Source of the DNA: Xestospongia bergquistia
Taxonomy: Eukaryota; Porifera; Demospongiae; Haplosclerida; Petrosiidae
Assembly (NCBI GenBank): GCA_963965975.1
Contig: OZ014413.1
Span: forward strand, 4,226,001-4,290,000
Direction of reading: 5' to 3'
Length of the DNA stretch: 64,000 nt
This document shows, one piece after another, positions 1 to 64,000 of the stretch. The translations under genes were made by a program, and so were the position numbers. Below the pieces are notes generated by a model, which did no database searches, had not been told where the DNA came from, and worked only from the letters and a program-made list of their open reading frames with translations. Each line of letters opens with the position of its first letter. Within the stretch, counting starts at the first letter, position 1.

Positions 1-39
1 GCTGTTTACTTAGTTAACTTCACTCAATAGTCTAAACCT

Positions 40-68
40 TCTAAAGTCTTTAATTTAAAGACTTTAGA
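40..68. repeat. Dyad A of the monomer (29-bp inverted repeat), type example
   Basis: Perfect 13-bp arms (40-52 tctaaagtcttta and 56-68 taaagactttaga) flank the 3-nt loop att. The dyad recurs once per monomer across the whole window, and in the right arm it appears as its reverse complement. It is the best-conserved part of the unit by eye. Common single-arm variants change agtcttt to agtgttt, or change one actttag arm to agtttag, without compensation. The loop region contains overlapping TTAA sites, and one of them is the target of insert 1. A cruciform or protein-binding role is inference only. Confidence 0.9.
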
Positions 69-90
69 GTGTTAATGCAAACCAACATAC

Positions 91-111
91 TAAACTGTTA
101 ATAACAGTTTA
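91..111. repeat. Dyad B of the monomer (21-bp inverted repeat), type example
   Basis: Perfect 10-bp arms (taaactgtta and taacagttta) surround a single central a. It is present once per 143-bp unit throughout both arms. The centre contains a TTAA. Most monomers keep both arms intact. A recurrent right-arm class replaces the core by another symmetric core, cttttataaaag, reported separately. Function is unknown. Confidence 0.88.
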
Positions 112-276
112 TTTATTTAGTCCCATGGACTCCTTTTGACAGAGCTGTTTACTTTATTAACTTCACTCTATAGTCTAAACCTTCTAAAGTCTTTAATTTA
201 AAGACTTTAGAGTGTTAATGCAAACGAACATACTAAGCTCTTTATAACAGTTTATTTAGTTAGTCCCATAGAGTCC

Positions 277-322
277 TTTAGACTGAGCTGTAACCTTTAT
301 TAACTTCACTCAATAGTCTAAA
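277..322. repeat. 8-bp inverted repeat spanning the unit boundary
   Basis: TTTAGACT at 277-284 and its reverse complement AGTCTAAA at 315-322 are separated by 30 bp and repeat in most monomers. The same short motif, related to AGTCTWWA, also underlies dyad A. The monomer may therefore have been built from inverted sub-repeats, but this is inference. Confidence 0.5.
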
Positions 323-710
323 CCTTCTCAGGTCTTTAATTTAAAGACTTTAGAGTGTTAATGCAAACAAACTTACTAAATTGTTAATAACAGTTTATTT
401 AGTTAGTTCCATAGAGTCCTTTAAACTAAGCTGTTTACATTATTAACTTCACTCAATAGTCTAAACCTTCTAGAGCCTTTAATTTAAAGAGTTTTGAGTT
501 TTAATGCAAAGAAACTTACTAAACTGTTAATAACAGTTTATTTTGTTAGTCCCATAGAATCATTTAGACTGAACTGTTTACTTCATTAACTTCACTCAAT
601 AGTCTAAACCTTCTAAAGTCTTTAATTTAAAGACTTTAGAGTGTTAAAGCAAAGCAACTTACCAAACTGTTAATAACAGTTTATTAAGTTAGTCCCATAA
701 AGTCCATTAG

Positions 711-1286
711 ACTGAGCTGTTTACTTTCTTAACTTCAATCAATAGTCTAAACCTTCTAAAGTCTTTAATTTAAAGACTTTAGAGTGTTAATCCAAACCAA
801 CTTACTAAACTGTTAATAACAGTTTATTTAGTTAGTCCCACAGAGTCCTTTAAACTAAGCTGTTTACTTTATTAACTTCACTCAATAGTGTAAACCTTCT
901 AAAGTCTTTAATTCAAAGACTTCACAGTGTTAATGCAAACCAACTTACTAAACTGTTAATAACAGTTCATTTAGTGAGTCCCATAGAGTCCATTAGACTG
1001 AGCTGTTTACTTTCTTAACTTCAATCAATAGTCTAAACCTTCTAAAGTCTTTAATTTAAAGACTTTAGAGTGTTAATCCAAACCAACTTACTAAACTGTT
1101 AATAACAGTTTATTTAGTTAGTCCCACAGAGTCCTTTAAACTAAGCTGTTTACTTTATTAACTTCACTCAATAGTGTAAACCTTCTAAAGTCTTTAATTC
1201 AAAGACTTCACAGTGTTAAGGCAAACAAACTTACTAAACTGTCAATAACAGTTTATATAGTTAGTCACATAGAGTCCATTAGACTG
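711..1286 (+). repeat. Two-monomer (286-bp) local tandem duplication
   Basis: The pair of monomers from about 711 to 998 is repeated almost unchanged from about 999 to 1286. Shared private variants include tttcttaacttcaatc, cccacagagtcc (cacaga at 839 and 1125, exactly 286 bp apart), the caatagtgtaaacc variant and the aattcaaagacttcacagtg variant. Boundaries are approximate. Confidence 0.75.
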
Positions 1287-2770
1287 AGCAGTTTACTTTA
1301 ATAACTTCCCTCAATAGTCTAAACCTTCTAAAGTCTTTAATTTAAAGACTTTAGAGTTTTAACGCAAACCAACATACTAAACTGTTAATAACAGTTTATT
1401 TAGTTATTCCCATAAAGTCCATTAGACTGAGCTGTTTACTTTGTTAACTTCACTCAATAGTCTAAACCTTCTAAAGTCTTTAATTTAAAGACTTTAGAGT
1501 GTTAATGCAAACAAACTTACTAAACTGTTAATAACAGTTTATTTAGTTAGTCCCATAGAGTCCTTTAGACTGAGCTGTTTACTTTATTAACTTCACTCAA
1601 TAGTCTAAACCTTCTAAAGTCTTTAATTTAAAGACTTTAAGAGTTAATGCAAACCAACATACTAAACTGTTAATAACAGTTCATTTAGTTATTCCCATAA
1701 AGTCCATTAGACTGAGCTGTTTACTTTGTTAACTTCAATCAATAGTCTAAACCTTCTAAAGTCTTTAATTTAAAGACTTTAGAGTGTTAATGCAAACCAA
1801 CTTACTAAACTGTTAATAACAGTTTATTTAGTTAGTCCCATAGAGTCCTTTAGACTGAGCATTTTACTTTATTAACTCCACTCAATAGTCTAAACCTTCT
1901 AAAGTCTTTAATTTAAAGACTTTAGAGTGTTAATGCAAACCAACATACTAAACTGTTAATAACAGTTTATTTAGTTAGTCCAATGGAGTCCTTTAAACTA
2001 AGCAATATACTTTATTAACTTCACTCAATAGTCTAAACCTTCTAAAGTCTTTAATTTAAAGACTTTAGAGTGTTAATGCAAACCAACTTACTAAACTGTT
2101 AATAACAGTTTATTTAGTTAGTTCCATAGAGTCCTTTAAACTAAGCTGTTTACATTATTAACTTCACTCAATAGTCTAAACCTTCTAAAGTCTTTAATTT
2201 AAACACTTTAAAGTGTTAATGAATTCCAACTTACTAAACTGTTAATAACAGTTTATTTAGTTAGTCCGATAGAGTCCTTTAGACTGAGCTGTTTACTTTA
2301 TTAACTTCACTCAATAGTCTAAACCTTCTAAAGTCTTTAATTTAAAGACTTTAGAGTGTTAATGCAAACCAATATACTAAACTGTTAATAACAGTTTATT
2401 TAGTTAGTACCTTAGAGTCCTTTAAACTAAGCTGTTTACTTTATTAACTTCACTCAATAGTCTAAACCTTCTAAAGTCTTTAATTTAAAGACTTTAGAGT
2501 GTTAATGCAAACCAACTTACTAAACTGTTAATAACAGTTTATTTAGTTAGTCCCATGGAGTCCTTTAGACTGAGCTGTTTACTTATTTAACTTCACTCAA
2601 TAGTCTAAACCTTCTAAAGTCTTTAATTTAAAGACTTTAGAGTCTTAATGCAAACCATCATACTAAACTGTTAATAACAGTTTATTTAGTTAGTCCCATG
2701 GAGTCCTTTAGACTGAGCTGTTTACTTAGTTAACTTCACTCAATAGTGTAAACCTTCTAAAGTCTTTAAT

Positions 2771-2774
2771 TTAA
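2771..2774. repeat. Target-site duplication TTAA, left of insert 1
   Basis: TTAA at 2771-2774 is matched by TTAA at 3704-3707. The satellite has a single TTAA at the corresponding point inside dyad A. The sister higher-order-repeat copy shows the unoccupied site at 4562-4565. Confidence 0.95.
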
Positions 2775-2786
2775 CCCTTTTCGCGC
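2775..2786 (+). repeat. Left terminal inverted repeat of insert 1
   Basis: CCCTTTTCGCGC, matching the right end at 3692-3703 in inverted orientation with one mismatch (T for C at the seventh base). It runs into a 10-bp perfect palindrome gcgcatgcgc at 2783-2792, which may be an end-specific binding site. Confidence 0.88.
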
Positions 2787-2913
2787 ATGCGCATAAAGCA
2801 AGTAACTACTGCCAACGCACGAGTATTTTCAGGGTTGGAGTGGTTGCGTTTAAGCTCTTGTATCATCTCTAAACTGTCTCCTAGAAGTTTAGCTGTTTCA
2901 AGTTTGCTTCAAT

Positions 2914-3547
2914 ATGGATACCTGGATGTTTTGTTCTTCTAATGAATTGTGTATTCGTCGTCTACAAGGTAAGCATTATGTTATAACTACGCACACATTG
3001 TAAATGACGTATAAAGCATCTTTCAAGAGTCCCCATGTTTTTTTTATTTGAAATAGACTTAGATGATAGTAGGAATGAGTAGAATGTTTCTTATTTCTTC
3101 GTTGCAGTGTTTTTTTGCGTTGTAGTACTAGTTCTTTGAGTGGGCGTGGCCTTCTGTTTTTGGAATGTACTTATCTTGTGGTTGTAAAATAGAGCAATTA
3201 GGCATTTTTGAGGATAGTGAAATAGGTGATCACTAGCTACAGTGTAAGGTGAACAAAAAGCTTCAGCTTTAGTATGTTGCTTTTGTCTGTAGCAAGACAT
3301 GTGAAGCTTCTAGTAAGATGTATCATAATTACAAACCACAATTTCAAGACAATAGTTATACAATGCAATACAACACAGTACAAACATTGACAAGTAAGTA
3401 ATATTTATATAGTTTATTTATGTAGCTAAATGATAATTACCATTCAATTGTACTATTTCAGTCTCATCGACCGCAACAATATTATCAGCTACTACATCAA
3501 TTTCATCATCTATATATATATAATTTTTTTGCTTTTATTGAAATAAA
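2914..3547 (+). other. Exon-like segments and polyA signal inside insert 1 (speculative)
   Basis: I see splice-like signals in plausible order. An ATG at 2914 opens 18 codons and ends at 2968 before GTAAGC. Pyrimidine-rich tracts end in AG at 3107 and 3292. A segment at 3293-3393 is open in two frames upstream of GTAAGT at 3394. A tract ends in AG at 3461, and the next segment closes with a TAA at 3521-3523. AATAAA follows at 3542-3547. Joining 3293-3393 to 3462 across a 68-bp intron keeps one frame open, giving a protein rich in Q, N, S, T and Y. Joining 2968 to 3293 gives a different frame that stops at 3388-3390, so no single joined frame covers all segments. No protein family is recognised. 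This could be debris of a captured or deleted gene, or chance in AT-rich DNA. Confidence 0.18.
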
Positions 3548-3628
3548 TTATAATCAAAAATGTCATGTTCTATGAAATACTGAAGTTTCTGGGTAAATCG
3601 ATCAACGTACGAGATGTTATACACACGA

Positions 3629-3644
3629 AACGCATAAATGCGTC
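3629..3644. repeat. Inner subterminal near-palindrome of insert 1
   Basis: The core acgcat-aa-atgcgt lies at 3630-3643, centred at 3636.5. Its centre is exactly 43 bp from that of the outer copy. The ACGCA/TGCGT half-sites resemble the motif that, from memory, the cysteine-rich domain of Trichoplusia ni piggyBac transposase binds. A role as a transposase site is inference. Confidence 0.75.
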
Positions 3645-3665
3645 GTCGGCGCTGGTGAACAATCA

Positions 3666-3693
3666 GCCACCGACGCATAAATGCGTCGGTGGC
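3666..3693. repeat. Outer subterminal hairpin of insert 1
   Basis: A perfect 13-bp stem (gccaccgacgcat at 3666-3678 and atgcgtcggtggc at 3681-3693) with a 2-nt loop aa. The centre, 3679.5, lies 23.5 bp from the element's right end. Its core GACG-N8-CGTC is shared in position and outline with the subterminal palindromes of insert 2. Confidence 0.85.
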
Positions 3694-3703
3694 GCGGAAA
3701 GGG
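3692..3703 (-). repeat. Right terminal inverted repeat of insert 1
   Basis: GCGCGGAAAGGG on the plus strand, the inverted partner of 2775-2786 (11 of 12 matching). It is followed directly by the TTAA duplication at 3704-3707. Confidence 0.88.
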
Positions 3704-3710
3704 TTAAAGA

Positions 3711-5426
3711 GTTTAGAGTGTTAATGCAAAGAAACTTACTAAACTGTTAATAACAGTTTATTTTGTTAGTCCCATAGAATCATTTAGAGTGAACTGTTTA
3801 CTTTATTAACTTCACTCAATAGTCTAAACCTTCTAAAGTCTTTAATTTAAAGACTTTAGAGTCTTAAAGCAAAGCAACTTACCAAACTGTCAATAAAAGT
3901 TTATTTAGTTAGTCCCATAAAGTCCATTAGACTGAGCTGTTTACTTTCTTAACTTCAATCAATAGTCTAAACCTTCTAAAGTCTTTAATTTAAAGACTTT
4001 ATAGTTTTAAGGCAAACCAACTTACTAAACTCTTAATAACAGTTTATTTAGTTAGTCCCATAGAGTCCTTTAGACTGAGCTGTTTACTTTATTAACTTCA
4101 CTCAATAGTCTAAACCTTCTAAAGTCTTTAATTTAAAGACTTTAGAGTGTTAATGCAAACCAACATACTAAACTGTTAATAACAGTTTATTTATTTAGTC
4201 CCATAGAGTCCTTTAGACTGAGCTGTTTACCTTATTAACTTCACTCAATAGTCTAAACCTTCTAAAGTCTTTAATTTAAAGACTTTAGAGTGTTAATGCA
4301 AACCAACTTACTAAACTGTTAATAACATTTTATTTAGTTAGTCCCATGGAGTCCTTTAGACTGAGCTGTTTACTTATTTAACTTCACTCAATAGTCTAAA
4401 CCTTCTAAAGTCTTTAATTTAAAGAGTTTAGAGTGTTAATGCAAACCATCATACTAAACTGTTAATAACAGTTTATTTAGTTAGTCCCATGGAGTCATTT
4501 AGACTGAGCTGTTTACTTAGTTAACTTCACTCAATAGTCTAAACCTTCTAAAGTCTTTAATTTAAAGAGTTTAGAGTGTTAATGCAAAGAAACTTACTAA
4601 ACTGTTAATAACAGTTTATTTTGTTAGTCCCATAGAATCATTTAGAGTGAACTGTCTACTTTATTAACTTCACTCAATAGTCTAAACCTTCTAAAGTCTT
4701 TAATTTAAAGACTTTAGAGTGTTAAAGCAAAGCAACTTACCAAACTGTCAATAACAGTTTATTTAGTTAGTCCCATAAAATCCATTAGACTGAGCTGTTT
4801 ACTTTCTTAACATCAATCAATAGTCTAAACCTTCTAAAGTCTTTAATTTAAAGACTTTATAGTTTTAAGGCAAACCAACTTACTAAACTCTTAATAACAG
4901 TTTATTTAGTTAGTCCCATAGAGTCCTTTAGACTGAGCTGTTTACTTTATTAACTTCACTCAATAGTCTAAACCTTCTAAAGTCTTTAATTTAAAGACTT
5001 TAGAGCGTTAATGCAAACCAACATACTAAACTGTTAATAACAGTTTATTTAGTTAGTCCCATAGAGTCCTTTAGACTGAGCTGTTTACCTTATTAACTTC
5101 ACTCAATAGTCTAAACCTTCTAAAGTCTTTAATTTAAAGACTTTAGAGTGTTAATGCAAACCAACTTACTAAACTGTTAATAACAGTTTATTTAGTTAGT
5201 CCCACAGAGTCCTTTAAACTAAGCTGTTTACTTTATTAACTTCACTCAATAGTCTAAACCTTCTAAAGTCTTTAATTTAAAGACTTCACAGTGTTAATGC
5301 AAACCAACATACTAAACTGTTAATAACAGTTCATTTAGTGAGTCCCATAGAGTCCATTAGACTGAGCTGTTTACTTTGTTAACTTCAATCAATAGTCTAA
5401 ACCTTCTAAAGTCTTTAATTTAAAGA
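3711..5426 (+). repeat. Six-monomer (858-bp) higher-order repeat pair
   Basis: Six monomers from about 3711 are repeated from 4569, a spacing of 858 = 6 x 143. Diagnostic variants in both copies are agagtttagagtg, gcaaagaaactt, attttgttagtc and catagaatcatttagagtg. The match also extends leftward across insert 1: 2640-2770, with its accatcatac and acttagttaac variants, matches 4432-4561. Insert 1 is therefore in the first copy only. The right boundary is approximate. Confidence 0.8.
4562..4565. other. Paralogous empty TTAA site for insert 1
   Basis: The sister higher-order-repeat copy has aat-TTAA-agagtttag uninterrupted here. The offset from 2771 is 1791 = 933 (element plus one TTAA) + 858. 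A third related empty site lies at 9704-9707. Together they confirm the element boundaries and the duplicated target. Confidence 0.88.
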
Positions 5427-8400
5427 CTATAGAGTGTTAAGGCAAACCAACTTACTAAACTGTTAATAAAAGTTTATTTAGTTAGTCCCATAGATTCCTT
5501 TAAACTAAGTTGTTTACATTATTAACTTCACTCAATAGTCTAAACCTTCTAAAGTCTTTATTTTAAAGACTTTAGAGTGTTAATGCAAACCAACTTACTA
5601 AACTGTTAATAACAGTTTATTTAGTTACTCCCATAGTGTCCTTTAAACTAAGCTGTTTACTTTATTAACTTCACTCAATAGTCTAAACCTTCTAAAGTCT
5701 TTATTTTAAAGACTTTAGTGTTAATGCAAACCAACTTACTAAACTGTTCATAACAGTTCATTTAGTTAGTCCCATAGAGTCGTTTAGACTGAGCTCTTTA
5801 CTTTGTTAACTTCAATCAATAGTCTAAACCTTCTAAAGTCTTTAATTTAAAGACTTTAGAGTGTTAATGCAAACCAACTTACTAAACTGTTAATAACAGT
5901 TATTTAGTTAGTCCCATAGAGTCCTTTAGACTGAGCTGTTTACTGTATTCACTTCAATCAATAGTTTAAAACTTCTCAAATCTTTAATTTAAAGACTTTA
6001 TAGTGGTAAAGCAAACCAACTTACTAAACTTTTAATAACAGTTTATTTAGTTAGTCCCATGGAGTCCATTAGACTGAACTGTTTACTTTATTAACATCAC
6101 TCAATAGTCTAAACCTTCTAAAGTCTTTAATTTAAACACTTTACAGTGTTAATGCAAACCAACTTACTAAACTGTTAATAACAGTTTATTTAGTTAGTCC
6201 CATAGAGTCCTTTAAACTAAGCTGTTTACTTTATTAACTTCACTCAATAGTCTAAACCTTCTAAAGTCTTTAATTTAAAGACTTTAGAGTGTTAATGCAA
6301 ACCAACTTACTAAAATGTTAATAACAGTTTATTTAGTTAGTCCCATGCAGTCCTTTAGAGTGAGCTGTTTACTTATTTAACTTCACTCAATAGTCTAAAC
6401 CTTCTAAAGTCTTTAATTTAAAGACTTTAGAGTGTTAATGCAAACCATCATACTAAACTGTTAATAACAGTTTATTTAGTTAGTCCCGTGGAGTCCTTTA
6501 GACTGAGCTGTTTACTTTGTTAACTTCACTCAATAGTCTAAACCTTCTAAAGTCTTTAATTTAAAGACTTTAGAGTGTTAATGCAAACCAACTTAATAAA
6601 CTGTTAATAACAGTTTATTTTGTTAGTCCCATAGAATCATTTAGACTGAACTGTTTACTTTATTAACTTCACTCAATAGTCTAAACCTTCTAAAGTCTTT
6701 AATTTAAAGACTTTAGAGTGTTAAAGCAAAGCAACTTACCAAACTGTTTATAACAGTTTATTTAGTTAGTCCCATAAAGTCCATTAGACTGAGCTGTTTA
6801 CTTTCTTAACTTCAATCAATAGTCTAAACCTTCTAAAGTCTTTAATTTAAAGACTTTATATTGTTAATGCAAACCAACTTACTAAACTCTTAATAACAGT
6901 TTATTTAGTTAGTCCCATAGAGTCCTTTAGACTGAGCTGTTTACTTTATTGACTTCACTCAATAGTCTAAACCTTCTAAAGTCTTTAATTTAAAGACTTT
7001 AGAGTGTTAATGCAAACCAACATACTAAACTGTTAATAACAGTTTATTTAGTTAGTCACACAGAGTCCTTTAAACTAAGCTGTTTACTTCATTAACTTCA
7101 CTCAATAGTCTAAACCTTCTAAAGTCTTTAATTTCAAGACTTCACAGTGTTAATGCAAACCAACTTACTAAGCTGTTAATAAAAGTTCATTTAGTGAGTC
7201 CCATAGAGTCCATTAGACTGAGCTGTTTACTTTGTTAACTTCAATCAATAGTCTAAACCTTCTAAAGTCTTTAATTTAAAGACTATAGAGTGTTAAGGCA
7301 AACCAACTTACTAAACTGTCAATAACAGTTTATATAGTTAGTCACATAGAGTCCATTAGACTGAGCAGTTTACTTTAATAACTTCCCTCAATAGTCTAAA
7401 CCTTCTAAAGTCTTTAATTTAAAGACTTTAGAATTTTAATGCAAACCAACATACTAAACTGTTAATAACAGTTTATTTAGTTACTCCCATAGTGTCCTTT
7501 AAACTAAGCTGTTTACTTTATTAACTTCACTCAATAGTCTAAACCTTCTAAAGTCTTTATTTTAAAGACTTTAGTGTTAATGCAAACCAACTTACTAAGC
7601 TGTTCATAACAGTTCATTTAGTTAGTCCCATAGAGTCGTTTAGACTGAGCTCTTTACTTTGTTAACTTCAATCAATAGTCTAAACCTTCTAAAGTCTTTA
7701 ATTTAAAGACTTTATAGTGTTAATGCAAACCAACTTACTAAACTGTTAATAACAGTTATTTAGTTAGTCCCATAGAGTCCTTTAGACTGAGCTGTTTACT
7801 GTATTAACTTCAATCAATAGTTTAAAACTTCTCAAATCTTTAATTTAAAGACTTTATAGTGGTAAGGCAAACAAACTTACTAAACTTTTAATAACAGTTT
7901 ATTTAGTTAGTCCCATGGAGTCCATTAGACTGAACTGTTTACTTTATTAACATCACTCAATAGTCTAAACCTTCTAAAGTCTTTAATTTAAACACTTTAC
8001 AGTGTTAATGCAAACCAACTTACTAAACTGTTAATAACAGTTTATTTAGTTAGTCCCATAGAGTCCTTTAAACTAAGCTGTTTACTTTATTAACTTCACT
8101 CAATAGTCTAAACCTTCTAAAGTCTTTAATTTAAACACTTTAGAGTGTTAATGCAAACAAACATACTAAACTGTTAATAACATTTTATTTAGTTAGTCCC
8201 ATAGAGTCCTTTAGAATGATCTGTTTTCTTAGCTAACTTCACTAAATAGTATAAACCTTCTAAAGTCTTTAATTTAAAGACTTCAGAGTGTTAATGCAAA
8301 CCAACTTGCTAAACTGTTAATAACAGTTTATTTAGTGAGTCCCTTGGAGTCCATTAGACTGAGCTGTTTACATTGTTAACTCGACTCAATAGTTAAACCT

Positions 8401-11400
8401 TCTAAAGTCTTTAATTTAAAGACTTTAGAGTGCTAAGGCAAACCAACTTACTAAACTGTTAATAACAGTTTATTTAGTTAGTCCCATAGAGTCCTCTAAA
8501 CTAAGCTGTTTACTTTATTAACTTCACTCAATAGTCTAAACCTTCTAAAGTCTTTAATTTAAAGACTTTAGAGTGTTAATGCAAACCAACATACTAAACA
8601 GTTAATAACAGTTTATTTAGTTAGTCCCATGGAGTCCTTTAGACTGAGCTGTTTACATAGTTAACTTTACTCAATTGTCTAAACCTTCTAAAGTCTTTAA
8701 TTTTAAGGCTTTAGAGTGTTAATGCAAACCAACTTACTAAACTGTTAATAACAGTTCATTTAGTTAGTCCCATAAAGTCCATTAGACTGAGCTGTTTACT
8801 TTGTTAACTTCACTCCATAGTCTAAACCTTCTAAAGTCTTTAATTTAAAGACTTTAGAGTGTTAAAGCAAAGCGACTTACCAAACTGTTAATAACAGTTT
8901 ATTTAGTTAGTCCCATAAAGTCCATTAGACTGAGCTGTTTACTTTCGTTAACTTCAATCAATAGTCTAAACCTTCTAATGTCTTTAATTTAAAAACTTTA
9001 GAGTGTTAAGGCAAACCAACTTACTAAACTGTTTATAACAGTTTATTTAGTTAGTCCCAAAGACTCCTTTAGACTGAGCTGTTTACTTTATTAACTTCAC
9101 TCAATAGTCTAAACCTTCTAAAGTCTTTAATTTAAAGACTTTAGATTGTTAATGCAAACCAACATACTAAACTGTTAATAACAGTTTATTTAGTTAGTCC
9201 CATAGAGTCCTTTAGACTGAGCTGTTTACTTTATTAACTTCACTCAATAGTCTAAACCTTCTAAAGTCTTTAATTTAAAGACTCTAGAGTGTTAATGCAA
9301 ACCAACTTACTAAACTGTTAATAACAGTTTATTTAGTTAGTCCCATAGAGTCCTTTAAACTAAGCTGTTTACTTTATTAACTTCACTCAATAGTCTAAAC
9401 CTTCTAAAGTCTTTAATTTAAAGACTTTAGAGTGTTAATGCAAACCAACTTACTAAACTGTTAATAACAGTTTATTTAGTTAGTCCCATGGAGTCCTTTA
9501 GACTGAGCTGTTTACTTATTTAACTTCACTCAATAGTCTAAACCTTCTAAAGTCTTTAATTTAAAGACTTTAGAGTGTTAATGCAATCCATCATACTAAA
9601 CTGTTAATAACAGTTTATTTAGTTAGTCCAATGGAGTCCTTTAGACTGAGCTGTTTACTTAGTTAACTTCACTCAATAGTCTAAACCTTCTAAAGTCTTT
9701 AATTTAAAGAGTTTAGAGTGTTAATGCAAAGAAACTTACTAAACTGTTAATAACAGTTTATTTTGTTAGTCCCATAGAATCATTTAGACTGAACTGTTTA
9801 CTTTATTAACTTCACTCAATAGTCTAAACCTTTTAAAGTCTTTAATTTAAAGACTTTAGAGTGTTAAAGCAAAGCAACTTACCAAACTGTTAATAACAGT
9901 TTATTTAGTTAGTCCCATAAAGTCCATTAGACTGAGCTGTTTACTTTCTTAACTTCAATCAATAGTCTAAACCTTCTAAAGTCTTTAATTTAAAGACTTT
10001 ATAGTGTTAAGGCAAACCAACTTACTAAACTCTTAATAACAGTTTATATAGTTAGTCCCATAGAGTCCTTTAGATTGATCTGTTTACTTTATTAACTTCA
10101 CTCAATAGTCTAAACTTTCTAAAGTCTTTAATTTAAAGACTTTAGAGTGTTAATGCAAACCAAGATACTAAACTGTTAATAACAGTTTATTTAGTTAGTC
10201 CCATAGAGTCCTTTAGACTGAGCTGTTTACCTTATTAACTTCACTCAATAGTCTAAACCTTCTAAAGTCTTTAATTTAAAGACTTTAGAGTGTTAATGCA
10301 AACAAACTTACGAAACTGTTAATAACAGTTTATTTAGTTAGTCCCACAGAGTTCTTTAAACTAAGCTGTTTACTTTATTAACTTCACTCAAAAGTCTAAA
10401 CCTTCTAAAGTCTTTAATTTAAAGACTTCACAGTGTTACTGTAAACCAACTTACTAAACTGTTAATAACAGCTCATTTAGTGAGTCCCATAGAGTCCATT
10501 AGACTGAGCTGTTTACTTTGTTAACTTCCATCAATAGTCTAAACCTTCTAAAGTCTTTAATTTAAAGACTATAGAGTGTTAAGGCTAACCAACTTACTAA
10601 ACTGTCAATAACAGTTTATATAGTTAGTCACATAGAGTCCATTAGACTGAGCAGTTTACTTTAATAACTTCCCTCAATAGTCTAAACCTTCTAAAGTCTT
10701 TAATTTAAAGACTTTAGAGTTTTAATGCAAACCAACATACTAAACTGTTAATAACAGTTTATTTAGTTACTCCCATAGTGTCCTTTAAACTAAGCTGTTT
10801 ACTTTATTAACTTCACTCAATAGTCTAAACCTTCTAAAGTCTTTATTTTAAAGACTTTAGTGTTAATGCAAACCAACTTACTAAACTGTTCATAACAGTT
10901 CATTTAGTTAGTCCCATAGAGTCGTTTAGACTGAGCTCTTTACTTTGTTAACTTCAATCAATAGTCTAAACCTTCTAAAGTCTTTAATTTAAAGACTTTA
11001 GAGTGTTAATGCAAACCAACTTACTAAACTGTTAATAACAGTTATTTAGTTAGTCCCATAGAGTCCTTTAGACTGAGCTGTTTACTGTCTTAACTTCAAT
11101 CAATAGTTTAAAACTTCTCAAATCTTTAATTTAAATACTTTATAGTGGTAAGGCAAACCAACTTACTAAACTTTTAATAACAGTTTATTTAGTTAGTCCC
11201 ATGGAGTCCATTAGACTGAAGTGTTTACTTTATTAACATCACTCAATAGTCTAAACCTTCTAAAGTCTTTAATTTAAAGACTTGAGAGTGTTAATGCAAA
11301 CCAACTTACTAAACTGTTAATAACAGTTTATTTAGTTAGTCCCATAGAGTCCTTTAAACTAAGCTGTTTACTTTATTAACTTCACTCAATAGTCTAAACC

Positions 11401-12310
11401 TTCTAAAGTCTTTCATTTAAACACTTTAGAGTGTTAATGCAAACCAACTTACTAAACTGTTAATAACATTATATTTAGTGAGTCCCATAGAGTCCTTTAG
11501 ACTGAGCTGTTTTCTTAGCTAACTTCGCTAAATAGTCTAAACCTTCTAAAGTCTTTAATTTAAAGACTTCAGAGCGTTAATGCAAACCAACTTACTAAAC
11601 TGTTAATAACAGTTTATTTAGTGAGTCCCTTGGAGTCCATTAGACTGAGCTGTTTACTTTGTTAACTTCACTCAATAGTCTAAACCTTCTAAAGTCTTTA
11701 ATTTAAAGACTTTAGAGTGCTAAGGCAAACCAACTTACTAAACTGTTAATAACAGTTTATTTAGTTAGTCCCATAGAGTCCTCTAAACTAAGCTTTTTAC
11801 TTTATTAACTTCACTCAATAGTCTAAACCTTCTAAAGTCTTTAATTTAAAGACTTTAGAATGTTAATGCAAACCAACATACTAAACAGTTAATAACAGTT
11901 TACTTAGTTAGTGCCATGGAGTCCTTTAGACTGAGCTGTTTACATACTTAACGTTACTCAATTGTCTAAACCTTCTAAAGTCTTTAATTTAAAGACTTTA
12001 GAGTGTCAATGCAAACCCACTTACTAAACTGTTAATAACAGTTCATTTAGTTAGTCCCATGAAGTCCATTAGACTGAGCTGTTTACTTTGTTAACTTCAC
12101 TCAATAGTCTAAAACTTCTAAAGTCTTTAATTTAAAGACTTTAGAGTGTTAAAGCAAAGCAACTTACCAAACTGTTAATAACAGTTTATTTAGTTAGTCC
12201 CATAAAGTCCATTAGACTGAGCTGTTTACTTTCGTTAACTTCAATCAATAATCTAAACCTTCTAAAGTCTTTAATTTAAAGACTTTAGAGTGTTAAGGCA
12301 AACCAACTTA

Positions 12311-12713
12311 CTAAACTGTTTATAACAGTTTCTTTAGTTAGTCCCATAGTGTCCTTTAAAGTAAGCTGTTTACATTATTAACTTCACTCAATAGTCTAAA
12401 CCTTCTAAAGTCTTTAACTTAAACACTTTAGAGTGTTAATGCAAACCAACATACTAAACTGTTAATAAGACTTTAGAAGGTTAAGACTATTGAGTGAAGT
12501 TAATAAAGTAAACAGCTCAGTCTAAAGGACTGTATGGGACTAACTAAAGAAAATGTTATTAACAGTTTAGTATGTTGGTTTGCATTAACACTCTAAAGTG
12601 TTTAAGTTAAAGACTTTAGAAGGTTTAGACTATTGAGTGAAGTTAGTAATGTTAACAGCTTACTTTAAAGGACTCTATGGGACTAACTAAAGAAACTGTT
12701 ATTAACAGTTTAG
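12311..12713. repeat. Fold-back inverted junction of the two satellite arms
   Basis: The monomer orientation flips once in the window, here. The last left-arm stretch (12311-12468, 158 bp) is the reverse complement of 12556-12713 with 4 mismatches by my alignment. The arms share rare variants: a gtgtttaagtt version of dyad A, a taatgt variant before aacagcttactttaaagg, and actaaagaaactg. The 87-bp spacer 12469-12555 is right-arm satellite starting with gactttagaaggttaagac. Outside the arms identity falls to ordinary monomer background. The breakpoint has a short aa overlap. This looks like an inverted duplication, such as a template switch, rather than a random join of two arrays. A library or assembly chimera cannot be excluded from sequence alone. 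Confidence 0.85.
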
Positions 12714-13299
12714 TATGTTGGTTTGCATTAACACTCTGAAGGCTTTAAATTAAAGACTTTAGAAGGTTTAGACAATTGAGTGAAGTTAACTAAGTAAACA
12801 GCTCAGTCTAAAGGACTCCATGGGACTAACTAAATAAACTGTTATTAACATTTAGGTATGTTGGTTTGCATTAACACTCTAAAGTCTTTAAATTAAAGAC
12901 TTTACAAGGTTTAGACTATTGATTGAAGTTAACAAAGTAAACAGCTCAGTCTAATGGACTTTATGGGACTGACTAAATAAACTGTTATTAACAGTTTAGT
13001 ATGTTGGTTTGCATTAACACTATAAAGTGTTTAAATTAAAGACTTTGGAAGGTTTAGACTATTGAGTTAAGTTAATAAAGTAAACAGCTCAGTCTAAAGG
13101 ACTTAATGGGACTAACTAAATAAAATTTTATTAACAGTTTAGTAAGTTGGTTTGCCTTAACATTCTAAATTCTTTAAATTAAAGACTTTACAACGTTTAG
13201 ACTATTGAGTGAAGTTAATAAAGTAATCAGCTTAGTTTAAAGGACTCTATGGGACTAACTAAATAAACTGTTATTAACAGTTTAGTATGTTGGTTTGCA

Positions 13300-14730
13300 T
13301 TAACGCTCTAAAGTCTTTAAATTAAAGACTTTAGAAGGTTTAGACTATTGAGTGAATTTAATAAAGTAAACAGCTCAGTCTAATGGACTCCATAGGACTA
13401 ACTAAATAAACTGTTATTAACAGTTTAGTAAGTTGGTTTGCATTAACACTTTAAAGTCTTTAAATTAAAGACTTTAGAAAGTTTAGACTATTGATTGAAG
13501 TTAATAAAGTAAACAGCTTATTTTAAAGGACTCTATGGGACTAACTAAATAAAATGTTATTAACGGTTTAGTAAGTTGGTTTGCATTAACACTCTAAAGT
13601 GTTTAAATTAAAGACTTTAGAAGGTTTAGACTATTGAGTGAAGTTAATAAATTAAACGGCTTTGTTTAAAGGACTCCATGGGACTAACTAAATAAACTGT
13701 TATTAACAGTTTAGTATCTTGGTTTTCATTAACACTCAAAAGTCTTTAAATTAAAGACTTTAGAAGTTTTAGACTATTGAGTGAAGTTAATAAAGTAAAC
13801 AGCTCAGTCTAAAAAACTCTATGGGACTAACTAAATAAACTGTTATTAACAGTTTAGTATGTTGGTTTGCATTAACACTCTAAAGTCTTTAAATTAAAGA
13901 CTTTAGAAGGTTTAGACTATTGAGTGAAGTTAACTAAGTAAACAGCTCAGTCTTAAGGACTCCATGGGACTAACTAAATAAACTGTTATTAACAGTTTAG
14001 TAAGTTAGTTTGCATTAACACTCTAAAGTCTTTAAATTAAAGACTTTAGAAGGTTTAGACTATTGAGTGAATTTAACAAAGTAAACAGCTCAGTCTAATG
14101 GACTCCATAGGACTAACTAAATAAACTGTTATTAACAGTTTAGTAAGTTGGTTTGCATTAACACTTTAAAGTCTTTAAATTAAAGACTTTAGAAGGTTTA
14201 GACTATTGATTGAAGTTAATAAAGTAAACAGCTTAGTTTAAAGGACTCTATGGGACTAACTAAATAAAATGTTATTAACAGTTTAGTAAGTTGGTTTGCA
14301 TTAACACTCTAAAGTGTTTAAATTAAAGACTTTAGAAGGTTTAGACTATTGAGTGAAGTTAATAAAGTAGCGGCTTTGTTTAACGGACTCCATGGGACTA
14401 ACTAAATAAACTGTTATTAACAGTTTAGTATCTTGGTCTTCATTAACACTCAAAAGTCTTTAAATTAAAGACTTTAGAAGTTTTAGACTATTGAGTGAAG
14501 TTAATAAAGTAAACAGCTCAGTCTAAAAAACTCTATGGGACTAACTAAATAAACTGTTATTAACAGTTTAGTATGTTGGTTTGCATTAACACTCTAAAGT
14601 CTTTAAATTAAAGACTTTAGAAGGTTTAGACTATTGAGTGAAGTTAACTAAGTAAACAGCTCAGACTAAAGGACTCTATGGGACTAACTAAATAAGCTGT
14701 TATTAACAGTTTAGTAAGTTGGTTTGCATT
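13300..14730 (-). repeat. Five-monomer local higher-order repeat pair
   Basis: Monomers around 13.3-14.0 kb are repeated around 14.0-14.7 kb. The private series runs: gactccataggac variant, actttaaagtc, a monomer with ggctttgttta, then ttagtatcttgg with attaacactcaaaag, then ctaaaaaactctatgg. The ttagtatctt landmark is at 13711 and 14425, 714 bp apart, which is five monomers less 1 bp. Boundaries are approximate. Confidence 0.65.
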
Positions 14731-17317
14731 AACACTCTAAAGTCTTTAAACTAAAGACTTTAGAAAGTTTAGACTATTGAGTGAAGTTAATAAAGTAAAC
14801 AGCTTAGTTTAAAGGACTTTATGGGACTGACGAAATAAACTGTTATTAATAGTTTAGTATGTTGGTTTGCATTAACACTATAAAGTCTTTAAATTAAAGA
14901 CTTTAGAAGGTTTAGACTATTGAGTGAAGTTAATAAAGTAAACAGCTCAGTCTAAACGACTCTACGGGACTAACTAAATAAAATGTTATTAACAGTTTAG
15001 TAAGTTGGGTTACATTAACAATCTAAAGTCTTTAAATTAAAGACTTTAGAAGGTTTAGACTATTGAGTGAAGTTAATAAAGTAAACAGCTTACTTAAAAG
15101 GACTCTATGGGACTAACTAAATAAAATGTTATTAACAGTTTAGTAAATTTGTTTGCATTAACACTCTAAAGTCTTTAAATGAAAGACTTTAGAAGGTTTA
15201 GACTATTGAGTGAAGTTAATAAAGTAAACAGCTTAGTTTAAAGGACTCTATGGGACAAACTAAATAAACTGTTATTAACAGTTTAGTAAGTTGGTTTGCA
15301 TTAACACTCTCAAGTCTTTAAATTAGAGACTTTAGAAGGTTTAGACTATTGAGTGAAGTTAATAAAGTAAACAGCTTAGATTGAAGGACTCTATGGGACT
15401 AACTAAATAAACTTTTATAAAAGGTTTAGTAAGTTGGTTTGCCTTAACACTCTAAAGTCTTTAAATTAAAGACTTTACAAGGTTTAGACTATTGATTGAA
15501 GTTAAGAAAGTAAACAGCTCAGTCTAATGGACTTTATGGGACTAACTTAATGAACTCTTATTAACAGTTTAGTAAGTTAGTTTGCATTAACACTCTAAAG
15601 TCTTTAAATTAAAGACTTTAGAAGGTTTAGACTATTGAGTGAAGTTAACTAAGTAAACAGCTCAGTCTAAAGGACTCTATGGGACTAACTAAATAAACTG
15701 TTATTTACAGTTTAGTAAGTTGGTTTGCATTAACACTCTAAAGTCTTTAAATTAAAGACTTTACAAGGTTTAGACTATTGATTGAAGTTATCTAAGTAAA
15801 CAGCTCAGTCTAAAGGACTCCATGGGACTAACTAAATAAACTGTTATTAACAGTTTAGTAAGTTGGTTTGCATTAACACTCTCAAGTCCTTAAATTAAAG
15901 ACTTTAGAAGGTTTAGACTATTGAGTGAAGTTAATAAAGTAAACAGCTTAGTTTAAAGGACTCTATGGGACTGACTAAATAAACTGTTATTAACAGTTTA
16001 GTATGTTGGTTTGCATTAACACTCTAAAGTCTTTAAATTAAAGACTTTAGAAGGGTTAGACTATTGAGTTAAGTTAACTAAGTAAACAGCTCAGTCTAAA
16101 GGACTCCATGGGACTAACTAAATAAACTGTTATTAACAGTTTCGTATGTTGGTTTGCATTAACACTCTAAAGTCTTTAAATTAAAGACTTTAGAAGGTTT
16201 AGACTATTGAGTGAAGTTAACAAAGTGAACAGCTCACTCTAATGGACTTTATGGGACTGACTAAATAAACTATTATTAACAGTTTAGTATGTTGGTTTGC
16301 ATTAACACTATAAAGTGTTTAAATTAAAGACTTTAGAAGGTTTAGACTATTGAGTGAAGTTAATAAAGTAAACAGCTCAGTCTAAAGGACTTAATGGGAC
16401 TAACTAAATAAAATTTTATTAACAGTTTAGTAAGTTGGTTTGCCTTAACATTCTAAAGTCTTTAAATTAAAGACTTTACAACGTTTAGACTATTGATTGA
16501 AGTTAATAAAGTAATCAGCTTAGTTTAAAGGACTCTACGGGACTAACTAAATAAACTGTTATTAACAGTTTAGTATGTTGGTTTGCATTAACACTCTAAA
16601 GTCTTTAAATTAAAGACTTTAGAAGGGTTAGTCTATTGAGTTAAGTTAACTAAGTAAACAGCTCAGTCTAAAGGACTCCATGGGACTAACTAAATAAACT
16701 GTTATTAACAGTTTAGTATGTTGGTTTGCATTAACACTCTAAAGTCTTTAAATTAAAGACTTTACAAGGTTTAGACTATTGATTGAAGTTAATAAAGTAA
16801 ACAGCTGAGTTTAAGGACTCTATGGGACTAAATAAATAAAATGTTATTAACAGTTTAGTAAGTTGGTTTGCATTAACACTCTAAAGTGTTTAAATTAAAG
16901 ACTTTAGAAGGTTTAGACTATTGAGTGAAGTTAATAAAGTAAACAGCTTAGTTTAAAGGACTCTATGGGACTAACTAAATAAACTGTTATTAACAGTTTA
17001 GTATCTTGGTTTTAATTAACACTCAAAAGTCTTTAAATTAAAGACTTTAGAAGGTTTAGACTATTGAGTGAAGTTAATAAATTAAACAGCTCAGTCTAAA
17101 CGACTCTACGGGACTAACTAAATAAACTGTTATTAACAGTTTAGTAAGTTGGATTACATTAACACTCTAAAGTCTTTAAATTAAAGACTTTAGAAGGTTT
17201 AGACTATTGAGTGAAGTTAATAAAGTAAACAGCTTACTTAAAAGGACTCTATGGGACTAACTAAATAAAATGTTATTAACAGTTTAGTAAGTTGGTTTGC
17301 ATTAACACTCTAAAGTC

Positions 17318-18442
17318 TTTAAATGAAAGACTTTAGAAGGTTTAGACTATTGAGTGAAGTTAATAAAGTAAACAGCTTAGTTTAAAGGACTCTATGGGAC
17401 TAACTAAATAAACTGTTATTAACAGTTTAGTAAGTTGGTTTGCATTAACACTCTCAAGTCTTTAAATTAAAGACTTTAGAAGGTTTAGACTATTGAGTGA
17501 AGTTAATAATGTAAACAGCTTAGTTTAAAGGACTCTCTGGGACTAACTAAATAAACTCTTATTAACAGTTTAGTAAGTTTGTTTGCATTAACACTCTAAA
17601 GTCTTTAACTTAAAGAGTTTAGAAGGTTTAGACTACTGAGTGAAGTTAATAAAGTAAACAGCTCTGTCTAAAGGACTCTATGGGACTAACTAAATAAACT
17701 TTTATAAAAGGCTTAGTAAGTTGGTTTGCCTTAGCACTCTAAAGTCTTTAAATTAAAGACTTTACAAGGTTTAGCCTAATGATTGAAGTTAAGAAAGTAA
17801 ACAGCTCAGTCTAATGGACTTTATGGGACTAACTTAATTAACTGTTATTAACAGTTTAGTAAGTTAGTTTGCATTAACAGTCTAAAGTCTTTAAATGAAA
17901 GACTTTAGAAGGTTTAGACTATTGAGTGAAGTTAATAAAGTAAACAGCTTTGTTTAAAGGACTCTATGGGACTAACTAAATAAACTGTTATTAACAGTTT
18001 AGTAAGTTGGTTTGCATTAACACTCTCAAGTCTTTAAATTAAAGACCTTAGAAGGTTTAGACTATTGAATGAAGTTAATAATGTAAACAGCTTAGTTTAA
18101 AGGACTCTATGGGACTAACTAAATAAACTCTTATTAACAGTTTAGTAAGTTTGTTTGCATTAACACTCTAAAGTCTTTAACTTAAAGAGTTTAGAAGGTT
18201 TAGACTACTGAGTGAAGTTAATAAAGTAAACAGCTCTGTCTAAAGGACTCTATGGCACTAACTAAATAAACTTTTATAAAAGGCTTAGTAAGTTGGTTTG
18301 CCTTAACACTCTAAAGTCTTTAAATTAAAGACTTTAGAATGTTTAGACTATTGATTGAAGTTAATAAAGTAAACAGCTTAGTTTAAAGGAGTCTTGGGAC
18401 GAACTATTAAACTGTTATTAACAGTTTAGTAAGTCGGTTTGC
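17318..18442 (-). repeat. Four-monomer (572-bp) tandem duplication
   Basis: The monomer series tctttaaatgaaagac, ctctcaagtc, aacttaaagagtttag with actactgag, and cttttataaaag with gcttagtaag occurs twice in succession. The cttttataaaag landmark is at 17699 and 18271, exactly 572 = 4 x 143 bp apart. Boundaries are approximate. Confidence 0.7.
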
Positions 18443-21400
18443 ATTAACACTCTAAAGTCTTTAAATTAAAGAGTTTAGAAGGTTTAGACTATTGAGTGAA
18501 GTTAAAAAAATAAACAGCTTAGTTTAAAGGACTCTATGGGACTAACTAAATAAACTGTACTAACAGTTTAGTAAGTCGGTTTGCATTAACACTCTAAAGT
18601 CTTTAAATTAAAGACTTTAGGAGGTTTAGACTATTGAGTGAAGTTAATAAAGTAAACAGCTTAGTTTAAAGGACTCTATGGGACTGACTAAATAAACTGT
18701 TATTAATAGTTTAGTATGTTGGTTTGCATTAACACTATAAAGTCTTTAAATTAAAGACTTTAGAAGGTTTAGACTATTGAGTGAAGTTAATAAAGTAAAC
18801 AGCTCAGTCTAAACGACTCTACGGGACTAACTAAATAAACTGTTATTAACAGTTTAGTGAGTTTGGTTACATTAACACTCTAAAGTCTTTAAATTAAAGA
18901 CTTTAGAAGGTTTAGACTATTGAGTGAAGTTAATAAAGTAAACAGCTTACTTAAAAGGACTCTATGGGACTAACTAAATAAACTGTTATTAACAGTTTAG
19001 TAAGTTGGTTTGCATTAACACTCTAAAGTCTTTAAATGAAAGACTTTAGAAGGTTTAGACTATTGAGTGAAGTTAATAAAGTAAACAGCTTAGTTTAAAG
19101 GACTCTATGGGACTAACTAAATAAACTGTTATTAACAGTTTAGTAAGTTGGTTTGCATTAGCACTCTAAAGTCTTTAAATTAAAGACTTTAGAAGGTTTA
19201 GACTATTGAGTGAAGTTAATAAAGTAAACAGCTTAGTTTAAAGGACTCTATGGGACTAACTAAATAAACTGTTATTAACAGTTTAGTATGTTGGTTTGCA
19301 TTAACACTCTAAAGTCTTTAACTTAAAGAGTTTAGAAGGTTTAGACTTCTGAGTGAAGTTAATAAAGTAAACAGCTAAGTCTAAAGGACTCTATGGGACT
19401 AACTAAATAAACTTTTATAAAAGGTTTAGTAAGTTGGTTTGCCTTAACACTCTAAAGTCTTTAAATTCAAGACTTTACAAGGTTTAGACTATTGATTGAA
19501 TTTAAGAAAGTAAACAGCTCAGTCTAATGGACTTTAAGGGACTAACTTAATTAACTGTTATTAACAGTTTAGTAAGTTAGTTTGCATGAACACTCTAAAG
19601 TCTTTAAATTAAAGACTTTAGAAGTTTAGACTATTGAGTGAAGTTAACTAAGTAAACAGCTCAGTCTAATGGACTCTATGGGACTAACTAAATAAACTGT
19701 TATTTACAGTTTAGTAAGTTAGTTTGCATTAACACTCTAAAGTCTTTAAATTAAAGACTTTAGAAGTTTAGACTATTGAGTGAAGTTAACTAAGTAAACA
19801 GCTCAGTCTAAAGGACTCTATGGGACTAACTAAATAAACTGTTATTTACAGTTTTGTAAGTTTGTTTGCATTAACACTCTAAAGTCTTTAAATTAAAGAC
19901 TTTACAAGGTTTAGACTATTGATTGAATTTAATAAAGTAAACAGCTTAGTTTAAAGGAGTCTATGGGACTAACTAAATAAACTGTTATTAACAGTTTAGT
20001 AAGTTGGTTTGCATTAACACTCTAAAGTCTTTAAATTAAAGAGTTTAGAAGGTTTAGACTATTGAGTGAAGTTAAAAAAGAAAACAGCTTAGTTTAAAGG
20101 ACTGTATGGGACTAACTAAATAAACTGTTATTAACAGTTTAGTAAGTTGGTTTGCATTAACACTCTAAAGTCTTTAAATTAAAGACTTTAGAAGGGTTAG
20201 ACTATTGAGTTAAGTTAACTAAGTAACCAGCTCAATCTAAAGGACTCAATTGGACTAACTAAATAAACTGTTATTAACAGTTTAGTATGTTGGTTTGCAT
20301 TAACACTCTAAAGTCTTTAAATTAAAGACTTTACAAGGTTTAGACTATTGATTTAAGTTAACAATGTAAACAGCTCAGTCTAATGGACTTTATGGGACTG
20401 ACTAAATAAACTGTTACTAACAGTTTAGAATGTTGGTTTGCATTCACACTATAAAGTGTTTAAATTAAAGACTTTAGAAGGTTTAGACTATTGAGTGAAG
20501 TTAATAAAGTAAACAGATCAGTCTAAAGGACTTAATGGGACTAACTAAATAAAATTTTATTAACAGTTTAGTAAGTTGGTTTGCCTTAACATTCTAAAGT
20601 CTTTAAATTAAAGACTTTACAACGTTTAGACTATTGAGTGAAGTTAATAAAGTAATCAGCTTAGTTTAAAGGACTCTATGGGACTAACTAAATAAACCGT
20701 TATTAACAGTTTAGTATGTTGGTTTGCATTAACACTCTAAAGTCTTTAAATTAAAGACTTTAGAAGGTTTAGACTATTGAGTGAAGTTAACAAAGTAAAC
20801 AGCTCAGTCTAAAGGACTCCATAGGACTAACTAAATAAACTGTTATTAACAGTTTAGTAAGTTGGTTTGCATTAACACTTTAATCCTTTAAATTAAAGTC
20901 TTTAGAAGGTTTAGACTATTGATTGAAGTTAATAAAGTAAACAGCTTAGTTTAAAGGACTCTATGGGACTAACTAAATAAAATGTTATTAACAGTTTAGT
21001 AAGTTGGTTTGCATTAACACTCTAAAGTGTTTAAATTAAAGACTTTAGAAGGTTTAGACTATTGAGTGAAGTTAATAAAGTAAACAGCTTAGTTTAAAGG
21101 ACTCTATGGGACTAACTAAATAAACTGTTATTAACAGTTTAGTATCTTGTTTTTCATTAACACTCAAAAGTCTTTAAATTAAAGACTTTAGAAGGTTTAG
21201 ACTATTGAGTGAAGTTAATAAAGTAAACAGCTCAGTCTAAAGGACTCTATGGGACTAACTAAATAAACTGTTATTAACACTTTAGTATGTTGGTTTTCAT
21301 TAACACTCAAAAGTCTTTAAATTAAAGACTTTAGAAGGTTTAGACTATTGAGTGAAGTTAAGAAAGTAAACAGCTCAGTCTAAAGGACTCTATGGGACTA

Positions 21401-23460
21401 ACTAAATAAAATGTTGTTAACAGTTTAGTATGTTGGTTTGCATTAACACTCTAAAGTCTTTAAATTAAAGACTTTAGAAGGTTTAGACTATTGAGTGAAG
21501 TTAAGAAAGTAAACAGCTTAGTCTAAAGGACTCATGGGACTAAATAAATAAACTGTCGTTAACAGTTTAGTATGTTTCTTTGCATTAACACTCTGAAGTC
21601 TTTAAATTAAAGACTTTAGAAGGTTTAGACTATTGAGTGAAGTTAACTAAGTAAACAGCTCAGACTAAAGGACTCTATGGGACTAACTAAATAAACTGTT
21701 ATTAACAGTTTAGTAAGTTGGTTTGCATTAACACTCTAAAGTCTTTAAATTAAAGACTTTAGAAGGTTTAGACTATTGAGTGAAGTTAATAAAGTAAACA
21801 GCTTAGTTTGAAGGACTCTATGGGACTGACTAAATAAACTGTTATTAATAGTTTAGTATGTTGGTTTGCATTAACACTATAAAGTCTTAAAATTAAAGAC
21901 TTTAGAAGGTTTAGACTATTGAGTGAAGTTAATAAAGTAAACAGCTCAGTCTGAACGACTCTACGGGACTAACTAAATCAACTCTTATTAACAGTTTAGT
22001 AAGTTGGGTTACATAAACACTCTAAAGTCTTTAAATTAAAGACTTTAGAAGGTTTAGACTCTTGAGTGAAGTTTATAAAGTAAAGAGCTTACTTAAAAGG
22101 ACTCTATGGTACTAACTAAATAAAATGTTATTAACAGTTTAGTAAGTTGGTTTGCATTAACACTCTAAAGTCTTTAAATGAAAGACTTTAGAATGTTTAG
22201 ACTATTGAGTGAAGTTAATAAAGTAAAAAGCTTAGTTAAGAGGACTCTATGGGACTAACTAAATAAACTGTTATTAACAGTTTAGTATGTTGGTTTGCAT
22301 TAACACTCTCAAGTCTTTAAATTAAAGACTTTAGAAGGTTTAGACTATTGAGAGAAGTTAATAATGTAAACAGCTTAGTTGAAAGGACTCTATGGGACTA
22401 ACTAAATAAACTGTTATTAACAGTTTAGTATGTTGGTTTGCATTAACACTCTAAAGTCTTTAACTTAAAGAGTTTAGAAGATTTAGACTACTGAGTGAAG
22501 TTAATAAAGTAAGCAGCTCAGTCTAAAGGACTCTATGGGACTAACTAAAGAAACTTTTATAAAAGGTTCAGGAAGTTGGTTTGCCTTAACACTCTCAAGT
22601 CTTTAAATTAAAGACTTTAGAAGGTTTAGACTATTGATTGAAGTTAAGAGGGTAAACAGCTCAGTGTAATGGACACTATGGGACTAACTTAATTAACTCT
22701 TATTAACAGTTTAGTAAGTTAGTTTGCATTAACACTCTAAAGTCTTTAAATTAAAGACTTTAGAAGGTTTAGACTATTGAGTGAAGTTAACTAAGTAAAC
22801 AGCACAGTCTAAAGGACTCTATGGGACTAACTAAATAAACTGTTATTTACAGTTTAGTAAGTTGGTTTGCATTAACACTCTAAAGTCTTTAAATTAAAGA
22901 CTTTACAAGGTTTAGACTATTGATTGAAGTTAATAAAGTAAACAGCTTAGTTTAAAGGAGTCTATGGGACTAACTAAATAAACTGTTATTAACAGTTTAG
23001 TAAGTTGGTTTGCATTAACACTCTAAAGTCTTTAAATTAAAGAGTTTAGAAGGTTTAGACTATTGAGTGAAGTTATCTAAGTAAACAGCTCAGTGTAAAG
23101 GACTCCATGGGACTAACTAAAGAAACTGTTATTAACAGTTTAGTAAGTTGGTTTGCATTAACACTCTAAAGTGTTTAAATTAAAGACTTTAGAAGGTTTA
23201 GAGTATTGAATGGAGTTAATAAAGTAAACATCTTAGTTTAAAGGACTCTATGGGACTGACTAAATAAACTGTTATTAACAGTTTAGTATATTGGTTTGCA
23301 TTAACACTCTAAAGTCTTTAAATTAAAGACTTTAGAAGGGTTAGACTATTGAGTTTAGTTAACTAAGTAAACAGCTCAGTCTAAAGGACTCCATGGGACT
23401 AACTAAATAAACTCTTATTAACAGTTTAGCATGTTGGTTTGCATTAACACTCTAAAGTCT

Positions 23461-24604
23461 TTAAATTAAAGACTTTACAAAGTTTAGACTATTGATTGAA
23501 GTTAACAAAGTAAACAGCTCAGAATAATGGACGTTATGGGACTGACTAAATAAACTGTTGTTAACAGTTTAGTATGTTTGTTTGCATTAAGACTATAAAG
23601 TGTTTAAATTAAAGACTTTAGAAGGTTTAGACTATTGAGTGATGTTAATAAAGTAAACAGCTCAGTCTAAAGTACTTAATGGGACTAACTAAATAAAATG
23701 TTATTAACAGTTTAGTAAGTTGGTTTGCCTTAACATTCTAAAGTCTTTAAGTTAAAGACTTTACAACGTTTAGACTATTGAGTGAAGTTAATAAAGTAAT
23801 CAGCTTAGTTTAAAGGACTCTATGGGACTAACTAAATAAACTGTTATTAAGAGTTTAGTAAGTTTGTTTGCATTAACACTCTAAAGTCTTTAAATTAAAG
23901 ACTTTAGAAGGGTTAGTCTATTGAGTTAAGTTAACTAAGTAAACAGCTCAGTCTAAAGGACTCTATGGGACTAACTAAATAAACTGTTATTAACAGTTTA
24001 GTAAGTAGGTTTGCATTAACACTCTAAAGTCTTTAAATTAAAGACTTTACAAAGTTTAGACTATTGATTGAAGTTAACAAAGTAAACAGCTCAGAATAAT
24101 GGACGTTATGGGACTGACTAAATAAACTGTTGTTAACAGTTTAGTATGTTTGTTTGCATTAAGACTATAAAGTGTTTAAATTAAAGACTTTAGAAGGTTT
24201 AGACTATTGAGTGATGTTAATAAAGTAAACAGCTCAGTCTAAAGTACTTAATGGGACTAACTAAATAAAATGTTATTAACAGTTTAGTAAGTTGGTTTGC
24301 CTTAACGTTCTAAAGTCTTTAAATTAAAGACTTTACAACGTTTAGACTATTGAGTGAAGTTAATAAAGTAATCAGCTTAGTTTAAAGGACTCTATGGGAC
24401 TAACTAAATAAACTGTTATTAACAGTTTAGTAAGTTTGTTTGCATTAACACTCTAAAGTCTTTAAATTAAAGACTTTAGAAGGGTTAGTCTATTGAGTTA
24501 AGTTAACTAAGTAAACAGCTCAGTCTAAAGGACTCTATGGGACTAACTAAATAAACTGTTATTAACAGTTTAGTAAGTAGGTTTGCATTAACACTCTAAA
24601 GTCT
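23461..24604 (-). repeat. Four-monomer (572-bp) tandem duplication
   Basis: Two nearly identical 572-bp copies. The rare string agaataatggacg is at 23521 and 24093. Both copies also share aactgttgttaacag, cattaagactataaag, gtgatgttaataaag, aaagtacttaatggg and gtaagtaggtttg. Identity is clearly higher than between neighbouring monomers, so the duplication is recent. Boundaries are approximate. Confidence 0.82.
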
Positions 24605-27600
24605 TTAAATTAAAGACTTTAGAAGGTTTAGACTATTGATTGAAGTTAATAAAGTAAACAGCTTAGTTTAAAGGACTCTATGGGAATAACTAAATAAAAT
24701 GTCATTAACAGTTTAGTAAGTTGGTTTGCATTAACACTCTAAAGTGTTTAAATTAAAGACTTTAGAAGGTTTAGACTATTGAGTGAAGTTAATAAAGTAA
24801 ACAGCTCAGACTAAAGGACTCTATGGGACTAACTAAATAAACTGTTATTAACAGTTTAGTAAGTTGGTTTGCATTAACACTCTAAAGTCTTTAAATTAAA
24901 GACTTTAGAAGATTTAGACTATTGAGTGAAGTTAACTAAGTAAACAGCTCAGTCTAAAGGACTCTATGGGACTAACTAAATAAACTGTTATTAACAGTTT
25001 AGTAAGTTGGTTTGCATTAACACTCTAAAGTCTTTAAATTAAAGACTTTACAAGGTTTAGACTATTGATTGAAGTTAATAAAGTAAGCAGCTTAGTTTAA
25101 AGGAGTCTATGGGACTAACTAAATAAACTGTTATTAACAGTTTAGTAAGTTTGTTTGCATTAACACTCTAAAGTCTTTAAATTAAAGTGTTTAGAAGGTT
25201 TTGACTATTGAGTGAAGTTATCTAAGTAAACAGGTCAGTCTAAAGGACTCCATGGGACTAACTAACTAAACTGTTATTAACAGTTTAGTAAGTTGGTTTG
25301 CATTAACACTCTAAAGTGTTTAAATTAAAGACTTTAGAAGGTTTAGACTATTGAGTGAAGTTAATAAAGTAAACAGCTTAGTTTAAAGGACTCTATGGGA
25401 CTGACTAAATAAACTGTTATTAACAGTTTAGTATGTTGGTTTGCATTAACACTCTAAAGTCTTTAAATTAAAGACTTTAGAAGGGTTAGACTATTGAGTG
25501 AAGTTAACTAAGTAAACAGCTCAGTCTAAAGGACTCCATGGGACTAAATAAATAAACTGTTATTAACAGTTTAGTAAGTTGGTTTGCATTAACACTCTAA
25601 AGTCTTTAAATTAAAGACTTTAGAAGGTTTAGACTATTGAGTGAAGTTAACAAAGTAAACAGCTCAGGCTAAAGGACTCCATTGGACTAACTAAATAAAC
25701 TGTTATTAACAGTTTGGTAACTTGGTTTGCATTAACACTTTAAAGTCTTTAAATTAAAGACTTTAGAAGGTTTAGACTATTGATTGAAGTTAATAAAGTA
25801 AACAGCTTAGTTTAAAGGACTCCATGGGACTAACTAAATAAAATGTTATTAACAGTTTAGTAAGTTGGTTTGCTTTAACACTTTAAAGTCTTTAAATTAA
25901 AGACTTTACAACGTTTAGACTATTGAGTTAAGTTAATAAAGTAAACAGCTTAGTTTAAAGGACTCTATGGGACTAACTAAATAAACTGTTATTAACAGTT
26001 TAGTATGTTGGTTTTCATTAACACTCAAAAGTCTTTAAAATAAAGACTTTAGAAGGTTTAGACTATTGAGTGAAGTTAATAAAGTAAACAGCTCAGTCTA
26101 AAGGACTCAATGGAACTAAGTAAATAAACTGTTATTAACAGTTTAGTATGTTGGTTTGCATTAACACTCTAAAGTCTTTAAAATAAAGACTTTAGAAGGC
26201 TTAGACTATTGAGTGAAGTTAATAAAGTAAACAGCTCAGTCTAAAGGACTCTATGGGACTAACTAAATAAACTGTTATTATCAGTTTAGTATGTTTGTTT
26301 GCATTAACACTCTGAAGTCTTTAAATTAAAGACTTTAGAAGGTTTAGACTATTGAGTGAAGTTAACTAAATAAACAGCTAAGACTAAAGGACTCTATGGG
26401 AGTAACTAAATAAACTGTTATTAACAGTTTAGTAAGTTGGTTTGCATTAACACTCTAAAGTCTTTAAATTAAAGACTTTAGAAGGTTTAGACTATTGAGT
26501 GAAGTTAATAAAGTAAACAGCTTAGTTTAAAGGACTCTATGGGACTGACTAAATAAACTGTTATTAATAGTTTAGTATGTTGGTTTGCAGTAACACTATA
26601 AAGTCTTTAAATTAAAGACTTTAGAAGGTTTAGACTATTGAGTGAAGTTAATAAAGTAAACAGCTCAGTCTAAAGGACTCTACGGGACTAACTAAATAAA
26701 ATGTTATTAACAGTTTAGTAAGTTGGGTTACATTAACACTCTAAAGTCTTTAAATTAAAGACTTTAGAAGGTTTAGACTATTGAGTGAAGTTAATAAAGT
26801 AAACAGCTTACTTAAAAGAACTCTATGGGACTAACTAAACAAAATGTCATTAACAGTTTAGTAAGTTGGTTTGCATTAACACTCTAAAGTCTTTAAATGA
26901 AAGACTTTAGAAGGTTTAGACTATTGAGTGAAGTTAATAAAGTAAACAGCTTAGATTAAAAGGACTCTATGGGACTAACTAAATAAACTGTTATTAACGG
27001 TTTAGTAAGTTGGTTTGCATTAACACTCTCAAGTCTTTAAATTAAACACTTTAGAAGGTTTAGACTATTGAGTGAAGTTAATAAAGTAAACAGCTTAGTT
27101 TTAAGGACTCTATGGGACTAACTAAATAAACTGTTATTAACAGTTTAGTATGTTGGTTTGCATTAACACTCTTAAATCTTTAACTTAAAGTGTTTAGAAG
27201 GTTTAGACTACTGAGTGAAGTTAATAAAGTAAACAGCTCAGTCTAAAGGACTCTATGGGACTAACTAAATAATCCTTTATAAAAGGTTTAGTAAGTTGGT
27301 TAGCCTTAAGACTCTAAAGTCCTTAAATTAAAGACTTTACAAGGTTTAGACAATTGATTGAAGTTAAGAAAGTAAACAGCTCAGTCTAATGGACTTTATG
27401 GGACTAATTTAATTAACTTTTATTAACAGTTTAGTAAGTTGGTTTGCATTAACACTCTAAAGTCTTTAAATTAAAGTCTTTAGAAGGTTTAGACTATTGA
27501 GTGAAGTTAACTAAGTAAACAGCTCAGTCTAAAGGACTCTATGGGACTAACTAAATAAACTATTATTTACAGTTTAGTAAGTTGGTTTGCATTAACACTC

Positions 27601-28793
27601 TAAAGTCTTTAAATTAAAGACTTTAGAAGGTTTAGACTATTGATTGAAGTTAATAAAGTAAACAGCTTAGTTTAAAGGAGTCTATTTGACTAACTAAATA
27701 AACTGTTATTAACAGTTTAGTAAGTTGGTTTGCATTAACACTCTAAAGTCTTTAAATTAAAGACTTTAGAAGGTTTAGACTATTGAGTGAAGTTAACTAA
27801 GTAAACAGCTCAGTCTAAAGGACTCCATGGGATTAAGTAAATAAACTGTTATTAACAGTTTAGTAAGTTGGTTTGCATTAAGACTCTAAAGTCCTTAAAT
27901 TAAAGACTTTAGAAGGTTTAGACTATTGAGTCAAGTTAATAAAGTAAACATCTTAGTTTAAAGGACTCTATGGGACAGACTAAATAAACTGTTATTAACA
28001 GTTTAGTATGTTGGTTTGCATTAACACTATAAAGTGTTTAAATTAAAGACTTTAGAAGGTTGAGACTATTGAGTGAAGTTAATAAAGTAAACAGCTCAGT
28101 CTAAAGGACTTAATGGGACTAACTAAATAAAATTTTATTAACAGTTTAGTAAGTTTGTTTGCCTTAACACTATAAAGTCTTTAAATTAAAGACTTTAGAA
28201 TGTTTAGACTATTGAGTGAAGTTAACTAAGTAAACAGCTCAGTCTAAAGGACTCCGTGGGACTAACTAAATAAACTGTTATTAACAGTTTCGTAAGTTGG
28301 TTTGCATTAACACTCTAAAGTCTTTAAATTAAAGACTTTAGAAGGTTTAGGCTATTGAGTGAAGTTAATAAAGTAAACAGCTTAGTCTAAAGGACTCTAA
28401 GCGACTAACTAAATAAACTGTTATTAACAGTTTAGTATGTCGGTTTGCATTAACACTCTGAAGTCTTTAAATTAAAGACATTAGAAGGTTTAGACTATTG
28501 AGTGAAGTTAACTAAGTAAACAGCTCATTCTAAAGGACTCTATGGGACTAACTAAATAAATTGTTACTATCAGTTTAGTAAGTTGGTTTGTGTTAACACT
28601 ATAAAGTGTTTAAATTAAAGACTTTAGAAGGTTTAGACTATTGAGTGAAGTTAAAAAAGTAAACAGCTTAGTTTAAAGGACTCTATGGGACTAACTAATT
28701 AAACTGTTATTAACAGTTTAGTATCGTGGTTTGCATTAACACTCTAAAGTCTTTAAATTAAGGACTTTAGAAGGGTTAGTTTATTGAGTTAAG

Positions 28794-28797
28794 TTAA
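28794..28797. repeat. Target-site duplication TTAA, left of insert 2
   Basis: TTAA at 28794-28797 pairs with TTAA at 29453-29456. The original site is the gaagTTAActaag segment of the monomer, a different TTAA from the one used by insert 1. Confidence 0.95.
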
Positions 28798-28805
28798 CCC
28801 TTTAC
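28798..28805 (+). repeat. Left terminal inverted repeat of insert 2
   Basis: CCCTTTAC, the perfect inverted match of GTAAAGGG at 29445-29452. The first six bases CCCTTT are shared with both ends of insert 1. Confidence 0.88.
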
Positions 28806-28820
28806 ATGCCAAGTTTCTGC

Positions 28821-29411
28821 GTGGGCGTATACCGTAATTACCAAATTATTTTGCCCTGAGGTAATAAGCACGTTTTTTTACTTCGTTTTGCGTTTTATTC
28901 CTACTATCTTGATGTTGGAAGTGTTTAGAAGTCGAGTTTCTTTCATAAAGTGAATGATAAAGATGGTAAGTTGTTCTTAAACTGTACTTTTAATGTTTTA
29001 CCTTTTATAAATGATTATTGTTAAATATAGTATCGGCTACAATAGTGACAACGATGAACTCTTTCAGCTCCACGTATTATAAACAGTGTACTATATACTA
29101 TTGCTCTATATTTTAATGATTGTTGTTAAATGATAATAATGAATAGTTGCATGTTTACTTTGTAGCTTCACACTTACCTTTGATCGAGTGACGCGCTTGA
29201 CAATCAAAATGATACAAAGATGAGTTTTCAAGCATAGATGGTCTGAAAGCAAGAGCGAAGAGACACAGCAGCTACTTTAGTATTTCTACCTTGCAACCCA
29301 GCTACCTGAAGCACGACTAGCTAAAAAAGATGCTTCCACAAAGCAAACCAGAGCGCCAAACTCGGTATAAAGCAGACGACGAGTATACTCGTCATTGGGA
29401 ATTACGCCCAC
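28821..29411. repeat. Subterminal inverted pair of insert 2
   Basis: GTGGGCGTA at 28821-28829 and TACGCCCAC at 29403-29411 are perfect reverse complements. They start 23 bp from the left end and end 41 bp from the right end respectively. The right copy lies between the two 16-18 bp palindromes. GTGGGCGT also occurs inside insert 1 at 3140-3147. Confidence 0.7.
29378..29393. repeat. Inner subterminal palindrome of insert 2
   Basis: A perfect 16-bp palindrome, GACGAGTATACTCGTC, centred at 29385.5. The outer copy is centred 43 bp further right, the same spacing as the paired near-palindromes in insert 1. Confidence 0.88.
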
Positions 29412-29419
29412 TTTCTTAA

Positions 29420-29437
29420 TGACGAGTATACTCGTCA
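29420..29437. repeat. Outer subterminal palindrome of insert 2
   Basis: A perfect 18-bp palindrome, TGACGAGTATACTCGTCA, centred at 29428.5, which is 23.5 bp from the element end. The corresponding hairpin of insert 1 is also 23.5 bp from its end. It is likely a transposase-binding repeat by analogy with piggyBac internal repeats (inference). Confidence 0.88.
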
Positions 29438-29444
29438 ACGGGAA

Positions 29445-29452
29445 GTAAAGGG
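29445..29452 (-). repeat. Right terminal inverted repeat of insert 2
   Basis: GTAAAGGG, the inverted partner of 28798-28805, immediately followed by the TTAA duplication at 29453-29456. Confidence 0.88.
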
Positions 29453-30167
29453 TTAACTAAGTAAACAGCTCAGTCTAAAGGACTCTATGGGACTAACTAA
29501 ATAAAATGTTACTAACAGTTTAGTAAGTTGGTTTGCATTAACACTATAAAGTCTTTAAATTAAAGACTTTAGAAGGGTTAGTCTATTGAGTGAAGTTAAT
29601 AAAGTAAACAGCTTAGTTTAAAGGACTCTATGGGACTAACTAAATAAACTGTTATTAACAGTTTCGTAAGTTGGTTTGCATTAACACTCTAAAGTCTTTA
29701 AATTAAAGACTTTAGAAGGTTTAGACTATTGATTGAAGTTAATAAAGTAAACAGCTTAGTCTAAAGGACTCTAAGCGACTAACTAAATAAACTGTTATTA
29801 ACAGTTTAGTATGTTGGTTTGCATTAACACTCAGAAGTCTTTAAATTAAAGACGTTAGAAGGTTTAGACTATTGAGTGAAGTTAACTAAGTAAACAGCTC
29901 ATTCTAAAGGACTCTATGGGACTAACTAAATAAATTGTTACTAACAGTTTAGTAAGTTGGTTTGCATTAACACTATAAAGTCTTTAAATTAAAGACTTTA
30001 GAAGGTTTAGACTATTGAGTGAAGTTAAAAAAGTAAACAGCTTAGTTTAAAGGACTCTATGGGACTAACTAAATAAAGTCTTATTAACAGTTTAGTATGT
30101 TGGTTTGCATTAACACTCTAAAGTCTTTAAATTAAAGACTTTAGAAGGGTTAGTCTATTGAGTTAAG

Positions 30168-30171
30168 TTAA
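30168..30171. other. Paralogous empty TTAA site for insert 2
   Basis: The sister five-monomer copy reads gagttaagTTAAcaaag without interruption. The offset from 28794 is 1374 = 659 + 715. It confirms the element boundaries and shows that insertion followed the duplication. Confidence 0.88.
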
Positions 30172-33100
30172 CAAAGTAAACAGCTCAGTCTAAAGGACTC
30201 TATGGGACTAACTAAATAAATTTTTACTAACAGTTTAGTAAGTTGGTTTGCATTAAGACTCTAAAGTCTTTAAATTAAAGACTTTAGAAGGGTTAGTCTA
30301 TTGAGTTAAGTTAACTAAGTAAACAGCTCAGTCTAAAGGACTCCATTGGACTAACTAAATAAACTGTTATTAACAGTTTAGTAAGTTGGTTTGCATTAAG
30401 ACTCTAAACTCTTTAAATTAATGACTTTAGAAGGTTTAGACTATTGAGTGAAGTTAATAAAGTAAACAGCTCAGTCTAAAGGACTGCATGGGACTACCTA
30501 AAGAAACTGTTATTAACAGTTTAGTATGTTGGTTTGCATTAACACTCTAAAGTCTTTAAATTAAAGACATTAGAAGGTTTAGACTATTGAGTGAAGTTAA
30601 TAAAGTAAATAGCTTAGTTTAAAGGACTCCATGGGACTAACTAAATAAACTGTTATTAACAGTTTAGTAAGTTGGTTTGCATTAACACTCTAAAGTCTTT
30701 AAATTAAAGACTTTAGAAGGTTTAGACTATTGAGTGAAGTTAATAAAGTAAAAAGCTTACTTTAAAGGACTCTATGGGACTAACTAAATAAACTCTTATT
30801 AACAGTTTAGTATGTTTGTTTTTATTAACACTTTAAAGTCTTTGAATTAAAGACTTTAGAAGGCTTAGACTATTGAGTGAAGTTATTAAAGTAAACAGCT
30901 TAGTTTAAAGGACTCTACGGGACTAACTAAAAAAACTGTTACTAACAGCTTAGTATGTTTGTTTGCATTAACACTCTAAAGTCTTTAAATTAAAGACTTT
31001 AGAAGGTTTAGACTATTGAGTTAAGTTAACTAAGTAAACAGTTCAGTTTAAAGGACTCCACGGGACTAACTAAATAAACTGTTATTAAAAGTTTAGTAAG
31101 TGGGTTTGCATTAACACTTCACGTCTTGAAATTAAAGACTTAGAAGGTTTAGACTATTGAGTGAAGTTATTAAAATGAACAGCTTAGTTTAAAGGACTCT
31201 ATGGGACTAACTAAAAAAACTCTTATTAACAGCTTAGTATGTTGGCTTGCGTTAACTCTCTAAAGTCTTTAAATTAAAGACTTTAGAAGGTTTAGACTAT
31301 TGAGTTAAGTTAACTAAGTAAACAGCTCAGTTTAAAGGACTGCATGGGACTAACTAAATAAACTGTTATTAACAGTTTAGTAAGTTGGTTTGCATTAACA
31401 CTCTAAAGTCTTTAAATTAAAGACTTCAGAAGGTTTAGACTATTGAGTGAAGTTAACAAAGTAAACAGCTCAGTCTAAAGGACTCTATGGCACTAACAAA
31501 ATAAACTGTTATTAACAGTTTAGTAAGTTGGTTTGCATTAACACTTTAAAGTCTTTAAATTAAAGACTTTAGAATGTTTAGACTATTGATTGAAGTTAAT
31601 AAAGTAAAAAGCTTAGTTTAAAGGACTCTAAGGGACTAACTAAATAAACTGTTATTAACAGTTAAGTAAGTCGGTTTGCATTAACTCTCTAAAGTCTTTA
31701 AATTAAAGACTTTAGAATGTTTAGACTATTGAGTGAAGTTAATAAAGTAAACAGCTTAGTTTAAAGGACTCTATGGGCCTAACAAAATAACCTTTTATTA
31801 ACAGTTTAGTAAGTTGCTTTGCATTAACACTCTAAAGTGTTTAAATTAAAGACTTTAGAAGGCTTAGACTATTGAGTGAAGTTAATAAAGTAAACACCTT
31901 AGTCTAAAGGACTCCATGGGACTAACTAAATAAACTGTTATTAACAGTTTAGTAAGTTGGTTTGCATTAACACTCTAAAGTCTTTAAATTAAAGACTTTA
32001 GAAGGTTTAGACTATTGAGTTAAGTTAACTAAGTAAACAGCTCAGTCTAAAGGACTCCATGGGACTAACTAAATAAACTGTTATTAACAGTTTAGTAAGT
32101 TGGTTTGCATTAACACTCTAAAGTCTTTAAATTAAAGACTTTACAAGGTTTAGACTATTGAGTGAATTTAACAAAGTAAACAGCTCAGTCTAAAGGACTC
32201 TATGGGACTAACTAAATAAACTGTTATTAACAGTTTAGTAAGTTGGTTTGCATTAAAACTCTAAAGTCTTTAAATTAAAGACTTCAGAAAGTTTAGACTA
32301 TTGAGTGAAGTTAATAAAGTAAATAGCTCAGTTTAAAGGACTCTATGGGACTAACTAAATAAACTGTTATTAACAGTTTAGTAAGTTGGTTTGCGTTAAC
32401 ACTCTAAAGTCTTTAAATTAAAGACTTTAGAAGGTTTAGACTATTGAGTGAAGTTAATAAAGTAAACAGCTTAGTTTAAAGGACTCTATGGGACTAACTA
32501 AATAAACTGTTATTAACAGTTTAGTAAGTTGTTTTGCATTAACACTCTAAAGCGTTTAAATTAAAGACTTTAGAAGGTTTAGACTATTGAGTGAAGTTAA
32601 TAAAGTAAACAGCTTAGTTTAAAGGACTCTATGGGACTAACTAAATAAACTGTTATTAACAGTTTAGTAAGTTGTTTTGCATTAACACTCTAAAGCGTTT
32701 AAATTAAAGACTTCAGAAGGTTTAGACTATTGAGTGAAGTTAATAAAGTAAACAGCTCAGTCTAAAGGACTCTATGGGACTAACTAAATAAACTGTTATT
32801 ATCAGTTTAGTAAGTTGGTTTGCATTAACACTCTAAAGTCTTTAAATTAAAGACTTTAGAAGGTTTAGACTATTGAGTGAAGTTAATAAAGTAAACAGCT
32901 TAGTTTAAAGGACTCTATGGGACTAACTAAATAAACTGTTATTAACTGTTTAGTAAGTTGGTTTGCATTAACACTCTAAAGTCTTTAAATTAAAGACTTT
33001 AGAAGGTTTAGACTATTGAGTGAAGTTAATAAAGTAAACAGCTCAGTCTAAAGGACTCTATGGGACTAACTAAATAAACTGTTATTATCAGTTTAGTATG

Positions 33101-36100
33101 TTGGTTTCCATTAACACTCTGAGGTCTTTAAATTAAAGACTTTAGAAGGTTTAGACTATTGCGTGAAGTTAACAAAGTAAACAGCTCAGACTAAAGGACT
33201 CTATGGGACTAAATAAATAAACTGTTATTAACAGTTTAGTAAGTTGGTTTGCATTAACACTCTAAAGTCTTTAAATTAAAGACTTTAGAAGGTTTAGACT
33301 ATTGAGTGAAGTTAATAAAGTAAAAAGCTTAGTTTAAAGGACTCTATGGGACATACTAAATAAACTGTTATTAACAGTTTAGTAAGTTGGTTTGCATTAA
33401 CACTCTAAAGTCTTTACATTAAAGACTTTAGAAGATTTAGACTATTGAGTGAAGTTGAAAAAGTAAACAGCTTAGTTTAAAGGACTCTATGGGACTAACT
33501 AAAAAAACTGTTATTAACAATTTAGAAAGTTGTTTTGCATTAAGACTCTAAAGTCTTTAAATTAAAGACTTTAGAAGGGTTAGACTATTGAGTTAAGTTA
33601 ACTAGGTAAACAGCTCAGTCTAAAGGACTCCATGGGACTAACTAACTAAACGGTTATTAACAGTTTAGTATGTTGGTTTGCATTAACACTCTAAAGTCTT
33701 TAAATTAAAGACTTTAGAAGGGTTAGACTATTGAGTTAAGTTAACTAAGTTAACAGCTCAGTCTAATGGACTTTGTGGGACTAACTTAATTAACTCTTAT
33801 TAACAGTTTAGTAAGTTGGTTTGCATTAACATTCTAAAGTCTTTAAATTAAAGACTTTAGAAGGTTTAGACTATTGAGTGAAGTTAACTAAGTAAACAGC
33901 TCAGTCTAAAGGACTCTATGGGGCTAACTCAATAAACTGTTATTTATAGTTTAGTATGTTGGTTTGCCTTAACACTCCAAAATCTTTAAATTAAAGACTT
34001 TACAAGGTTTAGACTATTGATTGAAGTTAATAAAGTAAACAGCTTAGTTTAAAGGACTCTATGGGACTAACTAAATAAACTGTTATTAACAGTTTAGTAT
34101 GTTGGTTTGCATTAACACTCTAAAGTCTTTAAATTAAAGACTTTAGAAGGTTTAGACTATTGAGTGAAGTTAACTAAGTAAACAGCTCAGTCTAAAGGAC
34201 TCCATCGGACTAACTAAATAAACTGTTATTAACAGTTTGGTATGTTGGTTTGCATTAACACTCTAAAGTCTTTAAATTAAAGACTTTAGAAGGTTTAGAC
34301 TATTCAGTGAAGTTAATAAAGTAAACAGCTTAGTTTAAAGGCTCTATGGGACTGACTAAATAAACTGTTATTAACAGTTTAGTATGTTCGTTTGCATTAA
34401 CAGTATAAAGTGTTTAAATTAAAGACTTTAGAAGGTTTAGACTATTGAGTGAAGTTAATAAAGTAAACAGCTCAGTGTAAAGGACTTAATGGGACTAACT
34501 AAATAAAATTTTATTAACAGTTTAGTAAGTTGGGTTGCCTTAACATTCTAAAGAGTTTAAATTAAAGACTTTACAACGTTTAGACTATTGAGTGAAGTTA
34601 ATACAGTAATCAGCTTAGTTTAAAGGACTCTATGGGACTAACTAAATAAACTGTTATTAACAGTTTAGTAAGTTGGTTTGCATTAACACTCTAAAGTCTT
34701 TAAATTAAAGACTTTAGAAGGGTTAGTCTAATGAGTTAAGTTAACTAAGTAAACAGCTCAGTCTAAAGGACTCCATGGGACTAACTAAATAAACTGTTAT
34801 CAACAGTTTAGTAAGTTGGTTTGCATTAAAACTCTAAAGTCTTTAAATTAAAGACTTTAGAAGGTTTAGACTATTGAGTGTAGTTAACAAAGTAAACAGC
34901 TCAGTCTAAAGGACTCCATAGGACTAACTAAATAAACTGTTATTAACAGTTTAGTAAGTTGGTTTGCATTAACACTATAAAGTCTTTAAATTAAAGACCT
35001 TAGAAGGTTAAGACTATTGAGTGAAGTTAATAAAGTAAACAGCTCAGTCTAAAGGACTGTATGGGACTAACTAAAGAAACTGTTATTAACAGTTTAGTAG
35101 GTTTGTTCGCATTAACACTCTAAAGTGTTTAAATTAAAGACTTTAGAAGGTTTAGACTATTGAGTGAAGTGAATAATGTAAACAGCTTACTTTAAAGGAC
35201 TCTATGGGACTAACTAAAGAAACTGTTATTAACAGTTTAGTATGTTGGTTTGCATTAACACTCTAAAGTCTTTAAATTAAAGACTTTAGAAGGTTTAGAC
35301 TATTGATTGAAGTTAACAAAGTAAACAGCTCGGTCTAATGGACTCTATGGGACTCACTAGATGAACTGTTATTAACAGTTTAGTAAGTCGGTTTGCATTA
35401 ACACTCTGATGTCTTCAAATGAAAGACTTTAGAAGGTTTAGACTATTTAGTGAAGTTAAAAAAGTAAACAGCTTAGTTTAAAGGACACTATGGGACTAAC
35501 TAAATAAACTGTTATTAACAGTTTAGTATGTTGGTTTGCATTAACACTCTAAAGTCTTTAAATTAAAGACTTTAGAAGGGTTAGACTATTGAGTTAAGTT
35601 AACTAAGTAAACAGCTCAGTCTAAAGGACTCCATGGGACTAACTAAATAAACTGTTATTAACAGTTTAGTATGTTTGTTTGGATTAACACTCTAAAGTCT
35701 TTAAATTAAAGACCTTAGAAGGTTTAGACTAGTGATTGAAGTTAACAAAGTAAACAGCTCAGTCTAATGGACTTTATGGGAATAACTTAATTAACTGTTA
35801 TTAACAGTTTAGTAAGTTGGTTTTCATTAACACTCTAAAGGCTTTAAATTAAAGACTTTAGAAGGTTTCCACTATTGAGTGAAGTTAAAAAAGTAAACAG
35901 CTTAGTTTAAAGGACTCTATGGGACTGACTAAATAAACTGTTATTAACAGTTTAGTATGTTGGTTTGCATTAACACTATAAAGTCTTTAAATTAAAGACT
36001 TTAGAAGGTTAAGACTATTGAGTGAAGTTAATAAAGTAAACAGCTCAGTCTAAAGGACTCTACGGGACCAACTAAAGAAACTGTTATTAACAGTTTAGTA

Positions 36101-39100
36101 TCTTGGTTTGCATTAACACTCTAAAGTCATTAAATTAAAGACTTCAGAAGGTTTAGACTATTGAGTGAAGTTAATAATGTAAACAGCTCACTTTAAAGGA
36201 CTCTATGGGACTAACTAAAGAAACTGTTATTAACAGTTTAGTATGTTGGTTTGCATTAACACTCTGAAGTCTTTAAATTAAAGACTTTAGAAGGTTTAGA
36301 CAATTGAGTGAAGTTAACTAAGTAAACAGCTCAGTCTAAAGGACTATATGGGACTAACTAAATAAACTGTTATTAACAGTTTAGTATGTTGGTTTGCATT
36401 AACACTCTAAAGTCTTTAAATTAAAAACTTTAGAAGGTTTAGACAATTGAGTGAAGTTAACTATGTAAACTGCTCATACTAAAGGACTCTATGGGACTAA
36501 CTAAATAAACTGTTATTAACAGTTTATTAAGTTGGTTTGCATTAACACTCCAAAGTCTTTAAATTAAAGACTTTAGAAGGTTTAGACTATTGAGTGAAGT
36601 TAATAAAGTAAAAAGCTTAGTTTAAAGGACTCTATGGGACTGACTAAATAAACTGTTATTAACAGTTTAGTATGTTGGTTTGCATTAACACTCTAAAGTG
36701 TTTAAATTAAAGACTTTAGAAGGTTTAGACTATTGAGTGAAGTTAATAAAGTAAACAGCTCAGTCTAAAGGACTTAATGGGACTAACTAAAAAAAATTTT
36801 ATTAACAGTTTAGTAAGTTGCTTTGCCTTAACACTCTAAAGTCTTTAAATTAAAGACCTTACAAGGATGAGACTATTGACTGAAGTTAAAAAAGTAAACA
36901 GCTTAGTTTAAAGGACTCTATGGGACTAACTAACTAAACTGTTATATACAGTTTAGTATGATGGTTTGCATTAACACTCTAAAGTCTTTAAATTAAAGAC
37001 TTTAGAAGGGTTAGACTATTGAGTTAAGTTAACTAAGTAAACAGCTCAGTCAAAAGGACTCCATTGGACTAACTAAATAAACTGTTATTAACAGTTTAGT
37101 ATGTTGGTTTGCATTAACACTATAAAGTCTTTAAATTAAAGACTTTAGAAGGTTAAGACTATTGAGTGAAGTTAATAAAGTAAACAGCTCATTCTAAAGG
37201 ACTGCGTGGGACTACCTAAAGAAACTGTTATTAACAGTTTAGTATGTTGGTTTGCATTAACACTCTAAAGTGTTTAAATTAAAGACTTTAGAAGGTTTAG
37301 ACTATTGAGTGAAGTTAATAATGTAAACAGCTTACTTTAAAGGACTCTATGGGACTAACTAAAGAAACTGTTATTAACAGTTTAGTATGTTGGTTTGCAT
37401 TAATACTCTGAAGGCTTTAAATTAAAGACTTTAGAAGGTTTAGACAATTGAGTGAAGTTAACTAAGTAAACAGCGCAGTCTAAAGGACTCTATGGGACTA
37501 ACTAAATAAACTGTTATTAACAGTTTAGTAAGTTGGTTTGCATTAACACTCTGAAGTCTTTAAATTAAAGACTTTAGAAGGTTGAGACTATTGAGTGAAG
37601 TTAACTAAGTAAACAGCTCATACTAAAGGACTCTATGGGACTAACTAAATAAACTGTTATTAATGGTTTAGTAAGTTGGTTTGCATTAACACTCTAAAGT
37701 CTTTAAATTAAAGACTTTAGAAGGTTTAGACTATTGAGTGAAGTTAATAAAGTAAACAGCTTAGTTTAAAGGACTCTTTGGGACTGACTAAATAAAATGT
37801 TATTAACAGTTTAGTAAGTTGGTTTGCATTAACACTCTAAAGTCTTTAAATTAAAGACTTTACAAGGTTTAGACTATTGAGTGAATTTAAAAAAGTAAAC
37901 AGCTTAGTTTATAGGACTCTATGGGACTAACTAAATAAACTGTTATTAACAGTTTAGTATGTTGGTTTTCATTAACACTCTAAAGTCTTTAAATTAAAGA
38001 CTTTAGAAGGGTTAGACTATTGAGTTAAGTTAACTAAGTAAACAGCTCAGTCTAAAGGACTCCATGGGACTAACTAAAGAAACTGTTATTAACAGTTTAG
38101 TATGTTGGTTTGCATTAACACTCTAAAGTCTTTAAATTAAAGACTTTACAAAGTTTAGACTATAGATTGAAGTTAACAAAGTAAACAGCTCAGTCTAATG
38201 GACTTTATCGGACTGACTAAATAAACTGTTATTAACAGTTTAGTATGTTGTTTTGCATTAACACTATAAAGTGTTTAAATTAAAAACTTCAGAAGGTTTA
38301 GACTATTGAGTGAAGTTAATAAAGTAAACAGCTCAGTCTAAAGGACTTAATGGGACTAACTAAATAAAATTTTATTAACAGTTTAGTAAGTTGGTTTGCC
38401 TTAACATTCTAAAGTCTTTAAATTAAAGACTTTACAAAGTTTAGACTATTGAGTGAAGTTAATAAAGTAATCAGCTTAGTTTAAAGGACTCTATGGGACT
38501 AACTAAATAAACTGTTATTAACAGTTTAGTATGTTGGTTTGCATTAACACTCTAAAGTCTTTAAATTAAAGACTTTAGAAGGGTTAGTCTATTGAGTTAA
38601 GTTAACTAAGTAAACAGCTCAGTGTAAAGGACTCCATGGGACTAACTAAATAAACTGTTATTAACAGTTTAGTAAGTTGGTTTGCATTAACACTCTAAAG
38701 TCTTTAAATTAAAGACTTTACAAGGTTTAGACTATTGAGTGAATTTAACAAAGTAAAAAGCTCAGTCTAAAGGACTTCATAGGACTAACTAAATAAACTG
38801 TTATTAACAGTTTAGTAAGTTGGTTTGCATTAACACTTTAAAGTCCTTAAATTAAAGACTTTAGAAGGTTTAGACTATTGATTGAAGTTAATAAAGTAAA
38901 CAGCTTATTTTAAAGGACTTTATGGGACTAACTAAATAAAATGTTATTAACAGTTTAGTAAGTTGGTTTGCATTAACACTCTAAAGTGTTTAAATTAAAG
39001 ACTTTAGAAGGTTTAGACTATTGATTGAAGTTAATAAAGTAAACAGCTTAGTTTAAAGGACTCTATGGGACTAACTAAATAAACTGTTATTAACAGTTTA

Positions 39101-41374
39101 GTATCTTGGTTTTCATTAACACTCAAAAGTCTTTAAATTAAAGACTTTAGAAGGTTTAGACTATTGAGTGAAGTTAATAAAGAAAACAGCTCAGTATAAA
39201 GGACTCTATGGGACTAACTAAATAAACTGTTATTAACAGTTTAGTATGTTGGTTTGCATTAACACTCTAAAGTCTTTAAATTAAAGACTTTAGAAGGTTT
39301 AGACTATTGAGTGAAGTTAACTAAGTAAACAGCTCAGACTAAAGGACTCTATGGGACTAACTAAATAAACTGTTATTAATGGTTTAGTAAGTTGGTTTGC
39401 ATTAACACTCTAAAGTCTTTAAATTAAAGACTTTAGAAGGTTTAGACTATTGAGTGAAGTTAATAAAGTAAACAGCTTAGTTTAAAGGACTCTATGGGAA
39501 TGACTAAATAAACTGTTATTAATAGTTTAGTATGTTTGTTTGCATTAACACTATAAAGTCTTTAAATTAGAGACTTTAGAAGGTTTAGACTATTGAGTGA
39601 AGTTAATAAAGTAAACAGCTCAGTCTAAACGACTCTACGGGACTAACTAAATAAACTGTTATTAACAGTTTAGTAAGTTGGGTTACATTAACACTCTAAA
39701 GTCTTTAAATTAAAGACTTTAGAAGGTTTAGACTATTGAGTGAAGTTAATAAAGTAAACAGCTTACTTAAAAGGACTCTATGGGACTAACTAAATGAAAT
39801 GTTATTAACAGTTTAGTAAGTTTGTTTGCATTAACACTCTAAAGTCTTTAAATGAAAGACTTTAGAAGGTTTAGACTATTGAGTGAAGTTAATAAAGTAA
39901 ACAGCTTAGTTTAAAGGACTCTATGGGACTAACTAAATAAACTGTTATTAACAGTTTAGTAAGTTGTTTTGCATTAACACTCTCAAGTCTTGAAATTAAA
40001 GACTTTAGAAGGTTTAGACAATTGAGTGAAGTTAATAAAGTAAACAGCTTAGTTTAAAGGACTCTATGGGACTAACTAAATAAACTGTTATTAACGGTTT
40101 AGTATGTTTTTTGCATTAACACTCTAAAGTCTTTAACTTAAAGAGTTTAGAAGGTTTAGACTACTGAGTGAAGTTAATAAAGTAAACAGCTCAGTCTAAA
40201 GGACTCTATGGGACTAACTAAATAAACTTTTATAAAAGGTTTAGTAAGTTTGTTTGCCTTAACACTCTCAAGTCTTTAAATTAAAGACTTTACAAGGTTT
40301 AGACTATTGAGTGATGTTAACTAAATAAACAGCTCAGTCTAAAGGACTCTATGGGACTAACTAAATAAACTGTTATTAACAGTTTACTAAGTTGGTTTGC
40401 ATTAACACTCTAAAGTCTTTTAATTAAAGACTTTACAAGGTTTAGACTATTGATTGAAGTTAATAAAGTAAACAGCTTAGTTTAAAGGACTCTATGGGAC
40501 TAACTAAATAAAATGTTATTAACAGTTTAGTAAGTTGGTTTGCATTAACACTCTGAAGTCTTTAAATTAAAGACTTTAGAAGTTTTAGACTATTGAGTGA
40601 AGTTATCTAAGTAAAAAGCTCAGTCTAAAGGACTCCATGGGACTAACTAAATAAACTGTTATTAACAGTTTAGTAAGTTGGTTTGCATTAACACTCTAAA
40701 GTCCTTAAATTAAAGACTTTAGAAGGTTTAGACTATTGAGTGAAGTTAATAAAGTAAACAGCTTACTTAAAAGGACTCTATCGTACTAACTAAATAAAAT
40801 TTTATTAACAGTTTAGTAAGTTGGTTTGCATTAACACTCTCAAGTCTTTAAATTAAAGACTTTAGAAGGTTTAGACTATTGAGTGAAGTTAATAAAGTAA
40901 ACAGCTTAGTTTAAAGGACTCTATGGGACTAACTAAATAAACTGTTATTAACAGTTTAGTAAGTTGGTTTGAATTAACACTCTCAAGTCTTTAAATTAAA
41001 GACTTTAGAAGGTTTAGACTATTGAGTGAAGTTAATAAAGTAAACAGCTTAGTTTAAAGGACTCTATGGGACTAATTAAATAAACTGTTATGAACAGTTT
41101 AGTATCTGGGTTTTCATTAACACTCAAAAGTCTTTAAATTAAAGACTTTAGAAGGTTTAGACTATTGAGTGAAGTTAATAAAGTAAACAGCTCAGTCTAA
41201 AGGACTCTATGGGACTAACTAAATAAACTGTTATTAACAGTTTAGTTTGTTGGTTTGCATTAACACTCTAAAGTCTTTAAATTAAAGACTTTAGAAGGTT
41301 TAGACTATTGAGTGAAGTTAATAAAGTAAACAGCTTAGTTTAAAGGACTCTATGGGACTGACTAAATAAACTGT

Positions 41375-42097
41375 TATTAATAGTTTAGTATGTTGGTTTG
41401 CATTAACACTCTAAAGTCTTTAAATTAAAGACTTTAGAAGGTTTAGACTATTCAGTGAAGTTAATAAAGTAAACAGCTCAGTCTAAACGACTCTACGGGA
41501 CTAACTAAATAAACTGTTATTAACAGTTTAGTAGGTTGGATTACATCAACACTCTAAAGTCTTTAAATTAAAGACTTTAGAAGGTTTAGACTATTGAGTG
41601 AAGTTAATAAAGTAAACAGCTTACTTAAAAGGACTCTATGGTACTAACTAAATAAAATGTTATTAACAGTTTAGTAAGTTGGTTTGCATTAACACTCTAA
41701 AGTCTTTAAATGAAAGACTTCAGAAGGTTTAGACTATTGAGTGAAGTTAATAAAGTAAACAGCTTAGTTTAAAGGACTCTATGGGACTAACTAAATAAAC
41801 TGTTATTAACAGTTTAGTAAGTTGGTTTGCATTAACACTCTCAAGTCTTTAAATTAAAGACTTTAGAAGGTTTAGACTATTGAGTGAAGTTAATGAAGTA
41901 AACAGCTTAGTTTAAAGGACTCTATGGGACTAACTAAATAAACTGTTATTAACAGTTTAGTATGTTGGTTTGCATTAACACTCTAAAGTCTTTAACTTAA
42001 AGAGTTTAGAAGGTTTAGACTACTGAGTGAAGTTAATAAAGTAAACAGCTCAGTCTAAAGGACTCTATGGGACTAACTAAATAAACTTTTATAAAAG
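41375..42097 (-). repeat. Recurrent five-monomer variant block (representative copy)
   Basis: An ordered set of variant monomers: tattaatagtttag; then ctaaacgactctacggg with a ggattacatc or gggttacatt variant; then cttacttaaaagg; then tctttaaatgaaag; then ctctcaagtc; then aacttaaagagtttag with actactgag; then cttttataaaag. Start and end landmarks lie 721-724 bp apart here and at 18701-19423, 21843-22565, 26562-27286 and 39517-40238. A version one monomer shorter is at 14844-15423. Only the last two copies are close neighbours (end landmarks at 40227 and 42086, exactly 13 monomers apart). The others are interspersed with other monomer types. Confidence 0.75.
42086..42097. repeat. Variant dyad B core cttttataaaag
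   Basis: A perfect 12-bp palindrome replacing the normal ctgttattaacag core at unchanged unit length. Other exact copies start at 15412, 17699, 18271, 19412, 22554 and 40227, and a near copy (cctttataaaagg) lies at 27274-27286. Both arms changed together, so symmetry was kept. Confidence 0.8.
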
Positions 42098-42319
42098 GTT
42101 TAGTAACTTGGTTTGCCTTAACACTCTCAAGTCTTTAAATTAAAGACTTTACAATGTTTAGACTATTGATTGAAGTTAGGAAAGTAAACAGCTCAGTCTA
42201 ATGGACTTTATGGGACTAACTTAATTAACTGTTATTAACAGTTTAGTAAGTTGGTTTGCATTAACAGTCTAAAGTCTTTAAATTAAAGACTTTAGAAGGT
42301 TTAGACTATTGAGTGAAGT

Positions 42320-45300
42320 TAATAAAGTAAACAGCTCAGTATAAAGGACTCTATGGGACTAACTAAATCAACTGTTATTAACAGTTTAGAAATTTGGTTT
42401 GCATTAACACACTAAAGTCTTTAAATTAAAGACTTTAGAGGGTTTAGACTATTGAGTGAAGTTAACTAAGTAAACAGCTCAGTCTAAAGGACTCCATGGG
42501 ACTAACTAAATAAACTGTTATTAACAGTTGAGTAAGTTGGTTTGCATTAACACTCTAAAGTCTTTAAATTAAAGACTTTAGAAGGTTTAGACTATTGAGT
42601 GAAGTTAAGAAAGTAAAAAGCTTAGTTTAAAGGACTCTATGGGACTAACTAAATAAACTGTTATTAACAGTTTAGTATGCTGGTTTGCATTAACACTCTA
42701 AAGTCTTTAAATTAAAGACTTTAGAAGGTTTAGACTATTTAGTGAAGTTAATAAAGTAAACAGCTAAGTTTAAAGGACTCTATGGGACTAACTAAATAAA
42801 ATGTTATTAACAGTTTAGTATGTTGGTTTGCATTAACACTCTAAAGTCTTTAAATTAAAGACTTTAGAAGGTTTAGACTATTGAGTGAAGTTAATAAAGT
42901 AAACAGCTCTGTCTAAAGGACTCTATCGAACTAACTAAATGAACTGTTATTAACAGTTTAGTAAGTTGGTTAGCCTTAACGCTCTAAAGTCTTTAATTTA
43001 AAGACTTTAGAAGGTGTAGACTATTGATTGAAGTTAACAAAGTAAACAGCTAAGTCTAATGGACTTTATGGGACTAACTAAATGAACTGTTATTAACAGT
43101 TTAGTAAGTTGGTTTGCATTAACACTCTAAAGTCTTTAAATTAAAGACTTTAGAAGGTTTAGACTATTGAGTGAAGTTAACTAAGTAAACAGCTCAGTCT
43201 AAAGAAGTCCATGGGAATAACTAAATAAAATGTTATTAACAGTTTAGTAAGTTGGTTTGCATTAACACTCTAAAGTCTTTAAATTAAAGACTTTAGAAGG
43301 TTTAGACTATTGAGTGTAGTTAATAATGTAAACAGCTTAGTTTAAAGGACTCTATGGGACTAACTAAATAAACTGTTATTAACAGTTTAGTAAGTTGGTT
43401 TGCCTTAACACTCTAAAGTCTTTAAATTAAAGACTTTAGAAGGTTTAGAGTATTGATTGAAGTTAACAAAGTAAACAGCTCAGTCTAATGGACTCTATGG
43501 GACTCACTAAATGAACTGTTATTAACAGTTTAGTAAGTTAGTTTGCATTAACACTCTAAAGTCTTTAAATTAAAGACTTTAGAAGTTTTAGACTATTGAG
43601 TGAAGTTAATAAAGTAAACAGCTCAGTCTAATGGACTCTATGGGACTAACTAAATCAACTGTTATTAACAGTTTAGTAAGGTGGTTTGCATTAACACTCT
43701 AAAGTCTTTAAATTAAAGACTTTAGAAGGTTTAGAGTCTTGATTGAATTTAACAAAGTAAACAGCTCAGTCTAATGGACTCTATAGGACTCACTAAATGA
43801 ACTGTTATTAACAGTTTAGTAAGTTGGTTTGCATTAACACTCTGAAGTCTTTAAATTAAAGACTTTAGAAGGTTTAGACTATTGAGTGAAGTTAACTAAG
43901 TAAACAGCTCAGTCTAAAGAAGTCCATGGGACTAACTAAATAAACTGTTATTAACAGTTTAGTAAGTTCGTTTGCATTAACACTCTAAAGTCTTTAAATT
44001 AAAGACTTTAGAAGGTTTAGACTATTGAGTGAAGTTATTAATGTAAACAGCTTAGTTTAAAGGACTCTATAGGACTAACTAAATAAATTGTTATTAACAG
44101 TTTAGTAAGTTGCTTTGCATTAACACTCTAAAGCCTTAAAATTAAAGACTTTAGAAGGTTTAGACTAGTGATTGAAGTTAACAAAGTAAACAGCTCAGTC
44201 TAATGGACTCCATGGGACTCACTAAATGAACTGTTATTAACAGTTTAGTAAGTTAGTTTGCATTAACACTCTGAAGTCTTTAAATTAAAGACTTTAGAAG
44301 GTTTAGACTATTGAGTGAAGTTAATAAAGTAAACAGCTCAGTTTAAAGGACTCCATGGGACTAACTAAATAAACTGTTATTAACAGTTTAGTAAGTTCGT
44401 TTGCATTAACACTCTAAAGTCTTCAAATTAAAGACTTTAGAAGGTTTTGACTATTGAGTGAAGTTAAGAAAGTAAACAGCTTAGCTTAAAGGACTCTATG
44501 GGACTAACTAAATAAACTGTTATTAACAGTTTAGTAAGTTGGTTTGCATTAACACTCTAAAGTTTTTAAATTAGAGACTTTAGAAGGATTGGACTATTGA
44601 GTGAAGTTAATAAAGTAAACAGCTTTGTTTAAAGGCCTCTATGGGACTAACTATATAAACTATTATTAACAGTTTAGTATGTTGGTTTGCATTAACACTC
44701 TAAAGTCTTTAAATTAAAGAGTTTAGAAGGTTTAGACTATTGAGTGAAGTAGAAGGTTTAGACTATTGAGTGAAGTTAACTAAGTAAATAGCTCAGTCTA
44801 AAGGACTCCATGGGACTAACTAAATAAAGTGTTATTAACAGTTTAGTAAGTTGGTTGGCATTAACACTCCAAAGTCTTTAAATTAAAGACTTTAGAAGAT
44901 TTAGACTATTGAGTGAAGTTAATAAAGTAAACAGCTTAGTTTAAAGGACTCTATGGGACTAACTAAATAAACTGTTATTAACAGTTTAGTATGTTGGTTT
45001 GCATTAACACTCTAAAGTCTTTAAATTAAAGACTTTAGAAGGTTTACACTATTGAGTGAAGTTAATAAAGTAGACAGCTCAGTCCAAAGGACTCTATGGG
45101 GCTAACTAAATAAACTGTTACTAGCAGTTTACTCAGTTGGTTTGCATTAACACTCTATAGTCTTTAGAGTAAAGACTTTAGAAGGTTTAGACTATTGAGT
45201 AAAGTTAATAAAGTAAACAGCTCAGTCTAAAGGACTCTATGGGACTAACTAAATAAACAGTTATTAACAGTTTAGTATGTTTGTTTAAATTAACACTCTA

Positions 45301-48300
45301 AAGTCTATAAATTAAAGACTTTAGAAGGTTTAGACTATTGATTGAAGTTAACAAAGTAAACAGCTCAGTCTAAACGACTCTATGGGACTAACTAAATAAA
45401 CTTTTATTAACAGTTTAGTATGTTGGTTTGCATTAACACTCTAAAGTGTTTAAATTAAAGACTTTAGAAGGTTTAGACTATTGAGTGAAGTTAACTAAGT
45501 AATCAGCTCATTCTAAAGGACTCCATGGGACTAACTAAATAAACTGTTATTAACAGTTTAGTAAGTTGGTTTGCGTTAACACTCTAAAGTCTTTAAATTA
45601 AAGACTTTAGAAGGTTTAGACTATTGATAGAAGTTGACAAAGTAAACAGCTCAGTCTAATGGACTCTATGGTACTCACTAAATGAACTGTTATTAACAGT
45701 TTAATAAGTTGCTTTGCATTAACACTCTGAAGTCTTTAAATTAAAGACTTTAGAAAGTTTAGACTATTGAGTGAAGTTAATAAAGTAAACAGCTTAGTTT
45801 AAAGGATTCTATGGGACTAACTAAATAAAATATTATTAACAGTTTAGTAAGTTTGTTTGCATTAACACTCTAAACTCTTTAAATTAAAGACTTTAGAAGG
45901 TTTAGAATATTGAGTGAAGTTAACAAAGTAAACAGCTCATTATAAAGGACTCTATGGGACTAACCAAATAAACTGTTATTAACAGTTTAGTATCTTGGTT
46001 TGCATTAAGACTCTAAAGTCTTTAAATTAAAGACTTTAGAAGGTTTAGACTATTGAGAGAAGTTAATAAAGTAAACAGCTCAGTCTAAAGGACTCCATGG
46101 GACTAACTAAATAAACTGTTATTAACAGTTTAGTAAGTTGGTTTGCATTAACACTCTGAAGTGTTAAAATTAAAGACTTTAGAAGGCTTAGACTATTGAG
46201 TGAAGTTAACTAAGTAAACAGCTCAGTCTAAAGGACTCTATGGGACAAACTAAATAAACTGTTATTAACAATTTAGTAAGGTGGTTTGTATTAACACTCT
46301 AAAGCCTTTAAATTAAAGACTTTCGAAGGTTTAGACTATTGAGTGAAGTTAATAAAGTAAACAGCTTAGTTTAAAGGACTCTATGGGACTAACTAAATAA
46401 ACTGTTATTAACAGTTTAGTATGTTGGTTTGCATTAACACTCTAAACTCTTTAAATTAAAGACTTTAGAAGGTTTAGACTATTTAGTGAAGTTAATAAAG
46501 TAAACAGCTTAGTTTAAAGGACTCTATGGGACTAACTAAATAAACTGTTATTAACAGTTTAGTATGTTGGTTTGCATTAACACTCTAAAGTCTTTAAATT
46601 AAAGACTTTAGAAGGTTTAGAGTATTGAGTTAAGTTAATAAAGAAAACAGCTCAGTCTAAAGGACTCTATCGGACTAACTAAATAAACTGTTAACAGTTT
46701 AGTAAGTTGGTTTGCCTTAACGCTCTAAAGTCTTTAAATTAAAGACTTTAGAAGTTTTAGACTATTGATTGAAGTTAACAAAGTAAACAGCTAAGTCTAA
46801 TGGTCTTTATGGGACTAACTAAATGAACTGTTATTAACAGTTTAGTAAGTTGGTTTGCATTAACACTCTATAGTCTTTAAATTAAACACTTTAGAAGGTT
46901 AGACTATTGAGTGAAGTTAACTAAGTAAACAGGTCAGTCTAAAGAAGTCCATGGGACTAACTAAATAAACTGTTATTAACAGTTTAGTAAGTTGGTTTGC
47001 ATTAACACTCTAAAGTCTTTAAAATAAAGACTTTAGAAGGTTTAGACTATTGAGTGAAGTTAATAATGTAAACAACTTAGTTTAAAGGACTCTATGGGAC
47101 TAACTAAATCAACTGTTATTAAGAGTTTAGTAAGTTGGTTTGCCTTAACACTTAAAAGTCTTTAAATTAAAGAGTTTAGAAGGTTTAGACTATTGATTGA
47201 AGTTAACAAAGTAAACAGCTCAGTCTAATGGTCTCTATGGGACTCACTAAATGAACTGTTATTAACAGTTTAGTAAGTTAGTTTGCATTAGCACTCTAAA
47301 GTCTTTAAATTAAAGACTTTAGAAGGTTTAGACTATTGAGTGAAGTTAATAAAGGAAACAGCTCAGTCTAATGGACTCTATGGGACTAACTAAATCAACT
47401 GTTATTAACAGTTTAGAAAGTTGGTTTGCATTAACACTCTAAAGTCTTTAAATTAAAGACTTTAGAAGGTTTAGACTATTGATTGAATTTAACAAAGTAA
47501 ACAGCTCAGTCTAATGGACTCCATGGGACTCTCTAAACGAAATGTTATTAACAGTTTAGTAAGTTTGTTTGCATTAACACTCTGAAGACTTTAAATTAAA
47601 GACTTTAGAAGGTTTAGACTATTGAGTGAAGTTAACTAAGTAAACAGCTCAGTCTAAAGGACTCCATGGGACTAACTAAATAAACTGTTATTAACAGTTG
47701 AGTAAGTTGGTTTGCATTAACACTCTAAAGTCTTTAAATTAAAGACTTTAGAAGGTTTAGACTATTGAGTGAAGTTAAGAAAGTAAAAAGCTTAGTTTAA
47801 AGGACTCTATGGGACTAACTAAATAAAATGTTATTAACAGTTTAGTATGCTGGTTTGCATTAACACTCTAAAGTCTTTAAATTAAAGACTTTAGAAGGTT
47901 TAGACTATTTAGTGAAGTTAATAAAGTAAACAGCTTAGTTTAAAGGACTCTATGGGACTAACTAAATAAACTGTTATTAACAGTTTAGTAAGTTGGTTTG
48001 CATTAACACTTTAAAGTCTTTAAATTAAAGAGTTTAGAAGGTTTAGACTATTGAGTGAAGTTATCTAAGTAAACAGCTCAGTCTAAAGGACTCCATGGGA
48101 CTAACTAAATAAACTGTTATTAACAGTTTAGTAAGTTGGTTTGCATTAACACTCTAAAGTCCTTAAATTAAAGACTTTAGAAGGTTTAGACTATTGAGTG
48201 AAGTTAATAAAGTAAACAGCTTAGTTTAAAGGACTCTATGGGACTGACTAAATAAACTGTTATTAAGAGTTTAGTATGTTGGTTTGCATTAACACTCTAA

Positions 48301-50804
48301 AGTCTTTAAATTAAAGACTTTAGAAGATTTAGACTATTGAGTGAAGTTAATAAAGTAAACAGCTCAGTCTAAAGGACTCTATCGAACTAACTAAATAAAC
48401 TGTTATTAACAGTTTAGTAAGTTGGTTAGCCTTAACGCTCTAAAGTCTTTAAATTAAAGACTTTAGAAGGTTTAGACTATTGATTGAAGTTAACAAAGTA
48501 AACAGCTAAGTCTAATGGACTTTATGGGACTAACTAAATGAACTGTTATTAACAGTTTAGTAAGTTGGTTTGCATTAACACTCTAAAGTCTTTAAATTAA
48601 AGACTTTAGAAGGTTTAGACTATTGAGTGAAGTTAACTAAGTAAACAGCTCAGTCTAAAGAAGTCCATGGGAATAACTAAATAAACTGTTATTAACAGTT
48701 TAGTAAGTTGGTTTGCATTAACATTCTAAAGTCTTTAAATTAAAGACTTTAGAAGGTTTAGACTATTGAGTGAAGTTAATAATGTAAACAGCTTAGTTTA
48801 AAGGACTCTATGGGACTAACTAAATAAACTGTTATTAACAGTTTAGTAAGTTGGTTTGCCTTAACACTCTAAAGTCTTTAAATTAAAGACTTTAGAAGGT
48901 TTAGAGTATTGATTGAAGTTAACAAAATAAACAGCTCAGTCGAATGGACTCTATGGGACTCACTAAATGAACTGTTATTAACAGTTTAGTAAGTTAGTTT
49001 GCATTAACACTCTAAAGTCATTAAATTAAAGACTTTAGAAGGTTTAGACTATTGAGTGAAGTTAATAAAGTAAACAGATCAGTCTAATGGACTCTATGGG
49101 ACTAACTAAATCAACTGTTATTAACAGTTTAGTAAGTTGGTTTGCATTAACACTCTAAAGTCTTTAAATTAAAGACTTTAGAAGGTTTAGACTCTTGATT
49201 GAATTTAACAAAGTAAACAGCTCAGTCTAATGGACTCTATGGGACTCACTAAATGAACTGTTATTAACAGTTTAGTAAGTTGGTTTGCATTAACACTCTG
49301 AAGTCTTTAAATTAAAGACTTTAGAAGGTTTAGACTATTGAGTGAAGTTAACTAAGTAAACAGCTCAGTCTAAAGGACTCTATGGGACAAACTAAATAAA
49401 CTGTTATTAACAGTTTAGTAAGTTGGTTTGCATTAACATTCTAAAGTCTTTAAATGAAAGACTTTAGAAGGTTTAGACTATTGAGTGAAGTTAATGAAGT
49501 AAACAGCTTAGTTTAAAGGACTCTATGGGACTAACTAAATAAACTGTTATTAACAGTTTAGTATGTTGGTTTCCATTAACACTCTAAAGTCTTTAAATTA
49601 AAGACTTTAGAAGGTTTAGACTATTGAGTGAAGTTAATAAAGTAAACAGCTTAGTTTAAACGACTCTATGGGACTAACTAAACAAACTGTTATTAACAGT
49701 TTAGTATGTTGGTTTGCATTAACACTCTAAAGTCTTTAAATTAAAGACTTTAGAATGTTTAGACTATTGATTGAAGTTAACAAAGTAAACAGCTAAGTCT
49801 AATGGACTTTATGGGACTAACTAAATGAACTGTTATTAACAGTTTAGTAAGTTGGTTTGTATTAACACTCTAAAGTTATTAAAATAAAGACTTTAGAAGG
49901 TTTAGACTATTGAGTGAAGTTAACTAAGTAAACAGCTCAGTCTAAAGAAGTCCATGGGACTAACTAAATAAACTGTTATTAACAGTTTAGTAAGTTCGTT
50001 TGCATTAACACTCAAAAGTCTTTAAATTAAAGACTTTAGAAGGTTTAGACTATTGAGTGAAGTTATTAATGTAAACAGCTTAGTTTAAAGGACTCTATAG
50101 GACTAACTAAATAAACTGTTATTAACAGTTTAGTAAGTTGGTTTGCATTAACACTCTAAAGTCTTAAAATTAAAGACTTTAGAAGGTTTAGACTAGTGAT
50201 TGAAGTTAACAAAGTAAACAGCTCAGTCTAATGGACTCCATGGGACTCACTAAATGAACTGTTATTAACAGTTTAGTAAGTTAGTTTGCATTAACACTCT
50301 GAAGTCTTTAAATTAAAGACTTTAGAAGGTTTAGACTATTGAGTGAAGTTAATAAAGTAAACAGCTCAGTTTAAAGGACTCCATGGGACTAACTAAATAA
50401 ACTTTTATTAACAGTTTAGTAAGTTCGTTTGCATTAACACTCTAAAGTCTTTAAATTAAAGACTTTAGAAGGTTTAGACTATTGAGTGAAGTTAAGAATG
50501 TAAACAGCTTATCTTAAAGGACTCTATGGGACTAACTAAATAAACTGTTATTAACAGTTTAGTAAGTTGGTTTGCATTAACACTCTAAAGTGTTTAAATT
50601 AGAGACTTTAGAAGGATTGGACTATTGAGTGAAGTTAATAAAGTAAACAGCTTTGTTTAAAGGACTCTATGGGACTAACTAAATAAACTATTATTAACAG
50701 TTTAGTATGTTGGTTTGCATTAACACTCTAAAGTCTTTAAATTAAAGAGTTTAGAAGGTTTAGACTATTGAGTGAAGTAGAAGTTTTAGACTATTGAGTG
50801 AAGT
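42320..50804 (-). repeat. Large 8.49-kb higher-order repeat, copy 1
   Basis: An 8485-bp unit repeated head to tail in the next 8486 bp. Matched landmarks: acagttgagtaag with its G at 42530 and 51015; cagctaagtttaaagg at 42761 and 51246; gaagtagaag at 44746 and 53231. All offsets are 8485. The length is explained exactly by 59 x 143 = 8437, plus two 26-bp partial duplications, minus a 3-bp deletion near 46690, minus a 1-bp deletion near 46905. The first ~110 bp are less similar to copy 2 than the rest, so the left boundary is approximate. Internally it is nested: the 42.3-44.8 kb part is related to 48.3-50.8 kb. Confidence 0.88.
44725..44776 (-). repeat. 26-bp partial-unit duplication (copy 1, first)
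   Basis: The segment agaaggtttagac-tattgagtgaagt is present twice in a row, giving the odd string gaagtagaagg at 44746. It shifts the satellite register by 26 bp. The same event is seen at 53231 in the second large copy. Similar but slightly different versions (gaagtagaagttttag) are at 50774 and 59260. Confidence 0.82.
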
Positions 50805-53800
50805 TAATAAAGTAAACAGCTCAGTCTAATGGACTCTATGGGACTAACTAAATCAACTGTTATTAACAGTTTAGAAAGTTGGTTTGCATTAACACACTAA
50901 AGTCTTTAAATTAAAGACTTTAGAAGGTTTAGACTATTGAGTGAAGTTAACTAAGTAAACAGCTCAGTCTAAAGGACTCCATGGGACTAACTAAATAAAC
51001 TGTTATTAACAGTTGAGTAAGTTGGTTTGCATTAACACTCTAAAGTCTTTAAATTAAAGACTTTAGAAGGTTTAGACTATTGAGTGAAGTTAAGAAAGTA
51101 AAAAGCTTAGTTTAAAGGACTCTATGGGACTAACTAAATAAACTGTTATTAACAGTTTAGTATGCTGGTTTGCATTAACACTCTAAAGTCTTTAAATTAA
51201 AGACTTTAGAAGGTTTAGACTATTTAGTGAAGTTAATAAAGTAAACAGCTAAGTTTAAAGGACTCTATGGGACTAACTAAATAAAATGTTATTAACAGTT
51301 TAGTATGTTGGTTTGCATTAACACTCTAAAGTCTTTAAATTAAAGACTTTAGAAGGTTTAGACTATTGAGTGAAGTTAATAAAGTAAACAGCTCTGTCTA
51401 AAGGACTCTATCGAACTAACTAAATGAACTGTTATTAACAGTTTAGTAAGTTGGTTAGCCTTAACGCTCTAAAGTCTTTAATTTAAAGACTTTAGAAGGT
51501 GTAGACTATTGATTGAAGTTAACAAAGTAAACAGCTAAGTCTAATGGACTTTATGGGACTAACTAAATGAACTGTTATTAACAGTTTAGTAAGTTGGTTT
51601 GCATTAACACTCTAAAGTCTTTAAATTAAAGACTTTAGAAGGTTTAGACTATTGAGTGAAGTTAACTAAGTAAACAGCTCAGTCTAAAGAAGTCCATGGG
51701 AATAACTAAATAAAATGTTATTAACAGTTTAGTAAGTTGGTTTGCATTAACACTCTAAAGTCTTTAAATTAAAGACTTTAGAAGGTTTAGACTATTGAGT
51801 GTAGTTAATAATGTAAACAGCTTAGTTTAAAGGACTCTATGGGACTAACTAAATAAACTGTTATTAACAGTTTAGTAAGTTGGTTTGCCTTAACACTCTA
51901 AAGTCTTTAAATTAAAGACTTTAGAAGGTTTAGAGTATTGATTGAAGTTAACAAAGTAAACAGCTCAGTCTAATGGACTCTATGGGACTCACTAAATGAA
52001 CTGTTATTAACAGTTTAGTAAGTTAGTTTGCATTAACACTCTAAAGTCTTTAAATTAAAGACTTTAGAAGTTTTAGACTATTGAGTGAAGTTAATAAAGT
52101 AAACAGCTCAGTCTAATGGACTCTATGGGACTAACTAAATCAACTGTTATTAACAGTTTAGTAAGGTGGTTTGCATTAACACTCTAAAGTCTTTAAATTA
52201 AAGACTTTAGAAGGTTTAGAGTCTTGATTGAATTTAACAAAGTAAACAGCTCAGTCTAATGGACTCTATAGGACTCACTAAATGAACTGTTATTAACAGT
52301 TTAGTAAGTTGGTTTGCATTAACACTCTGAAGTCTTTAAATTAAAGACTTTAGAAGGTTTAGACTATTGAGTGAAGTTAACTAAGTAAACAGCTCAGTCT
52401 AAAGAAGTCCATGGGACTAACTAAATAAACTGTTATTAACAGTTTAGTAAGTTCGTTTGCATTAACACTCTAAAGTCTTTAAATTAAAGACTTTAGAAGG
52501 TTTAGACTATTGAGTGAAGTTATTAATGTAAACAGCTTAGTTTAAAGGACTCTATAGGACTAACTAAATAAATTGTTATTAACAGTTTAGTAAGTTGGTT
52601 TGCATTAACACTCTAAAGCCTTAAAATTAAAGACTTTAGAAGGTTTAGACTAGTGATTGAAGTTAACAAAGTAAACAGCTCAGTCTAATGGACTCCATGG
52701 GACTCACTAAATGAACTGTTATTAACAGTTTAGTAAGTTAGTTTGCATTAACACTCTGAAGTCTTTAAATTAAAGACTTTAGAAGGTTTAGATCATTGAG
52801 TGAAGTTAATAAAGTAAACAGCTCAGTTTAAAGGACTCCATGGGACTAACTAAATAAACTGTTATTAACAGTTTAGTAAGTTCGTTTGCATTAACACTCT
52901 AAAGTCTTCAAATTAAAGACTTTAGAAGGTTTTGACTATTGAGTGAAGTTAAGAAAGTAAACAGCTTAGCTTAAAGGACTCTATGGGACTAACTAAATAA
53001 ACTGTTATTAACAGTTTAGTAAGTTGGTTTGCATTAACACTCTAAAGTTTTTAAATTAGAGACTTTAGAAGGATTGGACTATTGAGTGAAGTTAATAAAG
53101 TAAACAGCTTTGTTTAAAGGCCTCTATGGGACTAACTATATAAACTATTATTAACAGTTTAGTATGTTGGTTTGCATTAACACTCTAAAGTCTTTAAATT
53201 AAAGAGTTTAGAAGGTTTAGACTATTGAATGAAGTAGAAGGTTTAGACTATTGAGTGAAGTTAACTAAGTAAATAGCTCAGTCTAAAGGACTCCATGGGA
53301 CTAACTAAATAAAGTGTTATTAACAGTTTAGTAAGTTGGTTGGCATTAACACTCCAAAGTCTTTAAATTAAAGACTTTAGAAGATTTAGACTATTGAGTG
53401 AAGTTAATAAAGTAAACAGCTTAGTTTAAAGGACTCTATGGGACTAACTAAATAAACTGTTATTAACAGTTTAGTATGTTGGTTTGCATTAACACTCTAA
53501 AGTCTTTAAATTAAAGACTTTAGAAGGTTTACACTATTGAGTGAAGTTAATAAAGTAGACAGCTCAGTCCAAAGGACTCTATGGGGCTAACTAAATAAAC
53601 TGTTACTAGCAGTTTACTCAGTTGGTTTGCATTAACACTCTATAGTCTTTAGAGTAAAGACTTTAGAAGGTTTAGACTATTGAGTAAAGTTAATAAAGTA
53701 AACAGCTCAGTCTAAAGGACTCTATGGGACTAACTAAATAAACAGTTATTAACAGTTTAGTATGTTTGTTTAAATTAACACTCTAAAGTCTATAAATTAA

Positions 53801-56800
53801 AGACTTTAGAAGGTTTAGACTATTGATTGAAGTTAACAAAGTAAACAGCTCAGTCTAAACGACTCTATGGGACTAACTAAATAAACTTTTATTAACAGTT
53901 TAGCATGTTGGTTTGCATTAACACTCTAAAGTGTTTAAATTAAAGACTTTAGAAGGTTTAGACTATTGAGTGAAGTTAACTAAGTAAACAGCTCATTCTA
54001 AAGGACTCCATGGGACTAACTAAATAAACTGTTATTAACAGTTTAGTAAGTTGGTTTGCGTTAACACTCTAAAGTCTTTAAATTAAAGACTTTAGAAGGT
54101 TTAGACTATTGATAGAAGTTGACAAAGTAAACAGCTCAGTCTAATGGACTCTATGGTACTCACTAAATGAACTGTTATTAACAGTTTAATAAGTTGCTTT
54201 GCATTAACACTCTGAAGTCTTTAAATTAAAGACTTTAGAAAGTTTAGACTATTGAGTGAAGTTAATAAAGTAAACAGCTTAGTTTAAAGGATTCTATGGG
54301 ACTAACTAAATAAAATATTATTAACAGTTTAGTAAGTTTGTTTGCATTAACACTCTAAACTCTTTAAATTAAAGACTTTAGAAGGTTTAGAATATTGAGT
54401 GAAGTTAACAAAGTAAACAGCTCATTATAAAGGACTCTATGGGACTAACCAAATAAACTGTTATTAACAGTTTAGTATCTTGGTTTGCATTAAGACTCTA
54501 AAGTCTTTAAATTAAAGACTTTAGAAGGTTTAGACTATTGAGAGAAGTTAATAAAGTAAACAGCTCAGTCTAAAGGACTCCATGGGACTAACTAAATAAA
54601 CTGTTATTAACAGTTTAGTAAGTTGGTTTGCATTAACACTCTGAAGTGTTAAAATTAAAGACTTTAGAAGGCTTAGACTATTGAGTGAAGTTAACTAAGT
54701 AAACAGCTCAGTCTAAAGGACTCTATGGGACAAACTAAATAAACTGTTATTAACAATTTAGTAAGGTGGTTTGTATTAACACTCTAAAGCCTTTAAATTA
54801 AAGACTTTCGAAGGTTTAGACTATTGAGTGAAGTTAATAAAGTAAACAGCTTAGTTTAAAGGACTCTATGGGACTAACTAAATAAACTGTTATTAACAGT
54901 TTCGTATGTTGGTTTGCATTAACACTCTAAACTCTTTAAATTAAAGACTTTAGAAGGTTTAGACTATTTAGTGAAGTTAATAAAGTAAACAGCTTAGTTT
55001 AAAGGACTCTATGGGACTAACTAAATAAACTGTTATTAACAGTTTAGTATGTTGGTTTGCATTAACACTCTAAAGTCTTTAAATTAAAGACTTTAGAAGG
55101 TTTAGAGTATTGAGTTAAGTTAATAAAGAAAACAGCTCAGTCTAAAGGACTCTATCGGACTAACTAAATAAACTGTTAACAGTTTAGTAAGTTGGTTTGC
55201 CTTAACGCTCTAAAGTCTTTAAATTAAAGACTTTAGAAGTTTTAGACTATTGATTGAAGTTAACAAAGTAAACAGCTAAGTCTAATGGTCTTTATGGGAC
55301 TAACTAAATGAACTGTTATTAACAGTTTAGTAAGTTGGTTTGCATTAACACTCTATAGTCTTTAAATTAAACACTTTAGAAGGTTTAGACTATTGAGTGA
55401 AGTTAACTAAGTAAACAGGTCAGTCTAAAGAAGTCCATGGGACTAACTAAATAAACTGTTATTAACAGTTTAGTAAGTTGGTTTGCATTAACACTCTAAA
55501 GTCTTTAAAATAAAGACTTTAGAAGGTTTAGACTATTGAGTGAAGTTAATAATGTAAACAACTTAGTTTAAAGGACTCTATGGGACTAACTAAATCAACT
55601 GTTATTAAGAGTTTAGTAAGTTGGTTTGCCTTAACACTTAAAAGTCTTTAAATTAAAGAGTTTAGAAGGTTTAGACTATTGATTGAAGTTAACAAAGTAA
55701 ACAGCTCAGTCTAATGGTCTCTATGGGACTCACTAAATGAACTGTTATTAACAGTTTAGTAAGTTAGTTTGCATTAGCACTCTAAAGTCTTTAAATTAAA
55801 GACTTTAGAAGGTTTAGACTATTGAGTGAAGTTAATAAAGTAAACAGCTCAGTCTAATGGACTCTATGGGACTAACTAAATCAACTGTTATTAACAGTTT
55901 AGAAAGTTGGTTTGCATTAACACTCTAAAGTCTTTAAATTAAAGACTTTAGAAGGTTTAGACTATTGATTGAATTTAACAAAGTAAACAGCTCAGTCTAA
56001 TGGACTCCATGGGACTCTCTAAACGAAATGTTATTAACAGTTTAGTAAGTTTGTTTGCATTAACACTCTGAAGACTTTAAATTAAAGACTTTAGAAGGTT
56101 TAGACTATTGAGTGAAGTTAACTAAGTAAACAGCTCAGTCTAAAGGACTCCATGGGACTAACTAAATAAACTGTTATTAACAGTTGAGTAAGTTGGTTTG
56201 CATTAACACTCTAAAGTCTTTAAATTAAAGACTTTAGAAGGTTTAGACTATTGAGTGAAGTTAAGAAAGTAAAAAGCTTAGTTTAAAGGACTCTATGGGA
56301 CTAACTAAATAAAATGTTATTAACAGTTTAGTATGCTGGTTTGCATTAACACTCTAAAGTCTTTAAATTAAAGACTTTAGAAGGTTTAGACTATTTAGTG
56401 AAGTTAATAAAGTAAACAGCTTAGTTTAAAGGACTCTATGGGACTAACTAAATAAACTGTTATTAACAGTTTAGTAAGTTGGTTTGCATTAACACTTTAA
56501 AGTCTTTAAATTAAAGAGTTTAGAAGGTTTAGACTATTGAGTGAAGTTATCTAAGTAAACAGCTCAGTCTAAAGGACTCCATGGGACTAACTAAATAAAC
56601 TGTTATTAACAGTTTAGTAAGTTGGTTTGCATTAACACTCTAAAGTCCTTAAATTAAAGACTTTAGAAGGTTTAGACTATTGAGTGAAGTTAATAAAGTA
56701 AACAGCTTAGTTTAAAGGACTCTATGGGACTGACTAAATAAACTGTTATTAACAGTTTAGTATGTTGGTTTGCATTAACACTCTAAAGTCTTTAAATTAA

Positions 56801-59290
56801 AGACTTTAGAAGATTTAGACTATTGAGTGAAGTTAATAAAGTAAACAGCTCAGTCTAAAGGACTCTATCGAACTAACTAAATAAACTGTTATTAACAGTT
56901 TAGTAAGTTGGTTAGCCTTAACGCTCTAAAGTCTTTAAATTAAAGACTTTAGAAGGTTTAGACTATTGATTGAAGTTAACAAAGTAAACAGCTAAGTCTA
57001 ATGGACTTTATGGGACTAACTAAATGAACTGTTATTAACAGTTTAGTAAGTTTGTTTGCATTAACACTCTAAAGTCTTTAAATTAAAGACTTTAGAAGGT
57101 TTAGACTATTGAGTGAAGTTAACTAAGTAAACAGCTCAGTCTAAAGAAGTCCATGGGAATAACTAAATAAACTGTTATTAACAGTTTAGTAAGTTGGTTT
57201 GCATTAACATTCTAAAGTCTTTAAATTAAAGACTTTAGAAGGTTTAGACTATTGAGTGAAGTTAATAATGTAAACAGCTTAGTTTAAAGGACTCTATGGG
57301 ACTAACTAAATAAACTGTTATTAACAGTTTAGTAAGTTGGTTTGCCTTAACTCTCTAAAGTCTTTAAATTAAAGACTTTAGAAGGTTTAGAGTATTGATT
57401 GAAGTTAACAAAATAAACAGCTCAGTCGAATGGACTCTATGGGACTCACTAAATGAACTGTTATTAACAGTTTAGTAAGTTAGTTTGCATTAACACTCTA
57501 AAGTCATTAAATTAAAGACTTTAGAAGGTTTAGACTATTGAGTGAAGTTAATAAAGTAAACAGATCAGTCTAATGGACTCTATGGGACTAACTAAATCAA
57601 CTGTTATTAACAGTTTAGTAAGTTGGTTTGCATTAACACTCTAAAGTCTTTAAATTAAAGACTTTAGAAGGTTTAGACTCTTGATTGAATTTAACAAAGT
57701 AAACAGCTCAGTCTAATGGACTCTATGGGACTCACTAAATGAACTGTTATTAACAGTTTAGTAAGTTGGTTTGCATTAACACTCTGAAGTCTTTAAATTA
57801 AAGACTTTAGAAGGTTTAGACTATTGAGTGAAGTTAACTAAGTAAACAGCTCAGTCTAAAGGACTCTATGGGACAAACTAAATAAACTGTTATTAACAGT
57901 TTAGTAAGTTGGTTTGCATTAACATTCTAAAGTCTTTAAATGAAAGACTTTAGAAAGTTTAGACTATTGAGTGAAGTTAATGAAGTAAACAGCTTAGTTT
58001 AAAGGACTCTATGGGACTAACTAAATAAACTGTTATTAACAGTTTAGTATGTTGGTTTCCATTAACACTCTAAAGTCTTTAAATTAAAGACTTTAGAAGG
58101 TTTAGACTATTGAGTGAAGTTAATAAAGTAAACAGCTTAGTTTAAACGACTCTATGGGACTAACTAAATAAACTGTTATTAACAGTTTAGTATGTTGGTT
58201 TGCATTAACACTCTAAAGTCTTTAAATTAAAGACTTTAGAATGTTTAGACTATTGATTGAAGTTAACAAAGTAAACAGCTAAGTCTAATGGACTTTATGG
58301 GACTAACTAAATGAACTGTTATTAACAGTTTAGTAAGTTGGTTTGTATTAACACTCTAAAGTTATTAAAATAAAGACTTTAGAAGGTTTAGACTATTGAG
58401 TGAAGTTAACTAAGTAAACAGCTCAGTCTAAAGAAGTCCATGGGACTAACTAAATAAACTGTTATTAACAGTTTAGTAAGTTCGTTTGCATTAACACTCA
58501 AAAGTCTTTAAATTAAAGACTTTAGAAGGTTTAGACTATTGAGTGAAGTTATTAATGTAAACAGCTTAGTTTAAAGGACTCTATAGGACTAACTAAATAA
58601 ACTGTTATTAACAGTTTAGTAAGTTGGTTTGCATTAACACTCTAAAGTCTTAAAATTAAAGACTTTAGAAGGTTTAGACTAGTGATTGAAGTTAACAAAG
58701 TAAACAGCTCAGTCTAATGGACTCCATGGGACTCACTAAATGAACTGTTATTAACAGTTTAGTAAGTTAGTTTGCATTAACACTCTGAAGTCTTTAAATT
58801 AAAGACTTTAGAAGGTTTAGACTATTGAGTGAAGTTAATAAAGTAAACAGCTCAGTTTAAAGGACTCCATGGGACTAACTAAATAAACTTTTATTAACAG
58901 TTTAGTAAGTTCGTTTGCATTAACACTCTAAAGTCTTTAAATTAAAGACTTTAGAAGGTTTAGACTATTGAGTGAAGTTAAGAATGTAAACAGCTTATCT
59001 TAAAGGACTCTATGGGACTAACTAAATAAACTGTTATTAACAGTTTAGTAAGTTGGTTTGCATTAACACTCTAAAGTGTTTAAATTAGAGACTTTAGAAG
59101 GATTGGACTATTGAGTGAAGTTAATAAAGTAAACAGCTTTGTTTAAAGGACTCTATGGGACTAACTAAATAAACTATTATTAACAGTTTAGTATGTTGGT
59201 TTGCATTAACACTCTAAAGTCTTTAAATTAAAGAGTTTAGAAGGTTTAGACTATTGAGTGAAGTAGAAGTTTTAGACTATTGAGTGAAGT
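50805..59290 (-). repeat. Large 8.49-kb higher-order repeat, copy 2
   Basis: The second copy of the unit starting near 42320, 8486 bp. I noticed about 15-20 differences from copy 1. Examples are tgag to tgaa near 53229, tagtatg to tagcatg near 53902, acagtttag to acagtttcg near 54901, aaaggaaac to aaagtaaac near 55840, ttaagag to ttaacag near 56752, and the 1-bp deletion of copy 1 absent here. Identity is therefore well above 99%, against far lower identity between adjacent monomers. This marks a recent unequal exchange or amplification. A pairwise alignment would give the exact figure. Confidence 0.88.
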
Positions 59291-60285
59291 TAACTAAGTA
59301 AATAGCTCAGTCTAAAGGACTCCATGGGACTAACTAAATAAAGTGTTATTAACAGTTTAGTAAGTTGGTTGGCATTAACACTCTAAAGTCTTTAAATTAA
59401 AGACTTTAGAAGATTTAGACTATTGAGTGAAGTTAATAAAGTAAACAGCTTAGTTTAAAGGACTCTATGGGACTAACTAAATAAACTGTTATTAACAGTT
59501 TAGTATGTTGGTTTACATTAACTCTCTAAAGTCTTTAAATTAAAGACTTTAGAAGGTCTAGACTATTGAGTGAAGTTAATAAAGTAGACAGCTCAGTCCA
59601 AAGGACTCTATGGGGCTAACTAAATAAACTGTTACTAGCAGTTTACTCAGTTGGTTTGCATTAACACTCTATAGTCTTTAGAGTAAAGACTTTAGAAGGT
59701 TTAGTCTATTGAGTAAAGTTAATAAAGTAAACAGCTCAGTCTAAAGGACTCTATGGGACTAACTAAATAAACTGTTATTAACAGTTTAGTATGTTTGTTT
59801 GCATTAACACTATAAAGTCTATAAATTAAAGACTTTAGAAGGTTTAGACTATTGATTGAAGTTAACAAAGTAAACAGCTCAGTCTAAAGGACTCTATGGG
59901 ACTAACTAAATAAACTTTTATTAACAGTTTAGTATGTTGGTTTGCATTAACACTCTAAAGTGTTTAAATTAAAGACTTTAGAAGGTTTAGAATATTGAGT
60001 GAAGTTAACTAAGTAAACAGCTCATTCTAAAGGGCTCCATGGGACTGACTAAATAAACTGTTATTAACAGTTTAGTAAGTTGGTTTGCATTAACACTCTA
60101 AAGTCTTTAAATTAAAGACTTTAGAAGGTTTAGACTATTGATTGAAGTTAACAAAGTAAACAGCTCAGTCTAATGGACTCTATGGTACTCACTAAATGAA
60201 CTGTTATTAACAGTTTAATAAGTTGGTTTGCATTAACACTCTGAAGTCTTTAAATTAAAGACTTTAGAAGGTATAGACTATTGAG
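59270..60285 (-). repeat. Out-of-register third fragment of the large repeat
   Basis: After the second large copy the sequence does not restart at the copy start. It resumes as a match to 53.24-54.25 kb (offset 6029), with shared oddities: aaatagctcag, ttggttggcatt, gtccaaagg, atggggctaac, ttactagcagtttactcag, ctttagagtaaagac and atggtactcac. Divergence is greater than between the two large copies, at some 20 differences in 1 kb by eye. The match fades near 60285. This points to an older exchange with a 6.03-kb register. Confidence 0.75.
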
Positions 60286-60810
60286 TGAAGTTAACTAAGT
60301 AAAAAGCTCAGTCTAAAGGACTCTATGGGACTAACTAAATAAACTGTTATTAACAGTTTAGTAAGTTGGTTTTCATTAACACTCTAAAGTCTTTAAATTA
60401 AAGACTTTAGAAGGTTTAGACTATTGAGTGAAGTTAATAAAGTAAACAGCTTATTTTAAAGGACTCTATGGGACTAACTAAATAAACTGTTATTAACAGT
60501 TTAGTATGTTGGTTTGCATTAACACTCTAAAGTCTTTAAATTAAAGACTTTAGAAGGTTTAGACTATCGAGTGAAGTTAATAAAGTAAACAGCTCAGTCT
60601 AACGGACTCTATGGGACTAACTAAATAAACTGTTATTAGCAGTTTAGTATGTTGGTTTGCATTAACACTCTAAAGTCTTTAAATTAAAGTCTTTAGAAGG
60701 TTTAGACTATTGAGTGAAGTTAATAAAGTAAACAGATCAGTTTAAAGGACTCTATGGGACTAACTGAATAAACTGTTATTAAGTGTTTAGTATGTTGGTT
60801 TGCATTAACA

Positions 60811-60856
60811 CTCTAAAGTCTTTAAATTAAAGACTCTAAAGTCTTTAAATTAAAGA
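60811..60856 (-). repeat. 23-bp tandem duplication of the dyad A core
   Basis: The segment beginning ctctaaagtctttaaatt and ending aaaga is present twice in tandem, placing two dyads side by side and adding 23 bp to one monomer. I saw no other copy in the window. Confidence 0.8.
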
Positions 60857-62459
60857 CTTTAGAAGGTTTAGACTATTGATTGAAGTTAACAAAGTAAACA
60901 GCTCAGTTTAATGGACTCTCTGGGACTAACTAAATGAACTTTTATTGGCAGTTTAGTAAGTTGGTTTGCATTAACACTCTGAAGTCTTTAAATAAAAGAC
61001 TTTAGAAGGTTTAGACTATTGAGTGAAGTTAACTAAGTAAACATCTCAGTCTAAAGCACTCCATGGGACTAACTAAATAAACTGTTATTAACAGTTTCGT
61101 AAGTTGGTTTGCGTTAAGACTCTAAAGTCTTTAAATTAAAGACTTTAGAAGGTTTAGACTATTGAGTGAAGTTAATAAAGTAAACAGGTAAGTTTAAAGG
61201 ACTCTATGGGACTAACTAAGTATACTGTTATTAACAGTTTAGTATTTTAGTTTGCATTAACACTTTAAAGTCTTAAATTAAAGACTTTAGAAGGTTTAGA
61301 CTATTGAGTGAAGTTAATAAAGTAAACAGCGCAGTCTAAAGGACTCTATGGGACTAACTAAAGAAACTTTTATTGACAGTTTAGTATGTTGGTTTGCATT
61401 AACACTATAAAGTGTTTAAATTAAAGACTTTAGAAGGTTTAGACTATTGAGTGAAGTTAATAAAGTAAACAGCTCAGTCTAAAGGACTCCATGGGACTAA
61501 CTAAATAAACTGTTATTAACAGTTTAGTAAGTTTGTTTGCATTAACACTCTAAAGTCTTTAAATTAAAGACTTTAGAAGGTTTAGACTATTGATTGAAGT
61601 TAACAAAGTAAACAGCTCAGTCTAATGGACTCTATGGGACTAACTAAATAAACTGTTATTAACAGTTTAGTAAGTTGGTTTGCATTAACACTCTGATGTC
61701 TTTAAATTAAAGACTTTAGAAGGTTTAGACTATTGAGTGAAGTTAACTAAGTAAACAGCTCAGTCTAAAGGACTCCATGGGACTAACTAAATAAACTGTT
61801 ATTAACAGTTTAGTAAGTTGGTTTGCATTAACACTCTAAAGTCTTTAAATTAAAGACTTTAGACGATTTAGACTATTGAGTCAAGTTAATAAAGTAAACA
61901 GCTTAGTTTAAAGGACTCTATGGGACTAACTAAATAAACTGTTATTAACAGTTTAGTATGTTGGTTTGCATTAACACTCTAAAGCTTTAAATTAAAGACT
62001 TTAGAAGGTTTAGACTATTGAGTGAAGTTAATAAAGTAAACAGCTCAGTCTAAAGGAATCTATGGCACTAACTTAATAAACTGTCATTAGCAGTTTAGTA
62101 CGTTGGTTTGCATTAACACTCTAAAGTCTTTAAATTAAAGACTTTAGAAGGTTTAGACTATTGAGTGAAGTTAATAAAGTAAACAGCTCAGTTTAAAGGA
62201 CTCTATGGGACTAACTAAATAAACTGTTATCAACAGTTTAGTATGTTGGTTTGCATTAACACTCTAAAGTCTTTAAATTAAAGACTTTAGAAGGTTTAGA
62301 CTATTGAGTGAAGTTAATAAAGTAAACAGCTCAGTCTAAAGGACTCCATGGGACTAACTTAATTAACTGTTATTAACAGTTTAGTAAGTTGGTTTGCATT
62401 AACACTCTAAAGTCTTTAAATTAAAGACTTTAGAAGGTTTAGACTATTGAGTGAAGTTA

Positions 62460-62530
62460 ATAAAGTAAACAGCTCAGTCTAAAGGACTCTATTTTAGTAT
62501 GTTTGTTTGCATTAACACTCTGAAGTCTTT
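62460..62530 (-). repeat. Monomer with a 30-bp internal deletion
   Basis: The sequence runs ggactctat-tttagtatg at about 62485-62500. Thirty bases from gggactaac through ttaacag, including most of dyad B, are missing. The lost part ends at a short T-rich match. I saw no other copy. Confidence 0.82.
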
Positions 62531-64000
62531 AAATTAAAGACGTTAGAAGGTTTAGAATATTGATTGAAGTTAACTAAATAAACATCTCAGTCTAAAGGAC
62601 TCTATGGGACTAACTAAATAAACTGTTATTAACGGTTTAGTAAGTTGGTTTGCATTAACACACTAAAATCTTTAAATTAAAGACTTTAGAAGGTTTAGAC
62701 TATTGAGTGAAGTTAAGAAAGTAAACAGCTCAGTCTAAAGCACTCTATGGGACTAACTAAATGAACTGTTATTAACAGTTTAGTAAGTTGGTTTGCATTG
62801 ACACTCCAAAGTGTTTAAATTAAAGACTTTAGAAGGTTTAGACTATTGAGTAAAGTTAAGAAAGTAAACAGCTCAATCTAAAGGACTCTATGGGACTAAC
62901 TAAATAAACTGTTATTAACAGATTAGTATGTTGGTTTGCATTAACAGTCTAAAGTCTTTAAATTAAAGACTTTAGAAGGTTTAGACTATTGAGTGATGTT
63001 AACTAAATAAACAGCTCAGTCTAAAGGACTCTATGGGACTAACTATATAAACTGTTATTAACAGTTTAGTAAGTTGGTTTGCATTAACACTCCAAAGTGT
63101 TTAAATTAAAGACTTTAGAAGGTTTAGACTATTTAGTGAAGTTAAGAAAGTAAACAGCTCAGTCTAAATGACTCTATGGGACTAACTAAATAAACTTTTA
63201 TTAACAGATTAGTATGTTGGTTTGCATTAACACTCTAAAGTCTTTAAATTAAAGACTTTAGAAGGTTTAGACTATTGAGTGAAGTTAAGAGAGTAAACAG
63301 CTTAGTTTAAAGGACTCTACGGGACTAACTAAATAAACTGTTATTAACAGTTTAGTATGTTGGTTTGCATTAACATTTGAAAGTCTTTAAATTAAAGAGT
63401 TTAGAAGGTTTACACTATTGAGTGAATTTAATAAGGTAAACAGCTCAGTCTAAAGGACTCCATGGGACTAACTAAATAAACTATTATTAACAGTTTAGTA
63501 AGTTTGTTTGCATTAACACTCTAAAGTCTTTAAATGAAAGACTTTAGAAGGTTTAGACTATTGAGTGAAGTTAATAAAGTAAACAGCTCAGTCTAAAGGA
63601 CTCTATGGGACTAACTAAATAAACTGTTATTAACAGTTTAGTAAGTTGGTTTGCATTAACACTCTAAAGTCTTTAAATTAAAGACTTTAGAAGGTTTAGA
63701 CTATTGACTGAAGTTAACTAAGTAAACAGCTCAGTCTAAAGGACTCCAAGGGACTAACTAAATAAACTGTTATTAACAGTTTAGTAAGTTTGTTTGCATT
63801 AACACTCTAAAGTGTTTAAATTAAAGACTTTAGAAGGTTTAGACTATTGAGTGAAGTTAATAAAGTAAACAGCTCAGCTTAAAGGACTCTATGGGACTAA
63901 CTAAATAAACTCTTATTAACAGTTTAGTATGTTGGTTTGCATTAACACTCTAAAGTCTTTAAATTAAAGACTTTATAAGGTTTAGTCTATTGAGTGAAGT

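Follow-up and report, generated by a model that had tools for sequence, protein, structure and literature searches.

Paired subterminal palindromes in two piggyBac inserts of a satellite array: probable tandem sites for piggyBat-type transposase dimers and a possible residue-to-base code

The piggyBac superfamily includes two systems whose transposase-DNA complexes have been solved and whose ends can be compared with those described here. In piggyBat from Myotis lucifugus, the accessible portions of the structural reports describe a left end with the motif GCGGGA at bp 11-16, 55-60, and 99-104, each copy followed by an imperfect palindrome. The core domain of the transposase largely reads GCGGGA, and the pair of cysteine-rich domains (CRDs) in a dimer reads the palindrome at bp 19-30, centred at 24.5 (PMC11707139). 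Bends at bp 25 and 69 of the left end, made by CRD dimers on what remains duplex DNA, are seen in the tetrameric complex, whose right end is without CRD sites (PMC13405395, in the text available). The published oligo from the same source was checked and carries GCGGGA at 11 and 55. All of these structures derive from one element of one bat. For T. ni piggyBac, a CRD dimer is reported to bind bp 17-33 of the left end (PMC7351741, available portions).

Subterminal or inner inverted repeats are also known from insect piggyBac-like elements, as in the families described here, but the accessible parts of those reports mention neither a tip distance nor a pitch that the elements have in common (PMC12324416, PMC8086355, PMC12732532, PMC10140906). 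A survey of beetle piggyBac elements analyses terminal repeats of 20-24 bp; its main text, like that of a survey in bees, does not use the words palindrome, subterminal, or internal repeat. In the mostly open-access literature consulted, parts of which were accessible only as excerpts, we found neither a tip distance and pitch shared across families nor a rule relating CRD residues to bases.

The window, a stretch of 64,000 nucleotides, is a 143-bp satellite array that has received two non-autonomous piggyBac elements (Table 1). Both are precise TTAA insertions, since each is flanked by TTAA and the empty sites restored by removing insert 1 and insert 2 agree with satellite units elsewhere in the window at 83/84 and 82/84 bases, respectively. 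The terminal sequence TTAACCCTTT is found at both ends of insert 1 and of insert 2 (CC[C/T]T-type repeats). A first-pass annotation had placed paired near-palindromes at one end of each insert. Its coordinates were exact to half a base, as were the 43-bp spacing in both inserts and the distance of 23.5 bp between the outer centre and the last base before TTAA; counted from the tip, as is done throughout, the outer palindrome occupies bp 17-32 with its centre at 24.5. The GACG start ascribed to the palindromes of insert 1 applies to the outer copy and not to the inner one, which starts AACG.

Table 1. Positions in the window of the satellite array, the two inserts, and the repeated units of their palindromic ends.
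Feature	Position	Strand	Remark
143-bp satellite array, recipient of both elements	1..64000		repeat analysis of the window
Insert 1, non-autonomous piggyBac element of family F1, both flanking TTAA counted	2771..3707	-	palindromic (gene-5′) end at right
Insert 1, site 1 palindrome GACGCATAAATGCGTC, bp 17-32 from tip, proposed CRD-dimer site	3672..3687, centre 3679.5		sequence reading
Insert 1, site 2 palindrome AACGCATAAATGCGTC, bp 60-75, 43-bp pitch	3629..3644, centre 3636.5		sequence reading
Insert 1, unit 1 core motif GCGCCACC	3688..3695	-	read directly; unit repetition tested on the F1 representative L025
Insert 1, unit 2 core motif GCGCCGAC	3645..3652	-	read directly; unit repetition tested on the F1 representative L025
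Insert 2, non-autonomous piggyBac element of family F2, both flanking TTAA counted	28794..29456	-	palindromic (gene-5′) end at right
Insert 2, site 1 palindrome GACGAGTATACTCGTC, bp 17-32 from tip	29421..29436, centre 29428.5		sequence reading
Insert 2, site 2 palindrome GACGAGTATACTCGTC, bp 60-75, 43-bp pitch	29378..29393, centre 29385.5		sequence reading
Insert 2, unit 1 core-motif position	29437..29444	-	by analogy with the F2 representative L016, not from the window copy
Insert 2, unit 2 core-motif position	29394..29401	-	by analogy with the F2 representative L016, not from the window copy

The genome (146 Mb in 21 contigs, eukaryotic judging by size and content) was searched for partners of the inserts, as the first-pass annotation had suggested, and it contains transposase-encoding relatives in both families with palindromes at the same positions. 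Insert 1 aligns with locus L025 at 98% identity across 680 bp of the 3′ end and at 93% across two 5′-side stretches of 174 and 127 bp, the middle being deleted, and insert 2 matches L016 in three blocks at 85-90% identity. The L025-type F1 element (2.85 kb) and the L016-type F2 element (2.61 kb) each encode a piggyBac transposase, and the palindromic end lies upstream of the gene in both. Judged from these alignments, inserts 1 and 2 are internally deleted copies or relatives of transposase-encoding F1 and F2 elements elsewhere in the same genome. The F1 end was found at 36 genomic places and the F2 end at 40 (35 opposite-strand self-matches excluded); matches to PF13843 number at least 122, with some genes matching twice. 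TTAA flanks at differing sites were observed for the transposase-encoding copies compared (six F1 copies, of 11 with a tip, and four F2 copies), and four F1 copies display CTAA instead of TTAA at the 5′ tip.

For the F1 and F3 transposases, the two that were tested, the closest solved relative is piggyBat (9c0f; E 6e-55 for F1 and 3e-53 for F3), with the more distant T. ni piggyBac behind at about 1e-31. Invariant aspartate columns D160, D245, and D350 (six families aligned) align with D237, D309, and D413 of piggyBat, and the DDD triad of PF13843 transposases can be assigned to the mobilising partners from this alignment. A piggyBat-type Cys/His CRD motif was detected in 11/11 families, and its pattern agrees with that of piggyBat by alignment (i-Evalue 0.00097 for F1; weak, 5.1, for F3); a 40-residue query against the PDB returned no match. 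Among wider contig sets, viral and genome, 23 and 44 stretches fit the pattern, and none of them was confirmed as a relative. The elements are of a kind already known, the piggyBac superfamily with piggyBat-type ends.

Grouping of 54 transposase loci (L009-L038, L047-L066, L072-L075) yielded 11 families whose 5′ end could be read; L065, L072, and L071 (upstream sequence only) fall outside them. In 11/11 families, bp 17-32 from TTAA form a 16-bp palindrome in which 6 to 8 of the 8 pairs match. The words at this first site are GACGCATTTATGCGTC (F1), GACGAGTATACTCGTC (F2), GACGCGATATCGCGTC (F3), GGCTCCATATGGAGCC (F4), GTCACGAATTCGTGAC (F5), AACGCATTTATGCGTC (F6), GTTGCAGATTTGCAAC (F7), TACGGCAAATGGCGTA (F8), GACGTGTATACACGTC (F9), TGCGCAATTTTGCGCA (F10), and CGCATATGAATATGCG (F11). 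Most families have two sites, F5 has a third, and the pitch to the second site is 43 bp in F1, F2, F5, F8, F9, and F10, 44 bp in F3, F4, F7, and F11, and 35 bp in F6 only; in F4 and F9 the second palindrome is degenerate, and its pitch was set by likeness to site 1. A chance origin of these positions was dropped on a shuffled-end control for the first ten families, in which 10/10 were observed at bp 17-32 and 5000 trials gave 0 in 4796, 1 in 198, and 2 in 6; the tip of F10 had been located in a scan relying on offset 16, leaving 9/10 families free of that bias. When 130 offsets were scanned with a criterion of at least 6 of 8 pairs, only 17, 60, and 61 were common to two or more families. The eleventh family (F11, L074), found via its tip, agrees with 7 of 8 pairs. 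Eleven diverged families of one genome display nearly the same ruler, consisting of 16 bp, a 16-bp palindrome, and in ten of them a further palindrome 43-44 bp onward, and the architecture looks general for this transposase type.

All families encode homologous transposases, and the geometry could be partly inherited. That it reflects shared descent only, with an ancestral end passed on and a spacing without current function, is very unlikely. The transposase cores are 27-66% identical across families (29% between F1 and F2, which fall across the longest internal branch of an 11-family tree in which five families are represented by projected pieces), and the spacers look unrelated by eye. Moreover, both arms of the palindrome have changed, yet the result is palindromic at the same place.

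The first-pass annotation had suggested testing whether the spacing is constant, and the copies were compared one by one. With spacings of 29-59 allowed, 27/27 exact F1 pairs genome-wide lie 43 bp apart and 4/4 exact F6 pairs lie 35 bp apart, some pairs of these two families being mutual duplicates, among them three on C13; for F2, the spacing is 43 bp at 12/12 loci (L015-L018, L039-L046). A 5′ tip was recognised at 44/54 transposase loci, the other 10/54 being without a recognisable one. Among the 44, the first palindrome is in place at 36 and the best second palindrome falls at the family pitch at 34 (L075 only via a tie). Eight loci miss the first palindrome: L014, L053, L055, and L063 have 1-bp deletions, L052 has a mutated palindrome, and at L012, L013, and L066 the recognised "tip" is probably not the real one. 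The deviating pitch of F6 was followed into its flanks. Six of its seven tip-bearing copies were compared, and they share the 3′-side flank together with the first 14 or more bases of the 5′-side flank, where L034 is one base apart from the others. Since the copies share flanks, F6 represents one insertion multiplied by segmental duplication, and its 35-bp pitch therefore says little about function. A working 35-bp variant was accordingly dropped as an interpretation; F6 may be a dead deletion.

The palindromes are preceded by a second conserved component. For the 8 bp preceding sites 1 and 2, 62/88 positions agree within families, compared with 16-29 of 88 when the same comparison is shifted by 1-10 bp. 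Re-dealing the 8-bp motifs among families gave a mean of 36 and a maximum of 56, with 0/20000 trials reaching 62. Because the agreement is far above both shifts and re-deals, the short motif and the palindrome are repeated jointly as a two-part unit. This arrangement also bears on the idea, raised for subterminal repeats of piggyBac-like elements in the available text of PMC12324416, that such palindromes work as DNA hairpins or cruciforms and not as protein docking sites. Perfect 16-bp palindromes could extrude, but a fixed pitch, a core motif, and the covariation with the CRD described below would not be expected of them, and the accessible description of the piggyBat complex is of bent duplex DNA gripped by CRDs (PMC13405395). 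We regard this explanation as the least probable of those considered, close to negligible.

At the other end, 0/9 families show a palindrome at bp 17-32 under the same criterion of 6 of 8 pairs. The 3′ end of F8 has one at bp 16-31, a single base off, and palindromes occur elsewhere at unshared positions, near bp 5-6 in F1 and F6, around bp 25-34 in F2 and F5, and also in F7. No 3′-end palindrome offset was common to two families among the nine 3′ ends, and the site words of the 5′ end are absent from the best palindromes of the other end. Since some 3′ ends carry palindromes elsewhere, this end may not be quite site-free.

Compared with piggyBat, the families share a left end of tandem units (dimer sites in piggyBat), a core motif ending at bp 16, and a palindrome centred at bp 24.5. 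The right end of piggyBat has no repeated palindromic unit, a feature that the 3′ ends here may share, given the scattered palindromes noted above. They differ in pitch, which is 44 bp in piggyBat versus 43 (six families), 44 (four), or 35 (one) here, and in the palindromes themselves, which are imperfect in piggyBat (5 of 8 pairs at bp 17-32) and have 6 to 8 of 8 pairs here, with words differing by family. T. ni piggyBac is similar in its TTAA target and in the palindromic repeat that its CRD dimer occupies (bp 17-33 of the left end), and it differs in that each end carries one palindrome, identical between the ends but set at differing depths, as opposed to two sites on one end here (PMC7351741, accessible portions). 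Its CRD has a fold other than that of piggyBat (PMC11707139, accessible portions). Ends of the T. ni type were rejected, as there are two sites on one end and their words do not figure among the best palindromes of the other. The first-pass annotation had likened the palindromes to transposase-bound internal repeats of piggyBac ends; the likeness to transposase-bound repeats holds, but piggyBat, with its two or three dimer sites arrayed in tandem at a single end, is a better model than T. ni piggyBac. Given the positions in piggyBat and T. ni piggyBac, the spacing seen in the window corresponds to that of a transpososome already described.

The paired palindromes are thus very probably tandem sites for dimers of the elements' own piggyBat-type piggyBac transposases, as suggested by their sequences and by analogy with piggyBat. 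The conserved protein geometry at one end that the first-pass annotation proposed is strongly supported by both the family geometry and the piggyBat structures. While the anatomy, geometry, encoding partners, motif repetition, and CRD/half-site covariation were computed here, dimer occupancy, bending, and the tetramer are taken over from the published piggyBat structures, and homology and geometry suggest that F1 and F2 elements would be bound in the same manner. An outer dimer on the palindrome centred at bp 24.5 would place the catalytic cores on the TTAA tip, and an inner dimer 43-44 bp inward would help synapsis with the other end. The tetrameric transpososome would fix these distances, leaving the palindrome sequence free to change with the CRD.

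Alternatively, the palindromes could be promoter or regulatory sites, bound by a host factor or by the transposase in auto-repression, with the spacing as a promoter property. They do sit at the gene-5′ end, and the transposase probably occupies them, making some autoregulation plausible. Their positions, however, are fixed from the TTAA tip, yet the distance from the tip to the longest open frame, introns left aside, is about 130 bp in L019, 713 in L025, and 837 in L009. Non-autonomous copies that lack the gene retain both sites, the half-sites vary by family and track the CRD, and the equivalent piggyBat palindromes are structurally shown CRD sites in the portions available of PMC11707139 and PMC13405395. 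A promoter role as the primary explanation is therefore unlikely, and tandem docking of transposase dimers is preferred.

The first-pass annotation had read GACG…CGTC as a kept outline, with specificity confined to the middle. This reading did not extend beyond the two inserts, as other families read GGCT, GTCA, GTTG, TGCG, and CGCA at bp 17-20. Rather, the entire half-site, GACG included, seems to diverge and to follow the CRD, a pattern that is apparently new. In piggyBat, R543 and E545 of a CRD loop contact C19, G-19, and C-20 (PMC11707139, accessible text). Across the 11 families, the column aligned with E545 paired with base 18 ranks first of 80 loop-column/half-site pairs (0.0005 of shuffles), the base being adjacent to those named as piggyBat contacts and not itself among them. 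An acid accompanies A18 in F1, F2, F3, F6, F8, and F9 (6/6), Q or T accompanies G18 in F4, F10, and F11 (3/3), and L or W accompanies T18 in F5 and F7 (2/2). In the R543 column, R is present in 10/11 families, all with C19, and the sole family without R has T19. Such combinations make chemical sense, in that a carboxylate could contact the amino group of A, and a hydrophobic side chain the methyl group of T. We take the GACG common to inserts 1 and 2 to reflect an acidic residue at the E545-aligned place in both transposases.

Several features define how these values are to be read. The 80-pair scan was made after the pattern at bp 19-20 had been spotted by eye, the residue classes were in part pooled post hoc (L with W, Q with T), and the input was one half-site per family, taken from the left arm of the first palindrome in one representative. 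The named contacts score lower (0.098 for the E545 column with bp 20 and 0.094 for the R543 column with bp 19), and the scan also singled out two pairs for which no contact is known: bp 22 with the column seven positions ahead of the conserved T (0.002), and bp 23 with the column three positions past that T (0.009). Re-dealing whole half-sites reached the top value for any pair in 2/5000 trials, shuffles within two deep clades yielded a perfect map in 674/200000, and reduction to six phylogenetic units left 1/60 arrangements. Both deep clades of the tree contain the acid-A combination as well as the hydrophobic-T combination, so inheritance from a single ancestral state cannot account for the whole covariation. 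In piggyBat, the first site fits, with E545 and A18, but C stands at the equivalent base of the second.

From these patterns, we consider it a serious possibility, held at slightly less than an even chance, that piggyBat-type elements use a near one-residue/one-base code. The E545-aligned residue would read base 18 (acid for A, Q or T for G, hydrophobic for T) and R543 would read C19, such that co-resident ends would be orthogonal on a fixed geometric scaffold and their specificity predictable. With a small sample of 11 families, the code is put forward as a possible, testable rule and not as a result. If the rule is true, ends and transposases could be matched from sequence alone, which would allow prediction of the non-autonomous elements that a given transposase moves and the choice of orthogonal pairs for genome engineering.

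The 3' ends of three piggyBac families of the Xestospongia bergquistia genome, F1, F6 and F8 (the ends opposite the one upstream of the transposase gene, read from loci L025, L057 and L049, respectively), carry short GC-rich palindromes within their first 31 bp. The positions of these palindromes differ among the three ends, with that of F1 reading GCGCATGCGC and that of F8 reading CTGCGCATGCGC.

On four contigs of the same genome (C5, C6, C10 and C15), transposase copies recur at spacings of 65-175 kb with stop-codon counts that are mostly identical, a pattern suggestive of tandem duplication of very large segments. The 143-bp satellite switches orientation within the window at 12378-12481. 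A probe made from the satellite unit gave 80 reverse matches (14-12378) and 355 forward matches (12481-63838), and TRF likewise divided the satellite into two separate arrays.

Some F1 copies, at loci L002, L005, L006 and L007, are located near the ends of contigs, at distances of 5-25 kb from the starts of C11 and C5 and ~8 kb from the C15 end. One of these loci, L005, harbors a further tandem repeat (see table), whose sequence is also present in L002.

Location of the tandem repeat in locus L005
Feature	Coordinates in L005	Contig context
~128-bp tandem repeat	1-1510 and 2440-3114	C11, near contig start

The repeat unit contains TTAACCCTTTATTTCCTACGTTATTTGGCGCCAAAAATA, in which a palindrome follows a piggyBac-like tip at about the position it has in piggyBac ends. 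The L005 repeat is possibly a satellite derived from a piggyBac end.
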